Below are positions 1-64,000 of a DNA stretch of 64,000 nt, piece by piece. The position numbers and the translations under genes are program-made. A model generated the notes under the pieces. It searched no databases. It worked only from the letters and a program-made list of their open reading frames with translations, and had not been told where the DNA came from. This DNA comes from Owenia fusiformis (Eukaryota > Annelida > Polychaeta > Sabellida > Oweniidae): the NCBI GenBank assembly GCA_903813345.2, contig CAIIXF020000012.1, positions 32,244,501 through 32,308,500 on the forward strand. The letters run 5' to 3'. Each line of letters starts with the position of its first letter. Position 1 is the first letter of the stretch.

Positions 1-493
1 GAACACTCAGTGATATGGCATCTAATATGCCTAAAGATCAAAATGTCCAGTTTGTCAAATCATAAGAGTAATTGTGTAATTATGTGTAGTCCACTAGAGC
101 TTGTTCTTAAATCATTACAATGATACCGAAGATAAAAAAACCTTTTATGAATGATTAGTACAAAAACTTCAGGGCAACTAAAATCAAACATTGTTGCCCT
201 CTATTTAAAAGTCACGGAACTAAAGTTTTTCATGGTGTTGACACTGAACTATGGTAGAAATATTTCTATGCCTTGACATTCCACAACAGTAGACAAACAA
301 CACAAATTTAAACACATTGACAAGGTCAAGGGAAAACATTAGTTGCAAGACTATGGAAGAACAACACCTTGAACAAGGTGTTGATCATTGGTAGTACTAC
401 TATCGAAAACCCTTGATCTTTTTGTGAGGGAAGACTAAGGCCTTTAACACAGTGGCAAAATAAAAAATGCCAGTGTATTTTCTTAAAATGTAC

Positions 494-690
494 TGTTTTA
501 ACTGTCACACGAACTAGTGTCAATGACACCACAGTACAATTTACAATACATGTGAAGGAGACAAAAAGACCTCAGGCAGAATGGAGTGTTATTGCTTTAT
601 TGTACATCATAATGTCTGAATACCTCAGTAGCAACAACATATCTTTCAACTCTGTCACACCAACAAGAGTCAGTGATGACATCATCAATT
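494..690 (-). pseudogene. Degenerate remnant(s) of the local GPCR family
   Basis: Read on the minus strand, 594-690 matches the TM3-ICL2-TM4 part of the receptors at 2104-20643: the segment coding for LTLVGVT, then a deletion through the DRY region, then LLRYSDIMMYNKA corresponding to PLRYPDIMTYNRA. A second, weaker match to the LTLVGVTV segment lies at about 494-535. Reading frames are broken by indels and no flanking TM segments are recognisable. It lies opposite to the array genes, so the cluster once held at least one inverted copy. The homology at 594-690 is clear; the piece at 494-535 is less certain. Confidence 0.6.
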
Positions 691-694
691 AATA

Positions 695-2103
695 TTTTAA
701 ATCGAAAAAATATAAGCTAAGGATGAAATAACCCCATGGTCGAAGTAGCCTCATACGTTGAAGTTCAACGAAGGTCCCCATAAAACATTAAACACAACAT
801 TAAATAAAATAAACAAAGATATCAACTGATCAAGTTAACATTTGAAAGTCTATACGTAATTAAGCACAACTTCAATATTTAATCATTTGCAACTAGGCAA
901 CTAAATGACTGTTCATTTCATAAAAGGTTTCTCGATGTTTAGAGAGTTTCTAGAGTCAAATATAATATGGCGGTAATGATGGTATTTGTGAGCAAGAAAC
1001 ACTTCAAAGAGATGATTTTACAATTTAGAGAAATAATGTTTCTGTTTAGTAATGCTAGCCTATTAAATCATTCAAAATATGCAAGACAAGTGCCAAGGAA
1101 ATGGAAAACTAATTACATGATCTAACGTGAGAAGAAACAATGTCTAATATTTTGCGCCCATGATGACCATTGAATAAAACATATACAGTACAATATAGGT
1201 GGTTTCATAATATTCTATATTCTCAAAATGTTAGTCTTTTTGAACGAATGTAGGATCTATTTTATCAAGGGTTTTCTACACATGTTTGGAAATTTTTACA
1301 GTTGTTCTTATGTTCTTAAATGTTCTTATAGTGTTCAAGAACTTATTTTGAGCTTGGGTTCTTCATGAACTATAAGGAACAGTTCTTGAACATTGAACTG
1401 GGATGAGACCATGCCTTGATGGAAAACACAAAATTGCATTATATGAAATATAATGTCACCTATGAAAATGCAGAAACTAAATAGCTCTCAAATCATGTCA
1501 AAAATTGGAAAATTATCAAAGTTAAATAGACTAAATAGCCATCAAGATAATAGTAACCATTGGAACATCTGTTATCTGTATGAAGTGAAAACAACATTTT
1601 GAAATGAAACGTTAAGCATGGGAAAATCAATGGTCACATAATAAAAAAGCTCTTTTGAAAAACAGTTCTTTTGAAAATGGATTCTACTAAAAGCATGAGC
1701 CTGTGAACGTGAATAGTAAAAATAATCGAGTCGGAGTCTCCTAAGATATTCGAGTTGGGACTCACTTAAAGACTCACTCACAACTCACTTAAAATTATAC
1801 ATGTTCATAATAATAAGAATTCAGGCAAAAACAATAGACTTGAAAATCTGGAGTATTATAAAAAATCAAGTCTGATTCCCCTAAGATATTCTACTTGGCA
1901 CTCCGAGATTCACTTAATTATACATGTTCCTGGGCCTATGACTAAAAGGTAAACCTGCTTTACAACAGTGAGAAAACAGTATGAATGTGATGTAATATGG
2001 AAACAACATTCGCAGTGTATTGGTCACACATGAACAGTAGATCTACAAAGCGTTTTGATAAATAACTTAAAGACATCTTTTTAGGCACATTAGGAGGGAA
2101 AAA
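695..2103. other. Upstream flank without recognisable gene
   Basis: No coding region or RNA gene was recognised. A diverged direct repeat is visible: a segment around 1725-1811 (CCTAAGATATTC followed by CACTTAAAATTATACATGTTC-like sequence) recurs at about 1865-1930. The last ~60 bases before 2104 probably form the 5' UTR of the first receptor, but no convincing TATA box was seen. Confidence 0.4.
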
Positions 2104-3084
2104 ATGGAAAACAACTTGACAGTCAACAAATCCGCATATTCTTCAGATGATTATGAAAACAATGTTTCTATCTATATCATTAAAATTATAATGTTTCTTT
2201 GGATTTGTGGAGGAAATGGCTTGGTGATAACTGCATATCTAAAATACAAGACACTACAATCTGCCACAAATTATTGGATACTCCATTTAGCAATCGCAGA
2301 TTTTTCTATGGGACTAGTCTTAATTTTGGAACTGTGTGGCACGGTATTTTTTGATGGTACTTGGAAAGAATATGACATTCCTCCCGCAGTGTTTTTTATT
2401 GTTTGTGCAATTCTTGAATTTTGTTACATCAGTACAGTTTGGATGTCATTATTGACACTAGTTGGTATAACAGTAGACAGATACATTGCTATATTTTGGC
2501 CATTGAGGTATCCAAACATTATGACATACAATACAGCTAGAGCTGCAGTAGGCGCGATGTGGGGCCTCGTTATCGGGTATAGCGTTGTCACAATATTAGA
2601 ATGGCATTTAAGATCTGTGTCATCTGGAGAAATTGGATTCTGTGTACCAGACTATAATGGATATTCAATTGTACCAATGTTCATCTTTACAGCTATAGTC
2701 ATGATCATTCTCTATACACGCATCTTTACTGTGGTTCATAAACAATCCAAGATGATCGATCCCCATGAAGACACAAGCACAAACCATGAAGAAACTGTTG
2801 TCAAGAAAATTTCAAGAAAGAACTTGATAATCATTAAAACTGCTGTGATCGTAATAGGAATATTTCTTATTTGTTGGATCCCAATGATAGTTCTGACTGG
2901 ACTTTATCTATGGGACCCTAGTGACTTGGTTAATGAACTTTTACCGAATATGTATGAATATGTTTGGTTAATAACTATGGGAAACTCGGGTGTTAACCCG
3001 CTTATATACAGTTATAGACTGAAACCATTTCGAAAAGCATTCTGCAAATTGCTTCATATTAAAACAAGAAATCAAGATGATTAA
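2104..3084 (+). CDS. Orphan class A (rhodopsin-family) GPCR, copy A
   Basis: An intronless 326-residue seven-helix receptor at the plasma membrane; its ligand is unknown. The N-terminus carries sequons (NLT at 4, NKS at 8, NVS at 20) and no signal peptide. Seen in order: TM1 with GNGLVI, TM2 with LAIADFSMG, the TM3 cysteine (3.25) and an ECL2 cysteine for the usual disulfide, DRYIAIFWPLRY after TM3, CWIPM in TM6, and NSGVNPLIYSY in TM7, followed by helix 8 with a possible palmitoylation cysteine (KAFCKLL). Position 3.32 is Tyr, not the Asp of amine receptors, so an aminergic role is unlikely. It is the most diverged intact array member in TM3-ECL2 and ends in KTRNQDD. The start lies just after AGGAGGGAAAAA and matches the length of the paralogues. 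Confidence 0.93.
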   Translation: MENNLTVNKSAYSSDDYENNVSIYIIKIIMFLWICGGNGLVITAYLKYKTLQSATNYWILHLAIADFSMGLVLILELCGTVFFDGTWKEYDIPPAVFFIVCAILEFCYISTVWMSLLTLVGITVDRYIAIFWPLRYPNIMTYNTARAAVGAMWGLVIGYSVVTILEWHLRSVSSGEIGFCVPDYNGYSIVPMFIFTAIVMIILYTRIFTVVHKQSKMIDPHEDTSTNHEETVVKKISRKNLIIIKTAVIVIGIFLICWIPMIVLTGLYLWDPSDLVNELLPNMYEYVWLITMGNSGVNPLIYSYRLKPFRKAFCKLLHIKTRNQDD

Positions 3085-3916
3085 ACAGAAACAACAAGTA
3101 ACTTAATTGAAAGGTTCAATGTTTTCACTCAGTCTAACAAAATGTGCTTTTAAGTCGTCATCCCGTCTATTTTTGTGAGTTGACTCCAGCTTTTCAAGCG
3201 ACTTGCACCACTAAATATTGACAAGATTATTATGAACATTGATGCTTTGGTTATTAGAAAAATATTTATGGCGAAATTTGTATCATCTGGATCAGTCATT
3301 TTGAAAACAAAGTTGAGGATACTAAAAACATGGTTGTCATGGCTACAAATTACTATTCGTTTTAAATCTAGAAAATAAACTGTTCGTTGGGATAATTATT
3401 ACTGTTTATACATTGGTTGATTAATAATATATGTGTGAGATGACTTAATGTTGCTGACATCAATAACTGTCCATTTGCTACCTGGCAACTACTGTACTAG
3501 AATAATGGTCATTTCAAATGAAAAAATGAATATAATGCCTCTCCATCAATTTGTAGGCTATTAAATTTTAGGAGTAGGAGTTAGTGATAGACAACATCAG
3601 TTATGACATTAATTACTTGAACTAAACGAACATTCCTTGAGTATGAAATAGAACTCTAAATGATGATGCCAGTTTTGAAATTAACTGATAAAAATAGAAC
3701 ATCTTTTGAAATGTAGTTTAGTACTCTTTCAATAAACCGTTTCTGCTATCAAAAAGCACATAAGATATCCGTAAAAGAGAGACAAATATCTAATCGGGTG
3801 AACTACAACATTGTACTATGTTATGTGGATAATAGGCATTTACATGTAGCATATTTGGAGAGCAAAAGTGGACACAAACCTAACGAAGTAATCTTAATAA
3901 TAAATAATAATAAAAA
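3085..3916 (+). repeat. Inter-receptor spacer, copy 1
   Basis: Non-coding DNA between receptors A and B. The same spacer recurs at 8056-8828 and in shortened form at about 11141-11839, 14270-14963 and 17271-17971, each time ending at a receptor start codon. Shared landmarks are a 3'-flank segment with ACTCAGTC(A/T)AACAAAATG, a block containing ATCATCTGGATCAGTCATTT, and a promoter-proximal block with AGAGAGACAAATATCTAA shortly before the ATG. It probably combines the 3' UTR of one receptor with the promoter of the next. Confidence 0.7.
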
Positions 3917-4897
3917 ATGGATGACAGCCAGACAATAAATAAAACATCAGATTCTGCGAGTTTCATTGTGCCTACTGTTCCAAGTTATATCACTAGAATA
4001 ATAATGTTTCTCTGGATTTGTGGGGGAAATGGCTTGGTGATAACTGCATATCTAAAATACAAAACACTACAATCTGTCACGAATTATTGGATACTCCATT
4101 TAGCAATTGCAGATTTTACAATGGGAGTGGAAATAATTGTTGAACTTGGTGGTCAAATTTTTCTAGATGGATCTTGGATTGAATATGCCATTCCACCCGC
4201 GGTCTTTTTTGTCTACTGCTCAACTATTGTGATTCTTTACAACACTTCAACTTTCGTGTCATTATTGGCGCTAATTGGTGTAACAGTAGATAGATACATA
4301 GCTATATTTTGGCCACTGAGGTATCCAGACATCATGACATACAATAGAGCAAGAGCCGCAGCCGGAACAATGTGGGGTGTCCTTATTGGTTATAGCATTG
4401 TCATAATACTAGAATTGCGACTGAGATCTGGTGCATCGGGGAACATTGAAATTTGCGTGACAGATTTAACAGCATATCTATTTGGAGTAGCTTTCTCTTT
4501 AACAGCCATTATAATGATCATTCTCTACATACGCATCTTTACTGTGGTTCACAAACAGTCAAAGATGATCGCTCCCCATGAAGAAACTAGCACCAACCAT
4601 GAAGAAACTGTTGCTAAGAAAACTCCAAGAAAGAATTTGATAATCATTAAAACTGCAATGATTGTGCTAGGAATATTTTTGCTGTGTTGGATACCAATGG
4701 TCATTTTCCTTGGATTTTACCTTTGGGATGCTAATGCTGAGTATAACATGACATTTTTGAGAATTTTTGAATACATTCGGTACATTTCTGTAGGCAATTC
4801 AGGGGTCAATCCCCTTGTATATAGTTATAGGCTGAAACCATTTCGAATGGCATTGTGCAAACTGCTCCACATCAAAACAGGAAATCAAGAGCAATAG
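3917..4897 (+). CDS. Orphan class A GPCR, copy B
   Basis: Intronless, 326 residues. The N-terminus MDDSQTINKTSD has one sequon (NKT). It has the family hallmarks: GNGLVI (TM1), LAIADFTMG (TM2), DRYIAIFWPLRY (end of TM3), CWIPM (TM6) and NSGVNPLVYSY (TM7), plus a short basic ICL3 with a KKTPRKN segment and a C-tail ending KTGNQEQ. ECL3 contains an extra sequon (NMT). It belongs to the same subgroup as the copies at 8829, 11840, 14964 and 17972 and is closest to the last of these in the ECL3-TM7 region (LRIFEYIRYIS). The start ATG follows an A-rich stretch (AATAATAAAAA) conserved before most paralogues. The ligand is unknown; Tyr at 3.32 argues against biogenic amines. Confidence 0.93.
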   Translation: MDDSQTINKTSDSASFIVPTVPSYITRIIMFLWICGGNGLVITAYLKYKTLQSVTNYWILHLAIADFTMGVEIIVELGGQIFLDGSWIEYAIPPAVFFVYCSTIVILYNTSTFVSLLALIGVTVDRYIAIFWPLRYPDIMTYNRARAAAGTMWGVLIGYSIVIILELRLRSGASGNIEICVTDLTAYLFGVAFSLTAIIMIILYIRIFTVVHKQSKMIAPHEETSTNHEETVAKKTPRKNLIIIKTAMIVLGIFLLCWIPMVIFLGFYLWDANAEYNMTFLRIFEYIRYISVGNSGVNPLVYSYRLKPFRMALCKLLHIKTGNQEQ

Positions 4898-4971
4898 ATT
4901 TGTTGAATGTCCAAATATCCATGCGATAAGAAATATAATACTTCAAATCAAATCAAATTCTTTGACAATTA

Positions 4972-5119
4972 CTGAGGACTAGTGCATCAGGAAACATTAC
5001 TGATTGTACAAAGATATATATTGCAACGGCATATTTGTATGAAGCAGCTTTTATCCTCACAGCTGTAATCATGATTATTCTCTACATTCACATCTTCACT
5101 GTGGTTCACAAACAATCAA
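4972..5119 (+). pseudogene. 5' half of a GPCR relic (ECL2-TM5)
   Basis: Nearly identical to about 20163-20308 inside receptor H: it encodes a diverged ECL2 and TM5 ending in the VVHKQS segment of ICL3, then stops abruptly. It has no start codon or upstream helices. Homologous half-copies follow receptors D, E and F (9862, 12888, 15996). Here the matching 3' half lies 2.6 kb downstream at 7722-8055, so this pair shows the original state: a receptor copy interrupted at ICL3 by inserted DNA. Confidence 0.85.
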
Positions 5120-7721
5120 TAAAGGACCCACAGTCCTGTGCTCACACAGTGTAGAACCTTTCTAAAGAGGAATGTATATCCTGATTTTCAAACAAAATTA
5201 TTGATTTTGATTTGTAGTCTCGAACTATGAGAAACTTATAAAAAACAGTTGTGTGACCTCGTTTGATGACCTTTGACCTTGAAAATTTTACTTATTCAGA
5301 GCTCTGTAGGTCTTTTGTGATTAAGGTGACCAAAATTTACATCCAAATAATCAATTTGAAAAATCAATTTTTTTTACCTTTCCAAGGTCACTGAAGGTCA
5401 AATCTCAAAACTAAGGTCGGATTTGAACTCCTGGCAACTTGTAGACGATTTTCCCAAAACAATTTAGTCAAATTGAAGCAAGTTGAAAAATAACTTATTT
5501 TTACTGGTTTTTGATGTCAAATATCTCAAAAACAGTAAAAATTTGATGCAGACATATATTGAGAAACATGCAGGGAATGCTTAAAGATCTAATAGCAAAG
5601 GTTTTGCAAAAATAAATCAATGTAGTATAAAACAAATGTATGTATAATGAAGAAATAAATATATAATGAAAAAAATATATATGTGTTTGTAATATTGGTA
5701 TAAACTTAAGATTAAAAAGTGTCACTATCTCTTTCATTTTTCAACAAATATAGGCTCACATGACATGTGACGCGGGGCAGGCAATTTTGATCTATCGTAG
5801 ACCATATCAGTATCATATTGCTGATATTTCAACCTCGTCTTGCGAGGCCATTTTGATTTGAAACATCTTGAATTTGGTGTCAAAATGAAGCTGGTCACGC
5901 CCACTTTCAGAGTTATCAATGAATCATTTACTACGACTACTATATTCATTTAGGACGCGTGTAAAGTTAACCAATCAGAAAGACAATTGTTCCAAATATG
6001 GCAGTTCATTAACATTCAGTGTTTACTACTGCTTTTCGCGTCATGACAACACGAGTAGTAACCAATCAAGATGCCGTATTTTATCACGTGAGTTCAGAGT
6101 GACACGCACGCGACATGTTGTCTGAGGTGATGGCGATGTTGAACAATTTCTTCTCGGAATTTGTCCAGAGAAATCAGCGATTCTAAATTAAGGTAGGATC
6201 TGCCATTTTTTCCTGTACAAGTTATAACTTATCTCTATCGAATCCTAAAGTTTTGGAAGAAGATATGAAGCGTAGGTTTAAAAACGAAGCGATTAATTTG
6301 ACGATCTGATTTTGCAATTTGCAATGGCCAATTTACTGCAAGTCCAGTGCATGTATTTGACAAGAGATAGCGCCAAGTCTTGTAGTCTTTGCAATCTTTG
6401 CAGAAAACCTGTTTTCATAATCTGTTTTCCGCATCTAGATTCAAACTGAATATGATAATAGGATCGCTGGAATCTTCATTCAATGGCAACGGGTCTTCAT
6501 TCCAGAACTCACATTTTTAGTTGATTCTCCGTCATAGTTCTTGTCTAAAGTCCCCATATCTGCTCTCTTACTGCCATACTTGCACACATTTCCCCTCCTT
6601 AAATTGTCTATATTCAAATTACACCCTCTCGCCGATTTATATAGCCATTTCCCAGAACCCGGGAATCAGAATCGCTGATGTTTGCCATATTAAACATATT
6701 ATATGTACTGTAATATCTGTACATTGCCTGCTACGCGTAATGGTCACGTGACTAGCGCGATACAGGAAAAATGGGGAATTTCGAAACAACAATTTTTGGG
6801 CACTTTTATTGCAAATTTCAGGTATTTATAAAGTGTTTGTGGTATAAAATATAATCCACAGACATAAATGAACATCCAAACTACATATTTCATTAAGTTT
6901 TGGAGCCTTTTCTGCTCTTAAATTAACATCTTTAAATCTAGTTTTGATGTAATTCATTGCAAGAAATGATCAAGTATAAGGCAAACTTTAAGAAACTTGT
7001 CAATCACAAAACCTGCCATTGACTTTATACATGAGAAAGTTCCCTGAAAATGACTCCCTAAAGTCCTGTTTTTTTGTCAAATATTATAGAATAAAAACCA
7101 AAAATTGTAATTCCAAGAGAGGACATATGATGCACATACAGCAACTACTACCACTTATTTGAAAGTTCTACTTCAACAAAGTGTCTTATATTTACAGAAA
7201 ACCTGACTTTTTGACTTCAAAATCGGCAATCTCTCAGAAACCAGGCGAACTTGAGAAATGGCGATGATAGGTCAAACAGGCATTATGGACATGCATAAAA
7301 TGAATGTGAATATGACTCAATACGAATAGCAGTTTTAATTTGTGCAGCCAATGATGATTGACTTAATACAAGAGAAAGTTCCCTGAAAATGACAAAGTCC
7401 TACTTTTTGTCAAATTTTATATAGTAAACACCAAAAACTGTAACTTCAAGAGCTCTGAAATCTTCAGAGAACATAAGTTGCATATACAGCAACTACTACA
7501 AGTTATTTGAAAGTTGTACTTCAATAAAGTGTCTAGTATTTACAGAAAATTTGACTTTTTGTCAAATCAGCAATTTCTTGGACACTGGGCAAACTTGGGA
7601 AATGGTGATGATAGGTCAAATAGGCATTATGAATATGCATAAAATGAATGTGGATATGACTCAATCCGAATAACAGTTTTAACTTGTGCAGCCAATGTTT
7701 ACGGACGGACCAACGGACAAA
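5120..7721 (+). mobile_element. Non-coding element interrupting a GPCR relic, copy 1
   Basis: This block sits exactly where an intact receptor has continuous ICL3 coding sequence. It starts with ACCCACAGTCCTGTG and ends with TTTACGGACGGACCAACGG. Related copies without the inner insertion occur at 10010-11140, 13035-14268 and 16144-17270. Its right part is a tandem dimer: a ~370 bp module (GAGAAAGTTCCCTGAAAATGAC ... GATGATAGGTCAAA.AGGCATTATG) occurs twice, at about 6950-7340 and 7345-7720. No protein-coding region was recognised and no clear terminal repeats were found, so its class is unknown. Confidence 0.6.
5581..6935. mobile_element. 1.35 kb insertion with short inverted ends
   Basis: Present in this copy of the element but absent from the otherwise matching copy near 13497, where the flanks join as TGCTTAAATCTAG. 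The ends are inverted: TTAAAGATCTAATA on the left, and on the right the reverse complement reads TTAAAGATGTTAAT. No transposase or other convincing protein is encoded; short ORFs around 5734-6125 and 6521-6751 look random. This is best read as a non-autonomous DNA transposon or an insertion of unknown type, possibly at a TTAA-like target. Confidence 0.5.
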
Positions 7722-8055
7722 AATGATCGCTCCCCATGAAGACACTAGCACCAACCAGGAAGAAACTGTTGCTAAGAAAACATCAAGAAAGAACTTCATA
7801 ATTATCAAAACTGCTGTGATCTTAATAGGAATATTTCTTATTTGTTGGCTACCAATAGTAATTTTCACTGGGTTTTATTTTTGGAATATTAATGCCACAT
7901 AAAGTGTAACTTTTATGACACTCTCTGAATACGTTTGGTTTATCTCTATGGGTAGCTCAGGTGTTAACCCACTTATATACAGTTATAGACTGAAACCATT
8001 CCGACAAGCATTCTGCAAATTGCTTCATATTAAAACAAGAAATCAAGACGATTAA
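7722..8055 (+). pseudogene. 3' half of a GPCR relic (ICL3-TM7-tail)
   Basis: It resumes at the ICL3 methionine (MIAPHEDTSTNQEE) and runs through TM6 (CWLP), TM7 (SSGVNPLIYSY) and the tail KTRNQDD. It is closest to receptor H, but its tail and 3' flank match receptor A. A TAA replaces the Tyr codon of the NATY segment in ECL3 (about 7900-7902, where H has TAC). With the separated 5' half at 4972 it forms one dead receptor gene. Confidence 0.87.
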
Positions 8056-8828
8056 AGAGAAACAACGAGAAACCTAATTGAAATGTTCAGTGTTTTCACT
8101 CAGTCAAACAAAATGTACTTTTTAGTCAACTTCCTGTCTATTTTTGAGTTGACTTGCACCACTTATAGTAACAAGATTATCTTAAACATTGATGCTCTGG
8201 TTATTAAGAAAAATGTTTATGATTATTTAATAATGGCGAAATTTGTATCATCTGGATCAGTCATTTTGAAAACAAACTAAAAACATGGTTTTCATGGCTA
8301 CAAATTACTATTCGTTTTAAAATTATTACTGTTCATACATTGGTTGAATAATAATATATATGTGAGATGACTTAATGCTGTTGACATCAATAACTGTCCA
8401 TTTGCAACCTGGCAACTACTGTACTAGAATAATGGTCATTTCAAATGAAAAATAAATATATGCCACTCCATCAATTTGTATGCTATTAAATTTTAGAAGT
8501 AGGAGTGTGATAGACAACATCAGTTAAATCATTAATTACTTGAGCTAAACGAACATTCCTTGAGTATGAAATAGAACTCTAAATGAAGATGACACAGTTT
8601 TGAAAGTAACTGATAAAAATAGAACATCTTTTGAAATGTAGTTTAGTACTCCTACAATACACCTTTTCTACTATCAAAAAGCAAATAAGATATCTGTAAA
8701 AGAGAGACAAATATCTAAACGGGTGAACTACAATGTTCTGTGGATAATAGGAATTAACAGGGAGCATATTTGGAAAGCAAAAGCGGACACAAACCTTAAG
8801 AATTAATCTTAATAATAAATGATAAAAA
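8056..8828 (+). repeat. Inter-receptor spacer, copy 2
   Basis: Homologous to 3085-3916 along most of its length, with small indels. It follows the relic exactly as copy 1 follows receptor A, which supports a block duplication of receptor plus spacer. No gene was recognised; the promoter-proximal block with GAGAGACAAATATCTAAAC is retained about 115 bases before the next ATG. Confidence 0.7.
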
Positions 8829-9809
8829 ATGGATGACAACCAGACAATAAATAAAACATCAGATTCTGCGAGTTTCATTGTGCCTAATGTTCCAAGTTAT
8901 ATCACTAGAATAATAATGTTTTTATGGATTTGTGGAGGAAATGGCTTGGTGATAACTGCATATCTAAAATACAAGACACTACAATCGGTCACAAATTATT
9001 GGATACTTCATTTAGCAATTGCAGATTTTACAATGGGAGTAGAAATAATTGTTGAACTTGGTGGTCAAATTTTTCTTGATGGATCTTGGACTGAATATGC
9101 CATTCCACCAGCGGTCTTTTTTGTGTACTGTGCAACTATTGTGATTCTTTACAACACTTCAACTTTCATGTCATTATTGACACTAGTTGGTGTTACAGTA
9201 GATAGATACATTGCTATATTTTGGCCACTGAGGTATCCAGACATTATGACATACAATAGAGCAAGAGCCGCAGCCGTAACAATGTGGGTTGTCCTTATTG
9301 GGTATAGCATTGTCTCAATACTAGAACTGCGACTGAAATATGGAGCATCGGGGAACATTGAAATTTGCGTGACAGACTTAATACCATACCTATTTGGAGT
9401 AGCTTTCTCTTTAACAGCCATTATAATGATCATTCTCTACATACGCATTTTTACTGTGGTCCACAAACAATCCAAGATGGTCGCTCCCCATGAAGAAACT
9501 AGCACCAATCATGAAGAAACTGTTGCTAAGAAGACTCCAAGAAAGAATTTGATAATCATTAAAACTGCAATGATTGTACTAGGCATATTTCTAATGTGTT
9601 GGATACCAATGGTCATTTTCCTTGGATTTTACCTTTGGGATGCTAATGCAATGTATAACATGACATTTTTGAGAACTTTGGAATATATTCGGTACATATC
9701 TGTAGGCAATTCAGGGGTCAATCCCCTTGTATATAGTTATAGGCTGAAACCATTTCGAATAGCATTCTGCAAACTGCTCCACATCAAAACAGGAAATCAA
9801 GAGCAATAG
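8829..9809 (+). CDS. Orphan class A GPCR, copy D
   Basis: Intronless, 326 residues, with all family hallmarks: DRY motif, CWIP in TM6, NSGVNPLVYSY in TM7, and the TM3 and ECL2 cysteines. From the middle of TM1 to the stop its protein is identical to copy E at 11840; they differ only near the N-terminus (D3, A14 and I28 here versus V3, V14 and V28 in E). The TM3-TM4 region (SLLTLVGVT; AVTMWVVLIGYS) and ICL3 MVAPHEE mark the D/E subtype. Such identity implies very recent duplication or gene conversion. The start choice follows the conserved AAAAA-ATGGATG context. Confidence 0.93.
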   Translation: MDDNQTINKTSDSASFIVPNVPSYITRIIMFLWICGGNGLVITAYLKYKTLQSVTNYWILHLAIADFTMGVEIIVELGGQIFLDGSWTEYAIPPAVFFVYCATIVILYNTSTFMSLLTLVGVTVDRYIAIFWPLRYPDIMTYNRARAAAVTMWVVLIGYSIVSILELRLKYGASGNIEICVTDLIPYLFGVAFSLTAIIMIILYIRIFTVVHKQSKMVAPHEETSTNHEETVAKKTPRKNLIIIKTAMIVLGIFLMCWIPMVIFLGFYLWDANAMYNMTFLRTLEYIRYISVGNSGVNPLVYSYRLKPFRIAFCKLLHIKTGNQEQ

Positions 9810-9861
9810 ATTTGTTGAATGTCCAAATATTCATGCTATAAGAAATATTCTTTGACAATTA

Positions 9862-10009
9862 CTGAGGACTGCCGCATCAGGAAACATTACTGATTGTACA
9901 AAGATATATATTGCAACGGCATATTTGTATGAAGCAGCTTTTATCCTCACAGCTGTAATCATGATCATTCTCTACATTCACATCTTCACTGTGGTTCACA
10001 AACAATCAA
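9862..10009 (+). pseudogene. 5' half of GPCR relic following copy D
   Basis: Same ECL2-TM5 half-receptor fragment as at 4972, ending at the ICL3 junction (CACAAACAATCAAT) and followed by the non-coding element. Its 3' half is missing: in this unit the element joins directly to spacer sequence at about 11140. Confidence 0.8.
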
Positions 10010-11140
10010 TAGACCCACGGTCCTGTACTCACACAGTGTAGAACCTACAGAGGAATGTATATCCTGATTTTCAAACAAAATTATTGATTTTGATTTGTAG
10101 TCTCGAACTTTGAGAAACTTAGATAGCACAGTTTGTGACCTAGTTTGAGGACCTTTGACCTTGAACATTTTACTTATTCAGAGCTCAGTAGGTTTTTTGT
10201 GATTAAGGTGACCAAAATTTACATGCAAATAATCAATTTGAAAAATCAACTTTTTTGACTTTTCCAAGGTCACTGATGGTCAAATCTCAAAACTAAGGTC
10301 AGATTTGAACTCCTGGTAACTTGTAAACAATTTTCCCCCAAAAATTTGGTCAAATTGAAGCAAGTTGAAAAATAATAATGATGTTATTCATTGAAAGGAA
10401 TGAACAAGTATAGGGACAACTTTGAGAAACTTGTCAATCACAAAACCTGCCATTGACGATATACATGAGAAAGTTCCCTGAAAATGACTCCCTAAAGTCC
10501 TGCTTTTTGGCAAATTTTATAGAGTAACACCAAAAACTGTAATATCAAGAGCTCTGAAATCTTCAGAGAACATAAATTGCACATACAGCAACTACTACCA
10601 CTTATTTGAAAGTTCTACTTCAACAAAGTGTCTTATATTTACAGAAAACTTGACTTTTTCAAAATCGGCAATTTCTCAGAAACCAGGCAAACTTGAGAAA
10701 TGGCGATGATAGGTCAAACAGGCATTATGGATATGTATAAAATGAATGTGAATATGACTCAATACGAATAGCAGTTTTAATTTGTGCAGCCAATGATGAT
10801 TGACTTTAAACAGAGAAAGTTCCCTGAAAATGACAAAGTCCTACTTTTTGTCAAATTTTATAGAGTAAACACCAAAAACTGTAATTTCAAGAGCTCTGAA
10901 ATCTTCAGACAACATAAGTTGCATATACAGCAACTACTACAAGTTATTTGAAAGTTCTACTTCAATAAAGTGTCTAGTATTTACAGAAAATTTGACTTTT
11001 AGTCAAAATCAGCAATTTCTCGGACACAATGGCGAACTTGGGAAATGGTGATGATAGGTCAAATAGGCATTATGAATATGCATAAAATGAATGTGGATAT
11101 GACTCAATTCCAAATAACAGTTTTAATTTGTACAAGCTAA
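10010..11140 (+). repeat. Non-coding element, copy 2
   Basis: Homologous to 5120-7721 without the 1.35 kb insertion. It also lacks about 120 bp present in copy 3 (joined as GAAAAATAATAATGATG). The two ~370 bp dimer modules are visible at about 10380-10780 and 10790-11130. The right end is cut: after TTTGTACAAGCTAACTCAGTC the spacer begins, so the relic 3' half has been deleted. No coding potential seen. Confidence 0.6.
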
Positions 11141-11839
11141 CTCAGTCAAACAAAATGTACTTTTTAGTCAACTTCATGTCTATTTCTTGAGTTGACTTGC
11201 ACCACTAATATTGACAAGATTATCATGGCGAAATTTGTATCATCTGGATCAGTCATTTTGAAAACAAAGTTATGGTTACTAAAAACATGGTTGTCATGGC
11301 TACAAATTACTATTCGTTTTAAAATTATTACTGTTCATACATTGGTTGATTAATAATATATGTGTGAGATGACTTGATGTTGCTGACATCAATAACCATC
11401 CATTTGCTACCTGGCAACTACTATACTGGAATAATGCTCATTTCAAATGAAAAATGAAAATAATGCCTCTCCATCAATTTGTATGCTATTAAATTTTAGG
11501 AGTTGGAGTTAGTGATAGACAACGTCAGCCTTACATTAATTACTTGAACTAAACGAACATTCCTTTAGTATGAAATAGAAGTCTAAACGAAGATGACACC
11601 AATTTGAAAGTAACTGTTAAAAATAGAACATCTTTTGAAATGTAGTTAAGTACTCTTTCAATAAACTTTTTCTGCTATCAAAAAGCATATAACACATCAG
11701 ATATCCGTAAAATAGAGACAAATATCTAAATGGGTGAACTACAATGCTTTGTGGATAATAGGAATTTACATGTAGCATATTTGGAGAGCAAAAGTAGACA
11801 CAAACCTTAAGAAGTAATCTTAATAATAAATAATAAAAA
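11141..11839 (+). repeat. Inter-receptor spacer, copy 3
   Basis: A shortened spacer matching 8095-8828, beginning at ACTCAGTCAAACAAAATG and ending at receptor E. No gene was recognised. It is nearly identical to the spacers at 14270-14963 and 17271-17971, apart from the last ~80 bases, where it resembles the copy before receptor B (TTTACATGTAGCATATTTGG). Confidence 0.65.
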
Positions 11840-12820
11840 ATGGATGTCAACCAGACAATAAATAAAACATCAGATTCTGTGAGTTTCATTGTGCCTAATG
11901 TTCCAAGTTATATCACTAGAGTAATAATGTTTCTATGGATTTGTGGAGGAAATGGCTTGGTGATAACTGCATATCTAAAATACAAGACACTACAATCGGT
12001 CACAAATTATTGGATACTTCATTTAGCAATTGCAGATTTTACAATGGGAGTAGAAATAATTGTTGAACTTGGTGGTCAAATTTTTCTTGATGGATCTTGG
12101 ACTGAATATGCCATTCCACCAGCGGTCTTTTTTGTGTACTGTGCAACTATTGTGATTCTTTACAACACTTCAACTTTCATGTCATTATTGACACTAGTTG
12201 GTGTTACAGTAGATAGATACATTGCTATATTTTGGCCACTGAGGTATCCAGACATTATGACATACAATAGAGCAAGAGCCGCAGCCGTAACAATGTGGGT
12301 TGTCCTTATTGGGTATAGCATTGTCTCAATACTAGAACTGCGACTGAAATATGGAGCATCGGGGAACATTGAAATTTGCGTGACAGACTTAATACCATAC
12401 CTATTTGGAGTAGCTTTCTCTTTAACAGCCATTATAATGATCATTCTCTACATACGCATTTTTACTGTGGTCCACAAACAATCCAAGATGGTCGCTCCCC
12501 ATGAAGAAACTAGCACCAATCATGAAGAAACTGTTGCTAAGAAAACTCCAAGAAAGAATTTGATAATCATTAAAACTGCAATGATTGTACTAGGCATATT
12601 TCTAATGTGTTGGATACCAATGGTCATTTTCCTTGGATTTTACCTTTGGGATGCTAATGCAATGTATAACATGACATTTTTGAGAACTTTGGAATATATT
12701 CGGTACATATCTGTAGGCAATTCAGGGGTCAATCCCCTTGTATATAGTTATAGGCTGAAACCATTTCGAATAGCATTCTGCAAACTGCTCCACATCAAAA
12801 CAGGAAATCAAGAGCAATAG
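11840..12820 (+). CDS. Orphan class A GPCR, copy E (mosaic)
   Basis: Intronless, 326 residues, with a complete seven-helix structure and the usual motifs. The first ~28 residues (MDVNQTINKTSDSVSF, then ITRVIMF) match copies F and G, while everything from TM1 onward matches copy D at the protein level. This mosaic is best explained by gene conversion or unequal crossing-over within the array, with a switch inside the TM1 coding region (about 11925-11995). One N-terminal sequon (NKT) and one in ECL3 (NMT). It is probably functional; the ligand is unknown. Confidence 0.93.
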   Translation: MDVNQTINKTSDSVSFIVPNVPSYITRVIMFLWICGGNGLVITAYLKYKTLQSVTNYWILHLAIADFTMGVEIIVELGGQIFLDGSWTEYAIPPAVFFVYCATIVILYNTSTFMSLLTLVGVTVDRYIAIFWPLRYPDIMTYNRARAAAVTMWVVLIGYSIVSILELRLKYGASGNIEICVTDLIPYLFGVAFSLTAIIMIILYIRIFTVVHKQSKMVAPHEETSTNHEETVAKKTPRKNLIIIKTAMIVLGIFLMCWIPMVIFLGFYLWDANAMYNMTFLRTLEYIRYISVGNSGVNPLVYSYRLKPFRIAFCKLLHIKTGNQEQ

Positions 12821-12887
12821 ATTTGTTGAATGTCCAAATATTCATGCTATAAGAAATATTTGAAATCAAATCAAATTCTTTGAATTA

Positions 12888-13034
12888 CTGAGGACTGCCG
12901 CATCAGGAAACATTACTGATTGTACAAAGATATATATTGCAACGGCATATTTGTATGAAGCAGCTTTTATCCTCACAGCTGTAATCATGATCATTCTCTA
13001 CATTCACATCTTCACTGTGGTTCACAAACAATCA
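12888..13034 (+). pseudogene. 5' half of GPCR relic following copy E
   Basis: ECL2-TM5 fragment as at 4972 and 9862, again stopping at the ICL3 junction. The bases just before it differ from the D and F units (here TGAAATCAAATCAAATTC is kept), showing that this repeat unit is of a slightly different type. Confidence 0.8.
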
Positions 13035-14268
13035 ATAGAGGACCCACGGTCCTGTACTGACACAGTGTAGAACCTTCAGAGGAATGTATATATCCTGATT
13101 TTCAAACAAAATTATTGATTTTGATTTGTAGTCTCGAACTTTGAGAAACTTAGATAGCACAGTTTGTGACCTAGTTTGAGGACCTTTGACCTTGAACATT
13201 TTACTTATTCAGAGCTCAGTAGGTCTTTTGTGATTTAAGGTGACCAAAATTTACATGCAAATAATCAATTTGAAAAATCAACTTTTTGACCTTTCCAAGG
13301 TCACTGATGGTCAAATCTCAAAACTAAGGTCAGATTTGAACTCCTGGTAACTTGTAAATGATTTTACCCAAATAATTTGGTCAATTTGAAGCAAGTTGAA
13401 AAATAGCTTATTTTTACTGGTTTTTGACGTCAAATATCTCAAAAACAGTAAAAATTTGATGCAGACATATATTGAGAAATATGTAGGGAATGCTTAAATC
13501 TAGTAATAATGATGTAATTCATTGAAAGGAATGAACAAGTATAGGGACAACTTTGAGAAACTTTTCAATCACAAAACCTGCCATTGACGATATACATGAG
13601 AAAGTTCCCTGAAAATGACTCCCTAAAGTCCTGCTTTTTGGCAAATCTTATAAAGTAACACCAAAAACTGTAATATCAAGAGCTCTGAAATCTTCAGAGA
13701 ACATAAATTGCACATACAGCAACTACTACCACTTATTTGAAAGTTCTACTTCAACAAAGTGTCTTATATTTACAGAAAACTTGACTTTTTCAAAATCGGC
13801 AATTTCTCAGAAACCAGGCAAACTTGAGAAATGGCGATGATAGGTCAAACAGGCATTATGGATATGTATAAAATGAATGTGAATATGACTCAATACGAAT
13901 AGCAGTTTTAATTTGTGCAGCCAATGATGATTGACTTTAAACAGAGAAAGTTCCCTGAAAATGACAAAGTCCTACTTTTTGTCAAATTTTATAGAGTAAA
14001 CACCAAAAACTGTAATTTCAAGAGCTCTGAAATCTTCAGAGAACATAAGTTGCATATACAGCAACTACTACAAGTTATTTGAAAGTTCTACTTCAATAAA
14101 GTGTCTAGTATTTACAGAAAATTTGACTTTTAGTCAAAATCAGCAATTTCTCGGACACAATGGCGAACTTGGGAAATGGTGATGATAGGTCAAATAGGCA
14201 TTATGAATATGCATAAAATGAATGTGGATATGACTCAATTCCGAATAACAGTTTTAATTTGTACAAGC
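13035..14268 (+). repeat. Non-coding element, copy 3 (longest without insertion)
   Basis: It keeps the segment around 13380-13510 (TTTTTACTGG... to TGCTTAAATCTAG) that is missing from copies 2 and 4, so it shows the empty site of the 1.35 kb insertion in copy 1. Both dimer modules are present. No coding potential was seen. Confidence 0.6.
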
Positions 14269-14963
14269 TAACTCAGTCAAACAAAATGTACTTTTTAGTC
14301 AACTTCATGTCTATTTCTTGAGTTGACTTGCACCACTAATATTGACAAGATTATCATGGCGAAATTTGTATCATCTGGATCAGTCATTTTGAAAACAAAG
14401 TTGTGGTTACTAAAAACATGGTTGTCATGGCTACAAATTACTATTCGTTTTAAAATTATTACTGTTCATACATTGGTTGATTAATAATATATGTGTGAGA
14501 TGACTTGATGTTGCTGACATCAATAACCATCCATTTGCTACCTGGCAACTACTGTACTGGAATAATGCTCATTTCAAATGAAAAATGAATATAATGCCTC
14601 TCCATCAATTTGTATGCTATTAAATTTTAGGAGTTGGAGTTAGTGATAGACAACGTCAGCCTTACATTAATTACTTGAACTAAACGAACATTCCTTTAGT
14701 ATGAAATAGAAGTCTAAACGAAGATGACACCAGTTTGAAAGTAACTGTTAAAAATAGAACATCTTTTGAAATGTAGTTAAGTACTCTTTCAATAAACTTT
14801 TTCTGATATCAAAAAGCATATAACACATCAGATATCCGTAAAATAGAGACAAATATCTAAATGGGTGAACTACAATGCTTTGTGGATAATAGGAATTTAC
14901 AGGGAACGTATTTGGAGAGCAAAAGTGGACGCAAACCTTAAGAAGTAATCTTAATAATAAATA
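14269..14963 (+). repeat. Inter-receptor spacer, copy 4
   Basis: Nearly identical to 11141-11839 and 17271-17971. Immediately before the receptor start the A-run is lost: AATAATAAATAATGGATG instead of AATAATAAAAAATGGATG. No gene was recognised. Confidence 0.65.
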
Positions 14964-15943
14964 ATGGATGTCAACCAGACAATAAATAAAACATCAGATT
15001 CTGTGAGTTTCATTGTGCCTAATGTTCCAAGTTATATCACTAGAGTAATAATGTTTCTATGGATTTGTGGAGGAAATGGCTTGGTGATAACTGCATATCT
15101 AAAATACAAGACACTACAAACAGTCACAAATTATTGGATACTGCATTTAGCAATTGCAGATTTTACAATGGGATTGGAAATAATTTTTGAACTTGGTGGT
15201 CAACTTTTTATTGATGGATCTTGGACTGAATATGCCCTTCCACCCGTGGCCTTTTTTGTGTACTGTGCAACTATTGTGATTCTTTACAACACTTCAACTT
15301 TCATGTCATTATTGGCACTAATTAGTGTAACAGTTGATAGATACATTGCTATATTTTGGCCACTGAGGTATCCAGACATTATGACATACAATAGAGCAAG
15401 AGTCGCAGCTGGAACAATGTGGGGTGTCCTTTTTGGGTATAGCATTGTCTCAATACTAGAATTGCGACTGAGATATGGTGCATGGGGGAACATTGAAATG
15501 TGTGTTACAGACTTAACAGCATATATATTTGGAGTAGCTTTCTTTTTAACAGGCATTATAATGATCATTCTCTACATACGCATTTTTACTGTGGTTCATA
15601 ACAGTCAAAGATGATCGCTCCCCATGAAGAAACTGGCACCAACCATGAAGAAACTGTTGCTAAGAAAACTCCAAGAAAGAATTTGATAATCATTAAAACT
15701 GCAATGATTGTACTAGGCATATTTCTAATGTGTTGGATACCAATGGTCATTTTCCTTGGATTTTACCTTTGGGATGCTAATGCAACGTATAACATGACAT
15801 TTTTGAGAACTTTGGAATATATTCGGTACATATCTGTAGGCAATTCAGGGGTCAATCCCCTTGTATATAGTTATAGGCTGAAACCATTTCGAATAGCATT
15901 CTGCAAACTGCTCCACATCAAAACAGGAAATCAAGAGCAATAG
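14964..15943 (+). pseudogene. Class A GPCR copy F, frameshifted in ICL3
   Basis: Homologous along its whole length to copies E and G, but 980 rather than 981 bases. One A is missing at about 15600-15603 (GTTCATAACAGTC against GTTCACAAACAGTC in G). The frame therefore ends at TGA after TM5 (15612-15614), and the rest (TM6, TM7, tail) is open in another frame from 15611. A truncated product would have five helices and no CWxP or NPxxY. The N-terminal two thirds resemble G, while ECL3-TM7 (LRTLEYIRYIS, FRIAFC) resembles D/E, so this copy is also mosaic. A base-calling error in an A-run cannot be excluded from this sequence. Confidence 0.85.
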
Positions 15944-15995
15944 ATTTGTTGAATGTCCAAATATTCATGCTATAAGAAATATTCTTTGACAATTA

Positions 15996-16143
15996 CTGAG
16001 GACTGCCGCATCAGGAAACATTACTGATTGTACAAAGATATATATTGCAACGGCATATTTGTATGAAGCAGCTTTTATTCTCACAGCTGTAATCATGATC
16101 ATTCTCTACATTCACATCTTCACTGTGGTTCACAAACAATCAA
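15996..16143 (+). pseudogene. 5' half of GPCR relic following copy F
   Basis: ECL2-TM5 fragment, almost identical to the one at 9862-10009 and with the same upstream join, showing that the D and F units share a more recent common origin than either shares with the E unit. Confidence 0.8.
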
Positions 16144-17270
16144 TAGACCCACGGTCCTGTACTCACACAGTGTAGAACCTTCAGAGGAATGTATATCCTG
16201 ATTTTCAAACAAAATTATTGATTTTGATTTGTAGTCTCGAACTTTGAGAAACTTAGATAGCACAGTTTGTGACCTAGTTTGAGGACCTTTGACCTTGAAC
16301 ATTTTACTTATTCAGAGCTCAGTAGGTCTTTTGTGATTAAGGTGACCAAAATTTACATGCAAATAATCAATTTGAAAAATCAACTTTTTTGACTTTTCCA
16401 AGGTCACTGATGGTCAAATCTCAAAACTAAGGTCAGATTTGAACTCCTGGTAACTTGTAAACAATTTTCCCCCAAAAATTTGGTCAAATTGAAGCAAGTT
16501 GAAAAATAATAATGATGTTATTCATTGAAAGGAATGAACAAGTATAGGGACAACTTTGAGAAACTTGTCAATCACAAAACCTGCCATTGACGATATACAT
16601 GAGAAAGTTCCCTGAAAATGACACCCTAAAGTCCTGCTTTTTGGCAAATTTTATAGAGTAACACCAAAAACTGTAATATCAAGAGCTCTGAAATCTTCAG
16701 AGAACATAAATTGCACATACAGCAACTACTACCACTTATTTGAAAGTTCTACTTCAACAAAGTGTCTTATATTTACAGAAAACTTGACTTTTTCAAAATC
16801 GGCAATTTCTCAGAAACCAGGCAAACTTGAGAAATGGCGATGATAGGTCAAACAGGCATTATGGATATGTATAAAATGAATGTGAATATGACTCAATACG
16901 AATAGCAGTTTTAATTTGTGCAGCCAATGATGATTGACTTTAAACAGAGAAAGTTCCCTGAAAATGACTAAGTCCTACTTTTTGTCAAATTTTATAGAGT
17001 CAACACCAAAAACTGTAATTTCAAGAGCTCTGAAATCTTCAGAGAACATAAGTTGCATATACAGCAACTACTACAAGTTATTTGAAAGTTCTACTTCTAT
17101 AAAGTGTCTAGTATTTACAGAAAATTTGACTTTTAGTCAAAATCAGCAATTTCTCGGACACATGGCGAACTTGGGAAATGGTGATGAAAGGTCAAATAGG
17201 CATTATGAATATGCATAAAATGAATGTGGATATGACTCAATCCGAATAACAGTTTTAATTTGTACAAGCT
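16144..17270 (+). repeat. Non-coding element, copy 4
   Basis: Shares with copy 2 (10010-11140) the same ~120 bp deletion and the same truncated right end joined to the spacer at about 17270. The open frame over 16934-17218 is a chance product of one dimer module; the equivalent frames in the sister copies are not conserved. Confidence 0.6.
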
Positions 17271-17971
17271 AACTCAGTCAAACAAAATGTACTTTTTAGT
17301 CAACTTCATGTCTATTTCTTGAGTTGACTTGCACCACTAATATTGACAAGATTATCATGGCGAAATTTGTATCATCTGGATCAGTCATTTTGAAAACAAA
17401 GTTGTGGTTACTAAAAACATGGTTGTCATGGCTACAAATTACTATTCGTTTTAAAATTATTACTGTTCATACATTGGTTGATTAATAATATATGTGTGAG
17501 ATGACTTGATGTTGCTGACATCAATAACCATCCATTTGCTACCTGGCAACTACTGTACTGGAATAATGCTCATTTCAAATGAAAAATGAATATAATGCCT
17601 CTCCATCAATTTGTATGCTATTAAATTTTAGGAGTTGGAGTTAGTGATAGACAACGTCAGCCTTACATTAATTACTTGAACTAAACGAACATTCCTTTAG
17701 TATGAAATAGAAGTCTAAACGAAGATGACACCAGTTTGAAAGTAACTGTTAAAAATAGAACATCTTTTGAAATGTAGTTAAGTACTCTTTCAATAAACTT
17801 TTTCTGCTATCAAAAAGCATATAACACATCAGATATCCGTAAAATAGAGACAAATATCTAAATGGGTGAACTACAATGCTTTGTGGATAATAGGAATTTA
17901 CAGGGAACGTATTTGGAGAGCAAAAGTGGACGCAAACCTTAAGAAGTAATCTTAATAATAAATAATAAAAA
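17271..17971 (+). repeat. Inter-receptor spacer, copy 5
   Basis: Nearly identical to 14269-14963 including the block TTTACAGGGAACGTATTTGG, but it retains the A-run before the start codon. No gene was recognised. Confidence 0.65.
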
Positions 17972-18952
17972 ATGGATGTCAACCAGACAATAAATAAAAC
18001 ATCAGATTCTGTGAGTTTCATTGTGCCTAATGTTCCAAGTTATATCACTAGAGTAATAATGTTTCTATGGATTTGTGGAGGAAATGGCTTGGTGATAACT
18101 GCATATCTAAAATACAAGACACTACAAACAGTCACAAATTATTGGATACTGCATTTAGCAATTGCAGATTTTACAATGGGAGTGGAAATAATTTTTGAAC
18201 TTGGTGGTCAAATTTTTATTGATGGATCTTGGACTGAATATGCCATTCCACCCGCGGCCTTTTTTGTGTACTGCGCAACTATTGTGATTCTTTACAACAC
18301 TTCAACTTTCATGTCATTATTGGCACTAATTAGTGTAACAGTTGATAGATACATTGCTATATTTTGGCCACTGAGGTATCCAGACATTATGACATACAAT
18401 AGAGCAAGAGTCGCAGCTGGAACAATGTGGGGTGTCCTTTTTGGGTATAGCATTGTCTCAATACTAGAATTGCGACTGAGATATGGTGCATGGGGAAACA
18501 TTGAAATGTGTGTTACAGACTTAACAGCATATATATTTGGAGTAGCTTTCTTTTTAACAGGCATTATAATGATCATTCTCTACATACGCATTTTTACTGT
18601 GGTTCACAAACAGTCAAAGATGATCGCTCCCCATGAAGAAACTAGCACCAACCATGAAGAAACTGTTGCTAAGAAAACTCCAAGAAAGAATTTGATAATC
18701 ATTAAAACTGCAATGATTGTACTAGGCATTTTTCTAATGTGTTGGATACCAATGGTCATTTTCCTTGGAGTTTACCTTTGGGATGCTAATATAACTTATA
18801 ACCTGACATTTTTGAGAATTTTTGAATACATTCGGTACATTTCTGTAGGCAATTCAGGGGTCAATCCCCTTGTATATAGTTATAGGCTGAAACCATTTCG
18901 AATGGCATTCTGCAAACTGCTCCACATCAAAACAGGAAATCAAGAGCAATAG
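17972..18952 (+). CDS. Orphan class A GPCR, copy G
   Basis: Intronless, 326 residues and intact. Its N-terminal and central parts match copy F (SLLALISVTVDRY; ICVTDL replaced by MCVTDLTAYIFG), and its ECL3-TM7 region (NITYNLTFLRIFEYIRYIS) matches copy B. Sequons: NKT at the N-terminus and NIT/NLT in ECL3. DRYIAIFWPLRY, CWIPM and NSGVNPLVYSY are all present. It is the intact counterpart of frameshifted copy F. The half-receptor relic and non-coding element do not follow it, so it marks the right end of the 3 kb repeat units. Confidence 0.93.
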   Translation: MDVNQTINKTSDSVSFIVPNVPSYITRVIMFLWICGGNGLVITAYLKYKTLQTVTNYWILHLAIADFTMGVEIIFELGGQIFIDGSWTEYAIPPAAFFVYCATIVILYNTSTFMSLLALISVTVDRYIAIFWPLRYPDIMTYNRARVAAGTMWGVLFGYSIVSILELRLRYGAWGNIEMCVTDLTAYIFGVAFFLTGIIMIILYIRIFTVVHKQSKMIAPHEETSTNHEETVAKKTPRKNLIIIKTAMIVLGIFLMCWIPMVIFLGVYLWDANITYNLTFLRIFEYIRYISVGNSGVNPLVYSYRLKPFRMAFCKLLHIKTGNQEQ

Positions 18953-19641
18953 ATTTGTTGAATGTCCAAATATCCATGCGATAAGAAATATTTGAAATCA
19001 AATCAAATTCTTTGACAATTCTAATAAACAATTAATAATAAAAATATTCCGCTTTACACAACAGCACTATTAAGTCAATGGTTACCAGGCAACTAAAATG
19101 TGGATAATTAGGATGAATTTGTAAAATATTCTTGTTTCAAAGTGACTGTAAGTGATACTTTAAGTAGTATTTATCTGCCCTTCCCAGACACTAACCTTTA
19201 CTTTAAATAATTAATAACACTTTGGTTTGGCACTGAGATGAGCTCTACCATACTAAATGCTCATAGATATGATCAAAGGGAAGTGTTAAAAAATGAAATA
19301 GAGTGGCAAATATAGAATAATGTAAAAAGACATGACATTAACGTAATACATAATGGCAATGTAAAATTATGTAAACAAATGTGACATAAACTTTATAAAT
19401 AATGACAAATGTAGATTTATGTAAACAAACATGACATAAGCATTATAAATAAAAGGTGAAAATTGAAAAGCCATCACTTATCTAAACGGATTGCACCAGG
19501 AGAAGGATAGACTCTAGATTCACATATTGGACCAAGGATAAAGGAATCAAGCTAAAGATAAGACTATTTCACTTAGAAATCGCAAAGGCCGAAATTTAAT
19601 ATAGACAAACACTAACCTGAAGAGAAATAAATCTTGTAAAA
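18953..19641. other. Spacer between receptors G and H
   Basis: Unlike the other spacers, this has no clear homology to the repeat units beyond the first ~70 bases. It contains a short degenerate direct repeat (ATGTAAACAAA(C/T)(A/G)TGACATAA) around 19360-19440 and the TATA-like site described separately. No gene was recognised. Confidence 0.45.
19444..19451 (+). promoter_or_regulatory. Possible TATA box of receptor H
   Basis: TATAAATA followed by AAAGG lies about 190 bases before the ATG of receptor H. The match to the animal TATA consensus is good, but the region is AT-rich, so chance occurrence is plausible. Confidence 0.3.
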
Positions 19642-20643
19642 ATGGATTACACAGGTTACATGGATTACAATCTAACAGTCAACGAAACATCATATTCTTT
19701 GTATTACCCTGAATTCAATGTTTTTAAGTATATCATTAGATTGATAATATGTCTGTGGATTTGTGGAGGAAATGGCTTGGTGATAACTGCATATCTAAAA
19801 TACAAGACACTACAATCTGACATGAATTATTGGATACTCCATTTAGCAATTGCAGACTTAACTATGGGAGTTGAAATAATTTTCGAACTTTGCAAATTTT
19901 TTCTTGATGGAACTTGGACAGAAAATGCTGTCCCACCTCAAGCCTTTTTTGTCTACTGTTCATCTTTTGTGATTCTTTACAACATTTCTACTGTGATGTC
20001 ATTATTGGCGCTAATTGGTGTAACAGTAGATAGATACATTGCAATATTTTGGCCACTGAGGTATCAAGACATTATGACATACAACAGAGCTAGAGCTGTA
20101 GTTGGCACAATGTGGGTCCTCGTTATCGGATATAGCTGTGGTGCAATTTTAGAGTTCCAGCTGAGGACTGGCGCATCAGGAAACATTACTGATTGTACAA
20201 AGATATATATTGCAACGGCATATTTGTATGAAGCAGCTTTTATCCTTACAGCTGTAATCATGATCATTCTCTACATTCACATCTTCACTGTGGTTCACAA
20301 ACAATCAAAAATGATCGCTCCCCATGAAGACACTAGCATCAACCAGGAAGAAACTGTTGCTAAGAAAACATCAAGAAAGAACTTGATAATCATTAAAACG
20401 GCTGTGATTGTAATAGGAATATTTCTTATTTGTTGGCTACCAACAGTAGTTGTCACTGGACTGTATCTTTGGAATGTTAATGCCACATACAGTGTAACTT
20501 TTATAACACTTTGCGAATATATTTGGTATATTTCCATTGGTAGCTCAGGTGTTAACCCACTTATATATAGTTATAGACTGAAGCCATTTCGAAGAGCATT
20601 CTGTAAACTGCTTCATATCAAAACAGGAAATCTTGAGGATTAG
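19642..20643 (+). CDS. Orphan class A GPCR, copy H
   Basis: Intronless, 333 residues. The N-terminus is longer (MDYTGYMDYNLTVNETSYS) with two sequons. Motifs seen: GNGLVI, LAIADLTMG, DRYIAIFWPLRY, CWLPT in TM6 and SSGVNPLIYSY in TM7. Compared with B-G, the TM2-TM3 loop lacks one residue (ELCKFFLDG), and ECL2 differs (ITDCTKIYIATAYLYEA). All the half-receptor relics in the array (4972, 7722, 9862, 12888, 15996) are of this subtype, so H is the only surviving full member of that branch. Tyr at 3.32 again argues against amine ligands. Confidence 0.93.
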   Translation: MDYTGYMDYNLTVNETSYSLYYPEFNVFKYIIRLIICLWICGGNGLVITAYLKYKTLQSDMNYWILHLAIADLTMGVEIIFELCKFFLDGTWTENAVPPQAFFVYCSSFVILYNISTVMSLLALIGVTVDRYIAIFWPLRYQDIMTYNRARAVVGTMWVLVIGYSCGAILEFQLRTGASGNITDCTKIYIATAYLYEAAFILTAVIMIILYIHIFTVVHKQSKMIAPHEDTSINQEETVAKKTSRKNLIIIKTAVIVIGIFLICWLPTVVVTGLYLWNVNATYSVTFITLCEYIWYISIGSSGVNPLIYSYRLKPFRRAFCKLLHIKTGNLED

Positions 20644-20693
20644 ACTGTCAACCAAAATAGAATGAAGATAACCAAAGTAGAAAAGGTACTTTT

Positions 20694-21742
20694 GATTGCC
20701 ATCCAGCGTAATATGTAATATGTAAATATAATATGATTCAAAAGGTTATGTAATAAAGTCGATATTTTAAAACAATTAGAGACTACACCTTTAAAATATT
20801 AGGAACATGATTGCCACCCAGTGTAATATGTAATATGTAAATATAATATGATTCAAAAGGTTATGTAATAAAGTCGATATTTTAAAACAATTAGAGACTA
20901 CACCTTTAAAATATTAGGAACATGATTGCCACCCAGTGTAATATGTAATATGTAAATATAATATGATTCAAAAGGTTATGTAATAAAGTCGATATTTTAA
21001 AACAATTAGAGACTACACCTTTAAAATATTAGGAACATGATTGCCACCCAGTGTAATATGTAATATGTAATATGTAAATATAATATGATTCAAAAGGTAT
21101 ATGTAATAAAGTCGATATTTTAAAACAATTAGAGACTACACCTTTAAAATATTAGGAACATGATTGCCACCCAGTGTAATATGTAATATGTAAATATAAT
21201 ATGATTCAAAAGGTATATGTAATAAAGTCGATATTTTAAAACAATTAGAGACTACACCTTTAAAATATTAGGAACATGATTGCCACCCAGTGTAATATGT
21301 AATATGTAAATATAATATGATTCAAAAGGTATATGTAATAAAGTCGATATTTTAAAACAATTAGAGACTACACCTTTAAAATATTAGGAACATGATTGCC
21401 ACCCAGTGTAATATGTAATATGTAAATATAATATGATTCAAAAGGTATATGTAATAAAGTCGATATTTTAAAACAATTAGAGACTACACCTTTAAAATAT
21501 TAGGAACATGATTGCCACCCAGTGTAATATGTAATATGTAAATATAATATGATTCAAAAGGTATATGTAATAAAGTCGATATTTTAAAACAATTAGAGAC
21601 TACACCTTTAAAATTTTAGGAACATGATTGCCACCCAGTGTAATATGTAATATGTAAATATAATATGATTCAAAAGGTATATGTAATAAAGTCGATATTT
21701 TGAAACAATTAGAGACTACACCTTTAAAACATTAGGAACATG
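20694..21742. repeat. Satellite, nine copies of a 115-123 bp unit
   Basis: Unit starts (GATTGCC) lie at 20694, 20809, 20924, 21039, 21162, 21278, 21394, 21510 and 21626. Copies are nearly identical. The fourth is longer by a duplicated GTAATAT, and copies 4-9 carry GGTATATG where copies 1-3 have GGTTATG. Every copy includes AATAAA (first at 20752-20757), so the array began by amplifying the probable 3' end of receptor H. Confidence 0.95.
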
Positions 21743-22059
21743 TATTTGGAAGACATATATCCTATTGAAACTAAATTCCCTAAATATCCAGTCAAAGTTA
21801 TTATTTCCAGAGGTACAGTCTCCTTCGTTCATGTATCTTTATCAATAACTTTATAAACAGGTCATAATAATAAACTTTTGTCTTCACTTAACCAGCTTTG
21901 GATACAAAATTCCCCAATTTTCCAAGACAGCATCTCATTTCAAAATTTCCTGATATTTCGGGCCCATTTGGCCTAATTTCAAAATTGATGTTGGAAAAAA
22001 TAAGACATTTCCCCGGTACTTCCAGTTCTCTAGGAACCCTTACAAATAGTAACATTTAC
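21743..22059. other. No recognisable feature
   Basis: This is where the terminal PRPF19 exon would be expected on the minus strand if the last intron were short. No WD40-like coding was found in any minus-strand frame; read-through of the donor at 22054-22059 meets a stop after about ten codons. Confidence 0.5.
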
Positions 22060-25000
22060 CTCGTATCTGTCTGCAAGGGTAATCGTCTTGAAGTTCTTCA
22101 ACTTCCTCAAATCCCAGAGTTTCACAACAGAATCATCAGCCGATGTTGCCAGGTAATAACCTATAAGAACACATTCAATTGTATAACACTTTCATTATGA
22201 TGACAAGAGACTTTGTGACGTTGTCATGTAATTACATATAAGAACACATTTATGTGTAAACACTTTCATTATGATGACAAGAGACTTTGTGACGTTGTCA
22301 TGTAATAACATATAAGAACACATTTATATGTAAACACTTTCATTATGATGAGACTTTATGACGTTGTCATGTAATAACATATAAGAACACATTTATGTGT
22401 AAACACTTTCATTATGATGACAGAGACTTTGTGACATTGCCAGGTAATAACATATGAGAACACATTCATGTGTAAACACTTTCATTATGGTGAGACTTTA
22501 TGGCGTTGTCAGGTAATAACATATAAGAACACATTCATGTGTAAACACTTTCATTATGATGACAGAGACTTTGACTTTGATTTATACAATGTATTCATTG
22601 ACTTTTCTAAACCATTTAGCATTCAAAATTAAAAGCAATTAGGCAAGATGACATTGGAAATCCTTTTTACCATTTTCTGAGAAAGCTATGCTTGTGATTG
22701 GTCCAGAATGTCCGGGGAAGTTAGCCACATCTGTTCGCTCTTTCAGATCCCAAATCTTGATGATGGAATCTTCAGTTCCCGTTCCAAAGATCAAACCATC
22801 AGGATGAAACTGCGCACAAGTGAGAGCTGAAAAAATGATGAAATCAATGAGACATTTTATAGAGTAACAGGCAATAGGGTCATGAATTGTGCATGCTCTC
22901 TGAAAAATTGGACTGTCTGATTTTCTAAAAATTCTATAGTACAGAGTGTGCACTATTTCTTTATACCAAATAGACTGTATCTGGACTCAAACTATTAGTA
23001 TTTTTCTTCAACTGTGCCCTCTATTTGAGGAAAAGGGCTCATAGGTTTATTCACAAAACTTATCTACAGAAAAAAACTAAAACCTATTCACACTTTGTAT
23101 TTTCAACATCCCCTCCTTGAGTGATTCGTTTTCAAAAAAATAATATTTTTCCCATCCCTTTTGTCGAGATTTTATACAAGTTGGACACCATGATAACTAA
23201 CTGATGTTATGTTTCTAATAGTTATTCTGAATTTATTTTCTAATTTTTGATAAGATATGATTAAGATGTAACAAAATTTGTTCCTACCATTTTGTGAGGA
23301 TGAATCAGATACTTTAGTGAGAACGCGTCCAGTGCGAATGTCAGAGAAAGCCCAATGCTGAAAGTAAAATAGTCAATTATGACAAAATTATTTCACAATT
23401 AGAAATTTTTTATTTTGACAGATTTTATCACATATACTGTACACATATATTCACATTGTAGTGGTGAGTAAAGGATGTGTCTGGATATATGCCCTTTTGG
23501 TCCCTCAGTCAAATGTATGTGAAACATGGTTTTTATTACTGTCCTAGTTATATTTGATAAGTATATTTACTTTTTCATGAGTTTTGATGCATAATTAACC
23601 CCCTGCTGAGAGTTAGAATAAATTTCTTAACAAATAAAAAAGGGTCATTATCATAGAAAAAAACACCAATGGCAACATGTATGACATACAAAGAAGAAAT
23701 AACTTAAGATCCATCAAGAATTAAAAAGAAAATCATATTTTTGAAATATATCTAAGGATTAAAATATTTTTCAAATTTTTGAATTTCCCGCCAGTTTAAT
23801 TTGAAGGGGGAAAAACAAGATGGCTGCCATTTGATGTAAGAAATATCAGAAAAAAAGTTGCTTCACTTTTAGTTTTCACATTGAGCACAGTTTTCCGGTT
23901 TAGGTTTTTTGACTGATTCTGACTCTTCATCACCAGGTTCATGTATAGAGATTATAAAATTGAAACCAAAATGTTGTGCTCAGCATGAATTTGACTGAAA
24001 TATGTGTAACTTCACCAACACAATTGAAGTGTCAAAACGGGATGCTCAGTACCTTTGAGTGACTATAATCCCTTGATTACCCAGATAAACACCAATTCAC
24101 TTATCCAGAAATACCATTCAATGTCTATACAAAGAAAGTAAGCAATGTTTTGGAGGATATGTTTCACACTTTTTGTATAAATAATTCATTTAATATTTGG
24201 TAGGGGTGAGACGACAACCCGATGAGTCGAGGACTCGCGGGTTTGGGGCTTCGAGTCGAGTCGAATCGAGTCGAAGTTGATGAATCGAATCATTTTCGAG
24301 TTGAGAAAAATATTCGAAAAAATAAAAAAATTCAGAAAAATACTGTCAATATGCATGTTTTTACTCGATATTGCGTTGAATATATAAGTTTCAATGACTT
24401 GGATATGCTTGTATTAAATTATTATATTGTATGTACACATAAATGAAAGAATATATGTAATAAAATCAGAATAAACTTACGACGAATTGTGTTTGTTTAT
24501 ATTTCCGGCTTTCCACCATTGACGCATTAAAAATACGAACGGTCAAAAGTGATGTTGTTCGCACTTCGCGCGACTCGAAACGGATTCGAAACTCGAATCG
24601 TCATTTTCTGACTCGAATCGGATTCGACTCGAATCGGATTTTTTCGACTCGTCTCACCCCTAATATTTGGCATTGATTTTTTGTCAATTCTGACAAAGTG
24701 ATATGCACTGTCTTTCATCCCAATATTCTTCATCAATTGTGATACAAATTGATATTTTTGTAATCTCATAAGAAGGATAAGATATTGAAGTTTAGTAATA
24801 TGTGGGATTGAGTTGGTTTTTCAGACATTACAATTTTCAATATTTTCTAAGTCGATACCCAGACTCATTCCCAGACTCATCCTTTTTTTTGATTGTGGTC
24901 CCTCAAAAATTTGAGTTGTGATTCAATGCAAATGACAGCAAGTGAAGTTCACAAATTACCACAATTACACAAAAAATATTTTGTAAGTCCATTACCAAGA

Positions 25001-28000
25001 GGAAAGAGTGATTGCTAATGGCAGTCAAGCAGCAGAGAGTTTCGAACCCTGCATGGTGAGTACTTACAGAATCGGTAGAGGAGCTGAGAAGGTAGTCTCC
25101 AGTGGCGTGCAGACTGAGTCCTGTTACACTAGACTCGTGAGCTCGAACAATCTGGGCACAGGAGGCTGTCTGTATTCCCCATACTCTTATGGTCGCGTCT
25201 GGAGATGCTGTGAATACTAACTCCTGCAAAATATGGTACAATCTGAGTAAACACAATCTACAATGTCATGAGTTGTTATAATTTGATGACACTCTGAATC
25301 AAAAAACAAACCATTTTAAATGTATCAATCAAACAGACCATGTGCCATAAAGAAGGCTAAACCACTTCTAGAAACTTCTCCCAGATTTCTCAGTGATGTC
25401 ATCCTTGGTGACAATGATGGTGAAAGTGATGTCATCCTTGGTCACAAAGAACAGTGATGTCATCCATTGGGACAGTGATGTCATCCATGGTGACAGTGAT
25501 GTCATCCGTGGTGACAATGATGTCTTCCATGGTGACAGTGATATCATCCATGGTCACAAAGGTGTCATCCATGGTAACAGTGATGTCATCCATGGTAACA
25601 CTGATGTCATCCATGGTGACAGTGATGTCATCCATGTTGACAGTGGCTTACCTCATTGGGATGATATATGACGTTTGTGACCTTCCTTGTATGGCCCTTC
25701 AATATGGCAATAACTTGCTCTGTGTCTTTGTTGAACACAACGGCATTCTTGTCATTTCCTCCTGTCACAATTCTTGAAGTGTCTCGCTTGTTGATGTCCA
25801 TGGATAGGATACCTGGCACACTGGCACTGTGTAGACCCTGGAAACGAAGATCGATGATTGTTTTAAACAATTTTCATACAATTTCGGTGATCTCCCCAGC
25901 ACTGAGCACTTTAAACAACTAATATCTTATTGCAAGTCCAATGTCAGATGTTCTGTTATACTAGAATTGTTCTTATTTTTCTTATTTTCAAAGTAAAGTC
26001 ATTTCATGATAGGAAGACGCATAAAAAACCAAAGCAATTTTTCTGAGCCATTACATGTTTAGATAATTACAACATGTACATGTTCATAGACTTATCACTA
26101 TGAGTATTCATATATGTGTAAGTGTTCATATAGTGTGTAAGTGTTCATATAGTGTGTAAGTGTACATATACGAGGGTACATTTAAGTGTTCAGACACAAG
26201 TGTTCATATACTTACCACATGTGATGCCATTTGTCTGTATGAACGGATGGATTCCACTGTAGCAAGGCCTTCTGGGATTGTTTTACCTCTCTTCTTACGC
26301 TCAGCAGTGAGAAGCGTGGCCTTATCTTGAAGCTAAAAAAATAAAATTGAGAACACATCATGATATTGACATATTCAGATTCACCTCCAATCTGCACTCT
26401 AAAATCACAGTACTGTATGGTACATTAAGAGTATGGTACTGTACAGTACCATTTGAGTATGGTTTCATAGGGTTTTGTTAGAGTATGATGCTGTCCAGTG
26501 ATCACAGAAAGTGTTCATCCCAATCCACACTCTAAAATCACAGTACTGTATGGTACATTAAGAGTATGGTACTGTACAGTACCATTTGAGTATGGTATCA
26601 TAGGGTTTTGTTAGAGTATGATGCTGTCCAGTGATCACAGAAAGTGTACATCCCAATCCACACTCTAAAATCACAGTACTGTATGGTACATTAAGAGTAT
26701 GATACTGTATAGTACCATTGAGTATGGTATCATAGGGTTTTGTTAGAGTATGATGCTGTCCAGTGATCACAGAAAGTGTTCATCCCAATCCACACTCTAA
26801 AATCACAGTACTGTATGGTACATTAAGAGTATGGTACTGTACAGTACCATTTGAGTATGGTTTCATAGGGTTTTGTTAGAGTATGATGCTGTCCAGTGAT
26901 CACAGAAAGTGTTCATCCCAATCCACACTCTAAAATCACAGTACTGTATGGTACATTAAGAGTATGATACTGTATAGTACCATTTGAGTATGGTTTCATA
27001 GGGTTTTGTTAGAGTATGATGCTGTCCAGTGATCACAGAAAGTGTTCATCCCAATCCACACTCTAAAATCACAGTACTGTATGGTACATTAAGAGTATGG
27101 TACTGTACAGTACCATTTGAGTATGGTATCATAGGGTTTTGTTAGAGTATGATGCTGTCCAGTGATCACAGAAAGTGTTCATCCCAATCCACACTCTAAA
27201 ATCACAGTACTGTATGGTACATTAAGAGTATGGTACTGTACAGTACCATTTGAGTATGGTATCATAGGGTTTTGTTAGAGTATGATGCTGTCCAGTGATC
27301 ACAGAAAGTGTTCATCCCAATCCACACTCTAAAATCACAGTACTGTATGGTACATAAAGAGTATGATACTGTATAGTACCATTTGAGTATGGTATCATAG
27401 GGTTTTGTTAGAGTATGATGCTGTCCAGTGATCACAGAAAGTGTTCATCCCAATCCACACTCTAAAATCACAGTACTGTATGGTACATTAAGAGTATGGT
27501 AATGTACAGTACCATTTGAGTATGGTTTCATAGGGTTTTGTTAGAGTATGATGCTGTCCAGTGATCACAGAAAGTGTTCATCCCAATCCACACTCTAAAA
27601 TCACAGTACTGTATGGTACATTAAGAGTATGGTAATGTACAGTACCATTTGAGTATGGTATCATAGGGTTCTGTTAGAGTATGATGCCGTCCAGTGATCA
27701 CAGAAAGTGTTCATCCCAATCCACACTCTAAAATCACAGTACTGTATGGTACATTAAGAGTATGGTAATGTACAGTACCATTTGAGTATGGTATCATAGG
27801 GTTCTGTTAGAGTATGATGCCGTCCAGTGATCACAGAAAGTGTTCATCCCAATCCACACTCTAAAATCACAGTACTGTATGGTACATAAAGAGTATGATA
27901 CTGTACAGTACCATTTGAGTATGGTATCATAGGGTTTTGTTAGAGTATGATGCTGTCCAGTGATCACAGAAAGTGTTCATCCCAATCCACACTCTAAAAT

Positions 28001-31000
28001 CACAGTACTGTATGGTACATTAAGAGTATGATACTGTATAGTACCATTTGAGTATGGTTTCATAGGGTTTTGTTAGAGTATGATGCTGTCCAGTGATCAC
28101 AGAAAGTGTTCATCCCAATCCACACTCTAAAATCACAGTACTGTATGGTACATTAAGAGTATGGTACTGTACAGTACCATTTGAGTATGGTATCATAGGG
28201 TTCTGTTAGAGTATGATGCTGTCCAGTGATCACAGTAAGTGTTCATCCCAATCCACACTCTAAAATCACAGTACTGTACAGTACATTAAGAGTATGGTAA
28301 TGTACAGTACCATTTGAGTATGGTGCCATACATTGTTCATGATATGGAACAGTACTGTTTTAGTCTACAGTAACGTAGTAAAAATGGTACCGTGCGGTAC
28401 TATTGGAGATTGGCTGTATCTATAGAGAAATATGAGGTAAATGAACGTGAACTATTACTTACCTTCTGCAGTACGTCATCAGTCATGCCGGCCTCCTCCA
28501 TTGGCTCTTCAGCTCTTTCTGGGGCCTCAGCACCATAGGCCTGTAATGTAGACCAAACATAATACAGGGTCACATTTTAAAATGAAAAAAACAGTTGGAA
28601 ACAGTAAGCCAGTAAATAAATAAAGCAAACAGGCTTATAATTAACACTCTAAATTGTATAGAAATGGAAGAAAATTTTGATCTTCACTCAAATTTTTAAG
28701 AGATATTGGGATGAATAGACAAGAATTGAATAAACATTCAGGTCAAATATATAATGACGGCAAACTTGTGTGAATCACTTACGGGAGCGGCAGCCGGAGC
28801 AGCAACCCCAGCTTGGGGTTTCAATGTTGCCAAAGCCTCACGGGCGGCTGTCACCTCCTTAGTTAGACGAGCAATCACACGACAGGCTGCATCGTGCTGG
28901 TAGAGGGCGTGACTGAGTTCTTGACGAGCTGTCTGGAGCTGCTGGCGTAGTGTAAAGCTGTGTAACATAACTGCATCCTGGAAAATACATGAATATTGTG
29001 TACAACTACAGAAAATCCATGTATTGGTAATACCTACACTGAATCATAGGCAAGCCACACTCCTTTTACAGATAATTTCATCATTTTGATATGAAAGATC
29101 TTGGTAATCTAAAATACATTTTGTTTCATGGCCTAAGGAGAGATAGAATCTGAAATAAAAAAATTAGCTTCTTAGGCAATTTAAAATTCAATATGTAACA
29201 TCTCCCTTCTATGACTTAAGAAAATATTTTGTTTTTACCATCCCACTCTCCTAAAAGTTGACCAGAATTGTCAGGACATTTATCATATAATTAACTTTGA
29301 ATGGTCTTCCATGCAGAAAGTGTCATGAGCTCCTGTGAAGGAATGTTCAATATCAATAAGCTTACCCATTCATCCTGCAGAGATTTGAGGATGGCTGGTA
29401 TACTTGTGGCTGAAGGGGGACGAGGCTTGGCCAGGGGAGAGGCTGAAAAATAGCACAATAACCTTTATAACAAGAGTTTCTGTGAAAAGCTTATGTTTTT
29501 ATGGCCTGTGATTTCAGACTATAAAATGTGCAGTGTATATTATATATTCATGAATCCAATTATGCATCTTATCTGTATATTAGATAAATTCTCACGTTAT
29601 GAAAAAATGTCATTATTGAGGTTGTTATTATAACCTCAGATGAATTCTGCAATTTATAGTATCATACAATATAGAACTTACAGAGATATTTGTCAGCTGA
29701 TTAGCATTTAAAATATGTAGATATAAAACAGCAATTTAGGAACCATAACTTTATGTGCTTTAACATATTCTGCTTACTTTTGATATCTATAAGCATTTCT
29801 ACTGTGAGTTTCTCCCCATTCATAGGGTCTGTACCATTCTCCAATACATATTTCTCTATGAGACGTCTCTCATAGACATTTCCTGATGTTGGAGAAACAA
29901 CAGGGTTGTCTGGGACCTCGTTACTAACTGGAATGGAAGATAAACAGATTTAATACCAGAAGATGTCTTTTATAGACATTCCCTGGCCTGATATTGGAGA
30001 AACATCCCTTTTGTCTGGGACCATGTTATGTTACAATGTAATTTCTGGGGTATATATATAAGACAGTAATGAAGGGCATGTGTTAGAATTCCTGGTATAT
30101 AATGTGTTCAGATATTAATCAGAAATTTTGCATCGAATGAAATACTTTTTCTATTTTTTCCATTTAATTTATCTTTGTTTGCAGAGCTGAAATTTTTTTT
30201 GAAATTGTGTCGGTTTTCAAGATTTCCAATGCGATGATGAAGTACAGTATTGAGACTGGCTGGTTGAAATAACGAACAGTCTTCTGGATTGGCTGGCTGA
30301 AATGATGTGACGGTCTTGTGGACTGCATTTAATAGAGTCTCTGGCCAATTCTTGTCTAGAAGTAATTTCATCTGGAACACTGTGAACCCATGGGCTTTCC
30401 ATGGTGAACCATTGGAAAAAGCTGGTGGTCATATTTTATATTTATTATTAATGTTTTAAAAATCGCCAGATAAATAAATCATGAATTAAAATGGAACTGG
30501 TTGGGCTCCTTGATGAGATATTGCATGATTTTGTCAGGATTTTGTCAAAAATTAAAATAAACGGCTCCAAGAAAAATGGCGATATTCGAAAACAGCAATA
30601 AAAAACATGCAGGGATTTATCTTTGGACGAAGGCCACGATATAGTGGCCTTAGAAGAAGGTAAGACTGGATGGTTGAAATAACTTGTAGGGGAAGTCGTC
30701 CTATCATCGCACGGGTACTCAGGGAAACTACTGACGATTTCAAATATGATAACTTAAACTTACTTTGAGAATATGAGACGAAAGATCAACCTTTCCTCTA
30801 AAATCTAAGTAGTGTTTGACATTTCTCAATCTCCGAACGCTAACACTCTAAGACCCATTAGACTCGCATGTGCGGTGGTCCTAATTATCGCACAGTCGTC
30901 CTAATTATCGCACAGTTAAAGTGGGGGACAAAAATAAATCTCAACCCTCAAAAGTTGTCACAATGAGCTAAATTCTAAGTTTCATGTCTCAAACTCTCCC

Positions 31001-31856
31001 AAGTGGTAGAAAAATAATTCCCATCCACTTTAAGTAGCACAATAAATGAATCCAAAGCCTCATACCTGCAAATGATGGATAAATCCCTACCAAATCGGAC
31101 TAATGTTTTCATGAATCGCCATGTTTGTGATCCAAGGAGGATTGACTCCCAGAATGCAACATCAAGTAACCTTATTTATTCGTGACGTATTTCAAAACGG
31201 CGGAATGGCATTTTGAAAGCTGACACGTGTCATGTTGCATTCTGGGAGCCAACCCATATTGCAGCGTAATCTGGCTCCAAAATCACCTCAACATTTGAAG
31301 AGTCGGCATTAACATGTGAATTCCACATCAAATTTTTAAGTTCTGATTTGTCATTATGGAAACAAATTCCACTATATCTGGACTTACTATGACGGAGAAA
31401 ATAGAGCACTGAATACACTGAGGTAAGAATTTATTACATATGCGACAACATGTAATTTCCATAGGTTTTGTAATTCTTTATGCCCCCCACTGTATGTCCT
31501 GATGATCCAATGCTTAGGAAAAACACTGATTCCATCAAATGACTAACTAAATTGAAGACATATTCTTAATGTGTTTCAGGGATATGTGATTTATAATCAA
31601 TAATAATGATGATTCTGTTTCATTTTCTTCAAACCCTGCATTGATTGTTTCACATGTGTGAAAGAGCCGAATATATAAACGTTTGATTACATGAAAAACA
31701 ATGTAATAAGACCTGAATAAAACAAGCGATATGATAAGTCATAATAAACTTTATTATAAAAACTGGTCTAAATCAAAATCACACGATGTATTGTTGCATA
31801 AATTTTAAATAAAGTGTTCAAAATTTGAAAAACTCACTTGCACAGCACAGCGCCAT
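22060..31856 (-). CDS. PRPF19: PRPF19/Prp19: U-box E3 ligase of the spliceosome, 3' end missing
   Basis: Scaffold of the Prp19/NineTeen complex, which activates the spliceosome and adds ubiquitin chains in the nucleus. Eleven exons with consistent GT-AG sites and phases: 31838-31856, 29778-29927, 29366-29442, 28783-28977, 28463-28540, 26216-26332, 25652-25837, 25068-25223, 23288-23357, 22671-22826, 22060-22160. Together they encode 435 residues. The U-box occupies about 1-60 ([15 protein letters not shown]..., [10 protein letters not shown]), the Prp19 tetramerisation coiled coil follows ([19 protein letters not shown]), and WD40 repeats start near 215 ([40 protein letters not shown]). Family members are about 500 residues, so the last ~70, including the final WD40 blade, are not in the adjacent DNA. 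The first exon has only 19 coding bases. The identity is certain; where the gene ends is not. Confidence 0.95.
22145..22572. repeat. ~70-75 bp tandem repeat spanning a PRPF19 splice acceptor
   Basis: Six copies start at about 22145, 22219, 22294, 22363, 22435 and 22505. The first contains the real intron-exon junction of the 22060-22160 exon (minus strand TTCTTATAG then GTTATTACC). In the other copies the junction reads TTCTTATATG or close to it, so the AG acceptor is gone. They lie upstream of the real acceptor in the transcript. Confidence 0.85.
23410..24192. other. PRPF19 intron, no feature recognised
   Basis: AT-rich intronic DNA between the exon at 23288-23357 and the MITE at 24201. No coding region, RNA gene or clear repeat was seen. 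Confidence 0.4.
24201..24662. mobile_element. hAT-type MITE with 8 bp target duplication
   Basis: A 462 bp element inside a PRPF19 intron. The ends are inverted (TAGGGGTGAGACGA and its complement TCGTCTCACCCCTA), with sub-terminal arrays of CGAGTCGA/TCGACTCG-like words. It is flanked by a perfect 8 bp direct repeat ATATTTGG at 24193-24200 and 24663-24670, the duplication length typical of hAT transposases. No transposase is encoded, so it is a non-autonomous copy. Confidence 0.92.
25391..25648. repeat. 21 bp minisatellite next to a PRPF19 donor site
   Basis: About twelve copies of a GTGATGTCATCCATGGTGACA-type unit, with variation (CCATGG, CCTTGG, CCGTGG). The unit length is a multiple of three, so several frames stay open on both strands; this is not evidence of coding. 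It abuts the PRPF19 exon at 25652-25837 on its donor side and embeds CCATGG and TGACNNNNGTCA-like words. Confidence 0.92.
26395..28330. repeat. 133 bp satellite, about fifteen copies in a PRPF19 intron
   Basis: Units begin CACTCTAAAATC at 26395, 26528, 26661, 26793, 26926, 27059, 27192 and so on to about 28256. Copies differ at few positions. Many contain the perfect 16-base palindrome GGTACTGTACAGTACC, and others variants such as GATACTGTATAGTACC or GGTAATGTACAGTACC. The final copy decays after 28330. It fills most of the intron between exons 26216-26332 and 28463-28540. Confidence 0.95.
29928..31138. other. PRPF19 intron 1, 3' part
   Basis: No gene was recognised. A 20 bp tandem duplicate (GTCCTAATTATCGCACAGT-type) lies at about 30877-30916, with a related copy near 30686-30710 (GTCGTCCTATCATCGCACG). 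The remainder is AT-rich without clear structure. Confidence 0.4.
31139..31254. mobile_element. Small MITE in PRPF19 intron 1
   Basis: A 116 bp element whose ends are inverted over about 26 bases with three mismatches: left GGATTGACTCCCAGAATGCA, right (reverse complement) GGGTTGGCTCCCAGAATGCA. No coding capacity. No unambiguous target duplication was seen. Confidence 0.75.
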
Positions 31857-32088
31857 TTTGGATTAGCTTCTAATAAAAAGTCATGTGATCGAACGAGAAG
31901 TGAATTTCTCTTTGTATATGAGGAACACGATCCCTTCTTTACAAATCGACAAATATCCTTGTATCTCATAGACACAAAAGAAATCTAAATCTTGATTTCA
32001 AAACGCGTAAATCATTATAAAACAAGGAATAAAATATATGTTAAAAACGAGATTCTTCGAGAGGTCACGAGAATCCCAAGAGTTCAAC
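31857..32088. promoter_or_regulatory. Shared divergent promoter of PRPF19 and SELENOM
   Basis: Only 232 bases separate the PRPF19 start codon (31856, minus) from the selenoprotein M start codon (32089, plus), so both promoters and 5' UTRs must fit here or overlap. No TATA box is evident in either direction. A CATGTG E-box-like word occurs near 31882. Confidence 0.6.
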
Positions 32089-35000
32089 ATGGAAGGAATG
32101 AAGTTGTTCGTGATATTAGCTCCGCTATTTTTGGCGGTTTTTGGAGAAGATGAAGTATCTGACAAAGTGGTTATGAGCGCAAGAGTTGAAGTACGTATAT
32201 ATCTTAAGTTTGGGTGGTTTATATAACTTAAGGTCTCTCTGTATTGAAGTAATTTGCGCTTCAAATGCCCTGTCGCCACGTTGACTTCCCAGTCAAGTGG
32301 AAGTTTGTGTTTACAATTTGCTCCAGACATTCGATTCAACACAGCCTTTACATAAACAAAGACATAAATACAAAACAATAAAAAGAAAACAATAACACAT
32401 TGCTCACAAATGATTCTCGATTTCAAGTCTTTAGTAAGAAAGAGATGTATGTTTATTTATGCTAAAATATATTATTTTTGGATGTTGAACTTGATTGCTT
32501 TATTCCGACTGTTATTATTTGATCATATAATTTTTGAGCCTCGATTTGCTTTTAATGGCATTGACTGTTTTCTTTTGTTTCAGAGTTGCAGTGGATGACG
32601 ACTGAACAGGTTCCCCGACGTGAAGAAATTCGTGTACGAGGACCTACCCCTTTAGTATCCTTTACAAATATGTCATCAACAGATCATTGTTTCGTTACAG
32701 TCTGTTACACTGCTTCAAAGGCAAGCAGTTGAACCTGAAAATTAAGAAATCTATAGACCATTGTGCCATAATATATAGAAAAATTTATTCATATTGCACA
32801 CGAATGACATTTGTATATTTCAGATTATTCAGTGTTTAGTGCAATCAGCCTGTGCCCTCTTGTAATTTGAGGTCTGTCCACCATGTTATTTTTTTGAGAA
32901 TTAACATGGTAGAGAAGCATCAAAATATAAGAGGTTACAGAGTTTATGAGCCTATTTACAAGCTATCCAACATATACAAATGTCATTCGTGTGCAATATG
33001 AATATATTTTTCTATATATTATTGCACATTATTATTTAGATTTCTTATATTTCAGGTTTAACTGCTTGCCTTTAAAGCAGTGTAACAGACTGTAGTTTAT
33101 AAATGATATGGGCTTTCAGAAGAAATCCTGTGTAAATAATAAGCTTTCTAATGTTGCAAAACTTTGGCAAATATTTTGTATTGTAAATGTAACATCTAAA
33201 TAGCAAATATAAATTTTTTAAAATTAGACCCATAAGTTATAAGTCCACTCCATATGCACCATGCACTTGCATCCCATGCGTCATTGCATCAATGATTGTC
33301 ATGGCTATTAAGTTACAAATTTAGTACATACTCTGTATGGAATCTATGGATTTATATATAATAGTAAAATAAGCAATCAGTGGACCACATAGCAAGAGAC
33401 AAATTGTATGAAAAAAATGCAAACATATTTTAGATACCTAACTATTGAATTAAAGCTTTAATTAACAGGACGCAGGAGGCCACTCAACTCACAATTTTCA
33501 AAAGGGTTAGATATCTCTATTTGAACACTCGTTTTAGTGATAACCATACTTCAGCAACCTCTTATAGTCACTTTAAAACACGACGAACTATTACCATTTT
33601 CAAGTTATATACTATATCATTGTAACAGGCTTATATATTTAGAGTTAATTATATTTGGAATATATTTCATATTGATATATTTTATTCAATGCATCGTAAA
33701 TAATCTAGACAATTCACAAAATGACATCAAAAATTAATTTACAAATAGACATGAAAATTCCACTAAATAAACATTACTGATGTGTTTATCTGTTATTTAT
33801 CTCTGTTGAATAAATAACCATTAGTTGTTCTTGTTTACTCTTACAAAAAAATCATTTTATTTTGTTTGATTTGTTTAACTTCATTGGTATTTGATATAAT
33901 TTGTAGTTTCTATATTTGTGGAAACACATAATGTTGAGTATTTCAAAAATAGCATTGAATATGGTTCTTTAATTTTTTGATTTTATCATATAGCACAATT
34001 CAATGTGCTGTTAGGGATAATGGTGGTCACTTGTTTTAAATAAAATTTATTTTCATATTGTATTTAATTCACACTTAATCAATTCATATCATCTGGGTTT
34101 TCCCTTAGATGCATTTAAGTATAAACACTCTAACATAGTAGTATCTACGTCATGACACCTGTGATTTTAATCCAGGTTAATTTAAACTTGATTTTTGTCA
34201 AGATTTCAAATCAAATTAATGCCTAGGCTTAAAACATATAAAATGATTGTGCTATTACACTTTATAACCAAAATTCCAATATAATTTAGTGAGTGTATTT
34301 CATGCAGTAGTTTATTTTGACGATATGAGTTTGATCAAGTAGAAAGTTTTTAAGACTATATAATGGTACATGAAAACCTGTCTTTTCTGAACACCTCTGC
34401 AGTGTTCTCCACATGTTTTTTTCTCAAGTGGGTGCAAAATTCTCATTTTCACAGGTCAGACCAAAATTGATCAAAATATGCCTATTTTTCATGATTTTTT
34501 TCATTTTCAAGTAGGTGTAAATGAATTTTCAGGTGAGTGCAAGTGTATTTTCAAAATCTCAAGTGGGTGCTGCGCCCACTTGCTTGTGCTGGGGAGATCA
34601 CTGCTCTGGGACTGGCTAAAGGTGTTCAAATGAGAAGGTGTTCACATTTCGAGATGTTTTAATATGGTAACAAATGTTAATTAAAAAAATGGGACTGAAA
34701 AATGCATACACATCTGGTGTTTAGATCAATATTAGAGGGTATTTGAATGTACATGTTTTACTGTACATGTATATAGATTAGAATGGGAATGCCACATCAC
34801 CATTTAGACCCTTGTATAAATTGTAGTTTAGAATAATGTAAATTGGCTCCAATTAATCATAGAGCTAAAAATGAAATCAATGTGTATTTAATTAATACAG
34901 CAACAATTTCAACTGGATTCTCATTTTCAAGTTTGTTTATCATAAAAAAAAAGATAAAATGGCAAAATCAATGAACACTTAAACTTTTTGTAGTGGCCCA

Positions 35001-36995
35001 ATGTGAGCTAATAAACTATCACATTTTGTCATCATTTGTGACTTTTATAGGATTTTCTCTGTTTGCTTTACATGTAGGCCTGTGTTTAGCAAGGATACAT
35101 CAATTATCTACAACAGTAAAACCTGTCTTAGCGAACACTTCTCTCTACTGAACACCTGTTTCTTGAAGAAACCTTTCTTTCACACATAACACTACTGACT
35201 TCTGTAAACTGACTTCTGTATAGACTTCTGTATAAATTACCCTCTCAAACACCTATCAACACTGAATGTTTTTTGCAAAAAAATATGTTCAACATACACA
35301 GATTTTACTGTATTTTAAATCAATTTGACATGGTGCTTTAGTTGAAAAATGGACTGATCAATCAAATAAGGGCTATACTAGAAAATAAAGATGCTGTCGT
35401 TGTATTTTCTGAAGATTTTTCTAACCAATCAATTTCAGACAATATCAAAATACAGTGTATATATCTTTAAACAAGGCTAACTGAAAAAATCCATGTTTTT
35501 ACCCCACAAATAGGCACCAAACATGTTACCAGTATTGGATTATAAAAGTGTACATTTATTCACGAAAATATATTTGCAGAGAATTACAATTAATAGACCA
35601 AGTTACAATAACCTGCATCTGTTCAAAGATCTATTCTCAGCATGCATATAATTAACATCGTGAAACATTGATAACAATAAGCGATGACAATATACAATCA
35701 ATTTATTTTATAGATATGCTAAAGTGTATCATTTCTATAAAATGTAAAACAAGAGATAAACGAAGCATATTTTATGTCTGTGAGTTTATGCTTGATAGAT
35801 TCTATAAATAACATTGTGGTATATTGAAAACGATGAACTATGAAAATAATATAATTATTTATTAAAATTTATAGACATACTAAAACGTTTCATTTGTATA
35901 CTTTTTACATTTGAGATACATGATGATGCACAATTAATTGTCTCTGGTTTTTACATTCATTTACATATATGCAAATACATATATCAGATATACTCTATAT
36001 ATTGATATAGCTGACATTGAAAAACAATAAGGAAACATTATTCTGTCATCAATTTATTTTATATCTACATGAATATTCAACTCACTGGGTCCTATATTTG
36101 ATTTCATGTCTTTGGCTGGCTATTAGATCAAGATCCATTTATTTCTCACTACACTGTACAAGGCCACAGTTTAATACAAACTGCTTGAGTATTCTAAAAT
36201 TGAAACAATCATTCTCATTTCTACTACCACTACTCTTTGCTAGAGCAATCTGTGTATTCCATTATTTTTCTCTATTTTGTATTTAAACTCATGCCCATCT
36301 GAACTTTCTCAAGATGTTTTCCTTAACAGCTACCAGTCATGATGTGGAGTGGAAGGCAGTGCCTGGGGCAAACCCAGATCTCCTCCTCCTAAATGCTGAG
36401 GGACAAATCATAGAGGTATGTCTTATATGGGTTCATCAAGCCCAACATACACTAGCCCAATGGGTCAAACTTGCCACATGGAGTTGCATCGAGTCCCGTC
36501 GTGCCCCATTGGTGTATGTAGGGTTTTAGAAATCATAAAGGTACACCTCATTTAGGTTCATTAAGCCCATTATACACCAGTCCAATGGGGCAAACCCGAA
36601 CTTGTCCCATGGAGTTCCAAAAAGGAATTTTAAGTTTTTATGTTACCACAAGTGGTGCCATATTGTTATTTGGCCTCTGTAACAAATGACAGGTGGTGTC
36701 ATTTTGGATATTATTTAAGAAATGTGCGTTTTTTCCATTATGTCATTTGCATTGTCATACTTCGTTTGAATAAGTCAAAAGACTATTTGTTCTATCGTTT
36801 CAGCGCATAGATCTTACAAAGCACAACAGGGATGCCTGCAATGGCCTCCTATTAGACTATGGCTTTTATAAGAAGTCTAATCGCAATGAGAAAACTGATA
36901 TAACAGGACCTTATGAGAAGAAAGAGGTTGAAGCAGAGGAGGATACAGAGGAGGAACCAGTTACCCAGACTCCAGATGAGCGAGAAGAATTATAA
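32089..36995 (+). CDS. SELENOM: Selenoprotein M (ER thiol-disulfide oxidoreductase, Sec-containing)
   Basis: A thioredoxin-like redox protein of the ER lumen. Four exons with GT-AG junctions: 32089-32190, 32584-32654, 36337-36415, 36804-36995, giving 147 residues if the in-frame TGA at 32596-32598 is read as selenocysteine; vertebrate SELENOM is of similar length. Residues 4-19 (MKLFVILAPLFLAVFG) form a signal peptide. The redox motif is CSGU, followed by RLNRFPDVKKFVYEDLPLYHDV, PGANPDLLLL and a GFYKKS segment, all matching SELENOM in order. The acidic tail ends REEL, a plausible KDEL-like ER retrieval signal. The exon 2-3 join restores TAT (Tyr), and the nearer AG at 36327-36329 would create a stop. 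An upstream ATG at 32038 is in frame but would hide the signal peptide. Confidence 0.93.
32596..32598 (+). other. SELENOM: Selenocysteine (TGA) codon of selenoprotein M
   Basis: The TGA is the fifth codon of exon 2, directly after Cys-Ser-Gly and before Arg-Leu-Asn-Arg. This is where the SELENOM family has U in its CxxU motif. Coding homology continues in the same frame for over 100 residues afterwards, so it is not a terminator in this gene. Confidence 0.92.
32698..33092. mobile_element. Tc1/mariner-type MITE with ~120 bp inverted arms
   Basis: A 395 bp foldback element in SELENOM intron 2. It begins CAGTCTGTTACACTGC and ends with the exact complement GCAGTGTAACAGACTG, flanked on both sides by TA (32696-32697, 33093-33094), the Tc1/mariner target. 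The arms extend about 120 bases with scattered differences (shared word ATTCATATTGCACACGAATG). No transposase. Confidence 0.92.
33100..35110. other. SELENOM intron 2, central part
   Basis: AT-rich intronic DNA. A possible degraded relative of the AAACCTGTC element lies at about 34370-34650 (AAACCTGTCTTTTCTGAACACC on the left, GGTGTTCAAATGAGAAGGTG on the right), with an AAGTGGGTGC-rich segment inside. No gene was recognised. Confidence 0.35.
35112..35311. mobile_element. MITE, AAACCTGTC family, copy 1
   Basis: About 200 bp in SELENOM intron 2 with 14 bp inverted ends differing at one position (ACAGTAAAACCTGT left; ACAGTAAAATCTGT as the complement of the right end). The left end continues CTTAGCGAACAC, as does the related element at 59323. 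No coding capacity. Confidence 0.7.
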
Positions 36996-38460
36996 GTGAA
37001 TTATTCAGAAATTTTAACCTAAGAGGAAATGAAGTTAAATTATCTCAGACTAACTTTTAACCACTTGAAAATCCGAGCAATTTTATAACATCCTTTTGGG
37101 GGCTATATTGCGATCAGTTTACCAAGCGGCAGGCGTGCGGGCGTCCTGATAAATCTTGTTACTTTTGCGCCCGCTTTTTCCACTTTCCTACCTCAATTCA
37201 CAATATTTACTTGTGCGTTTTGATGATATTGGCGAACCAGACCAATAAGACTCGTTTTAGTACAGTATATAATTTGTAAAAATTGAACTAGATTTGTCAA
37301 ATGTAAAGCCATTTTATTAAGAAATTCTGTGAACAATATATCCTTTGCTCTGGATCTAAATCCATCAGAATACAATACAATTGCCATGGTCACTAAGTGT
37401 ACATCAGCAGTCAATACTCAGATGATATAACTTCATTACTTTAACGTACAACTACATTAAATATGTTTTATTTGGAATTTGGTAATTGGGTCTTTACTAC
37501 TGAATTCGTATTCGTTAGGTTTGCTCAAGTAATTAAAATGTAAATCATAATATTCATGTTCAACCGGTATAGAATTTTTTTGTGAGTAGTTATTTGTATG
37601 TTTTATGCTATCAATTACCCTTTACCACCATTAGCTAGCCACTCTCGCCTCTGACTGTATCAGAACATTTCACAGTTCTTATGCAAATTAGACTTTTTCT
37701 ATCTCTTAATTTACTTTTATGAGAGTTAGAAAATGAATAGGAGGTACACATGAACAGAAAATTTTGTGAGTATATGTATACATGCTGCTACTGCATACTG
37801 TTTGGATAAAGGGTAAATTAAAGAGTCATCTCTCGCACAAAGAGTCTAGAATAATATCTGCCCTGGTGAAGGGTAGCTATCATTAATTACTGATAAACAG
37901 TATCCACTATGCAATCATTCCATTTATAGCAATAGCATTCATTGATAAAAATATATTTGCATGTTTTGCTTATTACTGTAGTTTATGATAAAAGTGCAAT
38001 ATACAGCTACATATGATATTGTCTCTATATTATATGTATAAACTGGTATTCGAGTATATAATTATTTTCAAACATTTGTTGAATTTTCCTGATGTTTTTA
38101 GTAATCGGTTGGATGAAGTGTGATTAAAAATGTATTTAGACATTCGTGATAACTATAGATGTCGCTTTATTTTTATGTAAAAGTCATTTAGACTTCCATA
38201 AATAGATGTCGCTGGAATGAATATTGTAAAATTTTAATAATGTACTTTAAAAGTATGCTTCTGAAAGTATGTGTACTTATGTATGGCCTCTGTGACGCCA
38301 TTTATAGCCTCTTTTTGATATTTCTCAAGATGGCCCGTATGACATTGAACCCTAGAAATCGTAAAGATTGGGATTTAATTGATGTTTGGCCGGAGCTTGA
38401 GACATGTCACCTGGAATTCTATGATGATTTAACACTGTGCCTGATTAAAAAAATAAAAAA
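36996..38460 (+). other. SELENOM: Probable 3' UTR of SELENOM
   Basis: Non-coding DNA after the stop codon. An AATAAA polyadenylation signal lies at 38452-38457 (within AAAAAAATAAAAAATAAG). If it is used, the 3' UTR is about 1.46 kb and includes the SECIS candidate. The 75-codon open frame at 38240-38467 has no recognisable homology. Confidence 0.5.
38107..38154 (+). promoter_or_regulatory. Candidate SECIS element
   Basis: Manual fold: helix I GGTT/AACT; core ATGA at 38113-38116 opposite TGAT at 38147-38150 (the non-Watson-Crick quartet); a helix of about ten positions with some mismatches (GTGTGATTAA against TTAGACATTC); and an apical loop beginning AAA at 38128, about 11 bases after the ATGA. 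The order and spacing suit a eukaryotic SECIS, and it lies before a polyadenylation signal. The helix has a U-U and an A-A mismatch and was not scored by software. Confidence 0.4.
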
Positions 38461-39198
38461 TAAGTGAAAACTTAGAATTTTGCTTTATTCTTAACTTATG
38501 GAGAAGTGTTTACGTCAACACCAAAAGTACAGTTTGGAACAAAAATAATGACACATGGATATGCTGAAGTGAGGATCTACCATGTTAAAAATAAGAGAAT
38601 ATTCTAGAGGTCAAACATCAGTGGATGAGAGTATACATAATGTAAAATATGCAAATTTTAAGGGATATGCACATGTATCAAGACAATATTTGAGACTTCG
38701 ACTTTCAAACCACCATGGTTTGGATATGGTGATTGAAAATCCACCTGTAATTTATTTTGTTCCAAACTGTAGGGACATATTGTTAAAGGATTCATTTCTG
38801 TGATTGGTGTAAAGTGTCTGCATCTGTAACAAATTGTCACACTTTTGTAACATGTTTGTAATTTCAAACAGCTGCTGATATTTGTCTTGCTGATGCCTTG
38901 CTCAAGATGCAGATCACTCTACACAACCCCATCAATGTACATTGCATCGTCTTGAAGATAGTCAGTAGATATGATAGATATCATAAGTGGGTTAGATATT
39001 TGAAAAATAGTTCAACCCCCTTATGACCCCCCCCCCCCCTTCCTTACACACCTCACCTCTACAAAAGCTGTGAGACGTATATTCCCTCCTTTATAGCCCC
39101 CTGTATAGCCCGTGTGCATTAATTTGAATGCTTCTTAATTTGATGTCCATGTGGCTAAAACTAGTGGGTCTCATCGGAACATCCAGTATACCTCGTTA
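38461..39198. other. Intergenic, no gene recognised
   Basis: Short open frames on both strands near 38582-38867 overlap each other and show no family resemblance. A run of C lies at about 39029-39038. Confidence 0.4.
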
Positions 39199-39383
39199 CA
39201 CCCCCTTCCATAAGTTTGGCAACAGGAAATTTTCATTTGATAGCATATCTTTAGCCTGTGAAAGTACGAATCTTAATTTTGTTCCACAACAAGTTCAGAG
39301 AATGAAAAATTTGATATTTTTTAAATCACCAATTCTAAACAGGGGACTTCCTCTTCATAACTCATGGAGGGGGGGGGGTGTGA
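39199..39383. mobile_element. CACTCCCCTCCATAAG family element, copy 1 (degenerate)
   Basis: The left end reads TA-CACCCCCTTCCATAAGTTTGG and the right end CTCATGGAGGGGGG...GTGTG. The ends are inverted relative to each other but the right one is blurred by a G-run. The internal segment GAATCTTAATTTTGTTCC is shared with the copy at 46712. Confidence 0.65.
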
Positions 39384-39997
39384 CACTAGCAAAAATACTG
39401 CAGGACGCAATAAAATCATAGTTGCTTTTAAAGAACTTGTAATTTGAATATAGATCCAATACACTGGAAAAGTTAAGTTACATGTGACCATGTAATACAA
39501 CGACCCAAAGAATTACAATCCGATTGTTTTTCCAGGGACATAGGTACAAATATGTACCCCCCCCCAACCTTTACACTCAGTCAGGCAAGTAAATTCTATG
39601 AAGGGGATAACTTATCCCCAGATGACCATCGTCGTTTTCTATTTGGTCTAGAGACCCGGTTTATCAAGGTGGGGTAAGAACAACTAAAACCTTGTTAATC
39701 AAGATGTCGAGGACTACATTTATCCCGAGCGGTGTGCAGTATGGATATACTGTAGTGAAGCCTTCCGTCCATCAGTCAATCTGTTTTTTTATTATCTGCA
39801 AATCAAGGTGGTAAATATCTACAAATATCGATGGTAAATATTTACAAATCAAGATGGTAAATATTATATATAACAGATTTATGAATATTTTGTTCATTTG
39901 GGATTGCTATTCCGTGGAGTTGCCGCTTTCAAGTTCTACACCGTAATTCGCGAAAGTTCGTTAGAACGTGTAGCTAACCTCGCTATTGATTGATCAT

Positions 39998-40131
39998 TAG
40001 GGAGTTTAAGCTTGCAATGTTTTTAACAACCTAAACGTGAACAGAAAATATCTAAGCGATGCATTTATATGGGTGAATGGTCATACGTATAGGTTGGCGT
40101 TTCGATTTTATATGCAAGCTTAAACTCCCTA
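39998..40131. mobile_element. 134 bp MITE with perfect 19 bp inverted ends
   Basis: It begins TAGGGAGTTTAAGCTTGCA and ends with the exact complement TGCAAGCTTAAACTCCCTA. If the outermost TA on each side is a target duplication, the element proper starts at GGGAG and would fit the TA-targeting superfamilies. No coding capacity. Confidence 0.85.
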
Positions 40132-41300
40132 TTGTAAGCTTATTGCGCAAGACCGTATCTTTAATTCCCAGTTTCATGAACCCTGAAATATGTTTGAATT
40201 GATAAAAATCTGCCCACATACACGCACAGGTGGGAAAACCATACGATGTTTAGTCATGTCTTGAACTCCCTGATTCACATTTCATGATCTATTTTACTCT
40301 TCATGATTCACATCGGGAATTTCCTCTTTCAAAAGAATCCTGGAGTTCGTCGATGAAGCCGCTGCTCACTTCCCTGTTTAGATAATCTTTTTGAAGTAAA
40401 GTACATTCAGGTAGTCTTGCAAATTGTGTTTTGACCCTGCCTTATTCTAATGCAATAGAAGTGGGATACATGTTACCGGATGCTTGATGATGATGCAGGG
40501 GTATCTAATTAATTCTGTATTATCTTATCACATAACTATATTTATTGATATGCTTAAATAATGAATGCATCTAAGACTGGGATTAATGGTATCGTAAAAT
40601 GGTCAAAATGCAACCGAAGATGGAATTTTGTATGGATTTTATCAGAAAATGCGATATGACATCTGTCAGAACGGAAATATCATTCTGAAGGATAAAACAC
40701 GTATAGGATCCAGTGAATAACGGGTTGATGCGTTTATGATATTAGTATTGTATCTCATACTTAAGTGGGTTTGGGGTAGATATCACCCGGGAATATCATA
40801 TCTGAGGAGCGGGCATGATATATTGTATATGTCCCGCTCCAGGCCAAATGCAGGCAGATATGATATCTCCATTCCGCTCCCGGGAAAACCTCCCAGAACA
40901 TAACTCATATAATATTTGAATGATGTTTATATCAATTGTTTTTCTTTTAATAACCTTTATTCACAAACATTGAATAAATGAGCATCCACAAAATAACCAT
41001 CTCTCACATCACGTCAGCAGCCTCAATATGCCGAGACGTGTTGTTTTCACTCAAAATAAACATAAAAGAATCAGCGTTTATTTTTATCCATTGTTTACCA
41101 GTTCTGGAATATAATTAACTTGTAAACATTGACATCTGCAGACGGGAACAGATGATACACGCCAAAGGAGTGAAAACACACTAATTATATTCATCATACG
41201 TCAAAAATAATCTCGATTTTTCTAGATCTGATGTTTCAGATGATATTTAACGTTAAAGGCTCGCATGTTAATCCACCCATTTAGTATACGTGGGTTATGA

Positions 41301-41373
41301 GAGGTTTTAGATACAGGGTTTATCCCGAGGGAAATATATGTATCTCCCTCTGCCCCTGTATCGAAAACCTCGG
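41301..41373. repeat. Imperfect palindrome
   Basis: GAGGTTTTAGATACAGGG pairs with CCCTGTATCGAAAACCTC about 40 bases downstream, with further pairing of GAGGGA and TCCCTC inside. It resembles in style, though not in sequence, the palindromic elements at 40790-40910 and 44860-45030. Confidence 0.6.
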
Positions 41374-42080
41374 CCAGTACATAGCCATTACATACATTAT
41401 TTTAGCTAATAAGATACAAAATACACATCATCATCTTAGAGGAATTCTAAACAAACCAACGTAGCATTTCCAGTTTAGCAGGGTCATGAAGCTTGGATAG
41501 TTGCAGTGGTGGAGCATGTCATACCCATGGCGTGGATAACTCAGTTATAAAACTGTATCTTATAAGATTATTTAAGCTTTAAGACCAAATTGGATCTGAC
41601 GAACTACATATCAATGTGCGTGGTCTGAAGAATATGAATTTAATACCGATGTTTATCAATTGATTGATAGAGAAGCTTACTCACACACCGTGTATAGGTC
41701 TAGATACGCGTTTTATCCGTTTAATTTAGGGAATAGAAAGTATAGTGACAGTAGTTTAACATCAAGTTGCATATGGGATATTTAAATGATCCCCGTAATA
41801 ACATAATTATCCCTGGGTCCGTATTTGGAACAGTAGCAACTAACAAATCGATCGCTAGTCATTGTTCGTCAAAACTAGACAGTAGCAGAAAAGTAAAATG
41901 TAGATCGTACCAAAAAGGCACCCTTGGATAATTTCGATATCCTGAACCTCATATATCATAATCTCTATGTAATCAATCATGTCAGGTCCTAACAAGTGAA
42001 ATGCATACAATGTCTAGCTAGATGGATTGAAATTGTGGATGTAGTTTACAGTAGTTGAGAATATCGACAGAAAGAAGGTA

Positions 42081-42271
42081 CACTCCCCTCAACAAGTTTG
42101 GCAAACATTTTTTGGATCACTTATCAAGTAAGTTTATGCTTGGCGAATTAAAAAAATATCAAAAAATCCAAACTACTGCAATTGAGGAACAAAATCAAGA
42201 GTCAAACATTGATAGACTGTATGCTATCAAATGAAGACTTCTGATGGTCTCAAAATTTATGGAGGGGAGTG
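42081..42271. mobile_element. CACTCCCCTCCATAAG family element, copy 2
   Basis: A 191 bp element bounded by TA on both sides (42079-42080, 42272-42273). The ends are CACTCCCCTCAACAAGTTTG and the inverted AAATTTATGGAGGGGAGTG. Inside, the GGATCACTTATCAAGTAAG segment shows homology (inverted) to the TTGATAAGTGAT segment of the copy at 47613. No coding capacity. Confidence 0.88.
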
Positions 42272-42851
42272 TAGATTTAAACAGAGTACGAAATACGATA
42301 GGTTCATTAATTCTCTATAACATTTAGTTGTATCTATTTATAATCGTTTAGAAATTGAAACCATAGTTGAATGAAGGATGAATTTTATTTGAAATGCTAT
42401 ACAGAAATTAAATAATAAAACATGTAAAATAGCGGGACTGGATTTGAGAAAAAGAGAAGTCAATGTTGTATGCCGTGTATAAATGGTGCATGTAGATTTT
42501 GGACCAACGCTAACATGACTGAAACGCGTATCTAGCTCCGATATGGCTTGATAACATGATTATGGTTTCTCAAATGGTTCGCCCCTGATGAAGAATTGGG
42601 AAATCAGTTAATAGACGTTTGCAACCAATAGGAGCAGTCGTAGCCTCCGTGAGGTTTCAGATAGGAAGAAATGAAAAGACATTTCGGTCTCTTTCAATAC
42701 ATTAAGTGGGTGATGAATGGAAATGAACTGCGAAGGGTATTTTTTAACCAATATTTTATCTAGTTGTAAAAAACTTAAGGGTTTTAAAGAAAACATGTCT
42801 GCATTTTAAGTTATGATGTTAACGTAGTGTTAAGATGTTAAAGATGCAAAA

Positions 42852-45800
42852 ATGAGGAGAATAATAAAAATGAATGGTGGAAAGTTGGTAGCGTTCGTAT
42901 ACTTGGTGCACCTTGTTGCAGCTCAAGACACAATGTTTGCAGACGACAATTACGATGACGTAAACGATGGAATTGATAATAAGGGATGTAACTGTTTAGA
43001 CGATTTAATAAAAATAGACGAAATGGTGAAAAAGAAGCTCATCAATTTCGAAAAACGTCTCATGTCAAATATGGATTACAAAAATCGTCAACTATCTAAA
43101 AAACTAGACGCCCAGACTCAAATAAATCGAGATTTGGAACATGAACTAAGACGCCTTAGGAAGGAGGTTAATAGAATTAAAAAGACTGATGAAAAACAAC
43201 AAGAAAACCTACAAACTTTAAGACAGCATCTACACCAGCACAAATCCAGTATAGATACTCTAAACATGAATAATGCAGGTATAAAGTTAAGTTTAGAAAA
43301 CATATCTACAATACTAGGTAATCTACAACCTGGAGAGATACATGTATCTACAAGTTCGCCAGTTATTTCCACCCCGCGGAGCAAGGAAACTACTACTGAA
43401 CCATATAACTCTCTATTCCCCAGAGGTGAGTAGCATAAAACCTTGTTGACCCCTTAATCCCCAGGGGCTGACATGCATAGGGCACTGTGACATTTTATTA
43501 CCCAGGAATCAGAAGTATATAACGTTATATAGTCTTTTTCTCAGGGTGATTGTGTAAAGGGGACATATGTCCATTTAGAATTGTATGACCATCTATTTGA
43601 TAGGGGCTACACTACACAGGAGTGATGTAGCCCTCAGTTATTTCACAGGGGCTACTTACAAATTTTGATGTCCGAATATGAAAGAATTTATTTCACAGGG
43701 ACTAATAGCATATACGTATATAACCCTGTTTTTCAATGGGGCAAAGGGCACTTCAGAGGGGCTAGACGCACATAATGTATGACCCTTTATTCTACGAGGG
43801 TTAGTCACACAGAATTTTATGACTCGTTTTCCCCAGGGTTCGTCTATAACCTTATGACCCTTTTAGACGGGTAAGTTCAGATACCGTCATTTTCTAGGCC
43901 CGAATCTACATACTGTCTAGTCATTTTTAGAGTGTTATACATGTCACCTTGAATCCATTGGAGAAGTAAAGAAAACAGGAAGCACAAATGGCAACATTCG
44001 AAAAATCCAAAATTCGCCATAAATCATACGAACCATGTTAAACCAAAATGATGTTTTTATCAGAAATAACAGTTCTTTACAACACAACCAACTTAGAATC
44101 TCAAAGCAAAATGAAGAAGTGTAACTCAATTTCTAATACTCATCATCACATATTTATGTTTTGTAATTGCAATATATCTCTGGGAAGGTTTTGGTAGAAT
44201 TCCACGATCTCTCACGATGTGTGACTTGGCTAACATCATTCCACAATTCCACCACCCAACTAGACTTAAACTACGAGATAAGACGTCTTTGATCGGAATT
44301 TTTCAAATTGATGTAGAAAACAAGTTTGATGATTGAAAACCAATGTGTGCGTTTGTTTGATTGCGTCTCTACGTGTTTGTTCGCTTGCTTGCTTGTTATC
44401 TGGCTTCTGTTTGTTTGGCCGAACCAAGGAAGCCACAAAAGACACGCTAATTCGCAAAAAGCTCACAAGTGAGGTTAAGGTACACGTTTTAAGAAAACGT
44501 TTACGTGAACGTGTAATTTAATGACCACAATAATTGATAAGTGTTCCACTCTCAATTGGTTTTCCCAGATACCTAATAACAACAATTATTATATCATTGC
44601 TAGAAATTGTGTGATTTGATTGGTCTAGTCAGTACCATGTAATCAAAAATACCATAACGTATTTCACAGCTCCCTCAATTTTAGGATAAAAAAAGACGTA
44701 TTGCCCGGCGTATTGCCCGCCCGGGAATTCTGACAACTACACTGGACGAAAATAAAGTGTACCATTCAATGATACTTGTACGTAATTATGTTCACTTATG
44801 GATTAATGATATATTAATTGATTAAAATAAATGATCATAGGGAATGTCTAGCAATGATATAATAAAACAAATATTTCATTCTATGTTCGGGCAATACCTG
44901 TTGCACTTTCAATGATTTTTGAATCATGTATTTCCCTCGCCCTACGGGCTGCGGGCAATACATACCGCAAAAATCATTGAAAGATGAACAGGTATTGCCC
45001 TCCATAGAATGAAATATTTGCTTAATATTTTCCTATATCCTCAATCGGGCGAATACTATAGTACATACTACGAAGGGAACAACTAATCCCTAAAGATTGA
45101 ACCATAGTGTACACGTTCACGTTCCTTCAAATACGTTGAGCTTAATCTCTCTATTGTCTGAGACAATTTGTCCCCCAAAGGAGACGCGCCATTGAAATGT
45201 ATTTCCCCTCGCCCCAACCCTCTAGCTCTCTGACTCAAGTCTGAAAAATCCAAGCCGTAAGAGGAGACGAGGAAGACTAGGCAGACTAGGAACAATATTT
45301 TTTACAATATGGCATTAAATATTCTCCTTTCAGCCCCAGACGTTTTATGGGTATTACAGTCATGTATATTAGTAGGTTGATGGATGGGGTTTCACCTCTA
45401 TATATGCATACTATATACACATTTTGGGTTCACTTTAAAAAATAGCTATCCCAGGGAGAATATTCATAAAGTCAAGAATTCCTAAATCAGGTGTTTCCAT
45501 GGATATATTATAACTATGGCATAATGAGATTTGGAGATGGGGCCAATTTTCGTTTCTCTCTCATATCCTCTGCTTAGTTTAGGCTATGATACGGTGGAGA
45601 GGTACAACGATCGCATCGATGGAATTACTGCGTTCAGGTTTGGTAAGGTAATGTTCAATGTATACCTATAGAACTATAGGACCCGGTATATCACGTGACG
45701 CCCCGGTGATATCAACGTCATTTAATAATGAATTACCTGGCTGTCAATAATCAGTTAGAAAGAATAGGAACTCACTCGTAATCAACACACCTTTTCTTAA

Positions 45801-48800
45801 TTTGTTACACCATTCTCGGTTGTCATCTTTAGGCTAACTACTTCATATCTGTTCCTGTGCCTATGGGACCCGCAATACCGTGTGACGCCCCGATGATATC
45901 AAGATCTAACGAAGAAATATGAAGTTGTCAATAATCAGTCGGATCCCACATTTTATCAATAAACCCATCGTGAATTTGTTACACCATTATCAGTTGTTAT
46001 CTTTTAGGCTACCTACTTCACAGTCAATGAAGGTTATTCTGTTTTATCGGAAAGTTCATTTAGTACCTTGGATGTTTATCCACTCGTAGAATATAACCCA
46101 ATGGAAACTGAATTGTCAGTCATGCTAAACTTTAATAAAAAATAAATAATTCATATTTTGATCAATTAGGATGGCTAGTAGGTTGTCTAGAGGGTAATAT
46201 AGACAGGCGAATGATATATCATCTGAATTGTTCATGGGAATCGAAAAACCCTAATCGATTTAATGTTTTAATATAGTTGACCCAGCATGAAACGCCAGTC
46301 GAGATGTACTCGATTCCGAACTCGTTTTTCGTACAAATAAACTGATCCGTGTTTATTTTTAATTTCTATAATTTGAATTATACTGATATTCTCATTTGGC
46401 CCATCCAGACACTAAATAAATATTTCAAACATGATCGCATGTAGGGTATATCATTTTATTCATTGATAGATGGGTACGTATAATTGTGTTGTTTGAAACG
46501 CTGCTCTTTAATGATACCACCGGGTATAATTGTCGTAATTTTGCGAACGTTGCTGTTGTCAGTTTTGTTTGTTACTGGTGCCGAGGGATGTTCATGATGT
46601 ATCGTTCAATTGGTAGCTTTGTTCTCTCACACTTTCACTTGGAATAATAATTAAAAGCATTGTTTCAAAATATTGGGTACACCTCGATTTATTTTCATTG
46701 AGTACAAGATACACTCCCCTCCATAAGTTTGGCAGCCGGACGTTTTTATTGAATAAGATATCAACATTTGTCACAATATTTGAATCTTAATTTGTTACCT
46801 TTGTTCATTAATTTCAATTGTTCATTGTAATTTCAATAGTTCATTGTAGTTACAATAGTTCATTGTAGTTACAATAGTTACAATAGTTCATTGTAGTTAC
46901 AATAATTCATTGTAGTTACAATAGTTCATTGTTATTACAATAGTTCATTGTTATTACAATAGTTCATTGTAATTACAATAGTTCATTGTAATTACAATAG
47001 TTCATTGCACTTAAGGGACAAAGGTAACGCATTTATCAATTAAATGATTATGATAATTATGATTATTACTTTAGATCGCTTTCCCGGGATCGCTTTACAG
47101 CTTCGCTCGCAGCGAATCACACCCCTTGACAATATTGCTGGCTACGCCCTTTTTTGCATTGTGAAATTTTTAATAATCGTTTCTCCATCAATTCACTTGT
47201 AGTGTAACATTTCCAATGTGAACACAAGAGACATAATGATAAAAAACATCAATATCAAATTCTACTTAACAAGACCCGGATGTGATACCTTACATATCCA
47301 AGGTACCTATTATAAAAGCTTGCATTTATGCCCGAGGCGGTAAAAGTGACATTGGATTTTTCAGACATCTAAAGCACAAATACAGAGCTGATATTGTTGC
47401 AAACTTAGTTAATAAAATCCGAAAACAAATTTTTAACATTAATGTATACAAAACGTTATTCTCTCTTTTATAGTGATCCTTTGTGTATGCATTTCAGTCT
47501 GACATCTACACAAACGATTAAAATATATGCATTTCCATTAGAGCCTGTACTATTATAGAGCTTGACATCATTTGGTCTAGTGGAAATGTTGACATATATT
47601 GGTTACAATATACACTCCCCTCCATAAGTTTCTCAATTGGAAGTTTTCACTGGAGAGCATGTTAAAGCAGTGATTTTCTTTGAATATTTATTTTGTTCTT
47701 TAAATACAATACTTCGAAAATTTCCGACAAATCTGATGTTTTTTTCAAAATAGCCAAACATAAACTGGCTTTGATAAGTGATAAAAAAGCTGACTTTCGG
47801 ATACCAAACTTATGGAGGGGAGTGTAAATAACACATAGAAGTAAGAAAAGAACATGTCATATGGTGAAAATATAGCGATGGCATTTATAAATTTCTATTT
47901 AAAATGTTTTTGAATTAGTGTCGGTTTTTCTAAAGTAGAATGTCATAAATCATAATGCAACATTGTATGTTTCTTTTTGACAGTAAAGATTTAATCTAAC
48001 TTATTAGGCTGTGAAAGGGGGAGGTAATGATAAACAGAAATACAATAACCATACATTAAGCATCAGTTTTGATTGGCCCATGTAATAAAGAACCTTAGAA
48101 ATCCCGTGGGACGGGCATTTGGAGAATCAGTCCACATGCAGTTGAAGTGAAATGGAAATGTTTGTCTGGCGATAAACTCGCTTCACTCACAGAATGGCGG
48201 CATAAGCCGAAAAGACTTGGAAATTTCCCATGTCTGAATATAAACATTCGATTCGCTTGCAGAAAAGCGACATTGATTATATGCAAAAAAAGATTTGGGA
48301 ATCACCCAAATCTTGTAAACTTTCGCTTCGCTCGCAGAATAGCAGCAGATGCTGAAAAGGCAGTAGGATTGGGATGCTATTTTGGATTTGAGGTTAACCG
48401 CATCGCTGTACTTTCCTCATTGCGGCCAGACATTCATTTCTATGTCAAAGTACCGAATAAAATAATATATCAATTTGTATCTATCGTTTTATAAGCACAA
48501 TAAAAACGTCTACTGAGGTATTATAACTGATCAATGAGGCTCTAAATGTTCAAGTATGTTCAGAGGTCTGTATGGTCTATGAAACGGCGGAAATAAGAAA
48601 ACTGGAAATAATAGAATAGCCTCGGCAGAAGAGTTCTGTTTTTGCACAGATGTTTTGAATGGTCTTAAGTAGATCTAATAGGCATTTACGCGTGTTGATT
48701 AGCACCGTGACCATATATACTCCTAGATGAATTAATTTCTATTTCAATTTGCCAGTCAAAGAAATTAATTGATTTTCTTTATGGGGTCTACTTTACCAGT

Positions 48801-51800
48801 TGGAGCAGGAGTTTTGAAATCAAAAGTGCTATCGTTCGGCTTTTCGGAGAAATTCATATGGAAAGAGCCGAGATCCACAAGAAGCCATTCAATCGGATTC
48901 TATTCTCACACTCTTCTTAACGTTGGCAGCCCAAGCTGAAGTCTATGATAGAATGTTCGAGTATTTTGTTTAATTTTGTTCCTAAATTGCAATAGGTCGA
49001 AATTTGACCACCTACGATAATGTCAATACGACCAAAACCCAGAGAGGCTGTGTCCAAATTGGAAATTCCATTAAAAAAAGACCCCCGTGTGCTTTTCAAA
49101 ATGTCCCAATTCGCATTAAAATATCAACCACGCTTCATATCAATTCTTTTGATTTCTCCAAAACGAGGTGTTTGTATGTACGCTAAATTAATTTTGAGAA
49201 ACCAATATTTAAAGGTCGCTTGTGGTCCATACAGAGGTTAATTTCTAAAAGGTCGTCTTGACTATATTAAAATAGAACCCGGACGAGTAATTTGTCACTT
49301 GCAAGGAAAGTCCCGGAGGTTGGTCGTCCCTTATCCAGGCACACGAGGAGAGAACGCCAAAGAACGATTTTTCACCTTGAATTCTCCTTAAAATATAATC
49401 ATTTCATGTTCCATAAGACAGGACTTCCATCGTGTGAATGAAAAAATAGTTAAATATAAGTCATTATTAGCATGATTATCTAATTGCGAATTCTGGTACG
49501 GAATCAAACGTTTCAAACTTTAATACATAATGGAACAAAGGACCACTGCAGGGACGTTGTGGTAGTTATAGTCTCCACTTTTTTGTGGACGGTCTTGTCT
49601 TCGGCTATTGTTGTTCGACGTTCGGCCGTTTGTGGTCGGCGTTCGGTCGGCGTCTGTAACAAATGACAGGAAGTGACATTTTGCATGTCAATGTCCTGTC
49701 AAAAATATGTCAAAAAGTGCTAAGAATGGCAAGTTGCCCAGACGTTGTTTGTTTTAAGCATGATTTCAATAATAAAAAACTATAGATTCCCACAATTTTG
49801 AAGCATGCTCCAAACACAATGCTGATGTCGATAACTTATGTAAAGAATAGGAATTTGAAAAATCAAATTTGAATTTATTACATATGCTTTTCAAACAGCT
49901 CGGTGGTATGCTGAGTGAATTGAATGAATGTGTATGGATGGTTATGATTAGAGCAAGCATTAAGAGTTATATAAATCAAACCATACACGTTTTCAATACT
50001 CTAATGTGTTGTCGTGTGGCGACTTTCATACACTTACTTATTCTCTCATCACACTTTATTAACCTTTGCACCATGTAAAAATGATTTTTTGTATGAGTAT
50101 TATTCAGAATTTACGACTTGATATGTTTAATATGTATACAAATACTAGTATGTAATTAAAGTATCATGAAAAAATAAAGATAAATTGTATCACAATATTT
50201 TTGAACTCATGGGGTTTGCTTTTTTGACCGCATTTAAGGACGCATTTTGACCGCACGTAAAAGGGCGTTTATTATGACGTATGTATTGGAAAATCTTTGG
50301 AAGTTTGAGGGTAATGCTAGTAAGGTTGGTCATACGTCCTGACGACTATTACAACCACAAATCGTGATGTTCTATTTTAGTAGTTTCTCCTTAGATTCCT
50401 TTTGATCTGGTGCAATGAGAAAAGTGACCGGCGCCGAATGTTGTTTTAGTCGTATAATCTTCTTCTCAAAGTTTAGTGAGGCCAGTGTCAAATATTTTGC
50501 AAGCAAATGGAAATAGGCGAGGCAAATTAGGCGAAAGAAGGTATATTAGTGCATTTGGACTTTATTTCTACATATTACTTGTAAATATATTTCTGTAAAA
50601 TTTTGATGAGGTAATTTAGCCTCGCCTGCCTCATGTCTGACTACACCCATCGATGCACTCGTATGAGATTTCTTCTTCGGGAGACTATGATGTGACAATA
50701 TACTTATTAACATAGGGCATGTTGTCCCGTTGGAGATATGATTAATATACTTGTATCATTTTACATATGTAATTGTGGCAAATTACGAACGCCCCACAAA
50801 ACACAAAACAAACAAATCCAGATATAGCATCCGAGCACAAATCGAGATTAATGAGAAAGTCATAATAGACAAAAATAATTTGGAAAACTAAACATCAAAA
50901 TTGCTCCATTATCTGCCTGGGGTTGATTCGATCATCAATTAAGTCGTGTTTTCGGCGACGATATTCTTAGTCGGTTACACACTGTTTGCCAAAAGACCAA
51001 TTTGTCATCCTCGGTGTTGGATGTTTCAGCCTCTAATGGCTAGAGCGGTTGATATAATTCGTTATTTCCTTGTGGTAAACTGTTTCAACAGAAAGTATAA
51101 CTTCTTGGTTACATTTTTGTTATTTTTTCAAAAAAGACATTTGTTTCAACACATTTCGACCACATGTAGGGGGAGATATTTCAGTGTTTTCTAATTGAAA
51201 CCAGTCAGATAAACAGATAGATATTTCAAATATTACCTTCATTCTACTTAAAGACAGTGAAATATCTTACGAAAAGCAAGGTTACAAACAAAATGGCGAC
51301 ATAGCGGTTTCTGTGATGACGTAACGCTAAAAATGGTGACGTAACTCTAAAAGTAACGCTCTCTCATTTGTGAGAATCTGGCTACTGTACTATCTATAAC
51401 TGCAGTTTAAAGGACACAAGGGAACATTCAAAGCAGTTGAAGACTTTTTAAAACTGAATTGAATTAAAATTGTATTGACACCAATAAAACGTTCTAGTCA
51501 TATTACTTTTTCAGACTATTTCTTTTAAATGCACGAACTGATTTTTTGGCCATTTTAAATCAATTACTCTTTTCTTCAATCCCTGTTAATTCTTTAATTT
51601 TTAATTTTCTTAGTTTACACGAAACCTCTGTTGTTTTTATCGTTTGGCCGCACAAGGTGCACTCTCACGCATAGAACTTGACCAGGGGGTTTGACTGATT
51701 AGAAAGAAACTGGCGAAAATGCCCCATTCTTTACAGAGGCCATTAATTCCCGCTAATTATACACCATGTGCTCTACTCAGTGCGTTGTATATCACAAGCA

Positions 51801-54800
51801 ATCACCCTAAATATCCCCTACCCAATCTAGATTGTAAATATCCATATCTTTGTTTTCTTTCCACTAAAACTAACTGGAATATAATAAGGTCAGACTAATG
51901 AACCATCTGTCAGGTTGATTCAAGAATGTTGAATTCAAATCAAATTCAGAAGAAATCTAATGTACACTTTTCAGATAGGGTATAATTCTACAGATCTTGT
52001 AACGAGATTTCCTAACAATTTGTTCGTTTTTCAAACAAATTGATACTTTGAGTACATTATAGAATAGCCACTGGCACTTTTCTTCGGAAGCTCGATATAC
52101 ATATAAGGGGGTGTCTCATATCTCTAAAAGCAGTTTCGTTTGGTGCTTACCCTGCCCTGGAAGGAATTGCTCTGAACGAAATGCTAGGAGAAATAGGGCG
52201 TAACGTCAGCTACCAGAGACGTGGCTAGAATCTAGAAATAGGTGAGGCAAATTGAAAAATTCATTTTTACAAATTCGATTGGAAGGACAACATCTGAATG
52301 AACATTTCCTGTCTGCGTCCATGGCTACGTTGACATCATTCGTGACCAGCGGTTTGGTCACCCACTGACTGACCGCATCATACGTATATCCATCTTGTGT
52401 GGCAAGTGATGCTTGGCAGCACCTTCTTCACGCAACACCAGCCTTTTTTTGCAAGTTTTTGTTCCCGAACACCAAGGTCCTCAAAAAGACCCTCTTTATC
52501 CATCTTCCAGCCCAGCGCCAAGAGATTTTCTCGACAAATTCACTTTTACAAATTACCAAAACAATCTAGATCAGAAAGCATGCTATATGGATAAGGAGAT
52601 ACCCTACCTCTTCTCTAGACTAGGTTAAATGTTTTATGTTTGATTTCTTATTCTGGTATTTTCCTGAGTATGTTTTTGTGTCAGACTATCTTAGGCAATT
52701 CTATGTCACCAGCAAAGGGAAGGCGCAACAGAAGAAGACTAAATGACGTAGGTCTTTGTCTCTTGAACATTATAGATTTTGATACGGTCCCGCCACCCAA
52801 CTAGGTCCATACTTGAAGAATAGAGTTATAATCATGGGTCAACTTTAGGCCCTTTGAGCCCAGGGGACATGCTCAAAACCTAATGAATTTTTAATTCCTC
52901 CCCGGAGTCAATAGAAGAAGATCAAAAGCTAAACTAAGTCATTTATGGAATTACCCTTCCACACGGTATATTATTGTAAATTATGATTGTCATTCTGTGG
53001 TCAGTTTTTTTCCTCGTGGAGACGAAATCAGGGACATCCTTGAACTTTGGTTTTACACCCCCTCCATAAGTTTGGATACCATATCAAAACCTATCATGTT
53101 TAAATCCTTATTTGTTCCTTAATTTCAATAATTAATTTACGACTTTGATGATTTTTTTAAATTGCCAAACATAAACAGGGTTTGACAAGTGGGGTATAAT
53201 GGCTTTCCAATGATATATAATAGCCTTTAGAACATTCCTAGAGCTTGAGAATGGTGCAGGAATGGCTATATCGTTGTATAGCGATATATATCGCTATACT
53301 GCCTCTCATTGACTTACATGTGATATATTCGATATATATCGTCGATATATAAGGCTATATAAAATCTGGCCAGATATACTTCTCCAGATTTTATCATGTT
53401 CCTGGCATTTACCCATGACGATATACACGCTATATTCGATATGTATCCTCTTGCCAAGATATAGAGCGATATACACACGATGTATACGCTATATTTGATA
53501 TATATATATATATATATCCTGTCTTTAAGATATATATCAGATATATATCCCCAATACATGGGTTTGTTGAATCAGTTCTTACAATTAGCCATGATGATAT
53601 ACACGATATACACGATATATTCGATATATATCCTATTTTCAAGATATAGAACGATATACACATGATATATACGCTATATTCGATATATATCCTGTCTTCA
53701 AGATATATATCGGATATATATCCCCAATACAGGGTTTGTTGAATCAGTTCTTAAAATTATTAATGACGATATACACGATATACACGATATATTCGATATA
53801 TATCCTATTTTCAAGATATAGAACGATATACACAAGATATATACGCTATATTCGATATATATATCCTGTGTTTAAGATATATATCGGATATATATCCCCA
53901 ATACAGAGATTGTTGAGTCGGTTCTTACAATTGTCCATGACGATATACACGATATACACGATATATTCGATATATATCCTCTTTTCAAGATATAGAACGA
54001 TATACACACGATATATACCCTATATTCGATATATATATCCTGTGTTTAAGATATATATCGGATATATATCCCCAATACAGAGATTGTTGAGTCGGTTCTT
54101 ACAATTAGCCATGATGATATACACGATATACACGATATATTCGATATATATCCTCTTTTCAAGATATAGAACGATATACACACGATATATACGCTATATT
54201 CGATATATATATCCTGTCTTAAAGATATATCGGATATATATCCCCAATACAGGATTTGTTGAATCAGTTCTTAAAATTATACACGACGATATACACGATA
54301 TACACGATATATTCGATATATATCCTCTTTTCAAGATATAGAACGATATACACACGATATATACGCTATATTCGATATATATATCCTGTCTTAAAGATAT
54401 ATCGGATATATATCCCCAATACAGGATTTGTTGAATCAGTTCTTAAAATTATACACGACGATATACACGATATATTCGATATATATCCTATTTTCAAGAT
54501 ATAGAACGATATATACAAGATATATACGCTATATTTGATATATATCCTGTCTTAAAGATATATCGGAAATATATCCCTAATAAGGGTTTGTTGAATCAGT
54601 TCTTAAAATTATGCACGACGATATACACGATATATTCGATATATATCCTCTTTTCAAGATATAGAGCGATATACACACGATATATACGCTATATTCGATA
54701 TATATATCCTGTCTTAAAGATATATCGGATATATATCCCCAATACAGGATTTGTTGAATCAGTTCTTAAAATTATACACGACGATATACACGATATACAC

Positions 54801-57800
54801 GATATATTCGATATATATCCTATTTTCAAGATATAGAGCGATATACACACGATATATACGCTATATTTGATATATATCCTGTCTTTAAGATATATCGGAT
54901 ATATATCCACAACACAGGGTTTGTTGAATCAGTTCTTAAAATTATCCATGACGATATACACGATATGCACGATATATTCGATATATATCCTCTTTTCAAG
55001 ATATAGAGCGATATACACACGATATATACGCTATATTCGATATATAACTTCTTTTCAAGATATAGAGCGATAAACTAATGATATACACGATATATTTGAT
55101 ACATATCCTCTTTTCAAGATATTGACGGATATACACATGATATATACGATTTATTCCATAGTTAGCATGATATTCATAGGATAACATGTGAAAATAAAAA
55201 CGGTATTTTTGTAATCAGTGGTAAAATATGATATTTTTGACAAATTTTCACTTAACCATAGCATACAGTTTTTTAGCCATGACATACGGCGTCGTATGCG
55301 ATGGTTTATGGATTTTTGCTACTTCGTCAGACTCTAAACGACGCTAAGTGTCAACATCGCAGGATCGTTTGGAAAACTCGAATTAAATAACTGAATTTCC
55401 GACGATTCTGATGATGACTTTAACTATGGAATAAAAAGAACATCCTCTATATATTCGATATATATCCTATAGAGCGATATACTAACGATACATACGCTAT
55501 AGTGACCGAGGGAAATATCGATAATATCCGAGAAAATATCGATATCATCCGAGGGATATTACCCATATCATCCCGACAGGTGAATAACGACCTTATACCA
55601 TGGTCAAGAGCAACATCTACCCAAAATCTTCTGTTGAATGAGAGAAAAAAGGATAAAAATATTTACGTTACATACACTCTCCTCCGTAAGTTTGGCAATC
55701 TTAGCTCCCTCATTGAAATACGTGTTAAAGCCTCTTTATGTTTGAATTTCTATTTCCATTACCTGCGAGGAAAATACTTATAATATTGATGGGAATGTAA
55801 CTTAATTCATTTCCAATGCCTCCAAATGTTCCCAATTCTTTTCCTCAATTGCAATAGGTTGAAAATTGATGATAAATCTGATGAATTTTGGAAAATCGAC
55901 ATTCCCATGTAAACCAATGGGAAATGGTAGGTTTGCCGCAAGTCATATGACAGAATATTTATCCATCTGAGATCTTGCAAAAAATACAAGTTAGGTGGCC
56001 AAAATTGTATTTGCTTACTTTGTTTAATAAAAATTTGATATGTTTCCTCAGTTTTAAAAAGTTATAGGTCTTCAAAGTCAAATTTATTTTTCTGTTACTT
56101 AAGTATTCATAAAGTAAACTGAACACTTAGAGTACAAAAAGTAGACAATTCAATTTTCTATAATTATAAAAATATTTTAGGTGAGTCTTTTACTGGTTAG
56201 ATACCCTGAAATCAGATTTGCCCCGAACCCACCATTTGCCATTGGTTTACATAGGAATGACGATTTTCACAAATTCATAAAGTTTATCATCAATTTTCGA
56301 CCTATTGTGATTGAGGAAAAAATTGGGAAACCTTGGGGGCATTGGAAATGAAGTCAAGTTACATTTCCATCAATACAATAACACAATATTTTCAAAAGGT
56401 TATGTTAATAAAAATTCAAACAAAAAGAGCCTTTAATATGTAGTTCAATGAGGGGGTTAGGGTTGCAAAACTTATGGAGGGTATAACCTACTCCCAAGTA
56501 CATTGAGAAATTAAGTATAAGGGCAAGAAGAACAAAATACTTAAAGAAATTAATTATAAAATGTGAAGATAATTTTAATCAAAAAATAAAAAATATTAAA
56601 AAAACTCATTTTTGGAAAAAAATGAATTTTCGGAAATTAATTTAATTTGTGAAAAAAAGATAGTACCTACTTGATATTTGTCTTGATATCAAGATATACA
56701 CGATTTTTTGGAAAAAATGAAAAATTTGGAAAAAATGAAAATTTTGAAAATATGAAAATTTGTGAAAAACTGAAAAAAATTGAAAATGATTTTTTTGGGA
56801 AACATGTAAAAAAATTTAATATTATAAGTTATTCAATGATTCGAGTGAAATACAGAAAATATTCTTCCCGAGAAGGTCGTATTTCACGATGCGCTAGCAG
56901 AGTGAAATACAGACGTTCAAGGGAAGAATATTTTCTGTATTTCACAAGAAATCATTGAATAACGATTTTATTCCATGATTACCCATATGAAACTCGCCTA
57001 AATCAAGTCCGTTGGCTCGGGCCGGAGAAACAGATCAACCTTCTCACCTCAGAGATTTTTAATCGATATTCCTTCAAAATCTTTATGGCCTTGTTGTTTG
57101 CTTTTTGTTTGCGTGTTTTATCTTAAAATTATTAATTGTGGTGATCACAGTATACGTTTCTGATATTTGAATCAGATATTTATAGCAAAATTCAAAGATA
57201 AGCATGCGTTGGTGTAAAGTAATCGCCATTGATTTTTTTCAGTAACAGTCATATCCTGGATGGAAATCTGGGGCGTTGGGATACTGGACCGTATCCCAAT
57301 GCTGACGTCATTGACACTGGAAAGTGCGTGTAAATACAGAATATATTTAAGTCACGTGGACCAATCAGATTGCAGGGAATTTCACCATCATGGAATAAAC
57401 CCTGATATCACCCCTCTAATCCTGAATATCTTGAAAAGAGGATATATATCGAATGTATCGTATATATGGTGTGTATATCGCTCTATATCTTGGAAAGAGG
57501 ATATATATCGAATATATCATGTATATCATGTTTAAAAAATATAATAACTGATTTAACAATATTGTAAATTGGGAATATATATCCGATATATATCTTGAAG
57601 ACAGGATATATCGAATACCCTTTTTTCAAGCACGATATACACGATATATTCGATATATATCCTCTTTCCTAGATATAGAGCGATACACACGCGATATATA
57701 CGCTAAAATCTATATATATCCTGTCTTCAAGATATATATCGGATATATATCTTCAATACAGAGGTTTTTTAAAAAAAGTTCTTATATTTATGGATGACGA

Positions 57801-60800
57801 TATACACGATATATTCGATATATATCCTCTTTCCAAGATATAGAGCGATATACACATGATAACGATATACACGATATATATCCTCTTTCCTAGATATAGA
57901 GCGATACACACACGATATATACGCTATAATCGATATATATCCTGTCTTCAAGATATATATCAGATATATATCTTCAATACAGAGGTTTGTCAAAAAGTTC
58001 TTATATTTATGGATGACGATATACACGATATACACGATATATTCGATATATATCCTACCCCAGAGATATATATCGGATATATTTCGATTTGAGGATGGGG
58101 AGAGATAGTTTCACGAATATATCGTCTGAGAGACGATATATATCGCTATACGACGATATAGCCATTCCTGCACCTTTATGTAGAGCTTCTCATGTGAACT
58201 AAATAAAACTCTCAAATGTAAACGTCTACTTTTAATAAACCCAAACATTTACTTTCTTGTAAAGGTCCATTAAATAGGCGTAATTAAAACCAACTCATAC
58301 ACGCTGGGTTTATTTTTTCAACTGCGGTGGATGAGGATACATGTTGCCAATAGCAAAAGACGTTTGAAAACCCCTGCAAATCATCCCCAACATGTGATAA
58401 AGTGCGCCATAATAGTTACAACATGGCACGTATTTAAGGTACATGTCAAAATTGGTTTTGTACACACACGACTGTTTTACGTGTAACCCCATGAACTCGA
58501 ACTTTATCTCCAAGTTAAAAAAAATCCTCTGATGTTCGGCAACAGGAAATACATTATGGCGTGTTTGGAAGGGACGTATTTAGAAGTGGATAATGAAAGA
58601 ATCCGCATGGATCTGTTCTTTTCATACAAAACGAGACTATAAAGCCTCACAATAACACAACTTCATTAATGAAATACTTTTGCAAACTTTCACATATCAA
58701 AACTTGTATTCATTAAGTTATTAAGACACTTCGGGTGATAGCACTCTGAGCTTTCAATAACACTATGAAAAAGGATTCAATAAAGTTATAATCGCATCAA
58801 AGTTTCTTATACCAAAGTTAACAGCGCAAACAATGAGCTTTTAACATTTTGTCGACTAAAGTCTTCAATATCATTTTCACCTTATAGACCCCTAAAGTAG
58901 AATAGAATAACGGAGAGCACAACCTTATTAGTATACCCGCTTATAAATTCAGATCATGATGATATACATTTTCTTATTTCTCAATATAGCAATCATCGTC
59001 TTTTAATCATACATGGTTTATTCAATCATCTTTAGAACTTAGAAATAGTCAAAAGATTCAATGACTCAAACCCTTAATTTGGACCATCGACTAAACTAGG
59101 ATTTTACTGCTGTGCTGTATCGCCAAAATATATTAAAAATTAAATTCCACCATGATCTGATGATGATAGACCAATGCAGCAGGTCCTTCTGAAGTTAAGT
59201 CTTTCAGACAGTTTGATTTTGCCAGTTAAAAGAGAGCTTCATGTTCAACCTAATGTATGCTCTGACACTTTTCTCAAGTTAGGAGACGTGTAAGATACCG
59301 TCAAGATTTTACGGTAAAATCTACAGTTAAACCTGTATATCCGAACACCTCTCTAATCCGAACACCTCTCTAATCTAAACACCTCTCAATGTGAACACTT
59401 TTATTGGTCCCAAAATCTCCCACTCATAGAAAAAGCCTTAAATTTTAATACCTCTTTATCCGAATATGTTTGGCCCTTCCCAGTGGCATTCTGATACTCA
59501 TTAGCATCTTCATCTCAGGGCTGAGAAGAAATGAGATATCATGGTATAACATGATGTCCCAGTGGCGTTCGGATGAGACAGGTTTCGCTGTCGTACCTTT
59601 TTTCTGTAGACTCTACGATACATTACATGTGCTAATAATGACAAGGCATGAATATTTAATGAGTATCTAATAATTGTCTAACCCCTACAAACCACAATAA
59701 AGGAGTGTTACGATTACCCTGCTAACTTTATTGGATGGACTTTGATTTTGTTTATTTTCAATCAGGTGGCTTGAATTCCATGAAATAGTGATTTAATATG
59801 TAATTAGTGATAGGAACGTGAAATATCTAATCATACATGCCAAATTATAAAGTTTCACCAAAGTTGCGTTGTTATTGGAAAACCATCAGAACAAATACCG
59901 ATGTTGGAAATTTTTGTAACGTGAGGTACAGAGACAAGAAGAAGCGTATTGTCAATGATCATGAGGTTTTCTTTTAAAGGAAATGAGAGATCAAAAAGTT
60001 AAAGAGAGGTTAAAGATTGCTGTGGACATGAAAAAGGGTTTTACTCAAGAAGGGAGGCAAATATGTGTCTTGGCTTGGGATGGGAGCTTGTAGTTAGCAC
60101 ACTTTTTGGCGCACTTTAATGCGCTCGATTTGGTTGGGACCTTACCCCACCGTTTTCTTTACAGATTTTTTATGTCCTAAAATGATACAAATATCAAATC
60201 GACCTTATTTGAAGGAATAGAAGTCTAACTTACTCATCCACCATTACCTACTCCAATAATACTGTAATACAGGGTTTATTTCAAGAAAAAACTTCGTGTG
60301 TATTTCCCCTTTTCCGAAGTCCAATGGTCCACCCCTTCGTCTATGTGTGTATATCGCATTCATGTGCGGTCGGTCGCCATCATCTAGGACAACAACGGGA
60401 ACAATTCAACACTATGGGCCAAACACACGGAAATCAAAGCAAACCCACCGCAAATACATGTCTTAGTGTATTATTTACGTTTATTTAAGATTTATGGTTT
60501 TAAAGAGATATAGTGTATCAGTGTTCGGGGTATGAGAATTATTGCGAACAAGATCCGAACATTGATACGGTCAGACCACATAGGTTCTGTAGGGATAGCC
60601 CGGAGATAAAGTGATACTTAAGTAATTTCTTTTTCACACGTTTTATCTCTTAAATTAGATTAAATTGATCCATTTTTGAGTATTTCTGTCTGAGAATAAC
60701 ATGTAAAACATTCACGTCTATTTGATTTAATCGTCAACTATCTCCTCGTGTTTTCACCTCGTCAGAGATCATCACCATGGTAGCATTAAATTCGCAGGGG

Positions 60801-63800
60801 TCGTTAATTGAAACAAATTGTGTGGCGTTTTCTTCGGATGTTTTTCATCATCAATTTCAACCAGTATGTTTTGAAATGATTGACCATGGTTTTGAGAAGT
60901 GATGGGTTTTTAATGATCACTTTTGTTTTGCAATGTAATCCAGTGCATCAATATTGTACAGCAGTGATTTGTTGTGTTGTGTAAAGTGTTGTGGTGTGTT
61001 ATGTAGTGTTGTGCTGTGTTGTGTTGCGATCTTTTTCATTGTTTTGTTGTGCTGTATAGTTTTGCATTGTGCTTTGTTGTAATGTGATGCACTGTATAGT
61101 GTTATGTCATGTTGTTTTGTGTTGCGTTGTGTTGATCTGTGTCTAGGTGTGTTATGTTGTATTGCTCGTTCGGATTTTTACAGGGAACAGTGTTAGAGTC
61201 GTGGCATTGTACCCTATGATGTCATATTATTTTGTATAATGTTGTGTATTTTTGTGTGCAGGTGCGATGATCAAGATCATGTGTTTTATTTTTCACCTTG
61301 GCACTTTTGTAATTTACAGTTTAATTACATACTATGATTCCCAGGGTTTGGATTGTGTTAAACGTCTGGAAAATACAAAATCCAGGCATACTTACTTGAA
61401 TAAACTCACCACGGGAAAACTAGATACCAAAACGGAACTTTTACACCAGTTCAAACATTAGGATTTTCGGATTTCCATCGCTTAGAAGTCTAGACGGTTA
61501 ATCGCTGACATATTTATTAGAATCGATTGATTTTTTGATGGCAAAACCACTTATTTTAGCCTTTTATTTATGTATGTCATAATTCAGTAATCTTAGCGTT
61601 TGACGTTTTCAAATCTTTTAATCTTGGTTTCTACACATCGTCATGTGGCGAGATATATTTACACCAGGGGTTGCCATGGTGCTTTGGTTTATCGTCATTC
61701 ATCAATCGTCATTCAATTTCACAAATCAATAGTTTCTTATCACTAATCACCAATTGTCAATCAATCGCCAATCACCATTCAACAATATGTGTCTTCCATC
61801 AAGTCAGCCTAAAAAGGTTTAGATTACTTGGCTAATTGAGATATAGGTAAAAGAAAATGTCATTGATACTAGGCTAAGCTTGTATTCGCGAATGCAAAAA
61901 GCGGTTGTCGGCTACCGGATTACCCTACTATTTTATGGGCAACTCATTTAAACATGAATAATACCTCCCACTATTCCATTCATATTTAAATGAGTCATAA
62001 AATAATAGGTTAATCCGGCAGCCGACAGCCGCAAGTTGCATTCGCGAATAAAAGCTAAGTGATCTTAAGCAGGGGCCAACCATACGTATAGCTGCTGATC
62101 TAGGCATCACTGGCGGATTAGTCCCCCCCCCCCTTAAGATGGGCCCAAAAAGTTTCTACCCAAAAGTTCTCCTTTCCTTGGGCTTTTTAGGCATCACTGG
62201 GCCTTTTTGAGCCTTATTTTTCATTTTAAGCAATTTTTTCAAGAAAATGGGCTTAAATATTTTTTAAAAATCACGCTTGAACCCCCACTCCCTTCTTGGT
62301 TACCAGATCTGCCCCTAAGTATTGTACTTTCCTTTGGAGTACTCAACCACGCGCTTAGATAAAGACGCAGTCTTCTGAAAGATCAGAATGATTCAGGATT
62401 CTGTTAGCCAAGAATGTCCTGAAGTCTCGAAATCGGAAACTATTTACCATAATCATGCATACGATGAATCAATAAGATTTTGGGTGGATTAGGCTTAATA
62501 GAGATTAGTGAAATATCACGATGCATTAAAATGATATCATAATGTGGTAATTGCGAAATGTATTACAAATGCAGTGACTAATGAATACGATTGAATATAA
62601 ATTGACCATCGTGAGTTTATGATTTGAATAGTCATTTGTACAGGAAACCTTGATTGTAGCATTAATTTAAAGTCTCTAGTCCCCTACGTAATACACACAT
62701 TTAAGCTCAATATTGGGAGAGGTCCAGAGACCTTGATGCAAATCTGTATGCGCAAAGTGCCAATGGGAAGGCACCGAAAATGGTTACACAGCAAGAAAAA
62801 GAAAACATCTATCTAAGAGTACACCAGTCATAAGGAAAACAAACCCCAACTATCCCAAATCATAATCCAGCGTGAAAACATATTCCCCTCTCCCACCATT
62901 CAAGTTCCAATATCACAATTCGAAACCAACACCAAGGGACACATTGACGGCAAGATTGATACGAGGGTAAGCTACAAAGTTTTACGAGAAAACTCAGTGT
63001 ACGTCAACGTGGAATTAGTTCTCCCATTCGTGCAGAAGAACTTGTTCAAGGCCAAAAACCGCTTTTGAAAACTGGCTTCTTGGGTACTAAAAACGTGTAG
63101 CTTTATCTCCCAATTGTCATTATTATGCAGTTATCATCGTACTCTCTCCCAAAAGAGAATGTCATGATATTCAATCAAGTGTTTCATGTATTTCCAGATT
63201 GTCAAGATGTATACGACACAGGAGGTATGCGATATCCCGGCGATTATTACATCATGCTGCAGCCTAAGACTACAATTGAGCCATTTAAAGCATGTTGTAG
63301 AATGACCAATGAATCTGGTATGTATCGTTCATAGATAATAGGTGGCGTTCCGATTTGTGACTATAGCAATCGTTGGTTACATATAAACACCATTTCAACA
63401 TTTTACAACGTATTCCTGCATGCATGTTGGGGGGCAAATTTGAAATCTGAAAAATCTCTGGGACCCTAAAACCCAAAATTGGGCCCAAATTATAAAAATT
63501 TAAGGCCCATTATCTTCATGATTTTTCTTGGAATTAAAAGAATAAGGCCCTAAAAGGACTTATTTTTTCTGGACCAACCTTAGGGGGGGGGGGGGGGGGT
63601 GAGCTGCCTGTGTTCTGTCTCAGTTCTATCTATTTAGGTATAATATCAATGACGGCGAGTGTTATACCTATTTAAAGCCATATATATATACTGTTTTTCC
63701 AGGTTGGACAGTGATTCAGCGGAGACAGGATGGCAGCATAGACTTCTTCCAGGACTGGGCCTCATACAAAAACGGCTTTGGTAATCTCGAAGGAGAGTTC

Positions 63801-63840
63801 TGGCTGGGGAACGATCATATTCATGAGCTCACATCGCAAG
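42852..63840 (+). CDS. Secreted coiled-coil/fibrinogen-domain protein (FReD), partial
   Basis: Exons: 42852-43425, 63198-63317, 63703-63840; the gene continues beyond the window. All junctions are phase 1 and compatible: the first exon ends AGA-G, and the second starts AT, giving the Asp of [10 protein letters not shown], the usual opening of a fibrinogen C-terminal domain. Exon 1 has a signal peptide ([18 protein letters not shown] if started at the in-frame ATG at 42870), then an acidic stretch, a CNC cysteine motif suited to inter-chain disulfides, a coiled coil at about residues 50-150 (rich in heptad L/I/K/E), and a Ser/Thr/Pro linker. Exons 2-3 give [26 protein letters not shown] and [13 protein letters not shown], typical of ficolin, angiopoietin-like and invertebrate FREP proteins. 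The role is probably extracellular recognition. Additional exons inside the 19.8 kb intron cannot be excluded. Confidence 0.85.
43440..43900. repeat. Degenerate ~75 bp tandem repeat in FReD intron 1
   Basis: Recurring words are (T)CACAGGGGCTA, TATGACC(C)TTTA, and CCAGGGG/ACGAGGG. Spacing is irregular and copies are strongly diverged. The repeat begins 15 bases after the donor site of the first exon. Confidence 0.5.
44860..45030. repeat. Palindromic element with ~56 bp arms
   Basis: The left arm contains AAATATTTCATTCTATG, GGGCAATACCTGTT and TTTCAATGATTTTTG; the right arm contains their complements in reverse order (CAAAAATCATTGAAA, AACAGGTATTGCCC, CATAGAATGAAATATTT). The centre is GC-richer (CCCTCGCCCTACGGGCTGCGGGC). 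A related word TATTGCCCG occurs just upstream at 44700-44722. Confidence 0.85.
45670..46022. repeat. Two diverged copies of a ~190 bp tandem duplication
   Basis: The first copy runs from GTGACGCCCCGGTGATATCAA through CTGTCAATAATCAGT and TTTGTTACACCATTCTC to TAGGCTAACTACTTCA. The second repeats the same landmarks (GTGACGCCCCGATGATATCAA, TTGTCAATAATCAGT, TTTGTTACACCATTATC, TAGGCTACCTACTTCA). No gene content. Confidence 0.85.
46712..46796. mobile_element. CACTCCCCTCCATAAG family element, copy 3 (left end only)
   Basis: It starts after TA with CACTCCCCTCCATAAGTTTG. The internal GAATCTTAATTTGTTACC matches other copies, after which a minisatellite takes over. No right end was found. Confidence 0.75.
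46797..47010. repeat. ~20 bp minisatellite (GTTCATTGTAGTTACAATA)
   Basis: About ten copies of a GTTCATTGTARTTACAATA-type unit, each with a near-palindromic ATTGTAATTACAAT core. The first partial units grade into the internal sequence of the truncated element at 46712 (TTGTTCATTAATTTCAAT), suggesting the array expanded from it. Confidence 0.9.
47613..47824. mobile_element. CACTCCCCTCCATAAG family element, copy 4 (complete)
   Basis: A 212 bp element with TA on both sides (47611-47612, 47825-47826). Ends: CACTCCCCTCCATAAGTTT and its complement AAACTTATGGAGGGGAGTG. No coding capacity; the TA flanks suit Tc1/mariner-type mobilisation. Confidence 0.93.
47827..53055. other. FReD intron 1, sparse region
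   Basis: No gene was firmly recognised. Partial repeats seen: TTCGCTTCGCTCGCAGAATAGC-type words near 48300-48350 and again near 47095-47125, and a CTGTAACAAATGACAGG segment at about 49654-49675 shared with SELENOM intron 3 (36677-36695). The frame at 48147-48494 is made of such words and looks non-coding. Confidence 0.35.
53056..53205. mobile_element. CACTCCCCTCCATAAG family element, copy 5 (truncated)
   Basis: Left end TA-CACCCCCTCCATAAGTTTGG; internal AAATTGCCAAACATAAAC matches AAATAGCCAAACATAAACTGG in the copy at 47613. The right terminal repeat is missing. Confidence 0.7.
53460..55165. repeat. ~170 bp ATATC-rich satellite, left array
   Basis: About ten copies of a unit made of GATATACACGATATATTCG, a CCTCTTTTCAAGATATAGA segment, a CCTGTCTTAAAGATATATCGG segment, and a non-AT anchor TTTGTTGAATCAGTTCTTA. 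Anchors recur near 53562, 53733, 53910, 54083, 54253, 54425, 54582, 54748 and 54916. Units contain many short palindromes (CGATATATATCG). Confidence 0.93.
55675..56481. mobile_element. Large foldback relative of the CACTCCCCTCCATAAG family
   Basis: Ends are TA-CACTCTCCTCCGTAAGTTTG and GCAAAACTTATGGAGGG-TA. About 250 bases inward on each side form diverged inverted arms: left words CCTCATTGAA, TTCATTTCCAATGCC, GAAAATTGATGATAAA and AAACCAATGG reappear as complements in reverse order on the right. The unpaired middle is about 250 bp. No transposase. Confidence 0.85.
56832..56960. repeat. Palindromic element with ~45 bp arms
   Basis: Left arm GTTATTCAATGATTC, then GTGAAATACAGAAAATATTC and TTCCC; right arm is the complement in reverse (GGGAAGAATATTTTCTGTATTTCAC, AATCATTGAATAAC). 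The centre TTTCACGATGCGCTAGCAGAGTGAAA has its own weak dyad. Organisation matches the element at 44860-45030. Confidence 0.85.
57425..58075. repeat. ATATC-rich satellite, right array with an orientation switch
   Basis: From 57425 to about 57615 the units are inverted relative to the left array (CAAGATATAGAG-type words appear as complements CTCTATATCTTGG). From about 57630 the orientation returns to that of the left array, with a variant anchor GAGGTTT(T/G)TCAAAAAGTTCTTA. Confidence 0.85.
58175..59322. other. FReD intron 1, no feature recognised
   Basis: AT-rich DNA without recognisable gene or repeat. Confidence 0.4.
59323..59591. mobile_element. MITE, AAACCTGTC family, copy 2
   Basis: About 269 bp. 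Left end ACAGTTAAACCTGTATATCC followed by GAACACC; the complement of the right end reads ACAGCGAAACCTGTCTCATCC followed by GAACGCC. CTCTCTAATCCGAACAC is tandemly repeated near the left end. Related to the element at 35112. Confidence 0.75.
60961..61170. repeat. Degenerate TGTTG-rich low-complexity tract
   Basis: Imperfect repeats of TTGTGTTGTG, GTTGTGCTGTG and TGTTATGTTG. No unit is strictly conserved. Confidence 0.8.
61875..62058. repeat. Foldback element with ~75 bp arms
   Basis: Left arm: TATTCGCGAATGCAA, GGTTGTCGGCTACCGGATTA, ACTATTTTATG, CTCATTTAAA. The right arm has the complements in reverse order (TTTAAATGAGTCATAAAATAATAGG, TAATCCGGCAGCCGACAGCC, TTGCATTCGCGAATA). The outermost bases AAGCTTG/AAAGCTT also pair. 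No coding capacity. Confidence 0.88.
62059..63197. other. FReD intron 1, 3' end
   Basis: No additional exon was recognised. Contains a C-run at 62123-62132. The acceptor of the next exon (TATTTCCAG) ends at 63197. Confidence 0.4.
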
Positions 63841-63854
63841 GTGAGTTAATAGGT

Positions 63855-64000
63855 TCACACCAATCATATCTAGTCACAAATCCAAATTATCATATCTAGT
63901 CACAAATTCATATCATCATATCTAGTCACAAATTCATATCATATCGAGTCATAAATTCATATCATCATATCTAGTCACAAATTCATATCATCATACCTAG
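63855..64000. repeat. ~25 bp tandem repeat (TCATATCTAGTCACAAATTCA)
   Basis: At least five copies of a CATATCTAGTCACAAATTCATAT-type unit begin about 15 bases after the donor of the last fibrinogen exon and run to the window edge. Confidence 0.92.

Follow-up and report, generated by a model that had tools for sequence, protein, structure and literature searches.

Where does the PRPF19 gene of Owenia fusiformis end, and does a tandem array of receptor genes lie inside its last intron? The question is raised by the window, i.e., the whole 64,000-nucleotide stretch of contig CAIIXF020000012.1 that was analyzed here, in which PRPF19 runs leftward along the minus strand and breaks off at 22060, next to 22 kb of DNA that hold receptor genes on the plus strand. 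PRPF19 is an essential and usually single-copy gene. A sequence-only reading of the window had left two options, namely, that the last exon lies beyond the left edge with the array nested in the intron, or that the gene or the assembly is broken at this point. We find this either/or claim to be pitched at the right level and, of its two sides, favor nesting.

PRPF19 Is Unbroken from a Candidate Exon 1 to Exon 11

The gene model for PRPF19, the PRP19 splicing factor, starts on the minus strand with a first coding exon at 31856 and continues through ten more exons to 22060; the 11 exons add up to 435 codons in an intact frame, with no stop ahead of the last donor. When human PRPF19 was searched against the window by tblastn, exon matches were obtained on the minus strand from 29.9 down to 22.0 kb. 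Residues 1–435 of the window protein aligned to residues 1–437 of the 504-residue human chain of solved PRPF19 (E 1.5e-219), with 73.3% identity over human residues 8–437. Exons 2–5 (29927–29778, 29442–29366, 28977–28783, and 28540–28463), exons 6–8 (26332–26216, 25837–25652, and 25223–25068), and exons 9–10 (23357–23288 and 22826–22671), all on the minus strand, are bounded by splice sites, remain in frame, and are backed by the human alignment. Exon 11, the final one in the window (22160–22060, minus strand), has the acceptor gtgttcttatag and ends in the donor junction GAG/GTAAAT (gtaaatgt). AG acceptors and GT donors were present at 10/10 of exons 2–11, and a GT donor was also found at the candidate exon 1. 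The exons in the window do end cleanly at a GT donor at 22060 after residue 435, as the sequence-only reading had stated.

The candidate for exon 1 (31838–31856, minus strand) was obtained by pattern matching. It codes for MALCCA plus one base and is followed by the donor GTGAGT; when it is joined to exon 2, the split codon is completed in frame to give MALCCAISNEVP, which aligns from human residue 1. Narrower first patterns gave no match for exon 1. Over the 34 kb that precede exon 2, a broad pattern matched the minus strand at 31856 alone (one match on the minus strand and one on the other, compared to a mean of 0.4 in 30 shuffles), while a strict pattern, devised after the candidate had been seen, gave one match that is unique in the window, none on the other strand, and a shuffle mean of 0.0. 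A missing 5′ end, which would favor a gene fragment, was rejected on the strength of this candidate; with exon 1 placed at 31856–31838, PRPF19 therefore lacks its 3′ end only. The N-terminus aligns without a gap to human PRPF19 from residue 1, and the Prp19/Pso4-like coiled-coil domain (PF08606) was detected in the product at 112.5 bits against a cut-off of 22.7; the U-box model was absent among the best 25 of 39 Pfam families.

Repeats of several kinds were observed within the gene. Close to exon 2 on its upstream side, intron 1 holds a decayed partial copy of that exon (29961–30028; 68 columns, 75% identical). In intron 10, a minisatellite (22145–22573) reaches into the start of exon 11. Its units are similar to that exon's acceptor and beginning, 15 nt of the exon being repeated exactly at 22437–22451, and it may have originated by duplication of this splice-site border. 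Further minisatellites occupy introns 7 (25451–25645, 21-nt units) and 5 (26387–28324, 133-nt units).

The C-Terminal 67 Residues Have No Counterpart in the Window

The final residue of exon 11, the 435th of the window protein, corresponds to human E437, and the remaining 67 residues of human PRPF19 (438–504) are without counterpart in the window. Beyond PRPF19's own exons, tblastn matches had E values of 1.8 or worse; phmmer --max, run on 4570 six-frame segments of at least 8 residues, gave, for the human and the Caenorhabditis elegans query, best scores outside the PRPF19 exons of 4.8 and 5.5 bits, respectively; and a two-sequence profile search of the window returned no PRPF19 terminal exon. 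The power of the search with the human query was assessed by simulation, using copies of the human stretch that carried substitutions only (no indels) and were divided into one to three exons, at a threshold of 5.5 bits. At 90, 75, 60, 50, and 43% identity, 200/200 simulated copies were recovered in each of the 15 settings, and even at 35% identity recovery was 200, 200, and 196 of 200 for one, two, and three exons, respectively. On the combined evidence of tblastn, phmmer --max, the profile, and the power simulation, an overlooked small terminal exon was rejected, both elsewhere in the window and at 18.9–22.0 kb, where the sequence-only reading had allowed that one might have been missed by eye. 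The nesting proposal thus survives that check, and the accompanying claim that the left 22 kb contain no further PRPF19 coding sequence was upheld by tblastn, phmmer --max, and the simulation. We also ran a codon-usage scan trained on the PRPF19 exons and the receptors. Among its best 70 segments, those in the left 22 kb were receptors, receptor frames read in antisense, and short plus-strand segments of two kinds, namely, receptor relics and 501–686, for which no Pfam family was found.

The Prp19 propeller consists of seven blades. The corresponding WD40 propeller profile (PF24814) was covered at positions 1–220 of 281 with 311.4 bits, below the cut-off of 320; the other 61 of 281 positions are absent from the product and were not found in the window. 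The earlier estimate of about 70 missing residues is close to the 67 counted here, whereas the loss, at 61 of 281 profile positions, amounts to about 1.5 blades and not to the last blade alone. Since the product falls below the Pfam propeller cut-off, a working gene should need a further exon.

A Plus-Strand Receptor Array Occupies the Left 22 kb

Arranged in tandem on the plus strand of the left 22 kb are seven class-A receptor genes, of which six are intact and one is frameshifted, together with five relics. The intact genes are R1 (2104–3084), which is a single exon, R2 (3917–4897), R3 (8829–9809), R4 (11840–12820), R6 (17972–18952), and R7 (19642–20643), the last being nearest to PRPF19. 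In R5 (14964–15943), the frame is broken near 15600, leaving two overlapping open frames. The 7tm_1 family (PF00001) was found above cut-off in 6/6 intact receptors scanned (R5 left out), with E values of 4e-42 to 1e-36, and the plus-strand receptor array described earlier is thereby confirmed. When R2 was compared with solved structures, the best 60 of 580 matches were generic (adrenergic, trace-amine, adenosine, and serotonin receptors), and the same query gave no match in the plasmids database.

The repeat units of the array are ~3 kb long and 88–98% alike, and one tandem pair (13504–15983 and 16507–18992) is 98.4% identical. For the 15 pairs formed by the six intact receptors (NG86, R5 left out), dS ranged from 0.009 (R3/R4) to 0.72 and dN/dS from 0.20 to 0.44. 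The array has probably grown by repeated duplication of its unit and is probably still variable.

All five relics lie on the plus strand and are R7-like. The largest (7711–8052) is the C-terminal third of a receptor with 88.7% nucleotide identity and an in-frame stop. The other four, at 4972–5122 (151 nt, 96.7% identical to R7), 9862–10009 (148 nt, 98.6%), 12888–13035 (148 nt, 98.6%), and 15996–16143 (148 nt, 98.0%), represent one and the same R7 segment (codons 174–223). They are found 53–75 nt past the stop of R2–R5, i.e., after 4/5 of the R2-type genes, and none was found after R6. Synonymous divergence was 0.10–0.17 in 5/6 pairs of intact R2-type genes; the relics are nearer to R7 than this divergence suggests, so gene conversion is possible.

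Other Features of the Window

Rfam and tRNA scans of the window returned 0 and 0 matches. No Pfam family was found at E 0.1 in ten further open frames, nor was one found in the open frame at 31998–32456. A plus-strand open frame of 199 aa (42834–43433) appeared by eye to encode possibly a secreted coiled-coil protein and had a sub-threshold Pfam match only (DUF4200, 21.9 bits vs. 29.7). Large AT-rich repeat blocks at 53418–55160 and 57641–58050 show a 9-nt ACGATATAC-like core as well as longer units of 172, 346, and 221 nt, and the long open frames within them look like repeat translations, not genes.

The Array Is Probably Nested in the Last PRPF19 Intron

We consider it probable that the receptor array is nested in the last intron of PRPF19. 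What is seen in the window agrees with the earlier proposal to this effect: the 5′ part of the gene is unbroken and keeps its donors; exon 11 contains no stop, and unspliced read-through from it would add VNVTICKGS (nine residues) before a stop is reached; neither AATAAA nor ATTAAA occurs in the 22060–20000 interval of the minus strand; and the receptors lie on the plus strand and PRPF19 on the minus strand, the orientation of an opposite-strand guest. The part that does not stand on the window itself is the far side of the intron, as the terminal exon is absent; PRPF19 exons are seen to the right of the array only, and the left side runs off the window.

According to this proposal, PRPF19 would be an ordinary, probably functional gene whose last intron, in phase 0 and following the codon that matches human E437, would be filled by class-A receptor genes, each a single exon, that multiply in tandem on the other strand. 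The part of this putative intron 11 lying in the window would cover 1–22059 (minus strand) and be open at the left edge, no terminal exon having been found in it, and the terminal exon or exons, comprising 67 codons and a stop, would lie left of base 1. PRPF19 pre-mRNA would traverse the seven receptor genes in antisense, a distance of more than 22 kb, and would then be spliced across them. The receptors would be driven by promoters of their own, and the host would tolerate growth of the array because intron length is free to change.

Several observations speak against nesting. The intron required is at least 10 times longer than any other in PRPF19, the nine introns between exons 2 and 11 measuring 242–2130 nt and intron 1 about 1.9 kb; lengthening of the array by duplication, to which the 98.4% identical units and the low R3/R4 dS attest, would explain this excess. 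The downstream exon is absent from the window, and a near-perfect 1-kb satellite at the junction is a possible spot for an assembly misjoin. A strand-skew test for transcription through the array gave no support and was mildly negative, with an AT skew of 0.078 in noncoding array DNA vs. 0.010 in PRPF19 introns (0.023 without satellites). Finally, the left 22 kb had no sequence in common with the rest of the window at 1e-3 (low-complexity masking), where a trace of the array's arrival was sought.

Of the rival explanations, we rank an assembly misjoin first, a truncated gene copy second, and a changed ending third. Under a misjoin, 22060 would in reality be followed by the proper intron 11 and terminal exon, and an unrelated array would have been joined at or near the 116-bp satellite that lies between R7 and exon 11 (20693–21742). 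Its nine copies, with 97% matches, and the highly repetitive nature of the array itself speak for a misjoin. However, the window contains no runs of N, the G+C content of noncoding array DNA (0.322) agrees with that of PRPF19 introns outside satellites (0.316), and about 317 nt of non-satellite sequence separate the satellite from exon 11. Moreover, satellites are present in other PRPF19 introns, through which the gene continues unbroken, and the 116-bp satellite is therefore no special mark. We regard a misjoin as unlikely.

More unlikely still is that a PRPF19 that was only partly duplicated, or that a rearrangement has broken, lies beside the array, with an intact copy elsewhere. The 3′ part is indeed absent, and the adjoining locus is prone to duplication, yet the 5′ end, with exon 1, seems to be complete, the 435 codons carry no disabling change, and the splice sites of exons 2–11 are kept at 10/10. 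Since a break inside an intron would give the same picture, the intact 5′ part is weak evidence against such a copy. That PRPF19 has instead acquired a changed ending, be it the short read-through end (VNVTICKGS) offered by the in-frame stop nine codons past the donor or an unrelated terminal exon newly gained within the array, is very improbable. It would open the propeller, the matching stretch is conserved between human and C. elegans, and AATAAA and ATTAAA are both absent from the minus strand over 22060–20000.

The nested arrangement, if real, invites a more far-reaching reading, which we put forward tentatively and think doubtful. A receptor family would be expanding now in the last intron of PRPF19, a spliceosome gene that every cell requires, every PRPF19 transcript would run antisense through all of the receptors, this transcription could silence the array except in receptor-choosing cells, and each new copy would lengthen the intron. 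If nesting holds, a core splicing factor and a young, probably still-growing array would occupy the two strands of the same DNA. This would be a natural experiment on the amount of intron growth and antisense traffic that such a gene can bear, and on whether receptor arrays are silenced with the help of constitutive antisense transcription. If PRPF19 is broken instead, the locus is a warning on gene models that lie beside tandem arrays.

Comparison with Known Systems

A literature search gave, among the matches listed, none that combined PRPF19 with a nested gene. Pattern scans of viral_contigs matched 4 and 6 stretches, none of which was confirmed, and found no animal relative; a scan of genome_contigs also found no animal relative, and the 5/26 stretches that were confirmed proved to be distant bacterial or archaeal WD40 loci, 24–38% identical.

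Opposite-strand nested genes are common in animals. In C. elegans, 567 opposite-strand nested protein-coding pairs are reported, e.g., ceh-10 in an intron of polq-1 (PMC12274878). The arrangement proposed here resembles these pairs in that the guest lies on the strand opposite to the host; it differs from ceh-10/polq-1 in that the guest would be a seven-gene tandem array and the downstream exon of the host would lie outside the window. Arrangement in tandem is described as a characteristic trait of olfactory receptor genes, and many rhodopsin-like candidates of the crown-of-thorns starfish are located in such arrays (PMC5442662). Like the array in the window, these are clusters of related class-A receptors thought to expand by duplication; the starfish cluster that is illustrated, in contrast, contains genes in both orientations, and the excerpted account makes no mention of nesting (PMC5442662).

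In ants, a preprint proposes that antisense transcription across odorant-receptor arrays gates receptor choice (PMC12393541). Antisense transcription would likewise cross the receptor array in the window. In ants, however, the antisense RNA is described as noncoding and as arising from receptor promoters (PMC12393541), whereas the RNA crossing the array in the window would be housekeeping pre-mRNA. If nesting is confirmed, the arrangement as such would belong to a known class, and what would set it apart is its guest, a still-growing multigene receptor array inside a spliceosome gene.
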